Of a DNA stretch of 64,000 bases, positions 1 through 64,000 are shown in pieces (positions within the stretch are counted from its first letter, which is position 1; each line of letters begins with the position of its first letter). The position numbers and the translations under genes are program-made. Source of the DNA: a virus. The stretch lies in the IMG/VR virus record IMGVR_UViG_3300005366_000002, positions 1 to 64,000 of that record; one strand, given 5' to 3'. Under the pieces are notes generated by a model. The model searched no databases. It was not told the DNA's origin and saw only the letters and a list, made by a program, of their open reading frames with translations.

Positions 1-330
1 CACCACGTGGTGGACGCTGACCGTGTGACGCAGGGGCAGCACCCGCGCGTCATCGACGTCCGTGTCCTCGAGGGCCGTGCGCCAGAACTTGCGGTTGCGC
101 TTGTTCGCGATGCGCAGCACGACCTGGTTCATCTGGAACTCGGTGAGGTAGCAGCGCTCGGGCACGTCGTCCTCGATGAGCTTGTTGGAGTCGTTCAGGT
201 AGTCGATGTAGAGGCGGTCCTTGCCATCGAGGTCCTTGCCGATGGGCCGGAAAGCCCAGACGCCGCCGTTCGTGTCCTTGATGAACACGTGGAAGCGCTG
301 CTTCAGCTTGAGCTTGGGGACGCGGGACAT
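1..330 (-). CDS. Hypothetical protein, 3' end cut by window edge
   Basis: This leftward frame opens at an ATG at 330, with AGGAG six bases upstream, and stays open to the window edge, so at least 110 residues are visible. The protein begins MSRVPKLKLKQRFHVF and has a basic patch (NKRNRKFW) near residue 80. It is the last visible gene of the leftward block and follows the next gene by 14 bases. I do not recognise a domain. Confidence 0.7.
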   Translation of the reverse strand, partial: MSRVPKLKLKQRFHVFIKDTNGGVWAFRPIGKDLDGKDRLYIDYLNDSNKLIEDDVPERCYLTEFQMNQVVLRIANKRNRKFWRTALEDTDVDDARVLPLRHTVSVHHVV

Positions 331-344
331 GATGTTCTCCTGGT

Positions 345-680
345 TCACAGGTCAGCGCGGCTGATCTGTGTGGGGTTCGGGGTGATGGCCCAGATCTGGA
401 CCGAGGACTTGTCGAGCACGTGCAGCTCCCACCAGAGGAGCGGCTGCTCGTCGATGAGCTTCAGCAGCGGCCGCACATGCTCGTCCGGCACCTGCGAGGC
501 CGCGTCACCCACTTCGTGAAACGTCACCCCTCGCTGGTGGCCAGGCAGCGGAGCCTTGCCGTAGGACAAGGCGAACATGCGGCCGTCGTTGCCCTTCGAC
601 GAAGCACGGACCGTGATCAGCCAGTAAGGCTTCATGTAGTCAGTGATCGTCTTCGGTTTTTTCGCGGTCGTCGAGGTCAT
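345..680 (-). CDS. Hypothetical protein, 111 aa
   Basis: The start ATG at 680 overlaps the stop of the upstream gene (ATGA), which suggests translational coupling. The protein has a basic N-terminus (TAKKPKTITDYMKPYW) and a tryptophan-rich centre (LLWWELHVLD). No known domain or membrane segment is visible. It is probably an early or host-interaction gene, judged only from its place in a train of small orphan genes. Confidence 0.7.
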   Translation of the reverse strand: MTSTTAKKPKTITDYMKPYWLITVRASSKGNDGRMFALSYGKAPLPGHQRGVTFHEVGDAASQVPDEHVRPLLKLIDEQPLLWWELHVLDKSSVQIWAITPNPTQISRADL

Positions 681-982
681 GCGGCACCTCGCTCGATCTT
701 CATGACATCGTAGGACATGCGGACGACCCGCGCGTCCTTCCAGAAGATCTGCATCTCATTGAGCTGCAGGTGCGACTGGACGTGCAGGCGGATCACCTCC
801 GCCTGGTGCTGGTCGATGATCAGCTGGGCTGCCGACGGATGGAAGTACGGCGTGGCCTTCAGCGGCTCCGTGACCGTGCCCGGCTCATCGTCCGCGTCGT
901 CCGGCTCGGCACGTCGGAAGAACTTGTCGAACACGCCGCTGGCGATCAGATAGCGATCGCCACTCATGATTCTGGTTTCCAT
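677..982 (-). CDS. Hypothetical protein, 101 aa
   Basis: The ATG at 982 has a strong GGAGG ribosome site just upstream (CCTAGGAGGGATC). A second in-frame ATG five codons in could also serve. An acidic stretch (EPDDADDEPG) near residue 26 is followed by a segment containing HPSAAQLIIDQHQAEVIRL. Function unknown. Its stop overlaps the start of the next gene. Confidence 0.7.
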   Translation of the reverse strand: METRIMSGDRYLIASGVFDKFFRRAEPDDADDEPGTVTEPLKATPYFHPSAAQLIIDQHQAEVIRLHVQSHLQLNEMQIFWKDARVVRMSYDVMKIERGAA

Positions 983-995
983 GATCCCTCCTAGG

Positions 996-1373
996 TCACG
1001 CGATGGTGACAGCCTCGATCTTGTCCGTCAGGGCGGCCTGCGCATCCTTCAGCGCACGCCGGGCGTCTGCGACTTTCGTCGCCAGGTCCTCGATGGGCCT
1101 GATGTCGCGCTCCATGATGAAGCCCCACGGGAACTGCGTGTTCCCCTTCTCGAGGCGCCACACGTCCGTCGTGATGAACGCGTAGCCGCCGGAGCCACCA
1201 GGGCCGTCGTCTTGGGGCGCGCGATCCGCGTACAGGTGCGCCTGGTCCTTGGGCACCATGTGGGCACGGTAGTAGCGGAAGGGCTCCGCGTGCCAGACCT
1301 TGGTGAGGCCAACGCCTTCGCTGTGGGGCGTGATCACGAAGCCGAGGGCTTGTAGTTGTGCGACGGTTGTCAT
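996..1373 (-). CDS. Hypothetical protein, 125 aa
   Basis: I chose the ATG at 1373 (protein MTTVAQLQALGF) because it overlaps the stop codon of the upstream gene as ATGA. A longer in-frame reading from 1400 would run into that gene. The C-terminal 35 residues look helical and charged (ADARRALKDAQAAL). No recognised domain. Confidence 0.65.
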   Translation of the reverse strand: MTTVAQLQALGFVITPHSEGVGLTKVWHAEPFRYYRAHMVPKDQAHLYADRAPQDDGPGGSGGYAFITTDVWRLEKGNTQFPWGFIMERDIRPIEDLATKVADARRALKDAQAALTDKIEAVTIA

Positions 1374-1930
1374 TCTTGTTCCTTGAGGATTCGCTTGCAC
1401 TTGTCAAACACAGACTCACCACGGCGAGTCCGTACATCAGGGAAAGGGTCCCTGGCCCATTGAAGAAGCGCTTGTCGCTGGACACGGCGCAACAGCGGAT
1501 CGCCGTTGCCTCGCTTCACGACCTGCGCTGAGTGGCGCACGAAAGCACGCCACCGCTTGATCTGTCTGTCGTCGTCAGCGGACCGACGGCCCATGTAGAA
1601 CCGGCAGTACCACTCGAACCAGCCTCGCGGGTCTTGCGGGTTGATCCAGCCCTTGTCCAGCCAGACCGACAGCGGCTGTCTCGACTTGACACCCAGCGCG
1701 TTGATCGCAGGGTCAGGGCCATCGGGAGCCAGCCGCGCGCCCTTAAACCACGAGGCAGGGTACTCGGAGATCGCCGACTGGAGATACCAGCCCTCGAAGA
1801 CACCGAGCTTCAGCATCTCCCTCGGCGAGAGCGCAGGGCTGAACCCGAGGTCAGCGGGCCAGCGTCCCTGCGGAGCACTTAGCTCGTAGGAGCCGCGCTG
1901 CATCTTGTTGGCGACCTTCACGGTAGTCAT
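1370..1930 (-). CDS. Conserved protein with GWFEWYCRFYMGRR motif, 186 aa
   Basis: The start ATG at 1930 overlaps the upstream stop (ATGA). The protein carries LSVWLDKGWINPQDPRGWF, then WYCRFYMGRRSADDDRQIKR, then RRVQRQALLQWARDP. From memory, this W-F-x-W-Y-C-R-x-Y-x-G-R-R block followed by a D-x-R-Q-I-x-R-W segment also occurs in uncharacterised proteins of eukaryotes and giant viruses. I cannot confirm that here. The conserved Trp, Arg and Cys residues suggest a folded domain, but no function is known to me. Confidence 0.7.
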   Translation of the reverse strand: MTTVKVANKMQRGSYELSAPQGRWPADLGFSPALSPREMLKLGVFEGWYLQSAISEYPASWFKGARLAPDGPDPAINALGVKSRQPLSVWLDKGWINPQDPRGWFEWYCRFYMGRRSADDDRQIKRWRAFVRHSAQVVKRGNGDPLLRRVQRQALLQWARDPFPDVRTRRGESVFDKCKRILKEQE

Positions 1931-2181
1931 ACGACGTTGGACTCCTGTTGGTTCGGCAGGGACGCGTAGTGCGCCTGCCAGCGTTGACAGACCTTGCGGG
2001 TCGAGAGCCACGAGAAGGCTTCGTTCGACCTGAAGGTCGCGTAGTGGACCACATCGGCAGGCTTTGTCGCCGCCCAGCCAGGCACGCCCACCGACGGAGC
2101 GCAGCCGATGAACCAGCCCTTGCGCTCCGGGTCCCACCACCACCAGAAACCGTTGGCGGCAAACGGCGCCTTGGCGGTCAT
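1927..2181 (-). CDS. Hypothetical protein, 84 aa, tryptophan-rich
   Basis: The ATG at 2181 overlaps the upstream stop by the ATGA arrangement, and its own stop overlaps the next start in the same way. The N-terminal half is unusually aromatic (NGFWWWWDPERKGWFIG). It could be a small WG or SH3-like fold, but this is a guess. Confidence 0.65.
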   Translation of the reverse strand: MTAKAPFAANGFWWWWDPERKGWFIGCAPSVGVPGWAATKPADVVHYATFRSNEAFSWLSTRKVCQRWQAHYASLPNQQESNVV

Positions 2182-2651
2182 CCGAGCACCTTGCCGAACT
2201 TGGCAGCCAGGGCACTCACGCCCTTCTCGAGGCGATGGACCTTCTCCTGCTTGGCCAGCTCGCGGATCGCGCGACGGCCACCGCCCGTCGTCACGAACGA
2301 CGAGTACTCGTCGTTGGCATTCACGTGGCCGACGTGCGCCAGGTTGAACTGCTTGAGCCAACACATGACACCGTTGACCGCCGCCGCGAACAGCTTGTTG
2401 AACTCGGTGAGAGCCAGCTTGGTCAGGTCGCGCCCCGTGATCTCGAACCAGCCGCAGCCGATCTCGCAGATATCGACCATCTTCGACAGAGCCAGGCCCG
2501 TCTTCGAGTTGCGGAACTTGTTCAGCAGGGCGCGGCTCGTGTGCAGCTTCAGCACCGTGTGCTGGTTGCCCGACGCCGGCGTCAGCCAGTAGCGATAGGC
2601 ACCCGTGGCGGCGGCGAAGAAGGTCTTGGTGTTCGAGCGGAAAGCGGTCAT
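2178..2651 (-). CDS. Hypothetical protein, 157 aa
   Basis: The ATG at 2651 is preceded by AGGAG at good distance. The sequence is rich in Lys, Ala and Asn, with a cysteine pair in DICEIGCGWFEITG and a glycine stretch TTGGGRR. No membrane segment or known domain was recognised. It heads a run of four overlapping genes (2178, 1927, 1370, 996). Confidence 0.7.
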   Translation of the reverse strand: MTAFRSNTKTFFAAATGAYRYWLTPASGNQHTVLKLHTSRALLNKFRNSKTGLALSKMVDICEIGCGWFEITGRDLTKLALTEFNKLFAAAVNGVMCWLKQFNLAHVGHVNANDEYSSFVTTGGGRRAIRELAKQEKVHRLEKGVSALAAKFGKVLG

Positions 2652-2704
2652 GAGGTTCTACTCCTGATGTACTTTGGAAAATTTGGGGCGCCGAGCGTTC
2701 TAGC

Positions 2705-3076
2705 TCAGCGGGGAAGGAACGAATCGACGGTGGGCTTGATCTCGTCCGGCAGGTCGACGAACGCGACCTGCGCACCGCGCTGCGGACCTGGGACCGTCAT
2801 GTACGAGCCCTGACAGGCCCAGAGCTTGTCGGCCATCATCCACAGGTACAGCAGGCTCACCTCGCCGCGCAGGTAGCGCTCGCAGAGGTCGCTGCTGACC
2901 GGCACGGCCAGCCAGTACGTGAGCTGCGTGTCGTTCGACTCGTCGGTCACGCACATGATGTAGTCCTGGGTGCCGTCGCGCCAGTGACCGACAAGCTCCA
3001 TCGCGTCGTAGTGGAGAAGCTGCGTCACGCGCTGCAGGTCTTGAGCGTACTCACGCTCGACGATCGTCAAAGTCAT
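2705..3076 (-). CDS. Hypothetical protein, 123 aa
   Basis: ATG at 3076 follows an AGGAGG ribosome site (CATAGGAGGGTCT). The protein is mixed alpha/beta with a hydrophobic centre (LLYLWMMADKLWA) too short and broken to be a clear membrane helix. No homologue is recognised. Confidence 0.7.
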   Translation of the reverse strand: MTLTIVEREYAQDLQRVTQLLHYDAMELVGHWRDGTQDYIMCVTDESNDTQLTYWLAVPVSSDLCERYLRGEVSLLYLWMMADKLWACQGSYMTVPGPQRGAQVAFVDLPDEIKPTVDSFLPR

Positions 3077-3114
3077 AGACCCTCCTATGGTCTAGTTGTG
3101 TAGGACCGGTCCGT

Positions 3115-3372
3115 TCAGGACCAGGCCTGGTTAATCATGAGGCGGGCCACGCCCTCAGGGCTGGCACCGAAGATGCGACGGCTCGACGCGCCGGCATCGA
3201 GCACGGCCGCGAACGACTTGTCTGCCGCGAGGTTGCCAGGGCGGGGGCGCACGATGATCGGACGCTTGCCACGGCACTTCACGTGGATCTCTTCGCCGTC
3301 ACGTTGGTACGTGACTTGCAGGACCGCGCCGCTGTCCAGCTTGATCTGGCGCTTGTGAATCGGTTCACGCAT
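3115..3372 (-). CDS. Hypothetical basic protein, 85 aa
   Basis: ATG at 3372 with AAGGAG upstream. It overlaps the end of the preceding gene by eight bases. The sequence is basic (VKCRGKRPIIVRPRPG), which would suit nucleic-acid binding. No domain was recognised. Confidence 0.65.
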   Translation of the reverse strand: MREPIHKRQIKLDSGAVLQVTYQRDGEEIHVKCRGKRPIIVRPRPGNLAADKSFAAVLDAGASSRRIFGASPEGVARLMINQAWS

Positions 3373-3712
3373 GATCTGCTCCTTGCTTGCGAGTCATCGA
3401 CTCGATCACCATGTCCAGCGCGACCTGCGCTTCGGACCAGGCACGGTCACGTGCGGCCTGGTATGCCGCGTCCGTCTCGAACTCCTCGATCCAGTCACCC
3501 ACGCAGTTCTCGCCCTCCTCGCCGTTCGGCAGGGCGACCGTCGCGTCGGCCATCGCCGGGTCGCTCTTGACCTCAGCGAACTCGGCGGCCGTCGTCAGGT
3601 AGTAGTAGGCGACGGTCTCGTAGTCGTTGTTCTCACGGGCGATCCCGACCAGGGCGCGACCATCGTCGGCGGTGAACGGGATCGCAATGTTGCGCGGGGG
3701 CATCGTCATCAT
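3365..3712 (-). CDS. Hypothetical acidic protein, 115 aa
   Basis: I placed the start at 3712 (MMTMPPRNIAIPF) because GAGGAG lies six bases upstream and a longer reading would enter the preceding gene. The centre is aromatic and acidic (ENNDYETVAYYYL, NGEEGENCVGDWIEEFETD). Unknown function. Confidence 0.65.
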   Translation of the reverse strand: MMTMPPRNIAIPFTADDGRALVGIARENNDYETVAYYYLTTAAEFAEVKSDPAMADATVALPNGEEGENCVGDWIEEFETDAAYQAARDRAWSEAQVALDMVIESMTRKQGADHA

Positions 3713-3719
3713 TTGCTCC

Positions 3720-3938
3720 TCAGTGGCTGTTCGGGAGACCGTGTTCACCACGGATCACGTTGTGGAGGGTGTGCCGGCCTTCGCGGACCAGAACGGCTTG
3801 GCGGTGCAGCAGGGGATCGCCATGCACCAGGCCCCAGTGCCAGTGACCGCGGCCACGGACTCGGGTGAAGCTGACGCCCTTCGGCAAGCGGTCCCACGAG
3901 CGAGTGACACCGGCGTCGATGTTGGAGTCTTGAATCAT
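3720..3938 (-). CDS. Hypothetical protein, 72 aa
   Basis: The start at 3938 (MIQDSNIDAGVTRSW) has AAGGAG seven bases upstream. An in-frame extension to 3995 lacks a ribosome site and overlaps the upstream gene. The sequence is rich in His, Arg and Gly (VRGRGHWHWGLVHGDPLLH). Unknown function. Confidence 0.6.
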   Translation of the reverse strand: MIQDSNIDAGVTRSWDRLPKGVSFTRVRGRGHWHWGLVHGDPLLHRQAVLVREGRHTLHNVIRGEHGLPNSH

Positions 3939-3948
3939 GTTGTGCTCC

Positions 3949-4278
3949 TTAGCGTTCGACGGCTTCGAACTGGACTTCGACGTCGCCCAGCACATTGATC
4001 GACGACGCGTTCACGCTAGTGTCGATCTCGTTGGCCACCGAGTAGATGGTGACCGTCGTGCGCTTGCGGCGGCTGTTGTCGATGAACGTGCAGCCCTTCG
4101 GGTTGACCAGCACGTCAGCGCCGACCGGGGCAACCAGGCCTGCCTTCACGTTGGTCGGGAAGGTGACGACGCCGAGCAGCCAGTTGTCCCAATGACCCTT
4201 GTACTGCGGGTACTCAGTGTGGGCCGCGTCGGCGATCTTGATGAGGGCGGCGCGACGTTGTGCGATGGACTTGGACAT
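3949..4278 (-). CDS. Hypothetical protein, 109 aa
   Basis: ATG at 4278 with AAGGAG upstream, repeating the CTAAGGAGCAC leader seen before the 3938 start. The N-terminus is basic and helical (MSKSIAQRRAALIKIADA) and the C-terminal half looks beta-rich (RRKRTTVTIYSVANEI). No known domain. Confidence 0.7.
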   Translation of the reverse strand: MSKSIAQRRAALIKIADAAHTEYPQYKGHWDNWLLGVVTFPTNVKAGLVAPVGADVLVNPKGCTFIDNSRRKRTTVTIYSVANEIDTSVNASSINVLGDVEVQFEAVER

Positions 4279-4290
4279 GTTGTGTGCTCC

Positions 4291-4644
4291 TTAGCGCGAG
4301 TAGTTGGACGAAAGGTTGATCGTGATCTTTTCCGATCGCATGCCGGGGTACGACAGCCAGATCATGCGACGCATGCCGTAGCCCTTGAACGAATAGCCCT
4401 CGGCGTACGAGTCGGACGACCAGCGCTTCTGGTGAAAGGACGTCGACTTGATGAGGCCGGCGGCGACCAGCTTGTCGATCAGGGCTCGCGTAGCCTGGTA
4501 GCCCTGCGCAGACCGGACAGAGAACCAACCAGCCCTCGCGCTGCCACGACCATCGAGCTTGAACCCGAGGGCAGCGACGAAGTCGCGAGCCATTTGAAGA
4601 TCAGGCACCGTCTTCACGACCGGCTTCGAAAGTTGCTTGCGCAT
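4291..4644 (-). CDS. Hypothetical basic protein, 117 aa
   Basis: I chose the ATG at 4644 (MRKQLSKPVVKTVPDL) because AGGAG lies ahead of it. The upstream in-frame extension falls in the AT-richer leader region. The protein is basic, and its middle (GYQATRALIDKLVAAGLIKST) could be part of a winged-helix fold. It is the first gene after the terminator at 4804-4837, so it should have its own promoter. Confidence 0.65.
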   Translation of the reverse strand: MRKQLSKPVVKTVPDLQMARDFVAALGFKLDGRGSARAGWFSVRSAQGYQATRALIDKLVAAGLIKSTSFHQKRWSSDSYAEGYSFKGYGMRRMIWLSYPGMRSEKITINLSSNYSR

Positions 4645-4709
4645 GGCAATGCTCCTGGCAGTTGTATAGGGGACTGAACGAGCGCGCGTGGGCAGCGCTC
4701 TACGCTTCC

Positions 4710-4715
4710 AGTATA
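4710..4715 (-). promoter_or_regulatory. Candidate sigma70-like -10 element
   Basis: On the minus strand the sequence reads TATACT, a good -10 hexamer in an otherwise GC-rich region, about 65 bases upstream of the 4644 start and after the terminator of the preceding gene. I see no convincing -35 element at 16-18 bases, so this rests on position and the hexamer alone. Confidence 0.35.
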
Positions 4716-4764
4716 GCACCGCCGACCAAGAAAAACGGTCCTTCATAGGGAAAAGTGAGCCGTT

Positions 4765-4783
4765 TTGCCTTCTTTTGTGGCAA
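4765..4783. repeat. Hairpin repeat copy 1 (TTGCC...GGCAA)
   Basis: TTGCC and GGCAA flank a nine-base loop TTCTTTTGT. A close copy lies at 4884-4906 with loop TTCTTAGGT. The two copies bracket the terminator at 4804-4837. Confidence 0.55.
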
Positions 4784-4803
4784 TCAGTGCCTAAAAAGGA
4801 CGC

Positions 4804-4837
4804 AAAAAAGGCCCGTCAGTGGGGAAACTGACGGGCC
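4804..4837 (-). terminator. Rho-independent terminator for leftward transcript
   Basis: An 11-base-pair perfect stem (GGCCCGTCAGT / ACTGACGGGCC) with a six-base loop is followed on the minus strand by six Ts. It lies just past the stop of the gene at 4924-5586 and would end leftward transcripts before the 4291 gene. Confidence 0.85.
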
Positions 4838-4883
4838 TGTGAGATGGCCGCTACCGGACGGCCTGAGGAGGTTCTGGCACGCC

Positions 4884-4906
4884 GTTTGCCTTCTTAGGTG
4901 GCAAAC
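4884..4906. repeat. Hairpin repeat copy 2 (GTTTGCC...GGCAAAC)
   Basis: A seven-base-pair stem GTTTGCC/GGCAAAC surrounds TTCTTAGGT. The core TTGCCTTCTT..GTGGCAA matches the copy at 4765-4783. It sits a few bases past the stop of the 4924 gene. Confidence 0.55.
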
Positions 4907-4923
4907 CGGCGGTGAGCCGAGGC

Positions 4924-5586
4924 TCAGAACTGGCGAAGGAACGCGACGACCTTCTCCTTGTGGCGGAGCTTGTCGAGCATGTACGTGATCTCCGAGCGCT
5001 TCGCCGAGTTGCGCGCGCGAATCTTGTTGAGCGCCTCGGCGTCGGGCATGGTGACCAGGGTCTCGACGAACATGGCGAAGCCGGGCTCGACGGGCGACTC
5101 CTTCTCCTCGCGCACGGAGCGGTCGTTGGACTCGATGGACGCGCCGCCCTTGGCGCGGTCGGCCAGCTCCTGCATCGACACGATCTCGGCGCCGGAGTCC
5201 TGGATGGTGCGGGCCGCCGTGGCTTCTTCGATCTGGCGCTTGCGCTCGTCGAGGCGCTCGGCTTCCTCGTCGGCGCCGTCCTGGCTCAGCAGGAGCTTGG
5301 CGTGCTCCTCGGTGATCAGCTGGAGCACCTTCGAGTTCACGGCGTCGCGGAACTCGGACGAGTCGAGCAGTTGCTTGCGCGGGATCTGGTCGGTCAGGCA
5401 GATCGGCAGCCAGGTCATGGGCAGGAACAGGTCGTCCAGCTTGGTCCCGTTCGTCTTCGGGATGCCGATGTGGACTTCGCCCTGCTGACGCGCCTTGGAG
5501 GCCACGCTGTTGTTGACGGCCCAAATCGGGTCCGTCAGATTGCCCTGCTCGAGCTGGCTGATGGTGACAGTGGTACGGGTGTTCAT
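4924..5586 (-). CDS. Conserved hypothetical protein, 220 aa
   Basis: I use the ATG at 5586 (MNTRTTVTISQLEQG), which has AGGA upstream. A TTG two codons earlier is less likely. The middle is a charged helical region (DEEAERLDERKRQIEEATAA) and the ends are more globular. The strong terminator directly after it suggests high or tightly bounded expression. I recall similar proteins in other large phages without a function, but cannot verify this. Confidence 0.7.
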   Translation of the reverse strand: MNTRTTVTISQLEQGNLTDPIWAVNNSVASKARQQGEVHIGIPKTNGTKLDDLFLPMTWLPICLTDQIPRKQLLDSSEFRDAVNSKVLQLITEEHAKLLLSQDGADEEAERLDERKRQIEEATAARTIQDSGAEIVSMQELADRAKGGASIESNDRSVREEKESPVEPGFAMFVETLVTMPDAEALNKIRARNSAKRSEITYMLDKLRHKEKVVAFLRQF

Positions 5587-5659
5587 CTTCAATTCCTGTT
5601 GGGTTGTTTCAAAGGTCCAAGTTCGTGTGGTGGTCTGTTCTGTATCGACGTGGCGGCTT

Positions 5660-6031
5660 CTAGGGCGCCATCGTACCGTCGACTCCGCGGTCGCGACGTC
5701 CCTGGGAACGCGCGCTCAGCAGGTCGAACGCAGCCTGCATGTGCATCAGAGCTTGCTTGTTCTCGATGCACGGCATCTTCTTGTCGACGGCCGTCAGGCG
5801 GTTCATCGACATGGCAAGGACTCCTTCGAGGGTCCAGCCGTTGCAGACGCCACCGTTGTCACGGGGCGATCCGTTCTGGAAGTTGAACGGCATGTGGGCT
5901 CCGTTCACCGGCTTCTCGGCGAACGTCAGCTCATACCAGTTCTCGGGAGTGCCCCAGTTGGACACGCCCTTGTCGCCCGGCTCGATCTGCCAGACGTGAC
6001 GCCCGTCGGCGTCCTTGTGAATCAGCTTCAT
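5660..6031 (-). CDS. Acb2/Tad1-hairpin-like protein, candidate cyclic-nucleotide sponge
   Basis: The C-terminal half has the pattern I associate with the Acb2/Tad1 hairpin family: an FQNG segment at residues 51-54, an NGWTLEGVLAMSMNRL helix (64-79), CIENKQALMHMQAAFDLL (88-105) and an ARSQGRRDRGVDGT ending (107-120). Acb2 proteins bind the cyclic nucleotide signals of CBASS and Thoeris immunity and so block host defence. The N-terminal 45 residues are not part of the signature. The start ATG at 6031 has GGGAGA upstream. The family call rests on motif memory, and binding activity is inferred. Confidence 0.6.
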   Translation of the reverse strand: MKLIHKDADGRHVWQIEPGDKGVSNWGTPENWYELTFAEKPVNGAHMPFNFQNGSPRDNGGVCNGWTLEGVLAMSMNRLTAVDKKMPCIENKQALMHMQAAFDLLSARSQGRRDRGVDGTMAP

Positions 6032-6044
6032 CGTGGTCTCCCGG

Positions 6045-6407
6045 TCAGTGGATGGGCGCGCCGTCGTTGGCCGAACTCGGCAGCGGGGTCACCAGGCCGT
6101 TGTCGGCCAGCGCCTTCTGGTAGCCGAGGTTGAAGCCATGCTGGCGCGTCAGCTCACCGATGGCGGCGTGGCAGTGGTTCATGACGGCCGTCAGGTCCTG
6201 GAGCGCGACGACAGGGTTCTGGTACGTCACCGGCGACACCAGCTTGTGCGCGTCGCCACCGCGAACGCAGAAGCCGATGGTGAAGCCCTGCAGGCCGAAC
6301 AGCGACATCAGCTGCTGGTCGGGAGTGCCAGGCGCACGCATGTGCACCGGGCCGGGAGGGGCAGGAGGAACGGGCGCGGGCGGCGCCGGCGGTTTGTTTT
6401 CGTCCAC
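6045..6407 (-). CDS. Hypothetical protein with proline-rich N-terminus, 120 aa
   Basis: The start is a GTG at 6407, supported by AAGGAG seven bases upstream. Residues 6-25 are almost all Pro, Ala and Val, then a globular part follows (GFTIGFCVRGGDAHKL, LTAVMNHCHAAIGEL). It lies between the Acb2-like and NADAR genes, so a counter-defence role is possible, but nothing in the sequence shows it. Confidence 0.6.
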   Translation of the reverse strand: MDENKPPAPPAPVPPAPPGPVHMRAPGTPDQQLMSLFGLQGFTIGFCVRGGDAHKLVSPVTYQNPVVALQDLTAVMNHCHAAIGELTRQHGFNLGYQKALADNGLVTPLPSSANDGAPIH

Positions 6408-6455
6408 GAAGAGACTCCTTGTGTATGCCTTGTCTTTACAGTTTTCGGGGAACCG

Positions 6456-6914
6456 CTATTCACCGATTCTCGCGGTCACCTCACCACGGAGAACAGCGCG
6501 ACGCTGCATCAGCAGGATCCCCAGGTGGTTCTCGCCTTTGCCATCGACCGTACCCCAGAAGAGATCGCCATGCCTGTTCCCTTCCTCGAGATGCGCGTCG
6601 CCGGTGGCGATCAGCCAGCGTGCGAGCTCCGACTTGTCGGCGAACTTGTGGTTGAGGATCGCCTTCATGTAGCCGATCTTCCGCGCGTCCCAGTTCGGAC
6701 GAAGGATCACGCGGTTGCCCATGCGCTTCGCGTCGATGGGTTTCGGCGCCTCGAGGCGGATCCGCTCTTGCTCCGGGAACGTTCGGCACTTCATCGCCTG
6801 ATACGCGTGCTCGGCGGACTTCCAGCGACGCTCCGAGTAGATGAGGACGTGCCCGGTCCAGAAGTTGGAGAGCCACTCGTGCTCGCGGGTGAAGGAGGTG
6901 ATGGCGTCAGTCAT
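6456..6914 (-). CDS. NADAR (YbiA-like) domain protein
   Basis: The full 152 residues match a single NADAR domain: EWLSNFWTG (13-21), KSAEHAYQAMK (32-42), RVILRPNWDARK near 70, LIATGDAHLEEGNRHGDLFW near 110, and ENHLGILLMQRR towards the end. NADAR enzymes act on N-glycosidic bonds of ADP-ribosylated substrates. Some reverse guanine ADP-ribosylation made by DarT-type toxins. A phage copy could repair DNA attacked by a host ADP-ribosyltransferase, which is inference. The start ATG at 6914 overlaps the upstream gene by eight bases. Confidence 0.85.
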   Translation of the reverse strand: MTDAITSFTREHEWLSNFWTGHVLIYSERRWKSAEHAYQAMKCRTFPEQERIRLEAPKPIDAKRMGNRVILRPNWDARKIGYMKAILNHKFADKSELARWLIATGDAHLEEGNRHGDLFWGTVDGKGENHLGILLMQRRAVLRGEVTARIGE

Positions 6915-7161
6915 GGTCGTAAGGCCTCAAGTGGTAGATGCCGGCGGACGTCAGGTCCATTGTGACCATCTGCCCCTTCTTGATGTCCTCGAGGGCGACA
7001 CCAACACGAGGTGCGGGAGGCCTTGCGTTGAGTGCGCGTGTCTGTGACTCGGTGAGGCCTGTCTCCTTGTTGATCAGCTCCGGGAGACGACCGCTAGGGC
7101 CGCGCTTGCGCTCGATGTCTGCGAGGTAGCGATCGACGATGTCGTGGATGAACTTCCGCAT
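6907..7161 (-). CDS. Hypothetical protein, 84 aa
   Basis: ATG at 7161 with GGAG upstream, immediately after the stop of the HTH-like gene. A basic helical N-terminus (MRKFIHDIVDRYLADIERKRG) is followed by a Pro-rich linker and VALEDIKKGQMVTMDL, which resembles the short beta segment common in small phage orphans. Function unknown. Confidence 0.65.
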   Translation of the reverse strand: MRKFIHDIVDRYLADIERKRGPSGRLPELINKETGLTESQTRALNARPPAPRVGVALEDIKKGQMVTMDLTSAGIYHLRPYDHD

Positions 7162-7162
7162 G

Positions 7163-7570
7163 TCAGATCTCCGTCTGTGATTTCCACGAGGAGACCGCGG
7201 TGATCAGGCAGGTGTTGGTCTCGTTGGGGAAGTGGGTGTAACGCATGAACGGACGACCCTGTGTGTCCTTGTCCAGCGTTCGGATCAGGTGTCGTAGGTT
7301 GTGCGTCCGCATCAGGCCGCAGTAGGTCTCTGGCGTCACCACGTCGAGCACGGTTGTCGCGTCCTCGTCGAAGACCTCGAAGACCTTGGTTGCGATCATG
7401 AGGTCCGTGTAATAGGACGTCAGCTTGAGGTAGTGCTTGACCGGGATGCCGTCCCTGGTCCAAGTGCCGACCTGGCGGTCCGTCACGCCGCAGACGATGG
7501 CGACGTTGTGGACGTGGAGACCGAGGGCCAGCATCAGCTTCGGGAGGACGAAGCGTTGAAGGCAGATCAT
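7163..7570 (-). CDS. Putative HTH protein, 135 aa
   Basis: Residues about 20-50 (NVAIVCGVTDRQVGTWTRDG) fit a helix-turn-helix of the Cro/YdaS type, with the turn at CGVTD and a recognition helix at RQVGTWTRDG. The rest is not recognised. It could be a small transcriptional regulator of the leftward block. ATG at 7570 with AGGAG upstream. Confidence 0.5.
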   Translation of the reverse strand: MICLQRFVLPKLMLALGLHVHNVAIVCGVTDRQVGTWTRDGIPVKHYLKLTSYYTDLMIATKVFEVFDEDATTVLDVVTPETYCGLMRTHNLRHLIRTLDKDTQGRPFMRYTHFPNETNTCLITAVSSWKSQTEI

Positions 7571-7579
7571 GAGCTGCTC

Positions 7580-9145
7580 CTAGTAGGTGATGAGCTTGAA
7601 GCGCGGGCGCGTCGCCGCAACGTAGAGGCACCTGAACGACTCACGCTCATTGTGGTTCGCCAGGATGTCCGCCTGATCGACGAACACGTTGTCGAGCGTC
7701 GTGCCCTGGAGACGATGCACCGTCATGGCGTAGCCGTGCCTGATGTCGTGGAACTTGTTCTTCAGCTCCCAGAACTTGGACCACAGCATCTTCCTGACGT
7801 GCGGGTTCTTCTCCAGCGAGGCCTTGCGGTTCCGCTTATTCAGGATCTCGTTGAGCGACGACGGGTCTTCAGGGACGTAGAGGGTCAGCCACGAGTCGTG
7901 CAACGTGATCGCACGCGCGTCGACAATCCCCTCATCGAACTCGAAGCGACGCTCCGTGATCGCCTTGATCTGGAACTCCTCGTCGACGAACGCGAGGATC
8001 TGACCCTGCTCGCCAATGACAGGCGAGGCCATCATGATCATGTCGCCCTCGTCGAACTCACCCTTGAAGCCAAGGGCTTTGCGGATCACCCGCGTGTACT
8101 CGTCGACCGTCCGGTTGCGCCAGCACGCTACCTTGGTCGTCTTCCAGTCGTCGAGCTTCATGCTCTCGATGGCCCGCATGAACGCAGGCTTGCCGATCAC
8201 GAACACGCCTTCACGACCATCGTTGTCAGCCTCGATCGGGCTGCGCGGGTACCGCTTGTCGACCAGGCACTCACGCAACGTGATCGACAGCTGGAGCAAC
8301 TGGTTGTCGAAGCGCATGACTTCGGTGAGCAGTGCGCGGTCTTCGGGCTCCGGGAAGCCCCACACGATGGACCGCGGTTCCTTCACAGGGTTCAACTGCG
8401 CAGGGTCGCCGACGAACAGGCAGCGCCATCCGAACTCCTCGCAGATGTTCTTGAGGATCTCGGCCATGAACTTGGGGATCATGCCTGCTTCGTCGATCAC
8501 GAGGACCGGCTTGTTCCCCAGGTCAGGGATGCGCTTCATCTCCCCGAGCTCGGTCTTGTCCTCGTTGGTGACCATGCGGAGGCCCAGCAGGCTGTACGTG
8601 GTCTTGCAGGTCGAGCCGAGGAACGCGGACAGGACCTTGGTGGCCTTGTTGGTCGGCGCCGAGAAGTGGAAGTTATAGCCCAGCTCGGCAATCTCCTGGA
8701 GCAGGAAGCTCTTGCCGGTGCCAGCGTAGCCGCGCAGCGTCATGAACGGGCGATCCGAGGACAGCCAGGCCACGATCTTGTCGTAGGCACGGCGCTGGCT
8801 CTTCGTCATCTTCGGACGCTCGGCCTTCTTGACCTCAGGAACCTCGTCCACGTCCTCGTCAGCGGTTGCCATGGCCTTGCCGACCATCTCCTTGACGGCC
8901 AGCTTGACCTCAGGTGTCAGCTTCTGCGCGCGCTCGTCGCCGAGGCCTGGCAGCTCGTTGTCCCAGATCTCGATGAAGCGATCGAGTTGGGCAGACCAGG
9001 CGTGGCGGATCTCTTTGAAGCCTTGGCCTTTGTTGGCCCGCTCGAAGATCACGCACTCGATCAACGCGATCATGTCGTCGAGGTTTTTCTCCTCGTAGAG
9101 CCTGAGGATCAAGTCCAACAGCGCTCGTGGTTCACGATGGCTCAT
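7580..9145 (-). CDS. Dda/RecD-like SF1B DNA helicase
   Basis: The 521-residue protein has an N-terminal helical region (1-110) and then SF1 helicase motifs: Walker A GYAGTGKS (139-146), Walker B LVIDEAGMIP, motif III VGDPAQLNPV, motif V MTVHRLQGTTLDNVFVDQ and motif VI LYVAATRPR near the C-terminus. This is the layout of phage T4 Dda, a 5'-3' helicase used in replication start and recombination. I start it at 9145 (MSHREPRALL) because that ATG overlaps the upstream stop as ATGA. A longer in-frame reading overlaps the neighbour. Confidence 0.9.
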   Translation of the reverse strand: MSHREPRALLDLILRLYEEKNLDDMIALIECVIFERANKGQGFKEIRHAWSAQLDRFIEIWDNELPGLGDERAQKLTPEVKLAVKEMVGKAMATADEDVDEVPEVKKAERPKMTKSQRRAYDKIVAWLSSDRPFMTLRGYAGTGKSFLLQEIAELGYNFHFSAPTNKATKVLSAFLGSTCKTTYSLLGLRMVTNEDKTELGEMKRIPDLGNKPVLVIDEAGMIPKFMAEILKNICEEFGWRCLFVGDPAQLNPVKEPRSIVWGFPEPEDRALLTEVMRFDNQLLQLSITLRECLVDKRYPRSPIEADNDGREGVFVIGKPAFMRAIESMKLDDWKTTKVACWRNRTVDEYTRVIRKALGFKGEFDEGDMIMMASPVIGEQGQILAFVDEEFQIKAITERRFEFDEGIVDARAITLHDSWLTLYVPEDPSSLNEILNKRNRKASLEKNPHVRKMLWSKFWELKNKFHDIRHGYAMTVHRLQGTTLDNVFVDQADILANHNERESFRCLYVAATRPRFKLITY

Positions 9146-9705
9146 ACCTCGAAGTTCTCGCGCGTTGGGTTGATGTGGATGGCTCCGTAGACTGGCATGC
9201 ACGTCGCTTTCGCGAGTTGCAGGGGCTGCCAGCCGTAGCCGCAGACGATGATCGGAGTACCAGGCCACCGATGCCAAAGCTCACGCACCTTTTCCAGTTG
9301 AACGTTGGTGGACTGCGCACCAAGGTTGGTCACAACGGTCAAGGTCGGTGGATCTTCACGCCTCTTGGCTGGCACCTCGAACTCTGCCGTGTACCGCTTG
9401 AGTTCGTCGTGATACGAAGCAAACCAGAGCACATCGTGTTGGGGATTCTGCTTCACGTGTTGCTCCACGAGCCAAGCCGCTGCATATTCAGCACGGAGTT
9501 GTTCGTAGGCGGTGAGGATCACCGAGTTCGCGTGAAGAGCTCCACCAGGACGACCCCAGTTCTCAAGGGTCTCCAGTTGACGCTCAGCAGTGATCTTGCC
9601 AGCATCAGCCGGTCGCCATTTGAACTCCGGCTGCCTGAACACAGAGCCGGGAACCGCGTAGCGAACTGCGTGGCGGTCCACACGCACGTTGATTGTGTCT
9701 ACCAT
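9142..9705 (-). CDS. Hypothetical protein, possibly degenerate DnaC-like, 187 aa
   Basis: Lies between two helicases. Residues about 115-155 (PPTLTVVTNLGAQSTNVQLE then WPGTPIIVCG) resemble the Walker B to sensor 1 stretch of DnaC/IstB ATPases, but no Walker A lysine is present and the Walker B acids are replaced. It may be an inactive loader or an unrelated protein. The ATG at 9705 lies eight bases after a GTAAATA element. Its stop overlaps the helicase start. Confidence 0.6.
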   Translation of the reverse strand: MVDTINVRVDRHAVRYAVPGSVFRQPEFKWRPADAGKITAERQLETLENWGRPGGALHANSVILTAYEQLRAEYAAAWLVEQHVKQNPQHDVLWFASYHDELKRYTAEFEVPAKRREDPPTLTVVTNLGAQSTNVQLEKVRELWHRWPGTPIIVCGYGWQPLQLAKATCMPVYGAIHINPTRENFEV

Positions 9706-9712
9706 GATCTTC

Positions 9713-11872
9713 CTATTTACCGTTGAGGCGAGCCTTCTTCTGCAAGGCCTCGAAGGCTTTCTTGTGCTTGGCGACAGTCGCCTGCACCCTCGCGGAGTCC
9801 GGACTTGCTTTGAGGCGAGACTCTGCTGTGATGAGTCGCTTGCGCAACTTCTCGAGTTCGTCCCGGTACTGAGGGTCGTACTTGGTCAGCGCGGCCCGCG
9901 TGCCCTCACGCTGGCGAACTACTTGATCTTCGGTGCGAGTAGTCTTGATGTGATGGAACACAGCGAGCTTGGCGCGCCGATGGATCTTGAAACCGTCGAC
10001 ACCTATCTTCGAAGCCAGGAGCTCAGCGGAGGCCTCGTAAGGCACGATCATCAGCACAGGTTCAGTAGCCTTTGGATCACGCAGACTGGTCCGGTACAAC
10101 GTCTGCACCAGGTTCTCGATCGAGTGGTCTTGGTCGATGTCGTAGTCGGGAATCAGAATGTGGTAGACGCTGACCAGCGATGGCCCTGGGTTGAGGGCCG
10201 CCAGGTGCGTGAACGCATTGAGACGATCGTACTTGTTGATCCCGTGCAGGTGTGGCGTCCTCGGCACCGTGAACACAGAGTCGTCCGAGTTCGCGTAGAG
10301 CGCGTACTTCAGCTTCTTCCGCCACAGTTCTGGTACCAACTTGGCGTCCAGGTCGTGCTCACCGTCGTTGAGGTCAGAGTCACTCTTGTCACCACGGAGC
10401 GCCACGTCCCCATGAGCGAGGATGAACCGAACCATGCGCAGATAGCGGACAGACGAAGGGGCCCATCGACGATACGATGCGACGTTGAGAGCCAGAAGAG
10501 ATCGTTGCTTCTCGTTGATCCTCCCCTCCCAGTTCCGGAAGATCGTCGCCGCTTCATCAAGGAGTACCCACAGCGGAGGGATAGCCCACTGGCGAAGCTG
10601 GTTGACCACGCGTTCGTCTTTGGCGATCTTGGTCTTCTTGTCTTCAGTGGCCAGCGCGCGAATCACCTGGTCAATGGACAATGCAGGGTTGATCTCCTCT
10701 TCGATCAGCTCGTGAGCCAGCTTGATCGGGATCACCATGCCCTTGTCGAGCAGGTTGGAGCTCAGCGTGTTCCGGTACGCAGGGTTCACGTTGCCGTAGA
10801 ACTCGTCGCGGAGCAACATCGCGACTTCGATGCGCTCACCTGCGGCGACACGCAGCCTCTCAGACCGGCGTTTGATCTTGAGGAGCGCACCTTTCAGCTC
10901 ACGACCTTCCAACAAAGGCGTCAGCTTGTGACCGTCCTTGTGAAGGAAGTGGTACATCTGCGAGTCCTGGAAGAACGCAGAGGTCAAGATCACCCGCCGG
11001 TAGTTCTCGAAGAGCGACGTCGGCCGCATCACTACCTGGATCGAGATGTTGCCCATGCCCTCCACGTCCTGATACTCCGCACGAGGATCGCTGGAGCTCA
11101 GGATGTAGAGGCTGCCGCGACCAGTGCGCGTGTACTTGTTGAACAGGCGAAGCATGCCCTTCATGTGCTCCGGAAGGAGCGAACGACGAGCCAGCGTGAG
11201 CCCGTGGACCTTGCAAAGGTCGCGAGGACTCATCAACGATTCGACCTTGAAGAGCTTGAAGCGACTGGCCCGCTCACGTGTGTCCTCCACAGGACTGACC
11301 TTGAGGCAGGTCCACATCGACTTCCACTGGTCGCGCGGCACCTTCAGCTCCTGCGAGTGGAGCACGCACTTGCGCGCCTCGTCGAAGATGACGGTCATCC
11401 GCTTGAGCAGCTTGAAGTCACGACCGGTCGCGTCCTGCCGGTTCAGCCGGACGAACGATTCGTGGGTCGTCATCACGACCTGCCCGTCCTCGAGTTCGTG
11501 GGTGCAGTCGTGCGAGAACTCAGCGCGGTAGGTCGTGGCAAGGTAGCGATCACGAGGGATCAGGCCGAACAGGTAGTTGAGGGCCGTCGCAGGCTGATCA
11601 CGTCGAACCTTGTAGCCAGTCTTCGAGAGAGCTGAACCGAGTTCGAACGGATTGCTGACGATCACGACCTTGGATGCCTGCTCAGTTCCGATCACTCGGG
11701 CGATGCGACGGAACGCTTCTGCGAGTAGCTTGGTCGTCGGAGCCACGTAGACCAGAATTCCCTTCCGGTTCTCTGTGATCTGTTTGGCTGCCTTCTGCAC
11801 GAAGTACTCAGTCTTCCCTGCACCCGGCATGGCGTCTATGAACGCAAACTCACGTGTGTTGTGTGTATCCAT
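9713..11872 (-). CDS. SF2-type helicase/ATPase, 719 aa
   Basis: Walker A AMPGAGKT lies at residues 14-21, motif Ia VAPTTKL at 43-49, TTHES at 135-139 and a DEAR Walker B box at 164-167, so the N-terminal domain is an SF2 helicase core. A C-terminal segment (VLMIVPYEASAEL near 615) could start motif IV, but motifs V and VI are not obvious. The last 90 residues are a basic coiled region ending RLNGK. It probably acts in DNA replication or recombination with the neighbouring Dda-like helicase. ATG at 11872 has no ribosome site and lies nine bases after a GTAAATA element. Confidence 0.75.
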   Translation of the reverse strand: MDTHNTREFAFIDAMPGAGKTEYFVQKAAKQITENRKGILVYVAPTTKLLAEAFRRIARVIGTEQASKVVIVSNPFELGSALSKTGYKVRRDQPATALNYLFGLIPRDRYLATTYRAEFSHDCTHELEDGQVVMTTHESFVRLNRQDATGRDFKLLKRMTVIFDEARKCVLHSQELKVPRDQWKSMWTCLKVSPVEDTRERASRFKLFKVESLMSPRDLCKVHGLTLARRSLLPEHMKGMLRLFNKYTRTGRGSLYILSSSDPRAEYQDVEGMGNISIQVVMRPTSLFENYRRVILTSAFFQDSQMYHFLHKDGHKLTPLLEGRELKGALLKIKRRSERLRVAAGERIEVAMLLRDEFYGNVNPAYRNTLSSNLLDKGMVIPIKLAHELIEEEINPALSIDQVIRALATEDKKTKIAKDERVVNQLRQWAIPPLWVLLDEAATIFRNWEGRINEKQRSLLALNVASYRRWAPSSVRYLRMVRFILAHGDVALRGDKSDSDLNDGEHDLDAKLVPELWRKKLKYALYANSDDSVFTVPRTPHLHGINKYDRLNAFTHLAALNPGPSLVSVYHILIPDYDIDQDHSIENLVQTLYRTSLRDPKATEPVLMIVPYEASAELLASKIGVDGFKIHRRAKLAVFHHIKTTRTEDQVVRQREGTRAALTKYDPQYRDELEKLRKRLITAESRLKASPDSARVQATVAKHKKAFEALQKKARLNGK
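9714..9720 (-). promoter_or_regulatory. GTAAATA late-type promoter element
   Basis: The minus strand reads AACGGTAAATAGG, eight bases before the ATG at 9705, and the TAG is the stop of the upstream gene. The core resembles the T4 late promoter TATAAATA and matches nine other copies in the window. Confidence 0.55.
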
Positions 11873-11881
11873 GATACGCGG

Positions 11882-11888
11882 TATTTAC
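11882..11888 (-). promoter_or_regulatory. GTAAATA late-type promoter element
   Basis: The minus strand reads ACTGTAAATACCG nine bases before the ATG at 11872. It is the most upstream element of the leftward block. There is no ribosome site between it and the start codon, so the transcript could be leaderless. Confidence 0.55.
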
Positions 11889-11916
11889 AGTATTCCGTGG
11901 GCTGCTCAGACAAGAC

Positions 11917-11965
11917 AAACCGTATGGTTGAATTAGCATTAAAGAGAGAAGTAACCATACGGTTT
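11917..11965. repeat. 13-bp inverted repeat in divergent intergenic region
   Basis: AAACCGTATGGTT at 11917-11929 and its exact reverse complement at 11953-11965 are separated by 23 bases. Each arm contains a CCATACGGT site, and two related CCACACGGT sites lie at 12177-12185 (inverted) and 12213-12221. This looks like a repeated operator or initiator-binding site. Confidence 0.7.
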
Positions 11966-12215
11966 TGCCGTCGGCAACGCAGACGGTAATCACCTCTCAG
12001 TTCATGCATCAGGGTGGGAAGCGCGAAGCGCGCGTCGACAGGCGCGAAGCGCCGGGCGACAGCTAGAACATCAACCCTTCTCCCGAAGCGGGAAGAGAAG
12101 CTGACGATTCCGAGGCTCACGAGAGCGAGAGGCGAAGCCGGTTTGGTGCGAGCCGGACGAAAAACGGTTTGGTGCGACCGTGTGGGTACTTGCCTCTTAC
12201 TTACCGAAGTAGCCA

Positions 12216-12235
12216 CACGGTTTGGCTGAACCGTG
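12216..12235. repeat. Operator-like hairpin CACGGTT...AACCGTG
   Basis: A seven-base-pair perfect stem with loop TGGCTG ends five bases before the GTAAATA element at 12240. It overlaps a CCACACGGT site, so a bound protein would control the rightward promoter. Confidence 0.55.
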
Positions 12236-12239
12236 AACC

Positions 12240-12246
12240 GTAAATA
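12240..12246 (+). promoter_or_regulatory. GTAAATA late-type promoter element
   Basis: AACCGTAAATAGG lies 41 bases before the GTG start at 12288 and is the first rightward copy of the motif. Confidence 0.55.
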
Positions 12247-12287
12247 GGTCGGACAGATTTCCAACCCCCACACATGAGGTACTGACA

Positions 12288-12929
12288 GTGGACAACAAGA
12301 CGGCCCGCAAGGCCATGAACAAGCCCGTGATGGCCGCCGACTTCGTGATCGACGCGATGATCGTCGACGAGGACGGCGTGGTCATCGACAAGCTCCCGGA
12401 GTTCGCAAGCTCGATCACCCGCTGGCGCTTCGCCGAGCAGACCAGCCCCTTCGAGGAAGACGACACGTCCGGCGAGGACTTCTCGTTCGACGAGGATGAC
12501 GACACGCTGGGTCCCAACGAGGACTCCGACGGTTCGGAGCTGGTGCCGCCGGAAGAGAGCACACTCGAGGCTCCGGACGAGGACATCGCCGAGGAGCGCG
12601 TGCTCATCCTCGAGCACGAGGTGACGGCCGCTGCCTTCAAGGAGCTGTTCAAGAAGGTCTACGAGGATCGCGAGAGCACGAACATGCTGGCGGTCGTCAT
12701 CACCTACTTCGTGATGGAGGACTCGCAGCGCCTCGACGTGTTCTCGCACGTGTTCGTCGGCACCTCGTTCACTCCGGACGAGGTCTCCGGCTCCCGCGGT
12801 GCTCGAGGCCGCCTGCTCGTCCGCACCTGCATCGACCCGTTCAAGGTCCAGACGTTCAACAGCGGTGCGGCCGACAAGGCCATCAAGGACCTGATGCGCG
12901 AAGACACGGCGAGCACGGAGGTCCACTGA
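12288..12929 (+). CDS. Hypothetical acidic protein, 213 aa
   Basis: First gene of the rightward block. The GTG start is supported by GAGGT nine bases upstream. Residues 54-103 are very acidic (EEDDTSGEDFSFDEDDD and similar). The C-terminal half looks globular (LAVVITYFVMEDSQRL). The stop overlaps the next ATG by one base (TGATG), so it is coupled to the SbcD-like nuclease and may work with it or as an acidic replication or transcription factor. No domain recognised. Confidence 0.65.
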   Translation: MDNKTARKAMNKPVMAADFVIDAMIVDEDGVVIDKLPEFASSITRWRFAEQTSPFEEDDTSGEDFSFDEDDDTLGPNEDSDGSELVPPEESTLEAPDEDIAEERVLILEHEVTAAAFKELFKKVYEDRESTNMLAVVITYFVMEDSQRLDVFSHVFVGTSFTPDEVSGSRGARGRLLVRTCIDPFKVQTFNSGAADKAIKDLMREDTASTEVH

Positions 12930-13969
12930 TGAGCCGAGCCCTCCCGGAGCTCGTCGGCATCGGCGACCTCCACCTGACGGACAGCGCGGGCAAGGGCGGG
13001 CTCAGCGCGTACATCGAGGATCACGACGATCACGTGGCCCAGCTCGTGATCGACCAGCCGCTGGCCTATGCGCGCCGCAAGGGCATCCGCCACATCCTGC
13101 TCTACGGCGATCTCTGCGAGAATCCGCGCATGAGCTACGCTGGGCACCTGGCGCTGGGCCGCATCCTCAGTGAGCCGTTCAACGCGAAGACCGGTGAGCT
13201 GTTCGAGTTCCACATCATCCTCGGCAACCACGACATGTTCGACGTGGAGCCGTCGGCGGGTCACTCCATGGACCTGGTGAAGCTGTGGGGCCGGCCGAAC
13301 GTGAAGCTCTACGAGAAGCCGACGAACGTGAAGGTCGCAGGGCTTCCCGTGCGGTTCCTCCCGTTCCCGCACCAGTCGTTCCATCCCACGGCGCTCAACG
13401 TGGCGCACGTGGACGTCGCTGGGTCCAAGACGGACAGCGGTCGCCTCAACGAAGGCGAGCACCTCAGCGCTTCCAAGGCGACGTGCGTGATCGGCCACAT
13501 CCACACGTCGCAGCGCGTGCGGAACTCGCACTACTCCGGCACGCTCTACCAGACCAATTTCGGTGAGAGCATGGAGAAGTTCTTCCACCACATCTCGTTC
13601 GACGACGGATGGGTGATCGAGAAAGTGCCGGTCAAGCCCACGTACCGCCTGCACACGGTCACCGTCGAATCTGCGGCAGACCTGAAGGGCGTGCCGTCCG
13701 GCAAGCACGATCTGGTAAAGCTGATCCTAGTGACCTCGAAGGTCAAGAGCGTGGACTACCAGCACCTCAACGTGGTCAAGACGGTGCCGGTCAAGAACAG
13801 CGCGGAAGCCGTGCTGGCTCAATTCGAGGAGATCGGCGAAGGTCAGCAGATCGAGATCAGCCCGACCGAGTTCTTCAACGAGTGGGTCGACCGCCAGACC
13901 CGCCCTGACCCACTGAAGAAGGCAGCGAAGAAGCTGCGTCACCGCCTACTGCAAGGAGTTGCCAAGTGA
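12929..13969 (+). CDS. SbcD/Mre11-like metallophosphoesterase (T4 gp47-like)
   Basis: The calcineurin-like phosphoesterase motifs are all present: GDLHLTD (D13, H15), GDLCEN (D61), GNHDMF (N100, H101) and GHIHTSQ (H190, H192). The family forms the nuclease subunit of SbcCD, Mre11-Rad50 and T4 gp46/47, which process DNA ends for recombination-dependent replication. At 346 residues it has the length of T4 gp47. I see no SbcC/gp46 ATPase in this window, so the partner must lie elsewhere or be missing. Confidence 0.85.
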   Translation: MSRALPELVGIGDLHLTDSAGKGGLSAYIEDHDDHVAQLVIDQPLAYARRKGIRHILLYGDLCENPRMSYAGHLALGRILSEPFNAKTGELFEFHIILGNHDMFDVEPSAGHSMDLVKLWGRPNVKLYEKPTNVKVAGLPVRFLPFPHQSFHPTALNVAHVDVAGSKTDSGRLNEGEHLSASKATCVIGHIHTSQRVRNSHYSGTLYQTNFGESMEKFFHHISFDDGWVIEKVPVKPTYRLHTVTVESAADLKGVPSGKHDLVKLILVTSKVKSVDYQHLNVVKTVPVKNSAEAVLAQFEEIGEGQQIEISPTEFFNEWVDRQTRPDPLKKAAKKLRHRLLQGVAK

Positions 13970-14220
13970 TCACCTCTACCTCCACGCTCGAGATCAACCA
14001 GGTCATCTGGATGGTTGCCATTCGACGCCACAACCCGGCGTCGATCAATCCTCCGGTGGAGCGCGTGCGGATCGTTGTCGTTCCGAAGGAGGACGAGTCC
14101 TCGCTGTGGGTCGTCGACGACAACGGTCGCGACTTCAGTGTCGATCGCGAGCGACTGTTCATGACCTGGACCGAGGCTGCCAGGTTCGTCACCAACGAGA
14201 TCGAGAACGGGAGAATGTGA
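13966..14220 (+). CDS. Hypothetical protein, 84 aa
   Basis: GTG start overlapping the nuclease stop (GTGA), with AAGGAG seven bases upstream. The sequence looks like a small beta-rich domain (VIWMVAIRRHN, RVRIVVVPKED, LWVVDDNGRDF) ending in a helix. Unknown function. Confidence 0.65.
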   Translation: MITSTSTLEINQVIWMVAIRRHNPASINPPVERVRIVVVPKEDESSLWVVDDNGRDFSVDRERLFMTWTEAARFVTNEIENGRM

Positions 14221-14546
14221 TGCGCGCCCTCTTCATGGCCTCCAACCTGTACCCCTGCGCCCGCATCTGGGTCACGGACGAGAAGCGTAAGCGGACCTAC
14301 AAGGTTCACCAGGCCTCGGACCCTCAGGTCCCGGACTACGTGTCGGTCGGGCACGCGTTCCCTTCCCCAGAGGAAGCGGCGTCGCTGACGATGGCGATGC
14401 TGCTGGCCCGTCACAAGAAGCTGATGGACGAGGCAGAAGTCGTCGAAGCCCAGATGCTGAAGACCGTCGAGGCCATGCGTGCGGCCCGCAAGCAGATCGA
14501 GGACGATGCTGCCCAAGGGCTTGACCAGTCCCAGCGGATGAACTGA
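14220..14546 (+). CDS. Hypothetical protein, 108 aa
   Basis: The ATG shares one base with the preceding TGA. The N-terminal half is globular (LYPCARIWVTDEKRK) and the C-terminal half is a long helix (MLLARHKKLMDEAEVVEAQ) likely to form a coiled coil. Unknown function. Confidence 0.65.
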   Translation: MRALFMASNLYPCARIWVTDEKRKRTYKVHQASDPQVPDYVSVGHAFPSPEEAASLTMAMLLARHKKLMDEAEVVEAQMLKTVEAMRAARKQIEDDAAQGLDQSQRMN

Positions 14547-14548
14547 CC

Positions 14549-14929
14549 ATGCTCGAGTACCCCTACCCATTCGGGGACAACGTGCCCCAAGCCGGTGTGA
14601 CCTCGCTGGGTCTCCCTTGCGAGTGCAACTGCCACAAGATGCCTGGCGTACTCCACGTCATGGCCTGCTGCCAACTACCCATCAAGGAGCTCCGTGTGAC
14701 CCCCACCAACATCCCCGTCGTCTACCCCTTCCTCTGCGGCTCCGAGTCCCGTCCTATCGGGACCTGGTTGGGTTTCCCTACCAAGGAGAAAGCCGAGGCC
14801 CACAAGGTCATGATGGACAGCAAGATCGACACCTACGACATGGAGGGCGGCGGTGGTTGGGACCGTGCGACCTGGCCGTCCCGTCCCCAGCCGTGGGTCG
14901 TCCTGCCGAACCCGGAGTTCAAGGCATGA
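14549..14929 (+). CDS. Hypothetical cysteine-rich protein, 126 aa
   Basis: The N-terminal part contains CECNCHKMPGVLHVMACC, a cluster of Cys and His that could bind zinc. The remainder (RPIGTWLGFPTKEKAEAHK) resembles a small DUF-type fold. The gene starts two bases after the previous stop. Unknown function. Confidence 0.6.
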   Translation: MLEYPYPFGDNVPQAGVTSLGLPCECNCHKMPGVLHVMACCQLPIKELRVTPTNIPVVYPFLCGSESRPIGTWLGFPTKEKAEAHKVMMDSKIDTYDMEGGGGWDRATWPSRPQPWVVLPNPEFKA

Positions 14930-15123
14930 ACGACCCGGTCTTCACCACGAGGGTCGCCGACCTGCTTCACCTGCTGGAACACGCGGAGATCAAGTGCCCA
15001 TCTCCCGGCGATGCCGAGCAGGCCCAGAGGATCATGCAGCGGCTCCGCGACGACCTCAAGCGTACCAATACCTTCGGCGGCAGCGGTCAGACGGCACTGC
15101 CGACAGCACCAAGGGTCAACTGA
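14926..15123 (+). CDS. Hypothetical protein, 65 aa
   Basis: ATGA overlap with the preceding stop. Mostly helical (TRVADLLHLLEHAEIKC then AEQAQRIMQRLRDDLKR). Its stop shares one base with the next ATG. Confidence 0.55.
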   Translation: MNDPVFTTRVADLLHLLEHAEIKCPSPGDAEQAQRIMQRLRDDLKRTNTFGGSGQTALPTAPRVN

Positions 15124-15317
15124 TGCCCACCGTACAACCCACCCACACCAAAGCCGAAGAGATCACGGCAGTCCCAGGTAGCTGGCGATTCCGTGCGCTT
15201 CACGACCACCACGCCTATCTGTCGATCATGGCCACCACGCCGACGCTGCTCGCGCCGCTGTTGGTCTACGCCAGGGCGCCCTCGTACTCAAGCATCAGGG
15301 AGACCAATCGTGGCTGA
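15123..15317 (+). CDS. Hypothetical protein, 64 aa
   Basis: TGATG junction with the preceding gene. The second half (LSIMATTPTLLAPLLVYA) is hydrophobic and might be a short membrane segment, although it contains Pro. Unknown function. Confidence 0.5.
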   Translation: MPTVQPTHTKAEEITAVPGSWRFRALHDHHAYLSIMATTPTLLAPLLVYARAPSYSSIRETNRG

Positions 15318-15597
15318 CAGCAAGAAGCTCACCGAAGGCCAGAACTACTTCATGAGTGGTGAGTGGCCCTCGACTGCTGTCCGCTTCATCAGCGAGTCGG
15401 CCAAGGGCTGCCTGACCCGACGGATCAGCGACGGTCGCGTGGCCTTCGTAGAGCGGCTGGTCCTCCACGAGACTCGTCGTGCTGCCGACGAGCAGACCAT
15501 CAAGGACCTCGAGGCCAGACTCGCCAACTTCCGCGAACGTGTCGATGAGCTGGTCCTTGAGATCGAGCACGTGAAGGCCAACAAGGGCTTGAGCTAA
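15310..15597 (+). CDS. Hypothetical coiled-coil protein, 95 aa
   Basis: GTG start overlapping the previous gene by eight bases, with GGGAG upstream. The last 45 residues (EQTIKDLEARLANFRERVDE) have a heptad pattern typical of a coiled coil. Unknown function. Confidence 0.6.
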   Translation: MADSKKLTEGQNYFMSGEWPSTAVRFISESAKGCLTRRISDGRVAFVERLVLHETRRAADEQTIKDLEARLANFRERVDELVLEIEHVKANKGLS

Positions 15598-15607
15598 AGG
15601 AGAGACC

Positions 15608-15868
15608 ATGCCGTTCTGCATTGCGATCAAAGCCGAGATCGTTGCCGCCACCTGCCCTCTCCAGAAGGGCAAGTGCTACTGGCAGCATCGACGCACCCAC
15701 GTCTGCACCTACACGGAGCAGGAGATGGACAGCCGCGAGTTCGCGCTCCATGTGGGCATGTCCAACTACCCCACGACGGACCAGGTCGGGCGCTACCTGG
15801 TCCGCCTTCGTGACGAGCTGAAGAAGCCTCTGCTGCCCTCTGCTGAGCCGGTGTCGAACGGTAAATAG
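15608..15868 (+). CDS. Hypothetical protein, 86 aa
   Basis: ATG with AAGGAG upstream. The centre (CPLQKGKCYWQHRRTHVC) contains three Cys and two His and may bind metal. The protein ends VSNGK, because its last codons and stop are part of the AACGGTAAATAG promoter element for the polymerase gene. Confidence 0.6.
   Translation: MPFCIAIKAEIVAATCPLQKGKCYWQHRRTHVCTYTEQEMDSREFALHVGMSNYPTTDQVGRYLVRLRDELKKPLLPSAEPVSNGK
15861..15867 (+). promoter_or_regulatory. GTAAATA late-type promoter element before DNA polymerase
   Basis: AACGGTAAATAG overlaps the stop codon of the upstream gene and lies 22 bases before the polymerase ATG. A GAGGAA ribosome site sits between. Confidence 0.55.
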
Positions 15869-15889
15869 ACGGGACACTAGAGGAACCCC

Positions 15890-18800
15890 ATGCTCGAAAA
15901 GACCATTACCTATGCGGACCAGAATCCGCGTAGCTGGAACCTGACGTTCCCGATCGACGCCGACTGGAGCACGCAGAAGAAGCGCGTGCTCGTCGTGCTC
16001 CAGACGGTCGATGGACGTGACCTGAAGGAGGAGGGCCTGCTGAAGCACAAGCTGGTTCGCACTGCCTTCACCGAGGCGATCAAGCTGGGCCGCCAGTTCG
16101 CGCGTGCCCAGAACGAGAACCTTGGCGACTTCGGCCTGGCCGTCGTCAACTTCAACGCCTTCCGCCACCTGCACATGAAAGAGCAGGCCAAGGCGGACGC
16201 CGAGGCGGAGTTCAAGCTCCGCATGCAGAAGATCATCAAGAAGCTGAACCCGACGCACATCTTCTTCTCGGGAGACGTGTCGAAGCTCTACCCGGTCAAG
16301 CATGCGGATCTCAAGAACGGATGGGTCCACGAGATCGACGGCCGCAAGGTCACGTCGACCGTGGACTTCGCACGTCTGCTCGAGAAGCAAGGCGTCTACG
16401 CCAACCTGTTCGGCTTCTGGTGCCGACACCTGGCGAACCTGCTGAACGGCCGACTGCCCTTCAACCTCAAGGACCTCCAGCCGAAGCCGCGTCTCGTCGA
16501 CACGATCGCCCGCTTCGACAAGATGATGGCCGAGTGGGACAAGTCCGCCGAGGCCGACGAGGACACGGCGATCGACACGGAATGCCGCAACCTCACGGTG
16601 ACGCAGAACAAGCTGTTCACCATCCAGATGGCGTTCACCCACGACCCTCTCGTGGGCTACGTGCTGCCGGTCGACCACCCGCACGAGGACAACCCGTTCA
16701 CCCCGGACGAGCGCAAGTACATCAAGCGCGAGCTGCAGAAGCGGTTCGCTGACAAGGACCGCAAGGGCCGGACCATCATGTTCAATGGTGCGTTCGACCT
16801 GCGGATCCTTCGCAAGGCCCTGAAGCTGCCTATCATCTACCTACCGGTCTGGGAGATCATGGCCGGCGAGCACCTGCTGGACGAGAACGTGTCGTCGCTG
16901 CGCTCGTTGGGCATCAAGGGCGCTGGTGGCCTCGCAGGCACCCTGTGCTCCATGGGCAACGACTTCTACCTGCAGGAGTCCGGGTTCACCAAGGCGGATC
17001 GTGCGACGGTCGCCTCCGTGAGCCCCAAGGACCCGGACTTCCTCCGCTACGGCGCGATGGACGTAGTCTCGCTGGTTGCCATGAAGGACGTGCAGATCAA
17101 GCGCTCTGCCTTCCAGACCATCAGGGGCCGCAACTACCGTCCGTACTTCAGGACTCACATGCTGTACCAGATGAGCGACACGGTACACCAGCTGAGCCAC
17201 CTGAAGGAAGCCGGGTCCATGGTGGACCTGAAGTACCTGAAGAGCCTGACCAAGCCGGACTCCGTGCTGGCCAAGGCCATCGACGAGCTGGGCGACAAGT
17301 TCAAGACCTTCCCCGAGGTCCGGGAAGCGAATCGTCAACTGCTCGGCGACACCGGGTTCAAGGCCAAGAGCCTGTTCTCGTTCGGTGCCAAGGCCAGCGG
17401 CGACAAGTCGACCGGCGGCTCCGACTCGGTGTTCGGTCAGTGGATGTTCTCGTTCACGAAGGCAGCGCACAAGGCTAAGCTGTTCTTCGACATCATGGGC
17501 TATGAGGCGATCAACAAGACGGCTGAAGGCGTGCCGTCGGTCGACAAGGAGTTCATCGAGACCTACAAGGACCGCAACTTCCTGATCTCAGACTACGGCG
17601 AGTTCCAGGCCGCGTCCAAGATGCTATCGACCAACGTCAGGGGCTACCTCAAGCTCTTGCTGCGGACGGCAGACGGACGCTTCGACGACCACCTGCGATC
17701 CGACGTCATCTTCTTCGATGTGGACACGGGCCGCTTGGCTTCGCGCAGCCCGAACCTCCAGAACATCCCGAACCGTGGGAAGCTGTCGAAGATCATCAAG
17801 GAAATGTTCATCACGCCGGACGGCCACCTGCTGATCCGGTTCGACTACTCGGCACACGAGGTCAAAGGCTGGTCGCTGGTAAGCGGCGACAAGGTCCTGG
17901 CCCAGACCTTCAAGGTCGGCCAGAAGCTGCGGCAGGAGTGGATCAAGGCCTACCCGTCCAAGGTCATCAAGGACAAGGATGGCAAGGACGCGAAGCTGCC
18001 GCTGCCCAAGGAGCAGGTCGAGGCCTACGAAGCAGAGCTCAAGGGCTGCAAGAGCAAGAAGCGTGAGGCGTGGCTGATCGCCGTGCTGGCGACCAACAAG
18101 CTGGCCGCACGCCTCAAGAAGGAAGGCGACGTTCACATTCAGAACGTCTTCCGGTTCTTCCAGAAGTGGGTCGAGAAGTCCGATCCGCTGCGTGACGCGA
18201 TCAAAGCGGTCGTGTTCGGCACGATCTACGGCAAGTCCGCAGCGACCTTGGGTCACGACACCAAGAAGGCAGAGCTGGACGCGCTGAAGGAGAAGATGGG
18301 CGTGGCCTACAAGGCCGGTGACAAGGAGGCACTGGCCGCCCTCGAGGAGCAGTACACGGCCCTCATCGAGGAAGACCGCGAGGACTACGCGCAGAACATC
18401 ATCGACAAGATGTTCAACGAGTTCCGTGCTGGCCATGCGTGGATCAAGGACATGAGCCGACTGGCCGAGGAAGAGCAGTACGTGTATTCGCCGATCGGCC
18501 GCATCCGCCACCTGTTTGCTACGATCACGAAGGACAAGACCATCGTGAACCGGCAGATCCGCCGTGGCATGAACGCGCCGATCCAAGGCTTCGCCTCGGA
18601 GATCGCGGTGAAGGCCTCGCGTCTCCTGCTCCTCGACTACTACAAGAACCAGGACAGGCTGAAGAAGATGCTGGGCATCGACGCGTCGGAGAAGCTGCCC
18701 GTTCGCTTCAACCGGATCGTTCACGACGCGTCGTACTTCACCGTGCCTTACGCAATGGTCCTGCCATTCATCCACATGCTCCAGTACGACATGACCTACG

Positions 18801-19126
18801 GGATCACCAAGGCCTACGACGAGCAGTTCAAGTTCAAGTTCACCGTGGAGCCGGAGATCGAAGTCGAGGTGGGCGTCAAGGACACGAAGTCGAAGAAGTG
18901 GTCGTGGGCCATCCCCGAGCTGCTCCAACACCTCAGCGCATCGGTGAAGGAAGGGATCGAGGCCGGCTACCTGACCGAGAGCTACGAGGACATCATGGCA
19001 AAGATCACGGCTCCCTGGGAGTCGGAGAAGTGCCGTGCGTTCCTCAACAAGAACTGGCCGCTGCTAAACGTCGACCTCGAAGAGGAGATCAAGGTGGCGA
19101 CCGAGGCCTTCCTGGAGGAAGCATGA
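15890..19126 (+). CDS. DNA polymerase I-like replicative polymerase (family A)
   Basis: The 1078-residue protein has a 3'-5' exonuclease with AIDTEC (Asp and Glu near 229-231), the FNGAFDLRILRK Exo II box and YGAMDVVSLV Exo III box. Polymerase motif A is FDYSAHEVKGWSLVSGD near 652. The O-helix is LRDAIKAVVFGTIYG near 767-781, followed by RRGMNAPIQGFASE near 890. Motif C reads VHDASYF near 944, so the catalytic Asp is kept but the usual Glu of HDE is Ala. The first 200 residues are not exonuclease and lack a clear assignment. They recall the extra N-terminal domain of SPO1-type polymerases. This is probably the replicative enzyme of the phage. Confidence 0.9.
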   Translation: MLEKTITYADQNPRSWNLTFPIDADWSTQKKRVLVVLQTVDGRDLKEEGLLKHKLVRTAFTEAIKLGRQFARAQNENLGDFGLAVVNFNAFRHLHMKEQAKADAEAEFKLRMQKIIKKLNPTHIFFSGDVSKLYPVKHADLKNGWVHEIDGRKVTSTVDFARLLEKQGVYANLFGFWCRHLANLLNGRLPFNLKDLQPKPRLVDTIARFDKMMAEWDKSAEADEDTAIDTECRNLTVTQNKLFTIQMAFTHDPLVGYVLPVDHPHEDNPFTPDERKYIKRELQKRFADKDRKGRTIMFNGAFDLRILRKALKLPIIYLPVWEIMAGEHLLDENVSSLRSLGIKGAGGLAGTLCSMGNDFYLQESGFTKADRATVASVSPKDPDFLRYGAMDVVSLVAMKDVQIKRSAFQTIRGRNYRPYFRTHMLYQMSDTVHQLSHLKEAGSMVDLKYLKSLTKPDSVLAKAIDELGDKFKTFPEVREANRQLLGDTGFKAKSLFSFGAKASGDKSTGGSDSVFGQWMFSFTKAAHKAKLFFDIMGYEAINKTAEGVPSVDKEFIETYKDRNFLISDYGEFQAASKMLSTNVRGYLKLLLRTADGRFDDHLRSDVIFFDVDTGRLASRSPNLQNIPNRGKLSKIIKEMFITPDGHLLIRFDYSAHEVKGWSLVSGDKVLAQTFKVGQKLRQEWIKAYPSKVIKDKDGKDAKLPLPKEQVEAYEAELKGCKSKKREAWLIAVLATNKLAARLKKEGDVHIQNVFRFFQKWVEKSDPLRDAIKAVVFGTIYGKSAATLGHDTKKAELDALKEKMGVAYKAGDKEALAALEEQYTALIEEDREDYAQNIIDKMFNEFRAGHAWIKDMSRLAEEEQYVYSPIGRIRHLFATITKDKTIVNRQIRRGMNAPIQGFASEIAVKASRLLLLDYYKNQDRLKKMLGIDASEKLPVRFNRIVHDASYFTVPYAMVLPFIHMLQYDMTYGITKAYDEQFKFKFTVEPEIEVEVGVKDTKSKKWSWAIPELLQHLSASVKEGIEAGYLTESYEDIMAKITAPWESEKCRAFLNKNWPLLNVDLEEEIKVATEAFLEEA

Positions 19127-19335
19127 AGTTCAGACACATCACGACCGACGACGTTGACTTCACGTCGTACTGGATGCACCTGAAGTACGACAACCAGGTC
19201 ATTAAGTGCATCTACCTCGGCGACAACGAGGATCACTGGCTGGTCCTCAGAGCCGAAGGGATGCCGGTCTTCATCCACTATCCGAAGGACAAGTTCATTC
19301 GGGTCAACGAGGACGGCACGCCGTACACGCCATGA
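19123..19335 (+). CDS. Hypothetical protein, 70 aa
   Basis: ATGA overlap with the polymerase stop. The sequence (YDNQVIKCIYLGDNEDHW, VFIHYPKDKFIRVNEDG) suggests a small beta barrel. Coupled translation with the polymerase hints at a replication role but does not show one. Confidence 0.6.
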   Translation: MKFRHITTDDVDFTSYWMHLKYDNQVIKCIYLGDNEDHWLVLRAEGMPVFIHYPKDKFIRVNEDGTPYTP

Positions 19336-19523
19336 AGTACCAACTCGAAGAGAAGCTGAAGACCGTGCCGGCGGTGAAGTGCGTGATCATGGGCTACTCG
19401 CCCAACGTGCATCGCCGTCGTCGCGAGTTCCGTCGCAAGGCCAAGGAGCTCCGCAAGATGGGTGGCTCGTCCTGCTTCGCCGTCTCGCTCTGGGCACTGT
19501 ACCAGGCAAGGACCACGCGATGA
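19332..19523 (+). CDS. Hypothetical basic protein, 63 aa
   Basis: Overlaps the previous stop by four bases. Strongly basic centre (VHRRRREFRRKAKELRK), so nucleic-acid binding is plausible. Its own stop overlaps the next ATG. Confidence 0.55.
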   Translation: MKYQLEEKLKTVPAVKCVIMGYSPNVHRRRREFRRKAKELRKMGGSSCFAVSLWALYQARTTR

Positions 19524-19840
19524 AAGGCAAACGTCTCCAGTGCAAAGACATCCCGGACCGACCGATCCTCGAGCTCCTGCGAGACCTGCCTGACTGGGAC
19601 ACGGTAATCATCGGCAGGCCTGGACGACAGCGCAACGGCTGTCCGTGGCCAGGGTTCGACAACTCGATGACACCGGCGTTCCCACAGGGTGACGAGACAC
19701 CGCAGAAGCTCGTGCTGGCCAAGATGCGGCGTCTGATCCAACACAAGCTGGTCGATGGCTGTCCTTGCGGCTGTCGCGGCGACTTCCAACTGCTGGACAA
19801 GGGCCGGCAGATCGTGGGCACAAGGGAGAACCCGAAATGA
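19520..19840 (+). CDS. Hypothetical protein, 106 aa
   Basis: ATGA overlaps at both ends. N-terminal ILELLRDLPDWDTVIIG resembles a helix-strand unit, and a Cys cluster (DGCPCGCRGDF) near residue 85 may bind zinc. From memory, similar short proteins are common phage orphans. Function unknown. Confidence 0.6.
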   Translation: MKGKRLQCKDIPDRPILELLRDLPDWDTVIIGRPGRQRNGCPWPGFDNSMTPAFPQGDETPQKLVLAKMRRLIQHKLVDGCPCGCRGDFQLLDKGRQIVGTRENPK

Positions 19841-20463
19841 TCCAAGGCTACCTCTGCCTCGGCGGCGGACAGGAGGAGCTGTTCCCTCAGTTCGCCTACT
19901 ACAAGGGCGAGCCAGTAGGCCCGAACCGAGGCCGTTGGGGCCTCAACGCCCCTGAGCTCCGTGAGCAGATCCTGTCGATCCCTTCGCGGGACAAGCAGGT
20001 CCAACTGCTCTACAACAACTCGCTCGCCGTCTTCTCCGCTGGGCTCGCAAAGATCGACAGCGAGAACGCAGGCGGTCGTTACCGCGACAAGCTGAAGGCC
20101 CTCCTCCCGAGCATGGATTTGGATTTCGCGGGAGTGGTAAATAACAAGACCAACAGCTCGCACAAGTCCTTGGCGATCATCGTGAGCTCCGACGTGGAGC
20201 TCTACCTGACCGGCCTGTTCGATACGCGCATGGGTTGCGGTTACCTCGTGTGGGCTGACGACCCGGTCGTGGTCTCGGACGTGCTGGCCCGTGAGCCTCT
20301 GCGGTACTACCTCTACCGGTTCCCGGTCGTCAGCTATGACGTGCTGTTCTTCCCCATCGAGACCCTGTGCAGTCAGTGGCATCGGTGGATTCGCGGCGGC
20401 AACTTGCTCCAGGCCTTCAACGCTCTGGAGCGCCGCCTCTTCGGTCTCAACGCGGAGGTCTAA
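19837..20463 (+). CDS. Hypothetical protein, 208 aa
   Basis: ATGA overlap with the preceding gene and directly abutting the primase gene. Contains CLGGGQEELFPQFAYYKG at the N-terminus and a hydrophobic middle (HKSLAIIVSSDVELYLTGLF). A GTAAATA element occurs inside it at 20137. No domain recognised. Its place suggests a replication accessory role. Confidence 0.6.
   Translation: MIQGYLCLGGGQEELFPQFAYYKGEPVGPNRGRWGLNAPELREQILSIPSRDKQVQLLYNNSLAVFSAGLAKIDSENAGGRYRDKLKALLPSMDLDFAGVVNNKTNSSHKSLAIIVSSDVELYLTGLFDTRMGCGYLVWADDPVVVSDVLAREPLRYYLYRFPVVSYDVLFFPIETLCSQWHRWIRGGNLLQAFNALERRLFGLNAEV
20137..20143 (+). promoter_or_regulatory. GTAAATA element inside coding sequence
   Basis: GTGGTAAATAACAAG is in the transcribed orientation, 320 bases before the primase start. 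It could drive primase, or be a chance match. Confidence 0.3.
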
Positions 20464-21432
20464 GTGGACGATCGCCGACTGAATCACGTGATTCAGGAGC
20501 TGAACAACTACAGCGGTCCCAAGAAGAAGCTGGCCAGCTCCACGCTGGTCTCTTGCCCGTACCACAGCGAGCGCACGCCCTCTGGTCGGATCTTCCACGA
20601 CGTGAAGACCAAGTCCCCAGGCTTCTTCAAGTGCTACGGCTGCGGCAAGAAGGCCAAGTGGGACGAGGTGGCACCACTGCTGGGCCTCAAGCCCTACAAG
20701 TGGACCAAGCCGGCTGACCAGTACGCGCAGTCACTGCGCCACGAGGACGAGGAGAAGAACAAGATCAAGAAGATGGAGTTCTCCGACATCCCGCGCGACA
20801 AGCGGTGGCGGACCATCAAGACCAATCTCCTGATCGCCCTCGGGGCCAAGCGCGTGATCACGATCTACGAGGGCGGCTATCGCACCAAGTCGATGGTCTA
20901 CCTGCCGGTCTTCATCAAGGGCACGCAACGCGGGTTCATCCGAGCACGCATGCAGAAGGAGAAGGACAAGCCGTCCTACCTGAATAGCCCAGGGCCGTGG
21001 TCGCAAGACCTCGGGCTCTTCCCTTACGACTTCGCGATCCGCAAGAACCCGAAGACGATCGTGCTCGTCGAGGGGCCTCGGGATGCGCTGCGGCTCCTCA
21101 GCTACGGGATCCCGGCCATCGCGATCCTCGGCACGCAGTCCTGGTCGGCACGCAAGAGCCGCATGATCGAGCTCACCGGTGCCGAGCGTGTCGTGCTCTG
21201 CATGGACGGGGACGACGCCGGGAAGAAGGCCATCGAGCTCATCGAGCCGCAACTCGAAGGGCTCATCAACACGACTGTCTTCGACCTGTGTGGTCCTGAC
21301 AGTCCCTACGACCAGTTTGCCGACGAAGACGAACCCAGCAAGGTCGCCAAGGCCGCTGGCGTCGAGCTCTGGGATCCGGGCAACATGCCCCTCAACAAGG
21401 TCAAAGAGCTGAAGGCGCTCTGCATGGCCTGA
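20464..21432 (+). CDS. DNA primase (zinc finger plus TOPRIM)
   Basis: GTG start with GGAGG upstream, immediately after the previous stop. An N-terminal CHC2-type zinc finger uses C31, H34, C57 and C60 (CPYH and CYGC). The TOPRIM domain shows VLVEGPRDALRL (Glu near 203), ILGTQSW and the metal-binding CMDGDDAGKKA near 245-253. The 322-residue length fits a stand-alone primase like T4 gp61 rather than a primase-helicase fusion. It would synthesise RNA primers for the polymerase encoded just upstream. I see no helicase domain in this protein. Confidence 0.9.
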   Translation: MDDRRLNHVIQELNNYSGPKKKLASSTLVSCPYHSERTPSGRIFHDVKTKSPGFFKCYGCGKKAKWDEVAPLLGLKPYKWTKPADQYAQSLRHEDEEKNKIKKMEFSDIPRDKRWRTIKTNLLIALGAKRVITIYEGGYRTKSMVYLPVFIKGTQRGFIRARMQKEKDKPSYLNSPGPWSQDLGLFPYDFAIRKNPKTIVLVEGPRDALRLLSYGIPAIAILGTQSWSARKSRMIELTGAERVVLCMDGDDAGKKAIELIEPQLEGLINTTVFDLCGPDSPYDQFADEDEPSKVAKAAGVELWDPGNMPLNKVKELKALCMA

Positions 21433-21452
21433 CACACTGAACCACAGACCAC

Positions 21453-21896
21453 ATGCCTCGTCTGAACCCTCTCAAGTGCCCGCACTGCGACCGGATGCTG
21501 TCCGCCGTCGAAGTTCGTGGCGTGTATCGCAAGCGTTTCTGCGGGACTCATACCGTCTACACCAAAGGCGAGGAGTTCATCCCTGTCCTCCAGTACAGTC
21601 AAGCCGAACGGCAGTACCGGAAGATGCGACGCGAACAGAAGGTTGTCGACTTCGTCGGCCCTCCTCGCCCGTTCGCATTCGACGTGGACAACGAGCTGCC
21701 TGAGGAGACCCCTCCTGAAGGATTCACCCACCTGAAGACAGGTCACATGGTGGTCCCGATCACCAAGGGTCGCTCCGAGTTCAGGATGATGCAGCTAGGT
21801 CTCACGGACGATCTCAGCCGACGTCGTAAGCCCCGCAAGGAACCTCCCGCAGCGGCCAACCAGTGGGACCACGTGCTCTCACTGCTCGTCGGCTAA
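21453..21896 (+). CDS. Hypothetical zinc-ribbon protein, 147 aa
   Basis: The N-terminus contains CPHCDRML and, 20 residues on, FCGTH, which would form a small treble-clef or ribbon. The rest is charged and Pro-rich with QYRKMRREQKVVDFVG. It could be a DNA or RNA-binding factor. It is the last gene before a GTAAATA element. The ribosome site is weak. Confidence 0.6.
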   Translation: MPRLNPLKCPHCDRMLSAVEVRGVYRKRFCGTHTVYTKGEEFIPVLQYSQAERQYRKMRREQKVVDFVGPPRPFAFDVDNELPEETPPEGFTHLKTGHMVVPITKGRSEFRMMQLGLTDDLSRRRKPRKEPPAAANQWDHVLSLLVG

Positions 21897-21910
21897 CCAG
21901 GACTCAAACG

Positions 21911-21917
21911 GTAAATA
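21911..21917 (+). promoter_or_regulatory. GTAAATA late-type promoter element
   Basis: AAACGGTAAATAAGG lies eight bases before the ATG at 21926, with the AAGGTG ribosome site overlapping its 3' end. It heads the modification cluster. Confidence 0.55.
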
Positions 21918-21925
21918 AGGTGACC

Positions 21926-22750
21926 ATGCTCACACACTCCACGATCCCGAAGTACGCGTTCATCGGCACGTCCTCGGCAGGCAAGACCACGATGACCTAC
22001 AAGACCTGCGGCTACCTGAAGGAGCACGGCATCCGCGTGGACGGCATCCTCCAGCAGGATCGCCGCCTCCCGTTCGATCCCGCGCTGCTGGAGAGCCATG
22101 CCGAGGCCCAGTGGTGGTTCATCACGAACATGATGACCGTCGAGAACTACCTGGCTCTCCAGAAGGGCGTCGACTGCCTGGTCTCGGACCGCTCGGTGGT
22201 CGACTTCTACGCCTACGCAGAGACCCAGTGGTCGACGAAGATGCTGGAGATGTTCCAGCTGGTCGCCAACTGGGCGAAGACGTACCGGGCCCTGATCTAT
22301 CTGGAGCCGCTGAAGTACGACAACGACGGCGTGCGCCCGCCGGACGAGTTCCGCATGCGCGTCGACCAGACGCTCAAGCAGCTCCTGGTCACGCTGCCGA
22401 ACGTCATGCGCTTCGAGAGCCGTGACGAGGCCATGCGGTTCATCGCGATCGACACGAAGCTTCAGACGTTCGGAGAAGCCCAGTCCAAGGTACACCTCAC
22501 CGGTTCGTGGTTCAAGAACAAGGAGCGAGTGGGCTCGGACTTCGACTTCATCATCCTCCGCGACGACATGCACCTGCTCCCCAAGGAGCTGCGCGACTCG
22601 TTCCGCACGGACGATCCGGAGCCGGTGCGCCGCAAGCACAACGACGCGGGGCTGGTCGAGATCTACCACAGCACCAAGTACAACATCGGCCTGCAGGTCC
22701 AGGACACACTGGCCAACCTGCAGACCCGCCTCGCCAACAACCACAACTGA
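21926..22750 (+). CDS. AAA/P-loop kinase fused to nucleotidyltransferase
   Basis: The N-terminal part has a Walker A FIGTSSAGKTT (12-22) and looks like the NadR-type kinase/AAA_28 family (CLVSDRSVVDFYAY near 90, ALIYLEPLKYDNDGVRPPDE near 135). The C-terminal part has a nucleotidyltransferase signature GSW...SDFDF (G193, S194, D205, D207), the GSx...DxD pattern of the pol-beta-like MNT superfamily. Such a fusion could phosphorylate or nucleotidylate a small molecule or an RNA end. I infer no substrate. It is the first gene of the cluster leading to DpdA. The ATG at 21926 is preferred over an in-frame extension that overlaps the previous gene. Confidence 0.7.
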   Translation: MLTHSTIPKYAFIGTSSAGKTTMTYKTCGYLKEHGIRVDGILQQDRRLPFDPALLESHAEAQWWFITNMMTVENYLALQKGVDCLVSDRSVVDFYAYAETQWSTKMLEMFQLVANWAKTYRALIYLEPLKYDNDGVRPPDEFRMRVDQTLKQLLVTLPNVMRFESRDEAMRFIAIDTKLQTFGEAQSKVHLTGSWFKNKERVGSDFDFIILRDDMHLLPKELRDSFRTDDPEPVRRKHNDAGLVEIYHSTKYNIGLQVQDTLANLQTRLANNHN

Positions 22751-22757
22751 GCAGCTC

Positions 22758-23186
22758 ATGAGCGACCATCCCAACACGTACCATCCGCCCAACCTCGAGC
22801 ACGAAACGGGCGGCCCGACGTACCACGTCCGCAAGAAGATCTGGATCACGTTCGACAAGCACGGGATCCACTGCTACCCCAACGCGCCGGAAGAGGTCAA
22901 GTACCTGCGCGATCCCCACCGCCACCTGTTCAAGTTCAAGGTCGGCATCTCGGTCTACCACGACGAGCGCGAGATCGAGTTCCACATGCTGCAGAACGAG
23001 ATCACCGGCTGGTACGACAGCGGCGTCCTCGAGTTCAACTACCGGTCGTGCGAGTCGCTGGCCGGAGATCTGCTGGTCAAGCTCAAGACGGCCTATCCTG
23101 GTCGCCCCTACTACTCGGTCGAGGTGTCCGAGGACGGCGAGTGCGGCGCCGAGCTGGTCCACGAGTACTACCACGGGGTGCTCTGA
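22758..23186 (+). CDS. QueD-like T-fold paralogue, 142 aa
   Basis: The sequence follows the T-fold layout of 6-carboxytetrahydropterin synthases: RDPHRHLFKFKVGISV aligns with the HGH strand, EREIEFHML with the DFG strand, then SCESLAGDLLVKLK with the ENLA helix and SVEVSEDGECGAEL with the C-terminal Glu strand. The catalytic Cys-His pattern of true QueD is not evident, so it is a divergent paralogue. Its stop shares a base with the dpdA start, so the two are co-translated. It may help deliver or convert the 7-deazaguanine base. Confidence 0.55.
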   Translation: MSDHPNTYHPPNLEHETGGPTYHVRKKIWITFDKHGIHCYPNAPEEVKYLRDPHRHLFKFKVGISVYHDEREIEFHMLQNEITGWYDSGVLEFNYRSCESLAGDLLVKLKTAYPGRPYYSVEVSEDGECGAELVHEYYHGVL

Positions 23187-24640
23187 TGGGCGACACACCA
23201 CCAAAGGTCAAGCCTCAGAAGAAGGGCAAGCCGGAACCACGGGTGGCCCTCGAGCGGGATCACAAGCTGGACAAGAACTACCCGTTCGAGTTCGGCTATG
23301 CCTGGGCGCCGGCGGTCATCGACGACTTCCCGTTCATGGAGGTCTCCGTCCGCGACACGTCGACGCTGGGGATCACCGAGAAGTCCAAGACCATCAACGG
23401 CGCTCTCTACTACCAGAAGACGATGCTGGGTCGCGCCATCACGTTCAACGGCCTCCGTGGCTCGCTGACGGCCGTGGGCGTCAAGAAGGAGGACATCCAC
23501 CACATCGGCAGGCAGTTCATCGAGACCTCGCACTTCGCGCTCTACAACGCGATGGACGTGGGCCACAACTCGAAGCGCGGCAAGGAGATCCGTGACGACG
23601 TGCGCGCACGCACCTACGTGCTCCAGGACTCGGGCGGGTTCCAGCTGGTCAGCGGCCGCGAGGACTTCATCGACCCGAAGATGCTGGCCGTCAAGCACAG
23701 CCTCTACGCGGACTCTGGCGTGTCCCTCGACCTTCCGGTCTCCGGGATCACCGACAAGAAGTTCGCGCTGATCGCCGCCAAGATGCTGATCGCGAACTCC
23801 AAGGTCCTGCGGGACAACATGGACAAGCGCGCACGGCTCATGAACGTGTGCCACGGAGCAACCCTCGAGATCCGAAGCGCCTTCCTCGACCAGATCACGA
23901 AGGAACCGATGCAAAGCCTGTGCATCGCCGGTCTGCGGAAGTCCGCGGTGGGCGTCGAGAAAGGCTTCGACCGGACGACTCCGCTGGCCTTCGCCTCGCA
24001 CATCCTGCTGGCGATGCTGAAGACGGAGAGGACCTACAAGCACTACCACGTGCTCGGCGTGGCCACCCCGTGGCAGATGGCGATCATCAGCCTGATCGCA
24101 AACCTGCACCAGAAGATCGTCACGTCCGACTCGGCGTCGCACAACCTGAGCGGCCTCGGCGGTCTGCTCATCGACTACGCCAACGAGACGTCGCACTCGC
24201 TGGAGGGTCGGCTGGTCAAGCGGAAGAACAAGGCCTACTGCTCGTGCCCCATGTGCTACATCTTCCAGGACTACCCCTGGTACAAGATCGGGCCGTCGTG
24301 GGCGCCGTCGGTGCACAACGGGTTTGCGCTGCTCCGCTACGCGCGCCTGTTCGACCACCTGGCCAAGCTGGCACTTCACGACAAGCTGGAGTCGGGCGCC
24401 ATCAGCGGGCTGATGCTGCAGAACATCGAGGCGCTGCCTCCGACGATCTCGCAGTCGTTCCGCAAGGCCGTGCACCTGATCCTCCAGACGACGAAGATCG
24501 CGCAGCTCAAGGAGATGCCGATGGACGCGCGTAACGTCGGCCTGTTCGGCGGCGCACCGCAGGGCTCGGACAAGGTCAGCGACCGCTACATCAAGATCGT
24601 GAAGACCTACCAGGACTACCACGGCCAGAAGTGGCTGTGA
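23186..24640 (+). CDS. dpdA: DpdA-type guanine transglycosylase (TGT superfamily)
   Basis: The TGT barrel signatures are visible: LQDSGGFQLVSG (146-157), SLDLPVSG (180-187), IAGLRKSAVG (247-256), VLGVATPWQM (289-298), SDSASHN (314-320) with a candidate nucleophile Asp at 315, and a zinc site CSCPMC (352-357) with a later His. Bacterial TGT acts on tRNA, but phage DpdA swaps guanine in DNA for a 7-deazaguanine. Linkage to QueE, FolE and QueD in the same operon supports the DNA role. The 484-residue length and the start at 23186 fit the one-base overlap with the upstream gene. The DpdA subfamily cannot be told by eye. Confidence 0.85.
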   Translation: MGDTPPKVKPQKKGKPEPRVALERDHKLDKNYPFEFGYAWAPAVIDDFPFMEVSVRDTSTLGITEKSKTINGALYYQKTMLGRAITFNGLRGSLTAVGVKKEDIHHIGRQFIETSHFALYNAMDVGHNSKRGKEIRDDVRARTYVLQDSGGFQLVSGREDFIDPKMLAVKHSLYADSGVSLDLPVSGITDKKFALIAAKMLIANSKVLRDNMDKRARLMNVCHGATLEIRSAFLDQITKEPMQSLCIAGLRKSAVGVEKGFDRTTPLAFASHILLAMLKTERTYKHYHVLGVATPWQMAIISLIANLHQKIVTSDSASHNLSGLGGLLIDYANETSHSLEGRLVKRKNKAYCSCPMCYIFQDYPWYKIGPSWAPSVHNGFALLRYARLFDHLAKLALHDKLESGAISGLMLQNIEALPPTISQSFRKAVHLILQTTKIAQLKEMPMDARNVGLFGGAPQGSDKVSDRYIKIVKTYQDYHGQKWL

Positions 24641-24661
24641 CCTGACAACAGAGGAGAGATC

Positions 24662-25180
24662 ATGGAGAGGAATCCGAAGGAGCCGAAGATGTTCGTTGGC
24701 CGTGAGGTCGAGAACACGCCGCACAAGAACTGGCCTACCTTGTTCATCGCGGGGTCCTGGCCTGTGCGGGACATCATGCAAGAAGCGCGCACGCAGGACG
24801 TCAAGCACGTCTACCTGGCGGCCAATCAGAGTCACGATGCGCTGCCTCTCGACATCTGGGCCTACCAGGCGTCGGCGCTGATCCTCCAGGGCTTCGACGT
24901 GACAATGGACATCCCGGCTGTCCGGGTTCTCGACTGGCTCTCTGCCTGGGCATCCCATGAGGTGCATCACAAGTCGGCGGCTCTCCACCTCATGGTCTCC
25001 TTCTACGCGCCTGGGATCAACAAGGTAAATAGCTCACTGACCACCTTCAAGTTCGACGACAACGTGAGCGACGGCTCGAAGGTCGTGAACCCTGGTGTGT
25101 GGTGCATGCCTGCCTATCAGGCCTTGCTCGACACCAATTTTACTCCCTGGTCGGCATACGCCGAAGACAAGGACATTTGA
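24662..25180 (+). CDS. Unknown protein of the DNA-modification cluster, 172 aa
   Basis: ATG with AGAGGAGAG upstream. Residues 10-75 look like a Rossmann-like alternation: MFVGREVENTP, TLFIAGSWPVRDIMQ, VKHVYLAANQSH, then SALILQGFDVTMDIP. It lacks the SGGxDS loop of QueC and any kinase motif. It lies between dpdA and the glycosyltransferase, sharing a base with the latter, so a part in base modification is likely by context. I do not recognise the family. Confidence 0.6.
   Translation: MERNPKEPKMFVGREVENTPHKNWPTLFIAGSWPVRDIMQEARTQDVKHVYLAANQSHDALPLDIWAYQASALILQGFDVTMDIPAVRVLDWLSAWASHEVHHKSAALHLMVSFYAPGINKVNSSLTTFKFDDNVSDGSKVVNPGVWCMPAYQALLDTNFTPWSAYAEDKDI
25025..25031 (+). promoter_or_regulatory. 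GTAAATA element inside coding sequence
   Basis: AAGGTAAATAGCTC lies 150 bases before the glycosyltransferase start, in the transcribed direction, with a CCAATTTTA at 25134. Together they could form an internal promoter region. Confidence 0.3.
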
Positions 25181-26445
25181 TGATCACCCCGCACGACCCC
25201 AACACCGAACGCGACACGATGCGCGTCGCCTACATGGGTCTCGAACGCATCGAGGCTCGCTACACCCACCAGCTCGAGGACTGGAACCGCGAGGAGTTCG
25301 AGAAGGACTCCTCGCTGGAGTTCATCCCGGTCTACGGCACGATGCCGCCCGCCGTCGAAGGCCAGATCGTCACGGGCTCCGTGCTCGACGCGCACGGGCG
25401 AACCCATTGGTCGATGACGCAGATGGCGAACCTGGTGGGCATGCTCCAGCGCAACGAGCTGGACGAGCATGACGTGATCTTCTTCGAGGACATGTTCACC
25501 CCTGGCATCGAGAGCCTGGCCTACATCTTCGACCAGACGCCTCCGTCGAAGCGTCCGCGCGTCTACGTGCGCTGCCTGGCCCAGACCATCGACCCGGACG
25601 ACTTCGTCCATCGCACCGGCATGTTCAAGTGGATGCGCCGGTTCGAGCAGATGGTCGCGTCTTTCGTGGACGGCATCATCTGCGCCTCACAGGAGATGGT
25701 GGCCCACCTGCACATCGCCGGCCTCCAGGACGTGCCCATCTTCGTCACGGGCCTGCCGTTCGGCAAGGCTGAAGTGCTCCGCCGCTTCGGTGGTGCTGAA
25801 CTCCTGCCGGCGTTCGACGACCGCGATCGTGCCGTCGCGTTTGCCGCACGGTTCGACGACGAGAAGCAGCCGGGCTTCTTCATGGACGTGATCGAAGAGG
25901 TGCGTGCCCTCGATCCGTCGATCAAGTTCCGCATCCTGACCGGCATGAAGACCCTGAAGTCCAACAGCCCGTCGAACATGATGCGGCTCAGGAAGGTCGG
26001 TGGCGTGCGCCCGCGGAACGTCGAGATCTACGAGGGGCTGACCAAGGAGCAATACTACGGCCACCTCAGCATGTGCCGTGTCCTCTTCAACTGCGCGCTC
26101 CAGGACTGGGTCTCGAACACGGTCAGCGAGGCCGACACGCTGGGCACGCAGACCCTGTACCCGGCCTACCGGTCCTTCCCCGAGGTGTTCGCCAACGATC
26201 CGTCGCATATGTACCTGCCCTGGTCGGTCAAGGACGCGGCGCACAAGCTGATCGCGCTGGTCAACCGCAAGCACCAGAAGCTCGGCCTCGTCTCGGACTA
26301 CCAGAACGAGTCGATCGGCAGGACCATCAGCGTGCTCAAGCACGGTCGCGACAGCGCCTACATGGTCACCGGCGGCACGACCCTCCACCAGAAGACGGAG
26401 TACCGTGAACTGGTCAGCCAACCCAACTTCGAGATCACGCGATGA
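25180..26445 (+). CDS. GT-B glycosyltransferase in the modification cluster
   Basis: The 421-residue protein has a GT-B/GT4-like plan: an N-terminal Rossmann-like half (DVIFFEDMFTPGIESL, RPRVYVRCLAQTIDPDDFVH, DGIICASQEMVAHLHIAG) and a C-terminal half with VAFAARFDDEKQPGFFMDVI, IKFRILTGMK, VEIYEGLTKEQYYGHLSMC and a donor-site region VSNTVSEADTLGTQTLYPA. Such enzymes transfer sugar from a nucleotide-sugar. Being wedged between dpdA and queE suggests the acceptor could be the modified DNA base. A cell-surface or other acceptor is possible too. The ATG shares one base with the upstream TGA. Confidence 0.7.
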   Translation: MITPHDPNTERDTMRVAYMGLERIEARYTHQLEDWNREEFEKDSSLEFIPVYGTMPPAVEGQIVTGSVLDAHGRTHWSMTQMANLVGMLQRNELDEHDVIFFEDMFTPGIESLAYIFDQTPPSKRPRVYVRCLAQTIDPDDFVHRTGMFKWMRRFEQMVASFVDGIICASQEMVAHLHIAGLQDVPIFVTGLPFGKAEVLRRFGGAELLPAFDDRDRAVAFAARFDDEKQPGFFMDVIEEVRALDPSIKFRILTGMKTLKSNSPSNMMRLRKVGGVRPRNVEIYEGLTKEQYYGHLSMCRVLFNCALQDWVSNTVSEADTLGTQTLYPAYRSFPEVFANDPSHMYLPWSVKDAAHKLIALVNRKHQKLGLVSDYQNESIGRTISVLKHGRDSAYMVTGGTTLHQKTEYRELVSQPNFEITR

Positions 26446-27302
26446 ATCGCTCGCAAGTCATTCCCATCGGCGTCGTCCAGAACGTGGACCGCGTGGTCAC
26501 TGCCGCCTTCTTCGAGGAGGCCTACACGCTGTTCACGACGGGCATTCCGTTCCTGACCATCCAGGGCGAAGGGCCGTTCGCCGGTCGCCCTGCCTGGTTT
26601 GTCCGGCTCGCCGGCTGCAACTACGGCGACAAGGCCACGTCGGAGCGTGGGCCGGGCATGTGCGCGTTCTGCGACACGAACTTCAAGATCGACGAGGCCA
26701 CCAAGGTCAGCCCCGAAGACCTGCTGATGCAGATCCTCCTGCACCCTGCCTACGATGCTCGCCAGATCCTGGTCCTGACCGGCGGCGAGCCGACGTTGCA
26801 GAAGCGCATGCTCCTCGAGTTCATGCGGCTCGCCGCTCCCCACTTCGCGGCCATGCAGGTCGAGACCAACGGCACCCAGCCTGGCTTCTTCAAGGACGCC
26901 GAGAAGGAACCGAAGTACGGGACCGTCCTGATCAAGACGACCATCGTGGTCTCGCCGAAGGCCACGGAGATCACCGGCAACTACACGATGCCGTCGCTGA
27001 AGGTGCTCGACAACGACTTCCAGAGCACGGTGCTCAAGTTCCTGATCTCCGCCGAAGACCCGAAGTACAAGGGCATCCCACGGTGGGCTCTCGACCGCGC
27101 TATCCGCTCGCCTGGCTCGGTCTACGTGAGCCCGATCGCGGTCTACAAGAAGCCTTACGCTGGCGAGGTCAGCAGCGCCTGGGACCACGACCTGATCGAC
27201 GCGGCCAAGACGGCAGCCAACTACAACTACGCCGCGACCTACGCGGTGGCCCAGAGCCTGAAGCTCTCGATCCAACAACACCTCTTCTGCGCGATCGCGT
27301 AA
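26442..27302 (+). CDS. queE: QueE, 7-carboxy-7-deazaguanine synthase
   Basis: A radical SAM enzyme that converts 6-carboxytetrahydropterin to 7-carboxy-7-deazaguanine. Residues 38-44 read LTIQGEG, the usual QueE opening. The 4Fe-4S cysteines C59, C74 and C77 form a CX14CX2C motif, an arrangement seen in one class of Que[10 protein letters not shown] near 107 is the SAM-binding GGE motif and QVETNGTQ follows. ATGA overlap with the glycosyltransferase. At 286 residues it is longer than many QueE proteins, owing to its C-terminal part. Confidence 0.9.
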
Positions 27303-27312
27303 GGAAACGTCC

Positions 27313-27981
27313 ATGGCACAAACCGACCACAAGCTGGGCATGCTGGTCCACCAGCACCTGATCAACAAGGGCGTCGAAACGCCCATCACCGGCCGCATCC
27401 TCAACGACAAGGGCGACAAGAAGGCGGCGATCGAGACCCACTTCAAGGCCATCATGGAGGTCCTTGGCCTCGACATGAGCGACGACTCGCTGCAGGACAC
27501 GCCGACCCGCGTCGCCAAGATGTACGTGGACGAGATCTTCTACGGCCTCGACTACGCGCAGTTCCCGAAGGCGACGGTCGTCGAGAACAAGATGAAGTAC
27601 AACGAGATGGTGATGGAGCGCAACGTCAGCGTCCAGTCGAACTGCGAGCACCACTTCGTGATCATCAGCGGCAAGGCCTTCGTCGCCTACATCCCGAAGA
27701 ACAAGGTGCTCGGCCTCTCGAAGATCAACCGCATCGTCGAGTTCTTCTCGAAGCGACCGCAGATCCAGGAACGCCTGACCGCCCAGATCTACCATGCGCT
27801 CCAATTCATTCTCGGCACCGACGACGTGGCGGTCGTCATCAAGGCCGAGCACTACTGCGTGAAGTCCCGCGGCGTCCGCGACGAGGACTCCGATACCGTC
27901 AGCTCGCACCTGGGCGGCGTGTTCGCCGAGAACATGGCGACGCGCGCCGAGTTCATGTCGTTCGTCAACGCACCGGCGTAA
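27313..27981 (+). CDS. folE: GTP cyclohydrolase I
   Basis: Opens GTP to dihydroneopterin triphosphate, the first step to folate and 7-deazaguanines. NCEHHF carries zinc ligands C111 and H114. [20 protein letters not shown] is the family signature, [11 protein letters not shown] follows, and [10 protein letters not shown] provides C182. These ligands fall almost at the E. coli numbering (C110, H113, C181). 222 residues is the normal length. The gene starts 11 bases after queE. Confidence 0.93.
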
Positions 27982-27994
27982 GCCAGGAGAAACC

Positions 27995-28591
27995 ATGAGT
28001 GCCTACTCACTGTTGACGCCGGAGCAGCTCAAGGCGGTGCTGGCTCGCACGAGTCCGCACTCGTTCGCGTTCAACGTTCGCCGCCTCCACGCTCACGGTC
28101 AGCTTCACGTGGCGACCTTGCCGAGCCTCCAGGACGAGGGGCAACCTTCGTCCATCGCTCGCATGCACGACTTCAGGCGCTGGCTCGACGTCGAGGGCTA
28201 CCAGGGCGAAGACGTGCTGTTCAAGATGCGTATGCTCAGCCTCTGGCCTGGCAACGCGATCGGCTACGCCAAGCTCATGCGTGAGGCCCGTGCGGCCTAC
28301 ACGGCGACCGAACTCGAGGCACTGGCCGCGTTCGAGCGCCTGATGGAGACCGACGAAGAGGAGGCCCGCAAGGTCATCCTCGTAGATCTCGCACACTGGT
28401 TGGCAGACATGCTGATCGCCGTGCGCTCGGAGGCCATGAAGTACGGCCTCCCTCTCGAAGAGGTGGTGGAGGGCCTGATCGGCAGCCGCCTCGAACTGGT
28501 GGACGCGAAAGCGACCATCAAGTCCATCCTGTTCGGCCTGACTCCAAGCGAAGAACAGACCACCACACCTGACCCGAAGGATCCCCAATGA
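27995..28591 (+). CDS. MazG-like NTP pyrophosphohydrolase domain protein
   Basis: The C-terminal 75 residues fit the all-alpha NTP pyrophosphohydrolase pattern: acidic helix TDEEEARKVILVDLAHWLAD, then MLIAVRSEAMKYGLPLEEV and GSRLELVDAK, which recalls the SNxSKVD ending of phage MazG-like proteins. The first 100 residues are not recognised. It may cleave nucleotide intermediates or sanitise the pool. AGGAG lies before the ATG. Confidence 0.5.
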   Translation: MSAYSLLTPEQLKAVLARTSPHSFAFNVRRLHAHGQLHVATLPSLQDEGQPSSIARMHDFRRWLDVEGYQGEDVLFKMRMLSLWPGNAIGYAKLMREARAAYTATELEALAAFERLMETDEEEARKVILVDLAHWLADMLIAVRSEAMKYGLPLEEVVEGLIGSRLELVDAKATIKSILFGLTPSEEQTTTPDPKDPQ

Positions 28592-29517
28592 ACGCACCGA
28601 CGAAGATCAAGCTGGCCCTCTGCGTGGCCCTCGCCAACCTGCCGGCCGACTACAGAGCCATCTACGACGAGAACGGCTACGCAGCGCCGGGCGCCAACCC
28701 CGCGCTCCTCCCGATTCCCGACTCGTTCTTCGAGCTCAGTGGGACCTCCTTGCGCCTCGAAGACCGCGCGACCTGCGAGGAAGACCGGAGCCTCCGCCAG
28801 CTGATTCCCTACACGACCATCATCGACGCCGACTCGAAGATCTTCGTCTACTCCCGCGGTGGCGAGGGCGGCGAAGGCAAGCTGATCGGCAAGCTGTCCA
28901 TCGGCCTCGGTGGCCACGTCGACGAGCTGCCGAGAGCCGCCGAGTCGCTGCTCCAGCTGCTCCTCCGCGAAGGCAACCGCGAACTCGACGAAGAAGCGGG
29001 CCTCGGCCCCGAGCACCTGAACTTCACGCACCTGATCGCCGACACGGATCCCGTGGGCTGCGTCCACGCCGGCCTCCTCTCGATCCGCTACGTGACGGCT
29101 GCCGAGAAGGCGGCCCTCAAGCCGGAAGCCGGCTGCATCGAGAAGGGCGAGTGGCTGACGCTGCGCCAGCTGAGCGCGCCGGAGATCTTCGATCGCCTCG
29201 AAGGCTGGTCGAAGCTGGTCGTCACGCTGTTCATCGGCGGCGACCAGAAGATCGCGCACTCGTCGGTGTACGGCACCGTCGGCCAGGTGAAGTCGACGTC
29301 CGCCGAAGCGCAGGCCGAAAGCGACGCCATGCTGGCCCACGCGCAGGCCGTGATCGGCAAGACCGAGTCCGGCGCGGTTCTCCAAGGCTCGACCCATTCG
29401 TTCATGGGCCAACCGGCCGGCGCCGACGAAGATCCGGATCAACCGTCGGACCTCGACATCGACCCCACCGAAGGTCAAGTCGGTGCCGGTGCCGACCTGG
29501 AAGACGAAGGCATCTGA
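28588..29517 (+). CDS. Nudix hydrolase, 309 aa
   Basis: The Nudix box spans 108-139, with GGHVDE at the start and the REUXEEXGU core as RELDEEAGL. The preceding KIFVYSRGGEGGEGKL then GKLSIGLGG is typical of a phage Nudix family with a kinase-like or phosphoesterase annotation. The C-terminal 90 residues are acidic and low-complexity. The substrate is unknown. It follows the MazG-like gene by ATGA overlap, so both may process nucleotides linked to base modification. Confidence 0.8.
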   Translation: MNAPTKIKLALCVALANLPADYRAIYDENGYAAPGANPALLPIPDSFFELSGTSLRLEDRATCEEDRSLRQLIPYTTIIDADSKIFVYSRGGEGGEGKLIGKLSIGLGGHVDELPRAAESLLQLLLREGNRELDEEAGLGPEHLNFTHLIADTDPVGCVHAGLLSIRYVTAAEKAALKPEAGCIEKGEWLTLRQLSAPEIFDRLEGWSKLVVTLFIGGDQKIAHSSVYGTVGQVKSTSAEAQAESDAMLAHAQAVIGKTESGAVLQGSTHSFMGQPAGADEDPDQPSDLDIDPTEGQVGAGADLEDEGI

Positions 29518-29519
29518 TC

Positions 29520-30092
29520 GTGGGCGGCCCTCGTAGGCTCCAATGCCCCAAGTGCCACGAGGTCACGAAGAACGGGCCTCGAAAGGGGCTCATTCGATCT
29601 CACCTGTGCACCAAGGGGCACTGGACCTACACCGAAGAGGGCCACCAGGTCTCGAAGGAGGCTTTCGATTGGGCCCTCGACATGAGTCCCAGAGCGAGAA
29701 GGAGAGGCCGCGTTCGCCGCTTCGAGTTCTTCCTGGGCCTCAGCGTAGGCATCAGGTTTGACGACAGGCCCTACGAGCCCAAGGAGTTCGTAGGGCCTCT
29801 GCTGCCTCAGCGACCTCTAACTCCGTGTCCTAGCCCTACATACGACCTGTTCTTCAAGGTCGAAGAGGCGTCCGAGACACGTCAGCAGAGGAAGGTCGCT
29901 GAGAAGGAAAAGCGTAAATACGAGAGAGCGCAGCGGAAGGCAGAAGCGATCGCCGCGCTCCCACAGAAGACCATGAAACCTTTGGACTTGCCCGTCGCGG
30001 TCTTGAAACGGCGAGCAGAGTCCAAGGAGAAACCAAAGCCGCACGACGTTCAGACGACCGCCGTGGGCCGCATCTATCGCATGAAAGGTTGA
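29520..30092 (+). CDS. Hypothetical zinc-ribbon, basic protein, 190 aa
   Basis: GTG start two bases after the Nudix stop, with only a weak ribosome site. N-terminal CPKCHEVTK and later SHLCTKGHW supply Cys and His for one zinc site. The C-terminal half is a long Lys/Arg/Glu helix (RQQRKVAEKEKRKYERAQRK). It is likely nucleic-acid binding. Unknown function. Confidence 0.6.
   Translation: MGGPRRLQCPKCHEVTKNGPRKGLIRSHLCTKGHWTYTEEGHQVSKEAFDWALDMSPRARRRGRVRRFEFFLGLSVGIRFDDRPYEPKEFVGPLLPQRPLTPCPSPTYDLFFKVEEASETRQQRKVAEKEKRKYERAQRKAEAIAALPQKTMKPLDLPVAVLKRRAESKEKPKPHDVQTTAVGRIYRMKG
29914..29920 (+). promoter_or_regulatory. GTAAATA element inside coding sequence
   Basis: AAGCGTAAATACGAG lies 176 bases before the queD start in the transcribed direction. 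It may be chance. Confidence 0.25.
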
Positions 30093-30096
30093 TCCC

Positions 30097-30711
30097 ATGA
30101 TGCTCCTCGAGTTCCCCTTCAAGTCGACCAAGACCTACGAGGAGCAGTTCCCCGTGGCCTACCGCCAATGGCGTGCGGATAGCCATTGCAACGTGCTCCA
30201 CGGGTACGCTCTGAGCATCCACCTGGAGTTCGGCGCCGACTCGCTGGACGCCCGGAACTGGATCGTCGACTTCGGCTCGCTGAAGCCGCTGAAGGACCAG
30301 CTGTGCGACTGGTTCGACCACACCACGCTGGTCGCCCAAGACGATCCGCAACGCGAGTACCTGATCGGTCTCCGCGCGTTGAAGCTGGCGAAGATCACCG
30401 AGGTCGAACGCACCGGCTGCGAGGGCATCGCCGACTTCCTGTTCGAGCACCTCAACGGGGCCGACGGCTGGTTGAAAGACCATGGCTACTGGCCGCGCGT
30501 CGCCTGCACGAAGGTCGAGGTCCGCGAGACGAAATCGAACATGGCGATGCGGTGTCTGACCACTGCCGACGCGTATCGCTTGGGCTACTTCAAGTCCCCA
30601 CCTCCGGCAGATCCGGTTGGCATGTGGATGGCGGCGGCCGGCGAGTCCGTCAGGTTTCAGAACAAGGGCAACGACGATCCGGATCTGGCTGCCCAAGCCG
30701 AAAGGGTGTGA
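30097..30711 (+). CDS. queD: QueD, 6-carboxytetrahydropterin synthase (phage type)
   Basis: Converts dihydroneopterin triphosphate to 6-carboxytetrahydropterin for QueE. ADSHCNVLHGYALSIHLEF (28-45) carries the catalytic Cys (C31) and zinc-type His (H35), but the usual HGH reads HGY. WIVDFGSLK (55-63), WFDHTTL (72-78), TGCEGIADFLF (106-116) and KVEVRETKSN complete the T-fold. This SHC..HGYAL form is, from memory, a known subgroup of QueD. It lies four bases after the preceding gene, at the end of the cluster. Confidence 0.85.
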   Translation: MMLLEFPFKSTKTYEEQFPVAYRQWRADSHCNVLHGYALSIHLEFGADSLDARNWIVDFGSLKPLKDQLCDWFDHTTLVAQDDPQREYLIGLRALKLAKITEVERTGCEGIADFLFEHLNGADGWLKDHGYWPRVACTKVEVRETKSNMAMRCLTTADAYRLGYFKSPPPADPVGMWMAAAGESVRFQNKGNDDPDLAAQAERV

Positions 30712-30712
30712 C

Positions 30713-30901
30713 ATGGAACTCGACAAAGAAACCAACGAGGACGACGAGAACTACAAGGAGCCTGTTCCCGGCGATCGACAACCCGTGGAGCCACCCGGAA
30801 GGCCTTACGACCGCGAGACTCACACGGATCCCGACGGCACGATCTGGATCTACATCAGCCGGTACAGCTCCTGGTTCTTGATCGACAACGAGAACACCTA
30901 A
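30713..30901 (+). CDS. Hypothetical acidic protein, 62 aa
   Basis: ATG directly after the queD stop. Acidic and Pro-rich first half (DKETNEDDENYKEPVPGD), then THTDPDGTIWIYISRYSSWF. Unknown function. Confidence 0.55.
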   Translation: MELDKETNEDDENYKEPVPGDRQPVEPPGRPYDRETHTDPDGTIWIYISRYSSWFLIDNENT

Positions 30902-30912
30902 GGAGGACAGAC

Positions 30913-31995
30913 ATGGCACTCAACGTGAAGACCGCGCAGGAGCTGGTGAACAGCAACCTGATCGTCCGCCACTACGCGGGCTCCAGGTCCTACGGGACGG
31001 CACTACCGACCTCCGACACGGACATCCGCGGTGTGTTCATCGCAGAACCCGTGAACATCCGCACACCGTTCTTCCCCATCCGGGAAGCGAACCTGGCGGA
31101 CGAAGAGGACACCGTGCTCTACGAGCTGAACCAGTTCATGAAGCTCTGCACGGAATGCAATCCCAACGTCATCGAGACTCTGTGGGTCCGCGAGCAGGAC
31201 ATCACCGAGTCGACCGTCGGCTACCAGGTGCTGCGGAACGGGCGAGACAAGCTGCTGTCGAAGAAGATTGCGTTCACCACGTCGGGCTACGCGCTGTCGC
31301 AGCTGAAGCGGATCAAGGGCCACAACCGCTGGCTGACCAACCCGCAACCGGCGGAGTGTCCGCAGCAGAAGGACTACGTCTCGCTGGTCCACAACTTCAC
31401 GCCGAACAAGGTGCTGGCTCACGACTTCTACGAGCTGTTCATCAAGAGCCGTGAAGATCACCGGCTCGTCCCATTCGGCGGCAACATCTTCGGCATCTAC
31501 TGGGCGCCTGGGAAGAACTTGTTCGACAACAGTGGCACCTTGATCTCCGAGTTCGAAGAAGGCGAGGCCCACAAGTTGGGTACTCCGCTGATGCTGGTCC
31601 GCTTCCTCAAAGACCAGCACGAACAGCAGCACACGGTCTGGAAGAACTACTGGCAGTGGAAGCGTGAGCGGAACGTCGTGCGATCTGCGCTGGAGGAACA
31701 GCACGGGTACGACACGAAGCACGCGATGCACCTGGTGAGGCTGCTCCGTATGGGCGCCGAGGCACTCCAGACCGGGGAAGTCAACGTGTTCCGGCCTGAC
31801 CACGAAGAACTGCTGTCCATCAGGGCTGGTGCGTGGACCTACGAGCGCGTCGTCGAGTACGCTGTCGAGATGGACAACTGGATCCAGAACGAGCTCTACC
31901 AGAAGTCGGAGCTCCGCAAAGCACCTGACGTGAAGGCCGCTGCGGAGATGATGCTCCACGTGCAAGACCTCATGTGGGGTCTTCGCGGCGCCTAG
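30913..31995 (+). CDS. RlaP-like nucleotidyltransferase, 360 aa
   Basis: GSRSYG (23-28) and TSDTDIRG (33-40, with D35 and D37) form the pol-beta-type active site of the RlaP/PF10127 nucleotidyltransferase family. WLTNPQPAECPQQKDYVSL and KHAMHLVRLLRMGAEAL in the second half also match that family. Members occur with RNA-repair genes and in large phages. The substrate is unknown. ATG with AGGAGGA upstream, giving strong translation. Confidence 0.8.
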   Translation: MALNVKTAQELVNSNLIVRHYAGSRSYGTALPTSDTDIRGVFIAEPVNIRTPFFPIREANLADEEDTVLYELNQFMKLCTECNPNVIETLWVREQDITESTVGYQVLRNGRDKLLSKKIAFTTSGYALSQLKRIKGHNRWLTNPQPAECPQQKDYVSLVHNFTPNKVLAHDFYELFIKSREDHRLVPFGGNIFGIYWAPGKNLFDNSGTLISEFEEGEAHKLGTPLMLVRFLKDQHEQQHTVWKNYWQWKRERNVVRSALEEQHGYDTKHAMHLVRLLRMGAEALQTGEVNVFRPDHEELLSIRAGAWTYERVVEYAVEMDNWIQNELYQKSELRKAPDVKAAAEMMLHVQDLMWGLRGA

Positions 31996-32026
31996 ATCGG
32001 AAAGGCCCCGTAGATCGGAAAGGCCC
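31993..32026 (+). repeat. Tandem 18-bp repeat (TAGATCGGAAAGGCCC x2)
   Basis: Two copies of TAGATCGGAAAGGCCC start at 31993 and 32011. The first T is the first base of the stop codon of the nucleotidyltransferase gene. No protein is encoded. Confidence 0.75.
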
Positions 32027-32110
32027 GGAATTGGTGTAGATCTCCATTCCGCAGGTCCAGGGCAGCCAGATTTTAGGGGCCTCAACGGGACACCTATATA
32101 GGACGCACCA

Positions 32111-32446
32111 ATGGCATTTCACCAACTGAACACGGCTCACGATCACGAGCTGAAGTGCGATCCCGAGCCATTCAAGGATCTTGCCGAAGGCCTCAAGAGC
32201 TGCGAGATCCGCAAGGACGATCGCGGGTACTCCATAGGTCAGATCCTGTGGCTCCGGGAGACCAAGTACGACGCACAGACCCTGCGGGGTCTCCACCACT
32301 CCTTCGGATCGATCTACACCGGGCGCAACCTCTACATGAGGATCACCCACGTCCAGCGTGGCTACGGTCTCCAGGAGGGCCACTGCTGTCTCTCGGTCGT
32401 GCCTGTCGAGAAGATCGGCATCTGGATCCACGACTGCCGCCTGTGA
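32111..32446 (+). CDS. DUF3850/ASCH-like protein
   Basis: The sequence matches the DUF3850 pattern: HDHELKCDPEPFKDLAEG, KSCEIRKDDRGYSIGQILWL, a YTGRNLYMRITHVQ segment and LQEGHCCLSV. This ASCH-type beta barrel is thought to bind RNA or nucleotides. The intergenic region upstream (31996-32110) has the tandem repeat, a GATTTTAGG stretch and CCTATATAGG shortly before the ATG, so it may have its own promoter. Confidence 0.75.
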   Translation: MAFHQLNTAHDHELKCDPEPFKDLAEGLKSCEIRKDDRGYSIGQILWLRETKYDAQTLRGLHHSFGSIYTGRNLYMRITHVQRGYGLQEGHCCLSVVPVEKIGIWIHDCRL

Positions 32447-32469
32447 CACCACAGACACCACAGACACCC
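32445..32469 (+). repeat. Short tandem repeat GACACCACA
   Basis: Two full copies of GACACCACA and a partial third, beginning at the stop codon of the DUF3850-like gene. Confidence 0.6.
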
Positions 32470-32491
32470 AAGTGAACTGAAAGGAGCCCAC

Positions 32492-32788
32492 ATGAGTGGA
32501 TTCAGAGAACCGCTGATCCTGACGATCAAGGAGAAGATGAAGGGTCGCTTCTCGCAGTTAGGGCCCGAAGCACGTGACCGCGTGCTGAACATGATGGGCG
32601 CCTTCCACATCCGGGACGGGACTGCCAACGAGAGTTCTCCCATGGGGCGCATCCGCATCACGCCAGGAGAGCTCAACGATCTGCTGGCGTTCGCACTGAC
32701 CTCCAACTCGACGACTTCGCTGGTGTCGGTCGTCGATGTGCGAACACCGGCCAACAAGACGCCACTGGAGAACCTGCGCGATGTTTGA
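32492..32788 (+). CDS. Hypothetical protein, 98 aa
   Basis: ATG with AAAGGAG upstream. Charged N-terminal half (LILTIKEKMKGRFSQLG), then GRIRITPGELNDLLAF. No known domain. Its last eight bases overlap the next gene. Confidence 0.6.
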   Translation: MSGFREPLILTIKEKMKGRFSQLGPEARDRVLNMMGAFHIRDGTANESSPMGRIRITPGELNDLLAFALTSNSTTSLVSVVDVRTPANKTPLENLRDV

Positions 32789-33239
32789 CACCGTCCACAG
32801 CCATCACCACACCCACCACGGACTTCCATCGTATCCCACCAAGGTTGACGTGACTATCAAGGAGCACCGTGCTCCCACCGACGAGTCCGTGAAGCTCCTC
32901 AAGGAGCTGGAGGACAAAGCGTTGTCGCGTATCCTCGGAACTCTCAAGTTGGAGTCCACGCCGTTCGACTGCCGCGTCTACCCGATGCTGAGCGTCCTGG
33001 GAGACGGCATCAAGTTCGTCGTGCTCTACAAGATCGGCGCTCTCGGTCCTTTCGGGCGCGCCTGGGACATGGACTCCATGCAGCGCCTGGAGCACGAGGT
33101 CTCCACCTGGGACAAGCCGAGCATGGACAAGATCGTCGAGTCGCTGCTCGACGCGCTCGCCAAGGACATCGCCAAGACGATGCTCCTGTCCGTCGCAGAA
33201 CCGCTGAGCCGCTCGCTGAGTGCCCTGCCCATCCGCTGA
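32781..33239 (+). CDS. Hypothetical protein, 152 aa, His-rich N-terminus
   Basis: ATG at 32781 overlapping the preceding gene. The N-terminus has HSHHHTHHG, a natural metal-binding run, followed by helical segments (DESVKLLKELEDKALSRIL). Function unknown. Confidence 0.6.
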   Translation: MFDTVHSHHHTHHGLPSYPTKVDVTIKEHRAPTDESVKLLKELEDKALSRILGTLKLESTPFDCRVYPMLSVLGDGIKFVVLYKIGALGPFGRAWDMDSMQRLEHEVSTWDKPSMDKIVESLLDALAKDIAKTMLLSVAEPLSRSLSALPIR

Positions 33240-33270
33240 TCCGCCCATTCCAAAACGAAGAGTACACCAC

Positions 33271-34128
33271 ATGAGAATCACTGCACGCATCGTCGCCGAC
33301 TCCGTGTCTGCCGTCACCGGAATCCGGTTGACCACCATGGAGCTCGAGTACCCGCGGTTCATCCACGCGGAGTTCATGACCCACCGGGTCTTCAGCCGCA
33401 ACGCCTCGTCGAGCCGGGCCATCCCGGTCAAGAAGCTGCTGGGCAAGGCGCTGGAAGACCCCGCCTTCTTCGTCCACATCGGCAAGAACCAGCCTGGCAT
33501 GCAGGCCAATGAGGAGGTCGATGCGACCACCAAGAGCATGTTCATGGAGGAGTGGGAAGAGCTGGCGCGGATTGCCGCCAAGTTCGCCACCCGCTGGGCC
33601 GACGAGTACGGGATCCACAAGCAGGTCGTGAACCGCGTGATGGAGCCCTGGCACCACATCAAGGTCCTGGTCACCGCCACCGAGTGGGACAACTTCTTCG
33701 AGCTGCGCAACCATCCGGACGCACAGCCGGAGATCCGTGTGCTGGCCATCGAGATGGCGAACGCGATGGCCTCGTCGGTGCCGCAGGTCCTCCAGATCAA
33801 CGAGTGGCACCTGCCCTACGTGGCCGCCGGCGACCGCCTGGAGCACAGCCTCGAGAAGTGCATCCAGTTCTCGGTGGCCCGCTCGGCTCGCACCTCCTAC
33901 TTCAACCACGACGGGACGAACCCCAACGTGGAGAACGACCTGAAGCTCTACACGCAGCTGGTCGGCGCCGTCCCACTCCACGCATCGCCGTCGGAGCACC
34001 AGGCGACGCCGAACGCCAACGCGGAGTTCGTCAAGAACTTCCGTGGCTGGACCCAGCACCGCGTGTTCCTGGAACGCGACCTCAGCTGGGACCGCCACCC
34101 TGCGGGTTCGACCACGAGCGGGAGCTGA
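33271..34128 (+). CDS. thyX: Flavin-dependent thymidylate synthase
   Basis: Makes dTMP from dUMP with FAD, NADPH and methylenetetrahydrofolate. The ThyX signature is THRVFSRNASSSR (37-49), followed by AIPV. A WDNFFELRNHPDAQPEI segment near 145 is the second conserved region with the dUMP/FAD-binding Arg and His. At 285 residues it is slightly longer than typical. I start at MRITARIV (33271), although the ribosome site is weak, because an upstream in-frame extension overlaps the previous gene. Confidence 0.92.
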   Translation: MRITARIVADSVSAVTGIRLTTMELEYPRFIHAEFMTHRVFSRNASSSRAIPVKKLLGKALEDPAFFVHIGKNQPGMQANEEVDATTKSMFMEEWEELARIAAKFATRWADEYGIHKQVVNRVMEPWHHIKVLVTATEWDNFFELRNHPDAQPEIRVLAIEMANAMASSVPQVLQINEWHLPYVAAGDRLEHSLEKCIQFSVARSARTSYFNHDGTNPNVENDLKLYTQLVGAVPLHASPSEHQATPNANAEFVKNFRGWTQHRVFLERDLSWDRHPAGSTTSGS

Positions 34129-34130
34129 CC

Positions 34131-34397
34131 ATGGGTAACAGCCGCATCAACAGGTCCTGCACGAAGCCCAGAGCGGTCATCAAGGAGCTCCCGCAGTTCG
34201 GCATGGGTCACCGCGAGGCGACCATCCAGCTCAAGCCGGGCGAGCGCGTGCTGATCATCCACGAAGACCTCATGTACCAGTTCGACGGCGATCCGCTCGA
34301 TGACGTGCTGTCCGGCGACGCTGTCCTGGGCCTCCATCGCGTCGCCTGGGACAACCTCGAGCAGAAGTGGATGGACGTCGGGGAGAAGCAACCATGA
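34131..34397 (+). CDS. Hypothetical protein, 88 aa
   Basis: Starts two bases after the thyX stop. The N-terminal part is basic, and the centre (ERVLIIHEDLMYQFDGDPLDD) is acidic. Unknown function. ATGA overlap with the next gene. Confidence 0.6.
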   Translation: MGNSRINRSCTKPRAVIKELPQFGMGHREATIQLKPGERVLIIHEDLMYQFDGDPLDDVLSGDAVLGLHRVAWDNLEQKWMDVGEKQP

Positions 34398-35230
34398 GCC
34401 TGGTGACTTCGAGGATCGGGCCTCCCATCGAGGATCTTCCGCTCTACGACACGATGGAGATCATCTGTTCGATCGGCAAGCAGGGTCACCCGGGCCAGTA
34501 CATCATGGGCCGTCCAGAGGCATCCCGGTTGCCTCACGCTTCCGGGACCGGCAACGTAGTCGTCCAGATCCTGACCCACGACCCTGAAGACCCGAACAAC
34601 CTGCGGACCGAGCAGGAGTTCAAGGCGTTGGCCACGCAGATGTTCAGCAGGATGCTGGACGTCACGTGGGACCACATCCAGAGAAACCGTGCTGCGACAG
34701 CAGCGCAAGAAGCCGAGAAGGCAGAGGAAGAACAGATGAACCACGAGCACAAGCACATCGTCACCGACGAGGTCGCGGAAGACGAGCACATCGACCTGTC
34801 GAAGGGCGACCTCCCGGCCGACGCCGACGACTCCATCCTCGACACCGACGCGGACGCCGGCGACGAGGCCGTCGATGAACTCCCGCCGGACGCGGAAGAG
34901 GTGCAGATGGACGGCGAAGCCATCCCCGAGCTGGCCAAGAAGCAGGACTGGGGCGACGAGCCCAAGGCGCGCGTGGGCTCCGAAGGCACGTCTTCGTCCG
35001 ACGAGGTGTGCACCAAGGGCGACAACACGGCGAACCTGAAGCAGCCCACGACCGGCCGCACCCGCACCATGCTCCACGTCAAGGCCGGTGACGACCTGTG
35101 GTCTCCGACCGAAGATGAGCTGGCCAAGCTGAAGAAGCAGTTCGAGGACGCGGCCGTCGCCGACGTGGTGGTCGCGACCAAGCACAACGTCCACGTCGAG
35201 GTCACGCACTTCTTCATCGAGGACAAGTGA
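34394..35230 (+). CDS. Hypothetical acidic protein, 278 aa
   Basis: The first 120 residues look globular (DTMEIICSIGKQGHPGQ). Residues 125-210 are strongly acidic and Ala-rich (DLPADADDSILDTDADAG). The end (VVVATKHNVHVEVTHFFIED) looks beta-rich. An internal ATG at 34736 with GAGGAAGA upstream could start a shorter product. Function unknown. Confidence 0.65.
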   Translation: MSLVTSRIGPPIEDLPLYDTMEIICSIGKQGHPGQYIMGRPEASRLPHASGTGNVVVQILTHDPEDPNNLRTEQEFKALATQMFSRMLDVTWDHIQRNRAATAAQEAEKAEEEQMNHEHKHIVTDEVAEDEHIDLSKGDLPADADDSILDTDADAGDEAVDELPPDAEEVQMDGEAIPELAKKQDWGDEPKARVGSEGTSSSDEVCTKGDNTANLKQPTTGRTRTMLHVKAGDDLWSPTEDELAKLKKQFEDAAVADVVVATKHNVHVEVTHFFIEDK

Positions 35231-35232
35231 CC

Positions 35233-35583
35233 ATGGAACTCAGAGAACCCAAGGCAGGGACCGAGTACAGGTTCCTCTGCCTCCACGGTGGCTCGATGTT
35301 CCAGCACCTGTCCGGTACGCTCGTCTCGGACTTGCGCATCGAGAACCACGGTGAGGCCGGCCCGATCTACCACTTCACGTGCGACGACATGCAAGGCCAC
35401 ACCGCGGACGGGTCCGTGCTGTTCGAGAACACGCTCGCCGCGGCCGTGGCCGCCGAGCAGATCGCCAGCAACTGCGAGCAGATCGACCGGCTCAGGAAGG
35501 CCAACGAGGAACTCCTCGCAACCCACACGCTGCACGTGAAGCGTCGTCTCTGGCGTGAGGCCGAGACGTTCTCCAAACCCTGA
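35233..35583 (+). CDS. Hypothetical protein, 116 aa
   Basis: ATG at 35233 with GAGGA ten bases upstream. A GTG at 35227 overlapping the previous stop is an alternative. C-terminal AAVAAEQIASNCEQIDRLRK and ANEELLATHTLHVKRR suggest a coiled coil. Unknown function. Confidence 0.6.
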   Translation: MELREPKAGTEYRFLCLHGGSMFQHLSGTLVSDLRIENHGEAGPIYHFTCDDMQGHTADGSVLFENTLAAAVAAEQIASNCEQIDRLRKANEELLATHTLHVKRRLWREAETFSKP

Positions 35584-35597
35584 GGGCTCAGTTCATC

Positions 35598-35810
35598 ATG
35601 GTCTACATGAAGATCCGCTACCAGGGCATCTGGCCTACGACGTCCAAGCGCCCTGACGTGATCTCCCTGTCTCGCGTGCCCTGCCTTGGCGAGTACGTGG
35701 ACGTCGACAACATGGTCTGCCAGGTCACCTCGGTGATTCATATCGCGGCCACGCCGGGCGATCAGCGTGTTCCTCAGATCGTCGCACAGGTCTCCGTCCA
35801 ACCGACTTGA
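35598..35810 (+). CDS. Hypothetical protein, 70 aa
   Basis: Small beta-rich protein (MKIRYQGIWPTTSKRP, EYVDVDNMVCQVTSVIH). Similar short proteins are common phage orphans. It ends before a terminator-like hairpin. Confidence 0.55.
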   Translation: MVYMKIRYQGIWPTTSKRPDVISLSRVPCLGEYVDVDNMVCQVTSVIHIAATPGDQRVPQIVAQVSVQPT

Positions 35811-35821
35811 GGCCTCCCCAG

Positions 35822-35853
35822 GAGAGGAGTGAGGAGCAATCTTCACTCCTCTC
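35822..35853 (+). terminator. Terminator-like hairpin
   Basis: An 11-base-pair stem GAGAGGAGTGA/TCACTCCTCTC with a ten-base loop lies 12 bases after the preceding stop. There is only a short T run, so termination may be partial. Confidence 0.6.
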
Positions 35854-35867
35854 TTCACGTCTGGCTC

Positions 35868-35876
35868 GCAATTTTA
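35868..35876 (+). promoter_or_regulatory. GCAATTTTA intergenic motif
   Basis: Lies between the terminator-like hairpin and the topoisomerase gene. Matches copies at 53506, 60752 (C variant) and 63830. Confidence 0.4.
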
Positions 35877-35892
35877 TGGTCGACATACATGC

Positions 35893-35914
35893 CGGGAGCC
35901 CCTTGAGGCTCCCG
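35893..35914 (+). other. 5' leader hairpin before topoisomerase gene
   Basis: CGGGAGCC and GGCTCCCG form an eight-base-pair stem with loop CCTTGA, 42 bases before the GTG start. If GCAATTTTA is a promoter, this hairpin would lie in the 5' leader and could stabilise the mRNA. Confidence 0.5.
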
Positions 35915-35956
35915 TGCTCTCTTGCTCTCTCATTCAAAGACCGTAGAGGACGCGAC

Positions 35957-37582
35957 GTGGAAACCTACAAGCTCACCGCTTCCCAGCTCACCAATCTCCT
36001 GCAGATCCTGGGTGCGCTGGTGGCCGACTACATCTCGAACCCCAAGGGTCCGATGAAGGCTGACCTGAAGCCCTACGTGAAGACGGTGCTCGACTGGGCG
36101 GCCCTGCCTGGCCTCAAGCCTGCCATCAAGGAGGCTCAGACCGGCGGTGACAAGCTCAGCGCGCTCTACAACCTGGGCGTGGAGCTCAAGGATGCGTTCC
36201 CTGACTTCAAGGGCAACCGCCAGTTCACGACGCCCGAGCTGAAGATGCTGAACGCTCTGCGGGCCTACCTGGCGACCGACAGCGAGAACGCGCTCAACTA
36301 CATCCGGGCCAACGCGCAGGTCTTCGGCTCCCCGGAGCTGGCGGCCGTGTTCGCTCCCCCGATCCCGAAGGCCGACAACGCGGCGCTCCGTCGTGTCGTC
36401 AAGTCGCTGGTCGGTCGTGACGGGACACACCTGACGAAGACAGAAGCCGAGATGCTGAAGTCGACGAACCCGAAGGAGTACGACCTCTACGTCCAGCACC
36501 GCAAGGCCCACAACGCCGAGTTCAAGGCCACACTGATCAACTACGTGCGGTCCCAGGGCGAGTCGAAGGTCGACTACGCGAAAGCCTACAAGTACCTGCT
36601 GAGCCAGGGCTTCACCCACTCCATGGTGCCTGGCTTCACCGGGCTCATCGACGACAAGGGCAACTGGTACACCAAGGACGGCGAGGCCATCGGCGGAGTC
36701 CCCAATCTCAGCACGTACACCCACGTGGTCATGAACGACGGGAAAGACCCCGAGGCCTCGTGGATCTTCAAGGCGTTCAAGCCCGATGGCGAGTACGCCT
36801 ACTGCTACACGCAGAACTTCCGCCGCTCCCAGAGCTCCGCGAAGTACGAGCACGTCGCCGAGCTGATGGCCAACATCGGGCACATCCAGAACGCGTGGCG
36901 CGCCAAGATCAAGAAGTGGAACCCGGCCGACAAGCTCTGCGTGTCGGCCGTCGTGCTGGAAATCCTGTACAGCTACGCGGCCCGGATCGGCAGTGCCCCT
37001 GGCCGTGGTGCGGGGACCTTGCTGGTCAAGAATACGAGCATCACGCAGGCCGGGGTCAACCTGGCCTACATCGGCAAGGACTCGATCCCGACCAAGCACA
37101 TCATCCGAAGCGCTGACTCCCCGGAGCATGCGCTGCTGGTCAAGCGGCTGAAGGAACTCATCGAGGGCAAGAAGCCCAGCATGTTCCTGTTCACCGTGAA
37201 GTCCGGTGAGAGGATGGCACGCGTCGGCCCCGGTGACGTCAACAAGGCGTTCCACACGTTCGGCGCGCCGGAGACCGTGACGGTCCACAAGCTCCGCACC
37301 TGCCGGGGCACCACGCTGTTCAAGCAGTTGATGGACAAGGACGAGCAGAACCGTCGTCCGCCGGCGACCGAGAAGGACGCCCTGCTCCGCTACAAGGACA
37401 TGACGGCCAAGGTCGGTGAGCTCCTGAACCACAAGCGTGGTGTCGGGACCGACAAGGAGTCCGTGACAGGGACCACGGCTGCCCTCTCCTACATCGACGG
37501 CGACCTCCAGGCCGAGCTCTGGGAGCGCTGGGGCTTCCGCCCGCCTGCGTTCTTGGAGAAGCTGCTCCGCGACGACTCCTGA
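35957..37582 (+). CDS. Topoisomerase IB-like / tyrosine recombinase-fold enzyme
   Basis: The C-terminal 210 residues match the catalytic core of type IB topoisomerases. RIGSAPGRGAG (343-353) holds the first Arg. AYIGKDSIPTKHII (370-383) resembles the GKDxV..H segment with the catalytic Lys of the poxvirus enzyme. VHKLRTCRGTTLF (443-455) is like the LRT/FRTW.GT motif with the second Arg. ALSYID (509-514) supplies a nucleophile Tyr at 512. Type IB enzymes relax supercoils by a 3'-phosphotyrosine intermediate. The first 250 residues are unrecognised. The GTG start has GAGGA upstream. An in-frame ATG at 35876 is an alternative, but hairpin DNA lies between. Confidence 0.75.
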   Translation: METYKLTASQLTNLLQILGALVADYISNPKGPMKADLKPYVKTVLDWAALPGLKPAIKEAQTGGDKLSALYNLGVELKDAFPDFKGNRQFTTPELKMLNALRAYLATDSENALNYIRANAQVFGSPELAAVFAPPIPKADNAALRRVVKSLVGRDGTHLTKTEAEMLKSTNPKEYDLYVQHRKAHNAEFKATLINYVRSQGESKVDYAKAYKYLLSQGFTHSMVPGFTGLIDDKGNWYTKDGEAIGGVPNLSTYTHVVMNDGKDPEASWIFKAFKPDGEYAYCYTQNFRRSQSSAKYEHVAELMANIGHIQNAWRAKIKKWNPADKLCVSAVVLEILYSYAARIGSAPGRGAGTLLVKNTSITQAGVNLAYIGKDSIPTKHIIRSADSPEHALLVKRLKELIEGKKPSMFLFTVKSGERMARVGPGDVNKAFHTFGAPETVTVHKLRTCRGTTLFKQLMDKDEQNRRPPATEKDALLRYKDMTAKVGELLNHKRGVGTDKESVTGTTAALSYIDGDLQAELWERWGFRPPAFLEKLLRDDS

Positions 37583-37609
37583 GACCCGCTCTGTTCACAA
37601 GGAACTGCA

Positions 37610-37876
37610 ATGAAACTCGTGCTCCAAGCCAAGCAGCGTCTCCTGGCGCTGACCAAGAAGGTCGAGGCGGCCCCAAAAGGCTCCGACTTCCAGGTGAAGA
37701 TCAACTACGACGATCCGACCGGGAAGGGCATGGCGTCGACCAACGTGATGGTCCGCGACTGCCGCGATGCGGACCATGCCCGCAAGATCTTCAAGGAGCA
37801 GCACGCTCACCACTTCAAGAACGCGAAGATCGAGAAGGTGACGAAGCTCAAGGGCAACGGCCAATCCGAGGACTGA
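37610..37876 (+). CDS. Small tagged protein, 88 aa (LQAKxRLL family)
   Basis: Begins MKLVLQAKQRLLALTKK, the clearest copy of an N-terminal motif shared by six proteins here. The rest is basic and compact (ADHARKIFKEQHAHHFK). It is probably a virion-internal or head-associated protein if the motif is a capsid-targeting tag. AAGGAA precedes the ATG. Confidence 0.7.
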   Translation: MKLVLQAKQRLLALTKKVEAAPKGSDFQVKINYDDPTGKGMASTNVMVRDCRDADHARKIFKEQHAHHFKNAKIEKVTKLKGNGQSED

Positions 37877-37877
37877 C

Positions 37878-38321
37878 ATGGGACAACGACTAGCTCTGCA
37901 AGCCAAGTGGCGCGTCCTCTCGTTCGCCATGATCTTGTCCAACAAGGCCCTCGACCAGTGGCTGACCCAGATGGCGCGCATGAGCGGCCCTCCGGCTGCC
38001 TACGATCAGGATGGTCGCCAGACCGTCATGGAGGCCCTGCGGGTCCATCGGGACCAGAACCCGGTGATCATGGTCGTCGGCGACGCGGCTGGCAACCCGA
38101 TCCACACGTTCACCCTGGGCACGTCCGGCAACATCAAGACCGACAGCCTCAACGGCACCTACGCGGCTGACCACAAGTACCGCGCAGAGATGGGCGATCC
38201 CCGTGGGACCACCAGCCGTGTCGAGCTCCGCGTGATTGCCGTCATCGACGTCGACGAGTTCATGGAGCACTTCGGCCACGAGACGGAGCACGCTCTGCAT
38301 CCGAACCTGAAACACGCCTAG
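37878..38321 (+). CDS. Tagged protein, 147 aa (LQAKxR family)
   Basis: Begins MGQRLALQAKWRVLSFA, a variant of the shared N-terminal motif. The body looks like a mixed alpha/beta fold (NPVIMVVGDAAGNPIHTFTL, VELRVIAVIDVDEFMEHFG). It follows the other tagged gene by one base. Function unknown. Confidence 0.65.
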   Translation: MGQRLALQAKWRVLSFAMILSNKALDQWLTQMARMSGPPAAYDQDGRQTVMEALRVHRDQNPVIMVVGDAAGNPIHTFTLGTSGNIKTDSLNGTYAADHKYRAEMGDPRGTTSRVELRVIAVIDVDEFMEHFGHETEHALHPNLKHA

Positions 38322-38329
38322 GAGGCGCA

Positions 38330-39583
38330 ATGCCGCTGATCGACCGCCGTTCCAATCTGACGCCAGCCAATGGGCGCGCGGCTGACGTGGCGCACCGCCT
38401 GACCGAGGACATCATCCCGCTCCAACAGCAGCGCATGATGGCCGCGTTCCGTGTCCAAGGCGTGCAGGCCATTCTCTACAACCGGCTGAACACCGGCTAC
38501 GCGTGCCCCTGCAAGTCGAAGGAGAAGACCGTGGCCGTCCGGCTCGGCAAGGATGGCCGCGCTGACCCGGGTGCGATCAACGAGGTGCTGACTGGCGAAC
38601 CCAAATTCGGTGTTCGCCCCTACGCGCCTCTGACTCCCGACACCGAGTTCGAGGAGTTCTCCGACTTCGGTGATGGTCCCACGAGCCCCAACAACCAGGT
38701 CTCGCAGTTCATGGGTGACCTCATCAAGGGCGGTGAGGAAGACGGGTTTAACAACCTGATCACCACGGAAGCGTTCGTCGGTTCCGTCGGTCAGACCGAT
38801 CCGGAGATCGACGACCTCTACAAGGAGTACGACCTGGGATCCATCGGGCTCTCCGACGTCTCGTGCCCCATCTGCTTCGGCTCCGGCTACATCGGCGGCT
38901 ACACCCCGTTCCGTGCGTGGCGCCGTGTGGTCGCCGCCACCGAGATCGCGGAGACGTCCCAGACGCTCGACCTGCCTAGCATGGGCCTCCGCGCCGGGAC
39001 CCACAGCTTCGACCTGGTGCTGCCCCGCGGCGCTGTGGTCCTCGATGCGTTCCGCGTCATGAACGGCAAGCTGATCGTCCCTGCGCGCATCTTGATCGAC
39101 GGTACTGACACGGCGAACAAGCGGGTGCTCCAGTGGTTCGACGGGACACCACACAAGGTGACGATTGACTGCCCTACGGAGTTCACGCACTTCGAGGCGC
39201 AGGCAGGTCTGTCCAAAGAGCCCATCTACTTCGAGTTCCCGAAGCGTGGCCGGTCCGGTGACATCTCGCAGCTCGAAAAGATGGAGCCTTTCCAGATCAT
39301 CGTCTCCCCGGATGTCCCGCAGCTCGACACGCTGGACGTGATCATGGAGAGCCAGGAGGGGAAAGCGCTGGTCGTCCAGAGCACCAACCCATGGAACTCG
39401 CGGAACAACCAGTTCCTGGGCTGGGAGTGCATGGTCCGCGTGGCCCAACCGCAGGAGCTCTACTACCTGCTCCCATCCCGCAGCCCCTTCGCTGGCCAGC
39501 GGTCGACCAACGCGGTGGTGCCGAGCAAGCAGACGACCATCAGCGGTCTCTCTGCTGGCGGCACCCAGGGATTCACCTTCTGA
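38330..39583 (+). CDS. Putative virion structural protein, 417 aa
   Basis: The first 160 residues are followed by SCPICFGSGYIGGYTPFRAW, a CPxC-type loop with conserved Gly and aromatic residues, and then a beta-rich body rich in Thr, Asp and Pro with no membrane segment. From memory this composition suits head or tail proteins of large phages. It sits in a run of similar unassigned genes. No family assigned. Confidence 0.6.
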   Translation: MPLIDRRSNLTPANGRAADVAHRLTEDIIPLQQQRMMAAFRVQGVQAILYNRLNTGYACPCKSKEKTVAVRLGKDGRADPGAINEVLTGEPKFGVRPYAPLTPDTEFEEFSDFGDGPTSPNNQVSQFMGDLIKGGEEDGFNNLITTEAFVGSVGQTDPEIDDLYKEYDLGSIGLSDVSCPICFGSGYIGGYTPFRAWRRVVAATEIAETSQTLDLPSMGLRAGTHSFDLVLPRGAVVLDAFRVMNGKLIVPARILIDGTDTANKRVLQWFDGTPHKVTIDCPTEFTHFEAQAGLSKEPIYFEFPKRGRSGDISQLEKMEPFQIIVSPDVPQLDTLDVIMESQEGKALVVQSTNPWNSRNNQFLGWECMVRVAQPQELYYLLPSRSPFAGQRSTNAVVPSKQTTISGLSAGGTQGFTF

Positions 39584-39600
39584 CCTACGAGGAGCAGTCA

Positions 39601-40968
39601 ATGCTCATTGAACCACAAGAACTGAAGGCCAGCTCTGCCGTGCTCCAGAAGCTCAAGGAGATGAGCGACGAGGAGCTGGCTCGTCACGTGACCAACGTGA
39701 ACTGCGCGCTCTCCTGGATGTCCACGCTGGGCCAGGGAACCAAGTCGATTGGTAAGCTCAAGACGATCACCGCTGCATCTGCTCCTGACTGGGACATCAA
39801 GTGCGTGATCGAGGGCCTCCACTGGCTGGGCTCTCTGGCACCTGCGACAGTAGAAGGGCTCACCGAGGTCTACGCGGTGCATGATCACGTGCCGGAGATC
39901 AAGCCTGGGCAGCCCCTGGAGATCGAGCCATCGGAGCCTCTGCTGTGCTGGTCTCCGACGAAGCCAGACCAGATGCGTGACCGCACGATGGAGCCCTCGA
40001 AGGACTACGTGCTGCGACTCCATGACCCGCTGGTCATCTTCGCCTACAACACCATGGACGACCTGGACTTCCCGGCCGTCTCGGTGATCCCGAAGATCAA
40101 CCCACTGCTGGTGGCCCTGAAGAAGCTGCGTGACCGCGCGGAGATCCTGCGAGCCGACCAGATCGTGGTGGTCTTCCACGGGCGTCGGCCGTTCCGTGTG
40201 GATGTCATGCCAGGTCTCGAACGAGAGGAGCCAACGGAAGACCCGGTGCACCAGCAGCTCACGGGTCCCGGCGAACCCATCGAAGAGCCGATCAACGCAT
40301 CTGCCACATCGTCCACTCAGCCTGACCAAGCCGAAGATGAACTCCTGTCCCGACTCATCCGCTCGACCAGCGAGCACGATTTCCACGGTCACGTGGTTCC
40401 TCGCTCCGATGGCTGTCGCGCTAAGTGCGGCGGCCCTCAATCCCGAGTCCTACGTTGCTCCGTCTGCGCCGCAGAAGCCGCTCTTCTCGCAGACGGCCGG
40501 CACCCGCTGAGCGACCCGGAGGTCTACGCGCACATCAGCGCGACGACCCGACGACTGGAGGCCCGCAAGCCGTTCTCGGAGCTGGCCCACAAGATCTCGG
40601 TGGACCTCGGATCGGCCGACGATGAACTGATGAGGTCGCTCGTCAACTTCCTGGGCGCCGTTGCCTGGTGCGGTCAAGTCGGCCACTCCGCGACGATCTC
40701 CATGTTCGTCGATGGTGACGGTGCCGGATCGCTCCGCATCGAAGGGCTGCCGGCTACCGATCTCAAGCTGGGTGCCGCGATGGCAGAAGCCGCGTCGAAC
40801 CACGGAGACTCGCTGATGGTCGAGGTCGGGCCCTCCTCCGCGTCCGCCTACTCGACGCAGTACGATGAACAAGATCGCACCTACTACACGCGCACCTGCG
40901 TGTTCCCGAAATCCGAAGAACCCTCTGAAGAACTCTCCAAAGAACCCAAGTCCAAGGACTCGCAATGA
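39601..40968 (+). CDS. Hypothetical protein, 455 aa, with zinc-type Cys cluster
   Basis: ATG with GAGGAG upstream. The centre has an acidic Pro-rich linker (REEPTEDPVHQQLTGPGE) and then DFHGHVVPRSDGCRAKCG and LRCSVCAAEA, a probable zinc-binding region near 265-300. The last 150 residues contain DLGSADDELMRSLVNFLGAV. Function unknown. It is possibly a neck or baseplate component by location. Confidence 0.6.
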   Translation: MLIEPQELKASSAVLQKLKEMSDEELARHVTNVNCALSWMSTLGQGTKSIGKLKTITAASAPDWDIKCVIEGLHWLGSLAPATVEGLTEVYAVHDHVPEIKPGQPLEIEPSEPLLCWSPTKPDQMRDRTMEPSKDYVLRLHDPLVIFAYNTMDDLDFPAVSVIPKINPLLVALKKLRDRAEILRADQIVVVFHGRRPFRVDVMPGLEREEPTEDPVHQQLTGPGEPIEEPINASATSSTQPDQAEDELLSRLIRSTSEHDFHGHVVPRSDGCRAKCGGPQSRVLRCSVCAAEAALLADGRHPLSDPEVYAHISATTRRLEARKPFSELAHKISVDLGSADDELMRSLVNFLGAVAWCGQVGHSATISMFVDGDGAGSLRIEGLPATDLKLGAAMAEAASNHGDSLMVEVGPSSASAYSTQYDEQDRTYYTRTCVFPKSEEPSEELSKEPKSKDSQ

Positions 40969-42170
40969 ACACCCAAGTGCAAGCCGCTGAAGGCAACCAG
41001 AACTTCCGCTCCATCGAAGAGGTGAAGCGGTATCTCAAGGACCAGGCTTCCGACATCGCCGAGTTCAAGACGGTGTTCGACAAGCAGATGACGCAGATGG
41101 CGCGCATGGTCGCCCGGGCCATCACCGCGTCCGGTGAAACCCAGATCCTCGACTTCTCGGGCTCCGGTGGACGTCGGAAGAAGACGATGAACGTCGACTT
41201 CCCCGTCGTCGAAGTGCCGAACAAGGAAAAGCTCCGCGAGCACTACAAGCTGGCCGAGCTGCTCAGCGAGCGCTACAAGAACCTGACGCAGGCCGAGAAC
41301 GCGATGCGCATGGACTTTGCTGGCGACCAGAGCCCGGCCTTCAAGGAGGCGATGGGCTCGTTCAACAAGCTGAAGTCCCACGTGGAGGCCATGCTGAAGG
41401 AAGTGTTCACGGCGCTCAACCAGATCGCCGAAGGCCACGCTCCCAAGCAGTACCTGAAGTTCGTGAAGGCGCTCGCCGACGAGCTGGAGGCCAACAAGCA
41501 CATCGAGTGCGACGGCCTCCAAACCATGACCTACGCGTCGCTGGACGGTGAAGACAACCTGGTGTTCGCCGGCTACATCATCCTCCTGAACGCCGTGTCG
41601 GACGACCAGAAGATCGTGCCGCACCTCTACATCGTGATCAAGTGGACCGTTGGCGGCAACGTCGAGCTGTTCATCGAGCACGACTTCGTGGCCCCGGGTC
41701 TGCTGAAAGGCGGGATCGTCATCGAGAGCCTGCGGGCCGCCGCATCGGCGATCGCCACGCAGATGGCCCTCGAAGGCTTCTCGTCCCAGATCGGCAACCT
41801 GCCGGTCTCCATGCAGATCAAGGAGCCGGCCGGTGGTCTCCGCAAGGAGGCGTTCTCGGCTGCCGACTGGATCGAGGACGTGAAGGGCGAGGAAGACGCG
41901 CTGGTCTTCGTCCTCAAGACGAGCGATCCCAAGCAGGTGTCGGAGATCCGTGCGCAGATCTACGCGCAGGTCCGGGAGATGCTGAAGCGCAAGCGCAGCA
42001 CCTACGTGAAGATCCACCAGGACGGGCCGAACGTGCTGCGCTACACGTTCTCCAACATCGAGCATGGCGGCGGGATCCACCCGCATGACCTGGAATGGCT
42101 GCGCGACAAGTACAAGCTGGACGACGCGCAGCTCCGCAAGATCGCGAACAACATCAACTCCGGGGAGTAG
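40965..42170 (+). CDS. Hypothetical protein, 401 aa
   Basis: ATGA overlap with the preceding gene. Helical N-terminal 160 residues (SIEEVKRYLKDQASDIAEFK, HVEAMLKEVFTALNQIAEG), then a mixed domain with GYIILLNAV and HLYIVIKWTVGGNVELFIEH. No known family. Location fits a structural or assembly protein. Confidence 0.6.
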   Translation: MNTQVQAAEGNQNFRSIEEVKRYLKDQASDIAEFKTVFDKQMTQMARMVARAITASGETQILDFSGSGGRRKKTMNVDFPVVEVPNKEKLREHYKLAELLSERYKNLTQAENAMRMDFAGDQSPAFKEAMGSFNKLKSHVEAMLKEVFTALNQIAEGHAPKQYLKFVKALADELEANKHIECDGLQTMTYASLDGEDNLVFAGYIILLNAVSDDQKIVPHLYIVIKWTVGGNVELFIEHDFVAPGLLKGGIVIESLRAAASAIATQMALEGFSSQIGNLPVSMQIKEPAGGLRKEAFSAADWIEDVKGEEDALVFVLKTSDPKQVSEIRAQIYAQVREMLKRKRSTYVKIHQDGPNVLRYTFSNIEHGGGIHPHDLEWLRDKYKLDDAQLRKIANNINSGE

Positions 42171-42173
42171 GCC

Positions 42174-42716
42174 ATGCAGGTGCTCGCGGAGGATCTCAAG
42201 CAGTACCTGGCACGCCTCCGTGACGCGTTCGTCATGCTGCCCATGGGGCATGGCGCCTACGGAGTCGTCTACGACCACCCAAGCGATCGTGACATGGTGG
42301 TCAAGATCAGCGCCAACGATCCCGGCTACATGGAGTACGTGAAGTTCTGCATGAACAACAGCGGGAACCGTTGGCTGCCGGAAGTCCATGACGTGCATCT
42401 CCTGGACCTCGACGAGCCGTACGAAGTGTACGCCGTGTTCCTCCAGCGCCTGGAGAAGACGACACCACAGGCTGTGCAGCGCGTGTTCGCCCGTGAGATC
42501 GCTCCGTGGGTGACTTCCTGGGACACCTACAGTGAGCGGACGCGCCTGAGCTTTCCCGAGTGGAAGAACGTGCTGCGGACTGCCCCTGACCCGCAGACGC
42601 GGCGACTCGCCCAGTTCCTGATCACCCACTTCAACCGGCTGGATCTGCTCAACCAGAACTTCATGCAGCGTGGCTCCCAGGTCGTGTTCAACGATCCGCT
42701 GACGCCCATCAAGTAG
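42174..42716 (+). CDS. Protein kinase-like N-lobe protein, 180 aa
   Basis: Residues 25-47 (GHGAYGVVYDHPSD then MVVKI) look like a Gly-rich loop and VxK of a protein kinase (Lys44). LPEVHDVHL and VYAVFLQRLEKTT would be the N-lobe strands and hinge. The end (VVFNDPLTP) could be the remnant of the NxxDxx metal loop. At 180 residues it lacks a full catalytic loop, so it is either a minimal phage kinase-like fold or a pseudokinase. Starts three bases after the previous stop. Confidence 0.45.
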   Translation: MQVLAEDLKQYLARLRDAFVMLPMGHGAYGVVYDHPSDRDMVVKISANDPGYMEYVKFCMNNSGNRWLPEVHDVHLLDLDEPYEVYAVFLQRLEKTTPQAVQRVFAREIAPWVTSWDTYSERTRLSFPEWKNVLRTAPDPQTRRLAQFLITHFNRLDLLNQNFMQRGSQVVFNDPLTPIK

Positions 42717-42726
42717 AGGACAGAAG

Positions 42727-43713
42727 ATGAACAAACTCAACGCGGAGTCCCGGCTCCTCACAGCAGGTCTGCCCATCGAGGAGCGGCTGGCCCGTCTCGA
42801 GAACCGCCGTGAAGGTGACGGGCTCATGACGCCCCAGACAAGCCGCCACGAGGACACGGCGATCGAGGAGCAACTCGACACGCCCATGCACCCGGTGGAC
42901 AACATGGACGTCCAGTGCGAGGAGCCGCTGCCTGTCGTGGCCAAGCCGCTGTCGCAGCAGGTGCAGGTCATGGACCAGAAGCTCCAACAGCAAGACCAGG
43001 CTGACGCCGAGTTCCAGGCCAAGGAAGGCGAGAAGAAGGCCAAGGCCAACCAGAAGGCGCGCCTGGGAGCGTCCGCCGAGGGCCACCCGATCTCCGAGTG
43101 GGACGTGCACCTGCCTGTCTCCTACAACGAGGACGACGGCACGATGAACATCCGCGTGCTCTCCGTGATCGCCCGTGGTGCCGAAGAGGCCGTCGAGTTC
43201 GCGGAAGCCAAGTGGAAGTTCATGCAGGCCTCGCCGGTTCAGCCGGTGAAGGCCGGTCGTGGCACCGGCTTCGGCGCTGGCGTGCTGCTCATGGCTGCTG
43301 ACACCGGCCGGATCTTCCTGGCCAAGCGGTCCTCCAAGGGCGATGAAGGTGGCACCTGGTGCTGCGGTGGCGGTGGCGTCGAGGACTACGAGACCATCGA
43401 AGAGGCGGCGCGCCGCGAGAACATGGAGGAGCTGGGCTTCGACCTGAAGGGCGTGCAGTTGCTCCACATGCACCGGTCCGTCCAGCCTGGTTTCATCTTC
43501 CACAACCACATGGCAGTCATCCCGCATGAACTGGAAGCGCGTCTCAACGACGAGCACAGCGAGTGTGGCTGGTTCTCCGACCTGCCCGAGCCGATGCATC
43601 CGAAGCTCATGGAGGCGATCAACACCTGGGCGGCCGCCCACGCCGACAACGAGCTGGTGAAGCAGGCCCAGGCGGAGGAAATGGCGAGCAAGATGGGCAA
43701 GGCAAACCAATAG
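42727..43713 (+). CDS. Nudix hydrolase with N-terminal tag and coiled-coil linker
   Basis: The N-terminus MNKLNAESRLLTAG resembles the LQAKxRLL tag. Residues 70-115 are a Gln/Lys/Glu coiled coil. A Nudix domain follows, with the box at 214-238: GGGGVEDYE then REUXEEXGU as RENMEELGF. Preceding CCGG and KRSSKGDEGGTW fit. The substrate is unknown. The tag suggests it could be packaged in the virion. Confidence 0.75.
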   Translation: MNKLNAESRLLTAGLPIEERLARLENRREGDGLMTPQTSRHEDTAIEEQLDTPMHPVDNMDVQCEEPLPVVAKPLSQQVQVMDQKLQQQDQADAEFQAKEGEKKAKANQKARLGASAEGHPISEWDVHLPVSYNEDDGTMNIRVLSVIARGAEEAVEFAEAKWKFMQASPVQPVKAGRGTGFGAGVLLMAADTGRIFLAKRSSKGDEGGTWCCGGGGVEDYETIEEAARRENMEELGFDLKGVQLLHMHRSVQPGFIFHNHMAVIPHELEARLNDEHSECGWFSDLPEPMHPKLMEAINTWAAAHADNELVKQAQAEEMASKMGKANQ

Positions 43714-43726
43714 ACGAGGGTCGATC

Positions 43727-44740
43727 ATGCGTCTCCAAGAGGTCAAGACTTTCCTGACCAAGCGTGGCTTCAACGGCCTCCAGTATGTGTCGCATTCGGA
43801 GGAGACGAAGACCTTCAACTTCAAGTACACCGAGTTCAACGACTACCACATGGGTATCGAGCCTACGGTGGCCGCCAAGGGCCAGGTCGCGGTCTACAAC
43901 ATCCCCGAGGTCGGCAAGATCGGGGTGAGTCCCGCAAACCGGATGGTCCGGTTCATCGACGCCGGCAAGGCGATCGCCAAGAAGGCGGTCAACGACTCCC
44001 ATCTCGGATTCGTCGAGGTCACGCCGGAGCTCACCGAGTTGTTCAACAAGGCCGTGACCAACTCGACGCAGCGCGTGCCCTACATGAAGGCTTTGTGGCA
44101 CTACCTGAACACTGAGAAGTTCCAGGGCCGCATGCGAGAGCCGGAGTTGAAGACCGGTCCGAGGAGTGGGAGCCGCCACAAGAACGCCCGCGGTGTCTAC
44201 TTCTCGACGAACTGGCACTCGAACGGTCCTGGCAAGATCTGGATGGCCGACTTCATGTTCAACGCGCGCGAGCCGTTCTTCCTGGAGGTCTTCCTCCACG
44301 AGATGTGCCACCAGGCTGCGCGTGAGATCGACCGCGACAGCTCCTTCGACGAGCAAGGCCACGGTCCCGTCTGGCAGAAGTGGATGCGCCACGCTGGCCT
44401 CGATCCCCGCCGCTTCGACCCGACTGACGACTACGAGTACAAGAGCACCGACGAGACGATGCACCAGGAGGAGCAGCTCGACGAGCAGTTTGGGCCACGT
44501 CAGGACGGTGCTGCGCTGGCGAAGCTGAAGAAGCTCACCAAGTTCGAACCAGGCCCTTGCTTCTACGTCTACAAGTCGCGGGCCATCCGAGGCGTGCTCC
44601 AGATGGGCTTCGACGGCAAGTCCGTGATCTTCGAGTTCAAGAATCCGAAGGGGCAGACCCGCATGCTCAGCTGGAAGACGCTGAAGCTGTTCAACAGCGG
44701 CAAGCAGGGCGGTCTGATCCACTGCTACCATATCAACTGA
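43727..44740 (+). CDS. SprT-like metalloprotease-domain protein, 337 aa
   Basis: HEMCH (191-195) is the zinc protease motif and HGPVWQKWM (H212) supplies the third ligand, the SprT/Spartan layout HExxH...H. The upstream segment FFLEVFLHEMCHQA sits in the helix. Family members cleave proteins bound to DNA or act as metallopeptidases. A phage role in removing host proteins from DNA, or in virion processing, is inference. The C-terminal 90 residues are a beta-rich domain (FYVYKSRAIRGVLQMGFDG). Confidence 0.7.
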   Translation: MRLQEVKTFLTKRGFNGLQYVSHSEETKTFNFKYTEFNDYHMGIEPTVAAKGQVAVYNIPEVGKIGVSPANRMVRFIDAGKAIAKKAVNDSHLGFVEVTPELTELFNKAVTNSTQRVPYMKALWHYLNTEKFQGRMREPELKTGPRSGSRHKNARGVYFSTNWHSNGPGKIWMADFMFNAREPFFLEVFLHEMCHQAAREIDRDSSFDEQGHGPVWQKWMRHAGLDPRRFDPTDDYEYKSTDETMHQEEQLDEQFGPRQDGAALAKLKKLTKFEPGPCFYVYKSRAIRGVLQMGFDGKSVIFEFKNPKGQTRMLSWKTLKLFNSGKQGGLIHCYHIN

Positions 44741-44749
44741 GGACTTCTC

Positions 44750-46231
44750 ATGAACCTCTTCGTGTTCACCAAGACCGCGGCCGACATCGTGAACCAGCTG
44801 AGCCCGCAGCTGAATCCGGGCGAGACCATCACGTCGATCACGCCTGCGGCTGCCACACCGGTGACGGCCAACTCGCCGTCGCTCTCGATCTCCAGCGGGA
44901 CCGCCGTGCCCATCCAGTTCACGGTGACTGGCGGTGACACAGGCGTGACCTACGGGTTCCCGCTGACCATCGTGACCTCGCTGCGCACGTTCGTTGTGAC
45001 GATCGCTGTGAACGTCCTGTCTGACACGTTCGACCCGTACCCGAACGCGGACCCCAACTCGTACCAGGACCTGGTGGGCAACATCCAGGCCGGCAAGACC
45101 GCGCTGTCCCGTACCGCCATCGTGTTCCCCCCGACCTTCGACGCCTCGGGCGCCTACGTCACGTGGGACATCCTCGACGAGGAGGGCACGATCTACGCCT
45201 CGGGCAATGCATTCGACCTGGTGATCAAGAACAACGGGATCGCCAACACAGTCATTGCCCGCTCCCTGATCAACATCCCGGCTGACATCCCGCCGTCGCC
45301 GGATGCCCCGTACCAGCTGCGATACACGCTGAAGGTCGCCGGCCAGAACTTCTACCAGTCCGAGGCGATCCAGGTCACCGGGCTCGTCGACATCCAGGTG
45401 GGGACCGTCGACCAGATCGAGATGCAAGGCGACCCTGCGCAGCTCTCGCTGGTCACTTCGGTGCTCTACCAGAACTACGTGATGGAGCTCCGCAAGGACG
45501 GCGACCTGATTGCGAGCCTCGCGATCACCCAAGACCCGGAGCGTGTCCAACAAGGCTACTGGGTCGGAGCCTCCATGGACACGACGGCCATGGTGCCCAC
45601 GTGGGAGCCCTACCAGGTCGTGTGGAAGTTCTGGAACGACCCGAACCAGATCTTCCGCGAGGCCAGCTCTCTGTGGATCGTCACCGACTCGATGATCAAC
45701 GCCATCGAGGACGTGAAGTCCAAGGTCAACAAGGCACGGCAGACCCTGTACGGGACTCCTGACTCGCAGTTCCCGTCCACCGAGATCTCGAAGTGGCTGC
45801 GGCGCGGCATGGACCTGTTCAACGGCTGGCAGGGTCAGTTCACGTCGTTCACCATGACCAAGGCCAAGGGCGTCGTCCGTGAGTACTGGCTGCTCTGCGC
45901 CGAGAAGTCTGCGCTGGAGGCCCAGTACCTCATGGAAGGCGAGAAGGCGTTCAACTTCGCGGGCGCCAACATCAGCCTGGACGTGGACCGCACGTCCTAC
46001 CTGGACAACATGGCCTCGAAGATCCAGTCGCAGCTCGACAACGATCTCAAGCCGATCAAGGTCAACCTCATCGTGAAAGGAAATACCAGTGGCGATGGTT
46101 CCGGCCCGAACGGCGATGGGAACTTCTCGGCTCTCCAGCGCGGTGCGATGGGCAGCGTGCATCTGACGTTGACGACTGCGTCCCTGTACGGCGGTGGTTT
46201 CGGCTGGGGCCGTGGCGGTGTTCCCTTCTGA
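44750..46231 (+). CDS. Putative virion protein with Ig-like domains, 493 aa
   Basis: The first 110 residues are Thr/Ser/Pro/Val-rich beta strands (TITSITPAAATPVTANSPS), typical of Ig-like or decoration domains. Residues 130-330 are beta-rich (YVTWDILDEEGTIYASGN). The rest is helical (DSMINAIEDVKSKVNKARQ) and ends in a Gly-rich tail (GGGFGWGRGGVPF). This is the profile of a baseplate or tail structural protein. No family assigned. Confidence 0.65.
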   Translation: MNLFVFTKTAADIVNQLSPQLNPGETITSITPAAATPVTANSPSLSISSGTAVPIQFTVTGGDTGVTYGFPLTIVTSLRTFVVTIAVNVLSDTFDPYPNADPNSYQDLVGNIQAGKTALSRTAIVFPPTFDASGAYVTWDILDEEGTIYASGNAFDLVIKNNGIANTVIARSLINIPADIPPSPDAPYQLRYTLKVAGQNFYQSEAIQVTGLVDIQVGTVDQIEMQGDPAQLSLVTSVLYQNYVMELRKDGDLIASLAITQDPERVQQGYWVGASMDTTAMVPTWEPYQVVWKFWNDPNQIFREASSLWIVTDSMINAIEDVKSKVNKARQTLYGTPDSQFPSTEISKWLRRGMDLFNGWQGQFTSFTMTKAKGVVREYWLLCAEKSALEAQYLMEGEKAFNFAGANISLDVDRTSYLDNMASKIQSQLDNDLKPIKVNLIVKGNTSGDGSGPNGDGNFSALQRGAMGSVHLTLTTASLYGGGFGWGRGGVPF

Positions 46232-46240
46232 GTGACGAGC

Positions 46241-46250
46241 GACAATTTCA
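46241..46250 (+). promoter_or_regulatory. CAATTTCA intergenic motif variant
   Basis: GACAATTTCA lies 28 bases before the GIY-YIG start and resembles GCAATTTCA at 60752. Confidence 0.3.
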
Positions 46251-46278
46251 TCCTCAAAGGTAATGAAAGGGTCGCTTC

Positions 46279-47100
46279 ATGTCAGACTTCTACGTGTACG
46301 CACTGCTTGACCCGCGCAAGCCTGGGAAGGCTCGCTGTCCTGGCACTGGCAAGGTCCTCCCTTGCCTGCCCAAGTACATTGGCAAGGGCCGTGGCATTCG
46401 TGCTGAGCGGTCTGCCAACGTAGAAGATCATCGGTTCATTCGGTCGACCAAGGCCGCCTGGATGCGCCGCCTCACCAGTGAAGGGCACGAGCCCCAGCTG
46501 GTCATGTTGAAGACCAACATGGAAGAGGCGGCTGCATTCGCTCTCGAACGCGACCTGATCGCCCACTTCGGACGCAAGGATCTGAAGCTCGGGCCTCTCC
46601 TCAATCGCTCGCATGGCGGCGAAGGGGCTACCCACACAACAGATGAAGACCGCGACGAGTACGTTCGCCTGCTCAAGCCTGTGAAGGGCTTCCGTCTCCT
46701 AGGGCGCATGCACGGACGAGGCTGCTATGCAAAGCATGAGTGCAAGGTCCACGGTGTCGTGGAGACTGCACCATGTCACGTTATGACTCGTCTCAAGAAG
46801 GGCATCCCTCCATGCCCACGTTGCGGCGAGACTGCTCGCGGCCCACAGATCCGTGTCCATCGACTGGCAAACGGCGAGGCCTCCTACAAGGCCTACCTTG
46901 CCTCGAAGTTCAAGACCAAGCAGTACCGCCTCGACGGCCCTTACCTGGGCGCGGTCAAGCACACTGAGCATTGGTGTGCTGTGCATGGTCAGTTCAAGAT
47001 CACACCTTCCAACGTGAGACAAAAGCTCGACCAGGGGCTGACGCCTTGTCCGGCTTGCAACGCGGTCACGCAGAGGCATGGGCCTCGCCCAAGACTGTAA
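46279..47100 (+). CDS. GIY-YIG homing-type endonuclease with two zinc modules
   Basis: Opens with YVYALLDP (5-12) and YIGKGRGIRA (33-42), the GIY and YIG motifs, then ALERDLIAHFG with catalytic Glu (E90) and LLNRSHGGEG. Residues 130-180 and 225-270 form two related zinc modules: C-x-V-H-G then KGIPPCPRC, and C-x-V-H-G then QGLTPCPAC. These would bind target DNA. Free-standing GIY-YIG genes in phages spread by homing. It lies between a structural gene and a glycosyltransferase. A GTAAATA element overlaps its stop. Confidence 0.8.
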   Translation: MSDFYVYALLDPRKPGKARCPGTGKVLPCLPKYIGKGRGIRAERSANVEDHRFIRSTKAAWMRRLTSEGHEPQLVMLKTNMEEAAAFALERDLIAHFGRKDLKLGPLLNRSHGGEGATHTTDEDRDEYVRLLKPVKGFRLLGRMHGRGCYAKHECKVHGVVETAPCHVMTRLKKGIPPCPRCGETARGPQIRVHRLANGEASYKAYLASKFKTKQYRLDGPYLGAVKHTEHWCAVHGQFKITPSNVRQKLDQGLTPCPACNAVTQRHGPRPRL

Positions 47101-47103
47101 ATA
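47097..47103 (+). promoter_or_regulatory. GTAAATA late-type promoter element
   Basis: ACTGTAAATACG overlaps the endonuclease stop codon and lies 50 bases before the glycosyltransferase ATG. Confidence 0.5.
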
Positions 47104-47112
47104 CGTCACAGT

Positions 47113-47128
47113 GCCCTCTCCGGAGGGC
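47113..47128 (+). terminator. Weak terminator-like hairpin
   Basis: GCCCTC and GAGGGC form a six-base-pair stem with loop TCCG, followed by only two Ts. If the GTAAATA at 47097 is a promoter, this hairpin would be in the 5' leader instead. Confidence 0.4.
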
Positions 47129-47153
47129 TTCCGCACCTGCACAGGAAACCACC

Positions 47154-48278
47154 ATGAACTTCGGCCGTGCGCCTCATCACCACCCTGGACCACGCGTCCT
47201 CTTCGTCCTCAAGACCCGCCCCGGTGGCGCCTACGGGTCCTGGGGCTACTCTTCCAACGGCGGCCCCCTCCCGTCCGGCATGAGCGTCTCGGTCCAGCAG
47301 ATGGTCAAGGCGCTGGAAATGCTGGGCGTCGTCTGCAAGATGGTCCAGGTCGAGAACAACAACTTCATCAACCCGGAGATCGAAGCGTTCAAGCCGACGC
47401 ACGTGATCATCGAGGGCTTCTGGGTTGTCCCGGACAAGTTCAAGGTCCTGGAGGCCCTGCACCCCGAGGCCGAGTTCATCATCCGCTGCCACTCGAACAC
47501 CGAGTTCCTGGCCCACGAAGGCAACATGTTCGGCTGGACCATCGACTACCTGCGCAACGGGATCGCCGTCGCGTTCAACAGCCCGGAGGCGGCGCGCAAC
47601 TTCGAGGAGCTGAAGAAAGACGAAGGCCTGTCCGGCAAGATCCTGTACCTGCCGAACTACTACGACTTCAAGACCACCTCGTCGGTGTGCTGGGAGTTCC
47701 TGCAGAAGCTGGTCATCCGCCACTCCAAGGTCAAGCAGCACGGCGAGTTCCACGTCGGCTGCTTCGGCGCGATCCGTCCGCTGAAGAACCACATGAACCA
47801 GGCGCTGGCTGCGCTCCACGTGGCAAAGCGCATGGGCCTCACCCTGAAGTTCTACGTGAACGCGAACCGCGTGGAGAACAAGGGCGACTCGCTGCTGACC
47901 GCCCTGCGTTCCCTGTTCAACCGCATGGCTCCGCACCAGCTGATCGAGATCCCGTGGATGGAGCACGAGGAGTTCCAGGCGCTGCTGACCGACATGGACA
48001 TCGTGTCGCAGGTCTCCATGTCCGAGACCTTCAATATCGTCCTGGCTGACGCCGTGTCCGTCGGTGTGCCGGTCATCGGCGCCAACATCCCGTGGCTCGA
48101 CGACGACTACCAGGCCGTGCCCAACGACGTGCAGTCCATCGAGCGGGTGCTTCACCACACCTGGCTCAAGAGCGGCAACCAGACGGTGCAGCAACGCCAG
48201 CGCCGGACCCTCAGCCGCTACGTCCAGCGCTCCAAGGACCTGTGGGAGGACTTCCTCCACATGCGGCACTGCGACTGA
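47154..48278 (+). CDS. Glycosyltransferase GT4-like, 374 aa
   Basis: GT-B features: VLFVLKTRPGG at the N-terminus, HVIIEGFWVVPDKFKVLEAL, EAEFIIRCHSNTEF, then the C-terminal Rossmann with HVGCFGAIRPLKNHMNQALA and the donor-site MSETFNIVLADAVSVGVPVI with the conserved Glu. The family makes glycosides from activated sugars. A target could be surface glycan or DNA base. Nothing shows which. AGGAAA precedes the ATG. It is not adjacent to the modification cluster. Confidence 0.8.
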   Translation: MNFGRAPHHHPGPRVLFVLKTRPGGAYGSWGYSSNGGPLPSGMSVSVQQMVKALEMLGVVCKMVQVENNNFINPEIEAFKPTHVIIEGFWVVPDKFKVLEALHPEAEFIIRCHSNTEFLAHEGNMFGWTIDYLRNGIAVAFNSPEAARNFEELKKDEGLSGKILYLPNYYDFKTTSSVCWEFLQKLVIRHSKVKQHGEFHVGCFGAIRPLKNHMNQALAALHVAKRMGLTLKFYVNANRVENKGDSLLTALRSLFNRMAPHQLIEIPWMEHEEFQALLTDMDIVSQVSMSETFNIVLADAVSVGVPVIGANIPWLDDDYQAVPNDVQSIERVLHHTWLKSGNQTVQQRQRRTLSRYVQRSKDLWEDFLHMRHCD

Positions 48279-48326
48279 GCTGCTGCACCCTGACAGATCA
48301 TCGACCAACTACCTGGATCCAAACAC

Positions 48327-50690
48327 ATGGACAAGACCGAATCGACTGCTGCCCTCTCGTTCGCTGGTGAACAAGGAGCCGCACCGGCTCCCAAGCCGAC
48401 GTCGAAGGGCCGCGTGACCAAGCGCAACGGCTCGCTGCAAGAACGGGACATCAACAAGATCCACGCCGTGCTGAACTGGGCGGTCAACGGTGACGAGAAC
48501 CTGCCACCCATCAAGGGCGTGTCGGTCGCCGACATCGAGGCCAACGCGGAGCTCAAGTTCTTCGACAAGATGAAGACGTCGGAGATCCACGACACGCTCA
48601 TCGCGTCGACGCGTGACCTGATCTCCGAGGACTATCCCAACTACGACCACGTGGCGGCCCGCCTCGTCTGGTTCAAGGTCCGCAAGGAAGCGTTCGCCGA
48701 CAAGAAGCCGCCGCATCTGAGCTACGTGATCGCGAAGAACGTCCGCATGAAGTTCTACGATCCGGCGATCTACGACCTCTACACGGAGGACGAGATCGAC
48801 CAGCTGAACCGCATGATCGACCACACGCGCGACGACCTGTTCCGCTACGCCGGCGCCGAGCAGATGCGCCTCAAGTACCTGTGCCAGAACCGCAAGACCC
48901 GGAAGCCCACCGAGTCCTTCCAGTTCCCGTACATCATGGTGGCCGCGACCCTGTGCTCCAACGAGCCGCGCGAGACCCGCATGCAGGCCATCAAGGACTA
49001 CTACGACGCGATCTCGACGCACCGCCTCAGCGAGCCCACGCCGGTCATGGCAGGTGTCCGCTCGCTGGTCAAGCAGTTCTCCAGCTGCGTCGTCATCTCC
49101 GCTGGCGACAGCCTGGACTCGATCGAACGGGCTGGTCAGGCGATCCTCCGCTACGCATCGAAGAAGGCCGGCATCGGCATCGACGGCGGCCGCATCCGTG
49201 CGGTGAACCAACCGATCCGTGGCGGTGAAGCGATCTCGACCGGCCAGATCCCGTTCATCAAGAAGTTCAACGGCGATCTCAAGAGCTCGGCCCAGGGTGG
49301 CGTCCGCGGTGCCTCTGCGACCTACAACTACATGTTCTGGCATCTGGAGCTGGAGTCGCTCATCGAGCTGAAGAACGAGAAGGGCACCGAGGAAACGCGC
49401 GTCCGCACGCTCGACTACGTGCCGGCCTTCAACCTCGTGTTCTTCGAGCGGTGGCGTGACGGTCGCGACATCACCCTGTTCTCGCCGGAGGACGTGCCTG
49501 GTCTCTACGATGCGTTTTACAGCTCCAACGTCGACGAGTTCCGTCGCCTCTACGAGAAGTACGAGGGTGACAGCCGGATCACCAAGCGGTCCATCCCTGC
49601 CGAACTGGTCGCCCAGAAGTTCGTGCTCGAACGGTTCGAGACAGGGCGCGTCTACTGCATGTTCGCCGACACGGTCAACACGCAGACGCCGTTCCTGGAG
49701 CCGGTGACGAGCACCAACCTGTGCGTCGAGATCTGCCTGGCGACCACTCCTGTGTCGTCGGAAGATCACAGCATCGGCCGCATCGCGCTCTGCACCCTGG
49801 GCGCGATCAACCTCGGCAAGGTCGACATCTCGACTGCCGAAGGCCGCGAAGCTCTGCGTCGCGACTGCCGAATCGCCGTGCGCACCAAGGATGCGCTCCT
49901 GACCTATCAGGACTACCCGCTCGAGGAAGCGCGTCTCAGCGTCGAGGAGTACCGTCCGCTGGGCATCGGCGTCATCGGGTTCGCCCACTGGCTCGTCAAG
50001 AACGGGCTGCGCTGGGGCGAGGCGAAGACCATCGAGGCGGTCAACCTGCTGTACGAGCACATCAGCTACTACCTCATCGAGGCTTCTGTCGAGCTGGCGG
50101 AAGAGCTGGGTCCGTGCAAGAAGGAGACCAAGTACAGCCGTGGCTGGTTCCCCTGGGAGTCGTCGAAGCTGGTGCTCCCGAAAACCCTGGATTGGGAAGC
50201 GCTTCGCAAGCGCATGATCGCCGCCGGTGGTACTCGCAACGCCACGCTGATGGCCGGCATGCCCAGCGAGACCAGTTCTCAACTGGCGAACGAGACCAAC
50301 GGCGTGGAACCTCCGAAGGACCTGGTGTCGACCAAGGACTCGAAGGACGGATCGCTCCCGCAGGTCGTGCCGGACTTCGCCAAGTACAACCACCTGTACG
50401 AGACCCTGTGGGACGTCAATCCCATCGCGTACCTCAAGACTCTGGCCCCGGTCCAGCACTACTACGACCAGGCCATCAGCGCCAACACGTCGTTCGACCC
50501 GATGAAGATGAGCCGCGATCCGGCGACCGACAAGGTACTGCTGTCCAACTTCGCCGAGGTGTTCTGCCTGGCCTACGAGCTGGGCTACAAGACGCTCTAC
50601 TACTCGAACGTGCGGAAGCCGAAGCTGGCTGACGGGTCCGAACCGGCAGAAGCCGACGACGGCTGCGAAAGCGGCGCCTGCAAGATCTGA
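48327..50690 (+). CDS. nrdA: Ribonucleotide reductase class Ia, large subunit
   Basis: Reduces ribonucleotides to deoxyribonucleotides. The protein shows SSCVVIS with C254 (the C225 equivalent) and STNLCVEI with N464, C466 and E468 (the catalytic N437/C439/E441 group). LYYSNV near 765 holds the paired Tyr radical relay. CESGACKI at the end (C780, C785) is the redox pair. The 787 residues are standard length. nrdB follows 19 bases later. Confidence 0.96.
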   Translation: MDKTESTAALSFAGEQGAAPAPKPTSKGRVTKRNGSLQERDINKIHAVLNWAVNGDENLPPIKGVSVADIEANAELKFFDKMKTSEIHDTLIASTRDLISEDYPNYDHVAARLVWFKVRKEAFADKKPPHLSYVIAKNVRMKFYDPAIYDLYTEDEIDQLNRMIDHTRDDLFRYAGAEQMRLKYLCQNRKTRKPTESFQFPYIMVAATLCSNEPRETRMQAIKDYYDAISTHRLSEPTPVMAGVRSLVKQFSSCVVISAGDSLDSIERAGQAILRYASKKAGIGIDGGRIRAVNQPIRGGEAISTGQIPFIKKFNGDLKSSAQGGVRGASATYNYMFWHLELESLIELKNEKGTEETRVRTLDYVPAFNLVFFERWRDGRDITLFSPEDVPGLYDAFYSSNVDEFRRLYEKYEGDSRITKRSIPAELVAQKFVLERFETGRVYCMFADTVNTQTPFLEPVTSTNLCVEICLATTPVSSEDHSIGRIALCTLGAINLGKVDISTAEGREALRRDCRIAVRTKDALLTYQDYPLEEARLSVEEYRPLGIGVIGFAHWLVKNGLRWGEAKTIEAVNLLYEHISYYLIEASVELAEELGPCKKETKYSRGWFPWESSKLVLPKTLDWEALRKRMIAAGGTRNATLMAGMPSETSSQLANETNGVEPPKDLVSTKDSKDGSLPQVVPDFAKYNHLYETLWDVNPIAYLKTLAPVQHYYDQAISANTSFDPMKMSRDPATDKVLLSNFAEVFCLAYELGYKTLYYSNVRKPKLADGSEPAEADDGCESGACKI

Positions 50691-50709
50691 TCGACGACCG
50701 GAGAACACA

Positions 50710-51789
50710 ATGCAAACCATGTACGCGACCCCCACCAACCTGTTCTTCGCGCCGGGCGGCAAGCCCATCGCTCGCTACGACAAGCCGCGCTACCCGATCT
50801 TCGAGAAGCTGAACAAGCTGATGCGCAGCTTCCACTGGGAGCCGGAAGTCATCCCGATGTCCGGCGAGCGACGGAGCTTCAACTCGATGACCGACGCGGA
50901 CCAGTTCGTGTTTACCTCGGGCTTGCAGCGAGCGATCATGCTGGACACCAAGCAGGGTGAGGAGCCGTCCCGCGTGTTCGGCACCGTCTGCACCGACCCC
51001 TCGCTGTCGAACTGCATCACGACCTGGCAGCAGTTCGAGACGATCCACAGCGAGTCCTACACGCACATCCTGCGCGCCATCTACCCGGACCCGAGCGCCG
51101 TCGTGGAGCAGATCCCGACGATCAAGGCGATCACCGAGTGCGCGGCCGCCATCAGCGACGCCTACGATCGCATGGTCGCCCATCCTTCGAAGGAGAACCT
51201 GTACCTGGCGCTGTGCGAGGCCAACGCGTTGGAGGCCCTGCGGTTCTTCAACTTCTTCGCCACGCTCTTCAACTTCAAGAAGCGCCTGATGGTTCCCGGT
51301 TCCGGCGACATCGGCAAGCTGATCGCACGCGACGAGAACATCCACCTGTCGCTGGTCATGCACATCATCAAGGCGCTGCCCAAGGACGATCCGGAGTTCG
51401 TGGAGATCATCGGCGACAACCGTGAACGGGCCCTCCAGATCTACCGGACGGCCGCGGAGCAGGAGAAGGCCTGGGCCCAGTACCTGTTCTCCCACGGCCC
51501 GATCATGGGTCTCAACGAGGGCATCCTCTGCGAGCACATCGAGTATCGCGAGATCAAGGCGACCAACGGCATGGGTCTGACCTCGAAGAAGCTGCCGCTT
51601 CTCAACATCAGCTACATGCGCGAGTACGTCGACGACTCGGACAAGATCCAGGCCGCTCCGCAGGAAGACGGCGCGCTGGAATACCTGTCGTCTTCGTCGT
51701 TGCACAACGACATGGAGAACTTCGTTCCCAAGTTCGGGACGGCCAAGCTGGACCTCAAGGCCCTGCTGGGCGTCGGAGTCGCCGCATGA
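50710..51789 (+). CDS. nrdB: Ribonucleotide reductase class Ia, small subunit
   Basis: Provides the diiron-tyrosyl radical. FETIHSESYTHI (109-120) carries E110, H113 and radical Tyr Y117. D79 (MLDTKQ), E175 (LEALRFF) and DENIH (E209, H212) complete the metal ligands, matching E. coli D84, E115, H118, E204, E238 and H241. 359 residues is normal. The gene starts 19 bases after nrdA and overlaps the next gene by four. Confidence 0.95.
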   Translation: MQTMYATPTNLFFAPGGKPIARYDKPRYPIFEKLNKLMRSFHWEPEVIPMSGERRSFNSMTDADQFVFTSGLQRAIMLDTKQGEEPSRVFGTVCTDPSLSNCITTWQQFETIHSESYTHILRAIYPDPSAVVEQIPTIKAITECAAAISDAYDRMVAHPSKENLYLALCEANALEALRFFNFFATLFNFKKRLMVPGSGDIGKLIARDENIHLSLVMHIIKALPKDDPEFVEIIGDNRERALQIYRTAAEQEKAWAQYLFSHGPIMGLNEGILCEHIEYREIKATNGMGLTSKKLPLLNISYMREYVDDSDKIQAAPQEDGALEYLSSSSLHNDMENFVPKFGTAKLDLKALLGVGVAA

Positions 51790-52208
51790 CCCAAGACCCG
51801 AAGGAGCTGATCAAGCTCAACGACGGGTCGGCTCCCAACGCAGTGGCGCCAACCAAGTGGGCGCCGGACCCTGCGCTGCGCCGCATCGTCTGCGCGGCCG
51901 TCCTGATCCAATGGGGCTCCAAGTCGCTGAAGCTGGTGAGTCCGCGGCACTGGGACTCGACGATGCATGATCAGCTTCAGCAGATCGTCGTGCTGGCCTA
52001 CCCTGCAGCGGAGACCTCGGAAGCCCAGTTCGCCGCCTGGGTCAAGGCCAATCTGGACATGGAGGGCCAGATCCAAGGCTTCGTCGACCAGTTCGGTGAC
52101 TTCTGGGATCGTAGTGACGCCTACTCGATCGCCCGGAGGCAACACCAGATCGTGCGGAAGACAGGCAACCAGGATTCCTGGGAGCTGTTCTCGGAGGACC
52201 TCTACTGA
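51786..52208 (+). CDS. Conserved phage protein, 140 aa
   Basis: Pattern RIVCAAVL..W..K...PRHWDSTM then QGFVDQFGDFWDRSDAYSIA and LFSEDLY. From memory this combination recurs in many phages as a family of unknown function. ATGA overlap with nrdB. It may be linked to nucleotide metabolism by place only. Confidence 0.65.
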   Translation: MTQDPKELIKLNDGSAPNAVAPTKWAPDPALRRIVCAAVLIQWGSKSLKLVSPRHWDSTMHDQLQQIVVLAYPAAETSEAQFAAWVKANLDMEGQIQGFVDQFGDFWDRSDAYSIARRQHQIVRKTGNQDSWELFSEDLY

Positions 52209-52711
52209 TGAAACCCGTGAAGCAGACGATCATCTACAACGACCAGACGATCGGCAACGGCGACTGCGTGACCGCCTGCTGGGCGTCCATCCTGGAGCTC
52301 CCGCTCTGGATGGTGCCTCCGTTCCACCAGATGTACGGACGCCCGGACTACAACGCACGCCTCGACGAGTACATGAAGCTCGTGCATCGCCTGCAGGTCA
52401 TCACAGTTTACAACGTGAACGTCCCGGCAGAGTTCGACAAGGACGATCTGCGGAACCTGCGTGATCTCCCGGAGTTCTACGTGGCGACTGGTCCTACGGT
52501 TCGCGGCGGTCACCACGCAGTCGTCTACGGCGGTGATCGCTCTGTGAGGGCCTCTGCAGGATCTTCCTGGCAGTCCATGTGGCCGTCCGACAGGCTGGTC
52601 CACGACCCACACAGCAGCGACGCAGGTCTGACATCCGTCTGGAAGATCATGTACCTGCGGCCTCTCGCCGCACCCGCCATCGACGTCAACAACGTCCCGG
52701 AGATCCTCTGA
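52208..52711 (+). CDS. Cysteine peptidase-like (C39-type) protein, 167 aa
   Basis: GDCVTACWASILELP (18-32) with a candidate catalytic Cys (C20), GPTVRGGHHAVVYGG with His near 102-103 and VHDPHSSDAGL near 129 follow the layout of a small papain-like/C39-like family common in phages and bacteria. It could be a peptidase or an inactive relative. The function in infection is unknown. It shares one base with the preceding gene. Confidence 0.55.
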   Translation: MKPVKQTIIYNDQTIGNGDCVTACWASILELPLWMVPPFHQMYGRPDYNARLDEYMKLVHRLQVITVYNVNVPAEFDKDDLRNLRDLPEFYVATGPTVRGGHHAVVYGGDRSVRASAGSSWQSMWPSDRLVHDPHSSDAGLTSVWKIMYLRPLAAPAIDVNNVPEIL

Positions 52712-52743
52712 ACTGGGACACCTGGAACTAGAAGGAGCAGCTC

Positions 52744-53121
52744 ATGGCTGACGATCAGAACACTGACACCACGCAGACCGCAACGGTCACCAAGACAGAG
52801 ACCGCCACAGAGACGACCACCGTGTCTGTCGAGGAGCAGCAGGTCTCCAAGGTTCTCCGCATCGCTGGCATGTTCTGGGACTGGTTCGACCAGCGGGACG
52901 TGGAGAAGCACCTGGTGGCCTTGTTCACCCTGTTCATGACGTTCATGGAGCTCCGCTGGGGCATGCACTTCGCAGAGGTCAACGAGGCGCGACCGGGCAC
53001 CGACATCGCCCTGGTTCTCGCTGCGATCGGCGTGCCGTTGACGGCCCTCCAGGCGGCTGTCATCAACTGGTACTTCACGGCGCGCACCGTTGCTGTCCAA
53101 CCGGCCTCGAAGGATCAATGA
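52744..53121 (+). CDS. Small membrane protein with two TM helices
   Basis: A Thr/Glu-rich N-terminus (TTQTATVTKTETATETTT) precedes two hydrophobic segments at about 56-71 and 87-110. Such two-helix proteins can be holins, but no lysis gene was seen nearby, so this is a suggestion only. AAGGAG precedes the ATG. Confidence 0.6.
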   Translation: MADDQNTDTTQTATVTKTETATETTTVSVEEQQVSKVLRIAGMFWDWFDQRDVEKHLVALFTLFMTFMELRWGMHFAEVNEARPGTDIALVLAAIGVPLTALQAAVINWYFTARTVAVQPASKDQ

Positions 53122-53489
53122 TGGGACGCCGTCAGACCATCGTGAAGCCCATGCACTTCAAGATCGCAGAGTCGCAGGAGGACATCCTGCTGACCCTGCG
53201 GCCGCTTCCACCTGGCGCCCCTGTGGAGTCAGGCGACCGGATCATCAAGAACCGGCGGTGTCGGCTCGACGGGTTCACCGTGCTCGAAGATCCCAACTGG
53301 GCTCCTCGCTCCGAATGGGAGCTTCACAACCCGTTCATCGTGTGGAACGTGGAAGGTGGCCCAGTGTTCGTCGCAACCGACGACGAGCTGCATCGCCTCA
53401 CCGGCTTGGAGAGCTTGATGGTCCGTGGTGGTCTCCTCTCGTTCGCTTACCTGGATCGCAGGTACAACGGGTCGGACTGCCAGGGCTGA
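53118..53489 (+). CDS. Hypothetical protein, 123 aa
   Basis: ATGA overlap with the membrane protein gene. Beta-rich sequence (RRCRLDGFTVLEDPNWAPR, HNPFIVWNVEGGPVFVATD). No domain recognised. Confidence 0.6.
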   Translation: MMGRRQTIVKPMHFKIAESQEDILLTLRPLPPGAPVESGDRIIKNRRCRLDGFTVLEDPNWAPRSEWELHNPFIVWNVEGGPVFVATDDELHRLTGLESLMVRGGLLSFAYLDRRYNGSDCQG

Positions 53490-53505
53490 CCAACTCCTGG
53501 GGAAC

Positions 53506-53514
53506 GCAATTTTA
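53506..53514 (+). promoter_or_regulatory. GCAATTTTA motif at HNH start
   Basis: The last A of the motif is the A of the HNH start codon. Same sequence as at 35868 and 63830. Confidence 0.35.
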
Positions 53515-53876
53515 TGTTCAACCGACGAAGGCCGTTTGTTCGCAAGAGCGCCAGCGGCACCGCCCGTATCCAACGTGATAGTTACTCCAACGATGCTCAG
53601 GGATGGTGGACGATCCGGGATGCGGTGTGGACTCGCGATGGTGGTCTCTGTCAGTCGCGTCGAGGTGGTGTGGTCTGTGGCAAACCTGGAAAGGAAGTCC
53701 ACCACATCATCCGACTCAGCGATGGCGGAACGACGACCATGGGAAACCTGATCACTCTGTGTCATGGCTGCCATGACGCGCGCCACACCCACCTGGCGCG
53801 CCAACCGGAGCGACAGAATGCCAAACCGAAGAACCCCTACGGGCGGAAGCCGAAGCTGAAACCCTACACACCGTGA
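53514..53876 (+). CDS. HNH endonuclease, 120 aa
   Basis: VHHIIRLSDGGTTTMGNLIT and LCHGCHDARH form a classic HNH domain: H63-H64, N78, H87 and H91, with C46, C83 and C86 as likely zinc ligands. Basic N-terminus (MFNRRRPFVRK). It may be a homing enzyme or a packaging or defence nuclease. The context gives no packaging partner nearby. No clear ribosome site. Confidence 0.8.
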   Translation: MFNRRRPFVRKSASGTARIQRDSYSNDAQGWWTIRDAVWTRDGGLCQSRRGGVVCGKPGKEVHHIIRLSDGGTTTMGNLITLCHGCHDARHTHLARQPERQNAKPKNPYGRKPKLKPYTP

Positions 53877-53883
53877 GGTCAAG

Positions 53884-54102
53884 ATGACTCGTCGACTCGT
53901 CCTCCAGGCCAAGCAGCGCCTGGCTGAATCCAAAGTGATCGCCAAGATCGGACCGATCAAGCACGGCGACTTCCATCGCTGGCTCGGCAAGTCCGAGGAC
54001 GAGCCCATCACGGAAGCCGACATCGCCAAGGGCAAGGCCGCCGGCGGACACGCTGCCAAGATGGCGCAGTTCGCGGAGAACGCCAAGCACTGGCACCACT
54101 GA
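53884..54102 (+). CDS. Small tagged protein, 72 aa (LQAKxRL family)
   Basis: Begins MTRRLVLQAKQRLAESK, the shared N-terminal motif. The rest is Lys/Ala/Glu-rich and basic (AKGKAAGGHAAKMAQF), like a small internal head protein. AGG at low spacing precedes the ATG. Confidence 0.65.
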   Translation: MTRRLVLQAKQRLAESKVIAKIGPIKHGDFHRWLGKSEDEPITEADIAKGKAAGGHAAKMAQFAENAKHWHH

Positions 54103-54132
54103 AGGTCTGTGGAAGCCGAACAAAGGAACATG

Positions 54133-54753
54133 ATGCAAACGCTGAAACTCCAAGCCAAGGAACGACTGCTGGCGACTGCCGACATCGTGCAGGACACGGT
54201 GCCTCCGTCGTCTTACGTCGCAGCTGACGTGGACGAGGACGCGCGCACCGAGCTGGAACGCCAGCTGGGCAAGGCGGAACACGGCGAGCACGAAGCCGAG
54301 AAGGCCGGTGACGACGTCGCCGAGAGCCGCTACAAGGACCTGATGAGCGAAATGGACACCGCATTGTCGCACGGCTCCGATTCGGTCGCAGCCGTGAAGG
54401 CCAACGACACGTCGGATCAACCCGGCATGACGGTCGCTGATCCCGCGCTGCGTCCCCAGATGCAGCACGCACTGGGCCCGGAAGGCATGCTGACGCTCAA
54501 CGCCTCGCTGTTCAACGAGACGGAGCTGAAGGAGCTGGCCCAGCTGAACGCCAAGGACTCGCTGGTTCAAGCCGACACGGAAGACCCGATCTCCGACGGC
54601 GCCGCCTACGACCTGCTGGTCGATGGCGATCCGTCCGAAGAGGAGCCGGTCGTCCAGGAACTGACGAACAACGACGGCTCCACGGAAGCGCCGGACGATC
54701 AGCCCCTGCTGGTCGACGACGTGCCGCCTGCCATCCCGGTCATGAAGGCCTGA
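54133..54753 (+). CDS. Acidic tagged protein, 206 aa (LQAKxRLL family)
   Basis: I start at the ATG at 54133 (MQTLKLQAKERLLATAD), with AAAGGA upstream. An extra ATG at 54130 is possible. The N-terminus has the shared motif. The body is acidic and low-complexity (EHGEHEAEKAGDDVAESR, DDQPLLVDDVPPAIPVM). It fits an internal or scaffold-type head protein. Confidence 0.7.
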   Translation: MQTLKLQAKERLLATADIVQDTVPPSSYVAADVDEDARTELERQLGKAEHGEHEAEKAGDDVAESRYKDLMSEMDTALSHGSDSVAAVKANDTSDQPGMTVADPALRPQMQHALGPEGMLTLNASLFNETELKELAQLNAKDSLVQADTEDPISDGAAYDLLVDGDPSEEEPVVQELTNNDGSTEAPDDQPLLVDDVPPAIPVMKA

Positions 54754-54773
54754 TCGGAGCTCCAGGAGCGAAC

Positions 54774-54781
54774 GATAAATA
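54774..54781 (+). promoter_or_regulatory. GATAAATA late-type promoter element
   Basis: AACGATAAATAGAGG lies nine bases before the ATG at 54791. ATAAATA is the closest match here to T4 TATAAATA. Confidence 0.55.
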
Positions 54782-54790
54782 GAGGTCACT

Positions 54791-55480
54791 ATGGGTCCAC
54801 AGTCCAAACCGTTGGTGAAGCCGCCGGGTCCACTTGACTTCCCGCGGAACTTCAATCCGCACGCGGTCGCCATCTGGTTTGCCGCGTGCCGTTCGCTCCC
54901 ACAAGATACCAGGTCGGCCTGGACTACAGCCATTGCCCGTTACAGGGCCGGTTGCAAGTCCGCCGGCCTCAGTCCATTTGTGGACCCGAAGCAGGACACG
55001 GACATCGCGATCCGCAACTACCTGTTCATGCAGCGCACCGTCTTCGTCCGCGCCATGAACGTCACCGGGTTGACCAGGGACCTGAAGGTGATTCGGCTCG
55101 TCCACCGAGAGTGCCGCGTCGAGCCTTACGGGTTCTCGCTGATCGTCTCGGTGCAGTTTCAGATGGACGATCCCACCTGGATCAAGAGTCTGTTCAGGCT
55201 CAAGGGTGGCTATCGGTTCAGCCCTGCGCGTGATGTCCACCGTCGCTACTGCATGGAGCTTGACCCTGGGCTCACGGTGTTCGTCTACAACGACAGCATC
55301 AACGGGCCGCGTCGCTGGCACATCGGCTACGAGATCAAGTGCCCGATCGCTCCCATGTGGAGCTCCGATGGTCCTGCTGATGCGGCGACCAAGGAGCAGT
55401 ACGTCCTCGACAACCTGTGGGCGCCCCTGATGAACACGTACAGGGAGCGTCGACGCCTCGACAGGATTCGCCGGCTATGA
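54791..55480 (+). CDS. Hypothetical protein, 229 aa
   Basis: ATG directly after the promoter element, with GAGGT upstream. Globular and Arg-rich (RDLKVIRLVHRECRVEPYGF, RRLDRIRRL at the end). No known domain. It is the first gene of the run leading to the SNF2 helicase. Confidence 0.6.
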   Translation: MGPQSKPLVKPPGPLDFPRNFNPHAVAIWFAACRSLPQDTRSAWTTAIARYRAGCKSAGLSPFVDPKQDTDIAIRNYLFMQRTVFVRAMNVTGLTRDLKVIRLVHRECRVEPYGFSLIVSVQFQMDDPTWIKSLFRLKGGYRFSPARDVHRRYCMELDPGLTVFVYNDSINGPRRWHIGYEIKCPIAPMWSSDGPADAATKEQYVLDNLWAPLMNTYRERRRLDRIRRL

Positions 55481-55809
55481 GCAAAGAGCTGACCTTCACC
55501 TGGAACCGCGACGGTGCCGAAGGGGACGTCAGCGCTGTCTCGTTTCCTCAGGCGCTGGATCGCGCGAAGGTCCAGTTCCTGAAGAAGAGGGGCTGCGGTC
55601 CCGGGACCGCCAAGTTCCGCATCAACAAGGAAGAACTGCGCGATCGGTTCTTCAAGATCGGGCTCAGTCCGCTGACGTTTCAGCGGTACAAGGAGCTCTA
55701 CCTGGGCTTCAAGGAGGATCAGCTGAGTCCGGCTGACCTGGAGGAGCTCGCCCAATTCCAATCGTTCTACAAAGCAAGGTCTGCATATGAACACGAGTAC
55801 AAGCGCTGA
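55477..55809 (+). CDS. Hypothetical protein, 110 aa
   Basis: ATGA overlap with the previous gene. Basic and helical (VSFPQALDRAKVQFLKKRG, NKEELRDRFFKIG). Its last 23 bases overlap the start of the giant helicase gene, so expression may be coupled. Confidence 0.6.
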   Translation: MSKELTFTWNRDGAEGDVSAVSFPQALDRAKVQFLKKRGCGPGTAKFRINKEELRDRFFKIGLSPLTFQRYKELYLGFKEDQLSPADLEELAQFQSFYKARSAYEHEYKR

Positions 55810-58800
55810 ACGCCAAGCTCTCGTCGAAGCCCACCTGGCGGTTCGCCCGATGACGAACCTCGTCCCGCACGAGGAGTTCGCGCTGACCAAGGAGCAGCTG
55901 AACAGCGGCTTCATGGGTGTCTTCAACTGGAACTATGAAGGCGATCCCCGCAAGACCCTGCTGAAGGTCGCGCTGGGTCCCATCATGGACATGACGGCCA
56001 TGATCACCGGCAAGATGCCGGTCGGCAAGACCGAGGAAGACCGCAAGAACCGGAAGCTGAAGAACCAGAGCCTCCGCAAGTTCGCCGAGAACCGCCTGAA
56101 GTCCAACCTGGCGCAGTACACGACGCTCCAGAAGGTCAACAAGGGCGACGACTCCTACTTCCTGGTCGGCCTCCCGATCGCGAAGTTCACGGGTCCCGAC
56201 AGCGCGGCTGCCCTGATCTCCCTGTTCGACGGCCCGGCCTTGACCGAGGAAGGTCGCGCCAACATCGAATCGTCCATGAAGAACGTGGACGAGAAGTCGG
56301 TGGCCGTGTTCCCCGCTGCCCAGGCCCTGAAGGGCGCTGGCCTCGCCCCGAAGGCCATGAAGGTCTTCAGCGAAGCTCTCGTCGACGTGCGCTACAAGAC
56401 CGTCCAGGGTCAGGGCACGATGATGTTCCTGACCCTGAAGCTCGACAAGGCTGCCGCGCAGTACATCACGAGCCAGGACTGGGTCGAGATCCGTCCGTCT
56501 GACGTGTACCCGCTGATGGTCGGCTGGGTCGAGGCCGAGTACGTGTCGGTCAACTACGGCAAGACGTCTATGTCGATGTCGAAGATCGCGACGACGCTGC
56601 CCAAGCACCTGCCGGGTGACGAGCGCGTCGACGCCTTCAACATCGGCATCCTCACCTCCGGCGAGCCCATCTGGATTCCCAAGGAGTGCGACAACACGGA
56701 GCGCTACGAGTCCATGTACTCGGCGGCCGGCTCCAAGGAGAACGGCGAGTTCGCGCTGCGTCAGCTGGGCCAAGAAGTCGAGCCGCATCTGCCGAACAAC
56801 ATCCCGATCCTCACCGACTGGGTCAACAACAAGTTCACGTACTCGAACTCCGTGGGCAAGCCGGTCATCCTCGACCTGGCCCACCTGCGCAAGTGCACCG
56901 CCTCGATGGCGCTCAACGTCCTTCGCCGGGACATGAGCGAGGACTACGTCAAGACCATCAGCTACTACGCGAAGGAGTGCCGCGTCTCGATCGCCGCAAC
57001 CGACTACGGCGCCACGTCGGTCCTCGGTGCCTTCGGCTCGAAGCCGAACCTCGAGATCGGCGACTACGCGGTCTTCGCCTTCAAGACCTGGATGGAGATC
57101 ACGAAGAGCGCGCACCTGCGCTACTACGACGTGATGGACAGCCTGACCCTGAAGGCTGACAACGAGGGCACGCCGGTCACCAAGGACTCGATCGTCGACA
57201 ACCCGGAGATGTTGCTCGAGCCAATCGCGCGGTTCATCAAGGCCCTCGTGCCGTCGATGATCGCCAACCTCGAGGCTCTGTTCGTCCGCTACGCCGTCAA
57301 GACCATGACGGAGCAGCTCGGCCTGCTGGCTCTCCTGGCCAACTACGGTGCGGACCTGACAAAGACGACGGTCGAGTCCAACACGATCAACAAGGCTGCG
57401 CTCCAGCAGGGCGTCCTGCCTGGGTGGACTCCGCCTCCGATCCCGCTCCTGACCTCGAAGTTCCAGTCGGAGAACGGCGGTCTCCTGCCTCACCAGCTGA
57501 AGATCCGCAACATCCTGCGTGACCGTCCTGACCTGGCTGCCCTGCCGGTCGATGCCGGTGGCGGCAAGTCCATGCTGGCCATCACGGATGTCCTGAACGA
57601 GGTGGCGGCTGGCGAGAGCGCTCCGTACCTGGTGATGTGCCCGTCCCACCTGGTCGCCAACTACGTGTCGGAGATCGTGGAGTTCACGGATGGCAAGGTC
57701 AACGTGATCCCGGTCACGACCTACAACATCCAGACGACTGGCCTCAAGCGCTTCCAGGAGATCCTGGAGACGGCGCCGATCAACACGATCCTCGTGGTCG
57801 ACTACGACTGCCTGAAGTACATGGGTCGTGCCACGGTCTACGGTACTTCGACGATCTACGTCTACCCGATCGTGGAGATGATCCGCCGCTTCAAGCCTGG
57901 CTACGTCTTCATGGACGAGTCGCACTTCCTGCGCAACGCCGGCAACGCCCGCTTCAAGGCGGTGATGACGCTGGTCGCTGACATCAAGAAGAAGCGCGTG
58001 GCGTCCGGTACGATGAACCCGGACAGCCCGTCTGACCTGCCGGGCCAGATGGCGATCCTCGACCCGACGATCTTCGGCACGCGTGCCCAGTTCAACGCGA
58101 AGTACGGCGACAAGGTCAGTGGCAACCGCGTGCTGTCCTGGAAGACGACGGGTCCTGACTCGATCAACACCGTGCTGCCGACGCTGCAGAACTCGGTGGT
58201 CTGGGCTCCGGCCAAGCGCAAGGAGTGGGCGTGCGCGCTGCCTCCGCGTCGCGACCGCTTCCTCGCCGTCACGCTGACGGACGCGCAGATGGCGGTCTAC
58301 GACGCTCTGTTCGACGAGATGGTGGAGTCGATCCGCAAGAAGGCCGAGACCGACAAGAACGCGAAGAAGCTGCTGGACAAGCTGACCGGCAAGGCCGCGA
58401 CCGCCGAAGACGAGGCCGCGTTCTCCGACCTGGGCGGCGACAAGGAGAAGGGCGACGCTGAAGGCGGTGACGACGAGGAGGATGAAGACGAAGAGGACGT
58501 GGGTCCTGCGCTGCAACCCTACCTCGCCAACATCGAGCGGTTCGTCAGCAACCCTGCGTGGCACCCGTACGCCAAGCATGGTTTCAAGGATCGCAACGGC
58601 AAGGTCCACCCACCTCTCTCCGGTGAAGACCTGATCTCGCCGAAGGCTCGCGAGCTGGCGAAGCAACTGAAGCTCTACCTGGACTCGCACGAGACCAAGG
58701 CGCTGATCTTCACGAACTACAACGAGACCACCGACTCGCTGTTCAACGCGATGCCGGAGGAACTCCGGTCCTGCGGTCTGCTGTACAAGACCGGCAACAA

Positions 58801-60739
58801 GACCGAGTTCGTGAACCGTTTCAAGACGGACCCGAAGATCCGCTGGATGATCGGCATCCGCAAGTCGCTCGAAGTCGGTCTGAACCTCCAGCAAGCCGGC
58901 TACCTGGTCCGCATGGAAGGCGTGTGGAACCCAGGCGAGCAGGAGCAGGGTGACTCCCGGATCGAACGCCCGAACTTCTCGGTTCAGGGCGACCAGCGGA
59001 CAGAGCTGCTGTTCGACACGATCGTGGCCAACTACACGATCGACATCACCAAGGCCGCGCGTCTGCGTGCCAAGATCGTGGCGCTCGCCAAGTTCGACAA
59101 CTCGCGGAACCCCGCGTACAACGACGAAGCGATCCCGCCGATCCCGGTCATCCCGATGAACCTGGAGACGATCAAGACGATGAACGACTTCAACTCGAAC
59201 CTGGCCAAGTACCAGTCGTCGATGAAGGCGCTCAACGACATCACGCAGGCCGAGTATAAGGAGTACAAGGAGCAGACGATCGCCGAGGGCGGCTTCAAGT
59301 TCACGCAAGTCGAGCAGGCGCCGGTTCCTCCGGGTGCGGCCATGCTGGCCCGCGTGCCTTACGCCCAAGGCACCGAGCTCTACAGCGCCAAGGAGATGGG
59401 GCTGATCCGCGTCGACAACTACCTGGGCATGGAGCTGACCCAGGAGGACGAGGAAGGCGACGACGAGACGCCGGAAGTCGAAGACGACAGCACCGACTCG
59501 GAAGTCGTGAAGGAGCAGCGCGCGAAGGTCATGGGCAAGCGTTGCCACTGCGAGTTCGGCGACGGTCGCATCAGCGGTGCGGCTGCGATCGGCGGCAAGG
59601 GCTTCGTGACCCGGATCAACGTGGCGCTCGACGACGGGACTGCGGCGGTCAAGCTGAAGGCGACCAACGTGTTCATCATGACGCGTACGGAGACCAACGG
59701 CATCGACATGCGGAACAAGCTGGCGCAAGCGGCCGGCCTGGAGGTCACTGCTCCGATCACCGTGCCTGGTACGGTCATCCGCAATCGTCGCATCACCCGC
59801 AAGGAGATCGAGGAGCGCGAAGCCGAGCAGAAGAAGCAGGCGGTGCAGAAGAAGAGCCTGTTCGTCGAGAAGAAGTCGAAGCTGGCGGTCAACCTCGAGC
59901 TGACGCTGATGAACGGCTACATCCGGCTGTCCTACGCGATGGGCGAGAACGACACGGCGTCCAAGGCGCTCCAGGCCCTGGGCTTCCGCAAGGATCCCAG
60001 CTACTACGAGACCCGCGTCCGCTCTGCGTCTCAGCTGATCAAGCAGGCGAAGCTCTGGGTGGAGCATGGTCTCGACACGACGAACGCGACCGACAACGAC
60101 GCGTTCGAACTGCTGTTCGACGAGCTGCAAGGTGGCAACCTCTCGCACCCGAAGCTCTACACGCAGCTGGTGTCGAAGCCAGGGTTCAACAACTTCATGC
60201 GCCAGGAGTTCAAGCCGAGCGCCGACAAGACCAAGCTCAACCTGTTCGCCCTGGTCGTCAACGACGGCCACACGAACATGGCGGAGCAGGCCGACGCGGC
60301 GAAGCAAGAGCGTGAGCCCTCCTACGGTGTGATCTATATGTGCCTGCCCGCAGGCCCTGGTCACCCGGCTTCGAAGATCGCGATCAGCCCGCAGATGAAG
60401 CACCCGTCGACCCGCTGGTTCCTCAGCTCGCCGACGCTGTCCATCTTCGTCAACAACTCCATGGGAGCGCGGAAGGTGCTGAAGTCCATCATGGACGCCG
60501 GCATCGTCATCGAGAACATGGACGAGCTGAAGCGTGACAACGCGCGCCTCAAGCTGGCACGCCTCGCCAAGGACGACGAGTTCATCGACGTCCACGCTGA
60601 TCCGGAGACCAACTCCGGTGATGACGACGAGGATCCGGACGAACGCCGCGAGCTCCAGCGCAAGACGAAGATGAACCGTGAGCAGGCTCCGAAGAAGCCG
60701 GTGAAGCCGGTGCCGAAGAAGCCTGCTGGTCGTCGCTGA
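55787..60739 (+). CDS. Giant SNF2-type helicase, 1650 aa
   Basis: The helicase core spans about 560-1070: motif I VDAGGGKSMLA (588-598), motif II FMDESHFL (709-716), motif III SGTMNP, motif IV ALIFTNYNET, motif V EVGLNLQQAGYLVRMEG and motif VI EQGDSRIERPN near 1055. This is the SNF2/SWI2 pattern. The first 550 residues have no known domain. An acidic linker (DDEEDEDEEDVG) lies near 900-910 inside the core. The C-terminal 550 residues are partly repetitive with basic Lys-rich tracts. Such proteins in large phages may be virion-associated or remodel DNA. The ATG lies 23 bases inside the previous gene, with AAGGT upstream. Confidence 0.85.
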   Translation: MNTSTSAERQALVEAHLAVRPMTNLVPHEEFALTKEQLNSGFMGVFNWNYEGDPRKTLLKVALGPIMDMTAMITGKMPVGKTEEDRKNRKLKNQSLRKFAENRLKSNLAQYTTLQKVNKGDDSYFLVGLPIAKFTGPDSAAALISLFDGPALTEEGRANIESSMKNVDEKSVAVFPAAQALKGAGLAPKAMKVFSEALVDVRYKTVQGQGTMMFLTLKLDKAAAQYITSQDWVEIRPSDVYPLMVGWVEAEYVSVNYGKTSMSMSKIATTLPKHLPGDERVDAFNIGILTSGEPIWIPKECDNTERYESMYSAAGSKENGEFALRQLGQEVEPHLPNNIPILTDWVNNKFTYSNSVGKPVILDLAHLRKCTASMALNVLRRDMSEDYVKTISYYAKECRVSIAATDYGATSVLGAFGSKPNLEIGDYAVFAFKTWMEITKSAHLRYYDVMDSLTLKADNEGTPVTKDSIVDNPEMLLEPIARFIKALVPSMIANLEALFVRYAVKTMTEQLGLLALLANYGADLTKTTVESNTINKAALQQGVLPGWTPPPIPLLTSKFQSENGGLLPHQLKIRNILRDRPDLAALPVDAGGGKSMLAITDVLNEVAAGESAPYLVMCPSHLVANYVSEIVEFTDGKVNVIPVTTYNIQTTGLKRFQEILETAPINTILVVDYDCLKYMGRATVYGTSTIYVYPIVEMIRRFKPGYVFMDESHFLRNAGNARFKAVMTLVADIKKKRVASGTMNPDSPSDLPGQMAILDPTIFGTRAQFNAKYGDKVSGNRVLSWKTTGPDSINTVLPTLQNSVVWAPAKRKEWACALPPRRDRFLAVTLTDAQMAVYDALFDEMVESIRKKAETDKNAKKLLDKLTGKAATAEDEAAFSDLGGDKEKGDAEGGDDEEDEDEEDVGPALQPYLANIERFVSNPAWHPYAKHGFKDRNGKVHPPLSGEDLISPKARELAKQLKLYLDSHETKALIFTNYNETTDSLFNAMPEELRSCGLLYKTGNKTEFVNRFKTDPKIRWMIGIRKSLEVGLNLQQAGYLVRMEGVWNPGEQEQGDSRIERPNFSVQGDQRTELLFDTIVANYTIDITKAARLRAKIVALAKFDNSRNPAYNDEAIPPIPVIPMNLETIKTMNDFNSNLAKYQSSMKALNDITQAEYKEYKEQTIAEGGFKFTQVEQAPVPPGAAMLARVPYAQGTELYSAKEMGLIRVDNYLGMELTQEDEEGDDETPEVEDDSTDSEVVKEQRAKVMGKRCHCEFGDGRISGAAAIGGKGFVTRINVALDDGTAAVKLKATNVFIMTRTETNGIDMRNKLAQAAGLEVTAPITVPGTVIRNRRITRKEIEEREAEQKKQAVQKKSLFVEKKSKLAVNLELTLMNGYIRLSYAMGENDTASKALQALGFRKDPSYYETRVRSASQLIKQAKLWVEHGLDTTNATDNDAFELLFDELQGGNLSHPKLYTQLVSKPGFNNFMRQEFKPSADKTKLNLFALVVNDGHTNMAEQADAAKQEREPSYGVIYMCLPAGPGHPASKIAISPQMKHPSTRWFLSSPTLSIFVNNSMGARKVLKSIMDAGIVIENMDELKRDNARLKLARLAKDDEFIDVHADPETNSGDDDEDPDERRELQRKTKMNREQAPKKPVKPVPKKPAGRR

Positions 60740-60751
60740 CCTGCGCAGTCC

Positions 60752-60760
60752 GCAATTTCA
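60752..60760 (+). promoter_or_regulatory. GCAATTTCA intergenic motif
   Basis: Lies 13 bases past the helicase stop and before a hairpin and the next gene. One base differs from GCAATTTTA. Confidence 0.4.
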
Positions 60761-60770
60761 TGAAGCACAC

Positions 60771-60791
60771 GGGGCACCCTCGCGGTGCCCC
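60771..60791 (+). other. Strong hairpin between helicase and coiled-coil gene
   Basis: GGGGCACC and GGTGCCCC form an eight-base-pair stem with loop CTCGC. It lacks a T tract and is followed 21 bases later by a start codon. It may terminate the helicase transcript or be a leader hairpin of the next gene. Confidence 0.65.
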
Positions 60792-60812
60792 TCCCAACAT
60801 CAAGGAACAACC

Positions 60813-61328
60813 ATGCTGACCCTGAAGCAAGCAATGATCGAAGCCGGACACGTCCTCAGCGAGGGCGAAGGCTTCCTCGTCTCCGAGTTCCAGAAGGTCC
60901 GCGACTTTCTCCACAGCTCGGGCTTCGCCCACATCGGCGACAACTTCCACCTCTACGAGCAGGAAGTGGCGAAGCGCGCTGCCACCGTGAAGACTGTCGT
61001 CGAGGACGACGTCGCAAAGATCGAGGCGGCTGCGAAGAAGGCGGCGGAAGAAGCGGAGGCCGCCAAGGCCAAGGCCGAACAACTGGCGGCGGAAGCCAAG
61101 GCTGCCGAGGAGAAGGCCGTCGAGGAAGCGAAGAAGCTGGAAGCGGAGGCCAAGGCTGCCGCTGAAGCTGCTGCCGCCGAGACGGCGCGTGTCGCCGCGG
61201 AAGCTGCCGCCGCTGCGAACGCCGTCAAGGACGAGGCGACCAAGCTGGCCGGCCCTGCCGCTGAAGACGCCGAAGAAGGTGCGGCGTCCGAAGAAGCCGG
61301 CGACGCCGACCAAGCCCACAAGGAGTAA
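60813..61328 (+). CDS. Ala/Glu/Lys coiled-coil protein, 171 aa
   Basis: Residues 50-150 are a continuous Ala/Glu/Lys helix (AKIEAAAKKAAEEAEAAKAK and similar) typical of a coiled coil. The first 50 residues look globular. A scaffold or head-core protein would fit, since the prohead-type protease lies two genes on. AAGGAA precedes the ATG. Confidence 0.6.
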   Translation: MLTLKQAMIEAGHVLSEGEGFLVSEFQKVRDFLHSSGFAHIGDNFHLYEQEVAKRAATVKTVVEDDVAKIEAAAKKAAEEAEAAKAKAEQLAAEAKAAEEKAVEEAKKLEAEAKAAAEAAAAETARVAAEAAAAANAVKDEATKLAGPAAEDAEEGAASEEAGDADQAHKE

Positions 61329-61331
61329 ACG

Positions 61332-61751
61332 ATGGCCCGAATCATTGGCAACGCCGGTCCCGGCATGAACCCGACGCGCACTGGTTCGGGTATCGACAAG
61401 CGCCGTTCCCCGTTCGCCCGCATCACGATCATCGCTGACGAAGACGGCGACGTCTTCCGTCTCCCGTCGTCCGATCTGTTCCCGAAGTTCGCCCAGGTCT
61501 ACCAGGGCATCTTCGTGCAAGGCCAAGGGCTGACTGGTGGCACGGTCCAGGTGGACGCGACGCTGGTTCCCGCTGACCAGGCGCTGAACCCTGCGCAGGA
61601 CACGCCGGAGACCGGCGAGCAGTCCATCTGGCACGCGGACACCACGGTGGCCGTCGGCAACGCGATCTCCAAGCTGAGCTGCCCGTGCCCCTCGGCTCTT
61701 CGCATCACGTTCGCCAAGAAGGGCACGCTGCTCCACCTGGTGGGAGTCTGA
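61332..61751 (+). CDS. Putative virion protein, 139 aa
   Basis: Beta-rich with a basic N-terminus (MARIIGNAGPGMNPTRTG), FARITIIADEDGDVFRL and ALRITFAKKGTLLHLVGV. This is the size and make-up of a head decoration or small structural protein. Starts three bases after the preceding stop with AAGGAG upstream. Confidence 0.6.
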   Translation: MARIIGNAGPGMNPTRTGSGIDKRRSPFARITIIADEDGDVFRLPSSDLFPKFAQVYQGIFVQGQGLTGGTVQVDATLVPADQALNPAQDTPETGEQSIWHADTTVAVGNAISKLSCPCPSALRITFAKKGTLLHLVGV

Positions 61752-61752
61752 C

Positions 61753-62520
61753 ATGGGCTTTCCTCGACAATACTTCGACTCCGAAGAGCGAGCACGACTG
61801 CTGACGGCGGCTCAGCTCATCAAGGGCGTCGGCATTTCCCAGGAGCCTGCGGTCGATCTGGAGCACGCTCCCGAGATCATCAGCCGTCTCGACTTCGAGA
61901 CGTGGCTCCCGTTCGCGGCGAAGACGTACCACATCAGCCCGCGCATCGAGGACTACATCCTCAAGGCGATGCCGATCTGCCCGTCGGACTTCCCGAACCG
62001 CAACGGCATCGGGTTCCCGCTCGCCGAGCTGATCAAGTTCCAACCGCCGCCGATCAATCGACAGGTCTTCAAGGCCTGGACTGGCTGCCCGGTGCATCTG
62101 GAGCATGACAACGAGGACTGCACCAAAGCCTACGGTGTGATCTTCGACACGGCGCTGACGGCGATCTCCAAGTACGGCCAGGGCAAGCACTACAAGGTCA
62201 TGGGCCTCGTCGGGATCGACAAGACCAAGTACCCGGACATCGCGCAGGAGGTGATGGAGGGCAAGATCATCACCGGCTCCATGGGAGCGATGGCTGACGC
62301 GTTCACCTGTTCCGTCTGCGGCCGTGAAGCCCACGAGAACAAGTTCATGAACTGCGGCCACGTGGGCTCCACCAAGGAGGTCAACTGGCGGTACGTGGAC
62401 TACCAGGGCAAGCGCCACATCGCGTACCTCAACGCGCACGGCCTCTCGCCGATCGAGTACTCCCTGGTTCGCGACCCTGCGTGGGTCACGGCCCTGTCTG
62501 ACCACCAGATGAGCTGGTGA
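61753..62520 (+). CDS. Prohead-type serine protease with zinc ribbon
   Basis: WTGCPVHLEHDNED carries the candidate catalytic His (H115 or H118). KVMGLVGIDKTKYPD and KIITGSMGAMADAF carry the candidate Ser (S176) in an SMG motif, and CSVCG with CGH (C186, C189, C201, H203) forms a zinc ribbon typical of phage head-maturation proteases of this type. The enzyme would cleave head proteins during prohead assembly. 255 residues is usual. Two bases separate it from the previous gene. Confidence 0.65.
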   Translation: MGFPRQYFDSEERARLLTAAQLIKGVGISQEPAVDLEHAPEIISRLDFETWLPFAAKTYHISPRIEDYILKAMPICPSDFPNRNGIGFPLAELIKFQPPPINRQVFKAWTGCPVHLEHDNEDCTKAYGVIFDTALTAISKYGQGKHYKVMGLVGIDKTKYPDIAQEVMEGKIITGSMGAMADAFTCSVCGREAHENKFMNCGHVGSTKEVNWRYVDYQGKRHIAYLNAHGLSPIEYSLVRDPAWVTALSDHQMSW

Positions 62521-62531
62521 CCTGAACTCAA

Positions 62532-62551
62532 CGACCATCATCGACCATCAT
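62532..62551 (+). repeat. Tandem repeat CGACCATCAT x2
   Basis: Two copies of CGACCATCAT lie between the protease gene and the next gene, just before its ribosome site. Confidence 0.6.
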
Positions 62552-62561
62552 CGAGGAACTC

Positions 62562-62744
62562 ATGAAGAACCCGTACATCCGCAAGCTCGACCTGCAGGCG
62601 AAGTCGCGTCTGCAAGCCAGCACCAGTCTCCACGGAGACGACTACACGTCCGTGCCCAACGCCGAGAAGAACAGCGTCGGGCAGAAGCTGAACAACGGGG
62701 GCTCGGAAGCCCAGAAGGTCCAGCTGGCGTCCAAGAAGAAGTAA
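62562..62744 (+). CDS. Small tagged protein, 60 aa (LQAKxR family)
   Basis: Residues 6-16 (IRKLDLQAKSR) carry the shared motif after MKNPY. The rest is polar and Lys-rich (VQLASKKK end). It lies directly after the protease gene, which supports a link between the motif and head maturation. GAGGAA precedes the ATG. Confidence 0.65.
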   Translation: MKNPYIRKLDLQAKSRLQASTSLHGDDYTSVPNAEKNSVGQKLNNGGSEAQKVQLASKKK

Positions 62745-62805
62745 CTCGACGAGCACCTTCAAGGGGCACGGAGGGAGGGACGTGCTTCACACTTGGTAGA
62801 AACCA

Positions 62806-63213
62806 ATGGGTACGACGCACTTGCAGAGGATCAGTGTCTCGCAGCGTGCGTACATCGCGATCGTGGTCGCGATGATGGACGGTCGTATGAAGCTGGACCA
62901 AGGACCAGCTTCTACCGTCGCGCGCTACCTGCGGGCTCACAGGCCGCCCGAAGGGGTCCTGTGTCTGGTGGGAGAGTCTTTCAACGATCCGTTGCCCTTG
63001 CACTGCTTCTTGACCCACGTAGATGGGCGGAGGCTTGCCGACGCGAACAGAGTCTGCCGCATCCGCGGCCGGTTCTATGATTGGAAAGACAAAACAGGGA
63101 AGGCGATGAGCGGAGTGATCACGACGAGGATCCACGTTCACGTGCTCTACGGAGGTCCTATGATCTCCGCTGCGGCACTCCGACAACGGAGGGCCACCGA
63201 CTTACGAACTTGA
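62806..63213 (+). CDS. Hypothetical protein, 135 aa
   Basis: Mixed sequence with VSQRAYIAIVVAMMDG near the start and TTRIHVHVLYGGPMISA near the end. The ribosome site is weak. The intergenic stretch upstream (62745-62805) contains a purine-rich hairpin (GCACG...CGTGC). Confidence 0.5.
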   Translation: MGTTHLQRISVSQRAYIAIVVAMMDGRMKLDQGPASTVARYLRAHRPPEGVLCLVGESFNDPLPLHCFLTHVDGRRLADANRVCRIRGRFYDWKDKTGKAMSGVITTRIHVHVLYGGPMISAAALRQRRATDLRT

Positions 63214-63229
63214 GACACTGGAGTGGTCA

Positions 63230-63715
63230 ATGCTCAAGGCGCTGAAGAACTTTCCGAAGACGTTGGTTGTTCCGGGGATCGCGCTGTTCGTAGGCGCGGT
63301 CACTGACATGGCGATCAAGCCGGTGGGTCTTCCACCAGGCATGACGTTCTACGACCAGTCTGGTCTCCACGGATGGGGCGTGCTGCGCCTGATCTGCTTC
63401 GTCTGGATTGCCTTGTCCCTGGTGATCCTGGCAACGATCACGCAACGCGACGCCGGCGAACGACGGAACGAGGCGTTGAAGAAGCGAGGCTTCGTCCTCG
63501 CCAGCTTCTACTCCACGTTCGGTTGGTGGTGCTTCACCTTCAGCGGAGTGCTACTCCTCGGAGGTGATTGGAATGTCTACTCGTGGATCTTCGGGTTCGC
63601 GTGTTGCTTCACCGCTGTTCGTGCAGTTCTGATCTCCCTGCTCACCGCGTCGGAGATCTTGAAGCTGGAACGTCGCTGGCGCGCCATGCAAGACGAGTAC
63701 GTTCTGCGGGAGTAG
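63230..63715 (+). CDS. Membrane protein, about four TM helices, 161 aa
   Basis: Hydrophobic segments at about 12-29 (LVVPGIALFVGAVTDMA), 50-70 (GVLRLICFVWIALSLVILAT), 87-112 (GFVLASFYSTFGWWCFTFSG) and 116-138 (YSWIFGFACCFTAVRAV). The C-terminus is charged. Function unknown. GGAG precedes the ATG. A strong terminator follows. Confidence 0.7.
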   Translation: MLKALKNFPKTLVVPGIALFVGAVTDMAIKPVGLPPGMTFYDQSGLHGWGVLRLICFVWIALSLVILATITQRDAGERRNEALKKRGFVLASFYSTFGWWCFTFSGVLLLGGDWNVYSWIFGFACCFTAVRAVLISLLTASEILKLERRWRAMQDEYVLRE

Positions 63716-63747
63716 CGCTCTGCAGATGACCACAAGATGACAACGAA

Positions 63748-63778
63748 GCCGCACACCGGAAACGGGTGCGGCTTTTTT
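63748..63778 (+). terminator. Rho-independent terminator
   Basis: A ten-base-pair GC-rich stem (with one bulged A) and loop GAAA is followed by six Ts. It ends the transcript of the membrane-protein gene. Confidence 0.9.
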
Positions 63779-63829
63779 CTTGGCCTGACAAACTGGTCGA
63801 CCTGCCAAATCAGCCAAGAGTTGCGGGAT

Positions 63830-63838
63830 GCAATTTTA
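63830..63838 (+). promoter_or_regulatory. GCAATTTTA intergenic motif
   Basis: Lies between the strong terminator and the next gene, so it is well placed for a promoter. Same sequence as at 35868 and 53506. Confidence 0.45.
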
Positions 63839-63873
63839 GTCTGCGGGCGAACAGCCTGATTTCTAGCTGAGAA

Positions 63874-63909
63874 GGTTAGGCCCTGTGGACTAGTACACAG
63901 AGCCTAGCC
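63874..63909 (+). other. Long 5' leader hairpin
   Basis: GGTTAGGCCCTGTG and CACAGAGCCTAGCC pair over 14 positions with one mismatch and one G-T pair, and the loop is GACTAGTA. It lies 29 bases before the next start and would be in the leader of the transcript. Confidence 0.65.
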
Positions 63910-63938
63910 GACTCGTTCATTCAACACAAGGAGTGCTC

Positions 63939-64000
63939 ATGACCAAGACAGTCCGAGCCGCTTCCACCACGATGACGCATGACGGCAACGACCTCAAGCT
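63939..64000 (+). CDS. Start of a gene cut by window edge
   Basis: ATG with AAGGAG upstream opens MTKTVRAASTTMTHDGNDLK and continues past the edge. It has a terminator, a GCAATTTTA motif and a leader hairpin ahead of it, so it may be highly expressed. Following the head-protease region, a major head protein is possible but unproven. Confidence 0.5.
   Translation, partial: MTKTVRAASTTMTHDGNDLK

Follow-up and report, generated by a model that had tools for sequence, protein, structure and literature searches.

A selected N-terminal tag on unrelated phage proteins: a candidate capsid-targeting propeptide

Within one clade of phages, many otherwise unrelated proteins start with the same short peptide, [LI]-[QN]-A-x-x-R-L-x-A, often with a small residue next. 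The tag is N-terminal, it is conserved as a peptide, and it is spread through the clade. On the 104-kb virus contig G000 it is carried by 14 proteins. The evidence is good that this N-terminal tag is under selection and that the proteins behind it are not homologous. From the analogy to phage T4, the tag is probably a capsid-targeting propeptide, directing cargo to the phage head.

Tagged genes of the contig

The window, the whole stretch of DNA that we analysed, comprises bases 1-64000 of the 104,105-base contig G000. A first-pass annotation had picked out six N-terminal starts in it as similar, on proteins with differing bodies. All six N-termini are present in the letters as read, and a strict regular expression applied to the six frames of the window matches exactly these six sites and nowhere else. 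Each tag lies on the plus strand, 3-10 residues downstream of an ATG (Table 1); for the gene at 54133, an alternative ATG exists at 54130. A looser pattern also matches at 36775, but in the wrong frame. By BLASTP the bodies are unrelated, apart from an indirect link between 37610 and 37878, which arises solely from the two matching different parts of one relative protein. Among 103 candidate tagged ORFs, some of them false positives, BLASTP left 62 singletons.

Table 1. Tagged genes and selected neighbours in the window (contig coordinates)
Feature	Coordinates	Strand	Tag or evidence
Tagged gene, 88 aa, function unassigned	37610..37876	+	LQAKQRLLA at 37622-37648
Tagged gene, 147 aa, function unassigned	37878..38321	+	LQAKWRVLS at 37896-37922
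Tagged Nudix hydrolase, 328 aa	42727..43713	+	LNAESRLLT at 42736-42762; Nudix domain at residues 183-284
SprT-like protein, untagged (MRLQEVKTFLTK)	43727..44740	+	PF10263, E=9.2e-10; tagged homologue in G008
Head-tail connector protein, untagged	44750..46231	+	phrog_17327, E=1.8e-58
Tagged gene, 72 aa, basic	53884..54102	+	LQAKQRLAE at 53902-53928
Tagged gene, 206 aa, acidic (pI 4.1)	54133..54753	+	LQAKERLLA at 54148-54174
Head maturation protease, presumed processing enzyme	61753..62520	+	phrog_18299, E=5.9e-75; BcepSauron and Motura homologues annotated likewise
Tagged gene, 60 aa, between head protease and scaffold	62562..62744	+	LQAKSRLQA at 62592-62618
Scaffold-like gene, start, untagged (begins MTKTVRAAS)	63939..64000 (63939-65435 of contig)	+	acidic; between protease and major capsid gene; homologues in all relatives

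Of the six tags, that of the Nudix protein diverges most. The protein behind it matches PF00293 (E=3.6e-15) with 56.6 bits against a curated cut-off of 21.1, which identifies it as a Nudix hydrolase. AlphaFold gave a mean pLDDT of 43 for this protein from a single sequence, and a pLDDT of 45 for the family of the tagged gene at 75138 from five sequences; with such values neither model was good enough to search for similar folds.

More tagged starts were to be looked for across the genome according to the first-pass annotation, and a search of the rest of the contig added eight (71589, 71975, 72219, 73546, 73983, 75138, 76097 and 77296). All 14 genes lie on the plus strand between 37.6 and 77.6 kb. 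Their proposed location among virion genes was borne out: the block holds the genes for the head-tail connector, the head maturation protease, the major capsid protein (phrog_2522, E=4e-89), the tail sheath and the tail tube, and the tagged gene at 62562 does follow directly on the protease. The product of 63939-65435 we take to be the scaffold. The capsid protein, scaffold and protease are themselves without the tag, as are the other structural proteins and the SNF2-type helicase and ribonucleotide reductase encoded in the same block.

Two untagged neighbours are recorded here. The catalytic core of a type IB topoisomerase (35885-37579; PF01028, E=1.1e-16) directly precedes the first two tagged genes, and a 180-aa protein (42174-42716) just upstream of the Nudix gene has a weak match to phrog_15752, a phage protein kinase family (E=5e-7). 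Neither an Rfam scan nor a tRNA scan of the window returned a match.

Shape and specificity of the motif

We curated 61 tags, and their consensus is [LI]-[QNKE]-A-[KAR]-x-R-L-x-A. The near-invariance of A3 and R6 in this set stems partly from selecting tags on these residues; L1, L7 and A9 are less affected. Residue 9 is A in 51 of the 61 tags and E in three. Of the 61 tags, 34 are directly followed by A, S or T, compared to 23% in controls (p=2e-8), a bias that is expected beside a cleavage site.

The first-pass annotation had itself raised the case that the motif might be equally common at random N-termini of the genome. The tag is commoner than chance. With a PSSM built leaving out the genome under test, six related genomes together gave 54 N-terminal matches and one internal match. 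The N-terminal matches number 11 in G000 (with none internal in its 317 ORFs), 11 in G001, 10 in G006, 7 in G008, 12 in Motura and 3 in BcepSauron; the single internal match is in Motura, and there is none in G001, G006, G008 or BcepSauron. The 2,684 ORFs of five outgroups (PaBG, GR7B, Aura, PhiXhv-15 and T4) contain no match. Neither does G005, a relative with another dialect of the tag. One stretch that fits the pattern, LRASYRVMS in the conserved 76461 family, is internal and was excluded.

The tag can also be found unsupervised, as N-terminal 9-mers common to ORFs of one genome that begin at Shine-Dalgarno-filtered ATG starts. Clustering the N-termini gave 28 similar pairs, compared to three for internal windows, and one component of 10 members. 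The dominant group per genome has 10 members in G000, 8 in G001 and 13 in Motura. In BcepSauron it has 4, a size that internal windows also reach by chance. Inside several of the small, acidic tagged proteins lies another tag-like stretch (BcepSauron gp77, 14762 on contig L069 and 71975 on G000).

It is the peptide that is conserved. Synonymous codons vary at the invariant tag residues, which means that selection works at the peptide level; a DNA-level element was rejected on the same ground. The residues L3, A5, R8 and L9 of the tag do not vary among orthologues with about 65% identity. Tagged orthologues exist for the gene at 53884 in G006 and L005, and for the gene at 54133 in G001, G006 and L005.

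Dialects and gene turnover in related phages

Searches with the protease and the capsid protein led to BcepSaruman/BcepSauron, Motura and about 30 IMG/VR contigs. Some tagged relatives are thus cultured phages; no cultured phage near-identical to G000 was found. The predicted tagged proteins are gp158-gp164, gp168, gp170, gp171, gp174-gp177 and gp197 in the Achromobacter phage Motura, and gp75, gp77, gp91 and gp99 in the Burkholderia phage BcepSauron. Much of the clade has tags, in lineage dialects. Close relatives use LQAKxRLLA, several relatives at 66-68% capsid identity use LNAAxRLxA, and Motura uses IQAAxRLxA. In G005 (IMGVR_UViG_3300045391_000822), whose capsid protein is 64% identical, the unsupervised search revealed a shorter dialect, [FIYL]A[EQN]R[VI][LI][AS], at nine N-termini. 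The core common to all dialects is R-[LVI]-x-[AS]. Within a genome, dialect changes are shared by genes that are otherwise unrelated. No tag was seen in PaBG, GR7B, Aura and PhiXhv-15, whose capsid proteins are 35-40% identical; hence the tag either arose inside the clade or was lost outside it.

A module, W[WF]...QK.YL.EHP.SK, recurs in tagged proteins: in BcepSauron gp75 (L032:13276-15003), at L017:6244-6741, and at 109448 and 101660 in G005. It is sometimes repeated along with an internal tag-like stretch. Proteins with this module bear the tag of their own lineage at the same place (ITAKHRLVE in BcepSauron gp75, LQAKTRLRA in G003 and FAERILA in G005). For BcepSauron gp93 (L033:13406-13645), the annotated start is 132 bases upstream of the tag, and an internal ATG would make the tag N-terminal; the tag is internal unless the annotated start is wrong.

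Tags are carried by several enzymes. In G001 and G006 an RNase_T family exonuclease is tagged, and its homology to oligoribonuclease starts just past the tag. The SprT-like protease is tagged in G008, and so is a DUF3175 protein, whose BcepSauron counterpart is marginal. Nudix homologues are tagged in G000, G001, G006, G008 and BcepSauron (gp99); the Motura homologue lies among other genes and is untagged, and the Nudix protein of G005 possibly has a dialect copy, FANRALA, about 15 residues after a GTG. The tagged Motura gp162 (L026:3059-3580) looked like an ADP-ribosyltransferase by eye from its LYHGTTADLP start. Sequence searches of Pfam, NCBIfam and PDB came back empty for it, and this assignment was dropped.

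Tagged genes come and go. The slot between protease and scaffold (62520-63939 in the window) holds tagged genes of varying content in nine contigs: 60 aa in G000, 122 and 87 aa in L053, 116 aa in G001, 234 aa in L004, 123 aa in L066, 129 aa in L074, 216 aa in L067, 170 and 84 aa in L069, and 123 aa in L073. The gene of G001 is homologous to L053 and that of L067 to L069; most others are not homologous. The corresponding slot of Motura and BcepSauron has no tagged gene. Elsewhere, L054 (15314-15700) has one whole extra tagged gene that L053 lacks at 15314. The two contigs are 98-100% identical around this gene and part at its start codon; the codons of the tags differ. Finally, the adjacent ORFs 37610 and 37878 correspond to one fused ORF in G001 with a single N-terminal tag and only LQA retained at the junction, as one would expect with one tag per polypeptide.

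Probable capsid targeting and its alternatives

The strongest reason to read the tag as capsid-targeting is a positive control. In T4, the same unsupervised search returns ipI, ipII and ipIII together with the hypothetical gene 61.1 as its top group, and thereby recovers the known capsid-targeted proteins IPI, IPII and IPIII. T4 alt also surfaces, but paired with its known duplicate. Besides this control, head targeting is suggested by the encoded protease, the turnover between protease and scaffold, the tagged enzymes and the small residue after the tag.

If the tag targets the head, it would dock cargo in the prohead core during head assembly, binding there to the scaffold or to the capsid protein's inner face. 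A cut by the head maturation protease would probably follow, after A9, that is, between [LI]-x-A and the A, S or T that follows. The cut would free the cargo inside the head, and the freed cargo would enter the host along with the DNA. This cargo would include the Nudix hydrolase in G000, and the oligoribonuclease-like exonuclease and the SprT-like protease in relatives. We infer docking to the core, cleavage and ejection, and the position of the cut, after [LI]xA, is a guess. Close to their N-termini, the capsid protein, the scaffold and most proteases compared likewise contain the proposed site, [LIVM]-x-A, but so common a tripeptide makes this a weak point.

Gene position speaks for the head less clearly, because many tagged genes adjoin the tail-tube and connector genes, and position next to both does not separate head from tail. 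The tag could instead send cargo to the tail-tube lumen or the baseplate, like the N-terminal signals of contractile injection systems. Eight of the tagged genes of G000 come after the tail-tube gene, and in BcepSauron gp75 and gp77 lie on either side of the tube gene, gp76. However, since head and tail genes lie in a single block, adjacency to the tube gene means little, and other tagged genes sit between head protease and scaffold or, as the tagged blocks of Motura and BcepSauron do, beside the connector. In number and total size the tagged proteins also seem a better fit for a head than for a tube lumen. We consider a tail address unlikely.

Short linear motifs of such length serve many intracellular roles. 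The tag might thus have nothing to do with the virion and act in the infected cell instead, addressing for example a phage compartment, a host chaperone, a host protease or a common binding partner. Tagged genes are, however, confined to the virion block, and the genes for replication and nucleotide metabolism inside it (helicase, ribonucleotide reductase) are untagged. Moreover, an account of nucleus-forming phages does not mention Motura, BcepSauron or PaBG. An intracellular signal is in our view quite unlikely. Already disfavoured, and highly improbable, is a tag without peptide function (a remnant of gene duplication or tail-swapping, or a copied DNA or translation-start element): although the break between L053 and L054 exactly at the tag boundary indicates that recombination joints can form in the tag region, residues stay while codons vary, they are invariant among diverged orthologues, and dialects shift together on unrelated genes of a genome.

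Comparison of the capsid-targeting reading with T4 shows how far the analogy goes. The T4 capsid-targeting sequence of IPI, IPII, IPIII and Alt, processed by gp21 (PMC9026906), is likewise a short N-terminal peptide of about ten residues on unrelated proteins, in a phage that encodes a head maturation protease and whose cargo is poorly conserved and exchangeable. For T4 IPIII the first ten residues are enough for targeting, with residues 4 and 7 mattering for targeting and residues 8 and 10 for processing by gp21; several cuts are made in each of the core proteins gp22 and gp67 (PMC9026906). The layout of our tag is comparable: it varies at the start, is conserved in the middle and closes with L-x-A, behind which small residues follow, so that here too targeting determinants may come first and processing determinants last. 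In contrast, [LI]xAxxRLxA and the T4 sequence MKTYQEFIAE have no common pattern, the tag PSSM finds nothing in T4, and the [LI]xE motif at which gp21 cleaves is absent from the tag. There are also 14 tagged proteins here compared to a handful in T4, and ours are putative virion proteins. The best reading is that the tag works like the T4 signal; because the [LI]xE motif is absent, we do not class it as one. The proposal of the first-pass annotation, an analogous tag that brings cargo into the head, is partly supported: the selected tag on unrelated proteins stands, and a head role is its best explanation.

We are evenly divided on a stronger claim: that one interchangeable address, [LI]xAxxRLxA, acts as a general cargo port. 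At least ten unrelated proteins per genome, enzymes included, would be loaded into the head by it and released by a protease cleaving behind [LI]xA and not behind Glu, and cargo genes would be swapped while the address drifts into dialects. If this is true, then sequence alone tells which proteins these phages inject, each gene that begins with the tag being a predicted head cargo. The Nudix, oligoribonuclease-like and SprT-like proteins would be candidate early takeover enzymes, together with many proteins of unassigned function, and a second well-populated capsid-address system would be available for comparison with T4.

Our literature searches, which covered few subscription journals, found neither a description of this tag nor a virion proteome of any phage in the clade. 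Related cases exist. In phage P1 an N-terminal stretch also sends DarB to the capsid, and 30 residues suffice for a reporter; DarB is, however, one large protein, and the parts of the study available to us describe no short motif common to many proteins (PMC9024508). SPN3US and other phiKZ-type phages, which are large as well, mature their heads proteolytically, have N-terminal propeptides on head proteins and prefer a small residue (Ser) after the cut, as our tag does. They differ in that they cut after AxE and in that their propeptides are mostly 111-254 residues long, and the portion of that work available to us describes no short tag common to many proteins (PMC10052503). In PaBG, an untagged relative, the capsid protein and other virion proteins are proteolytically processed (PMC7412058), which documents an active head protease in the wider group. 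Three PaBG proteins (198038, 198742 and 203107) have a GLTRIP-like N-terminal start in common, which is unrelated to the tag.
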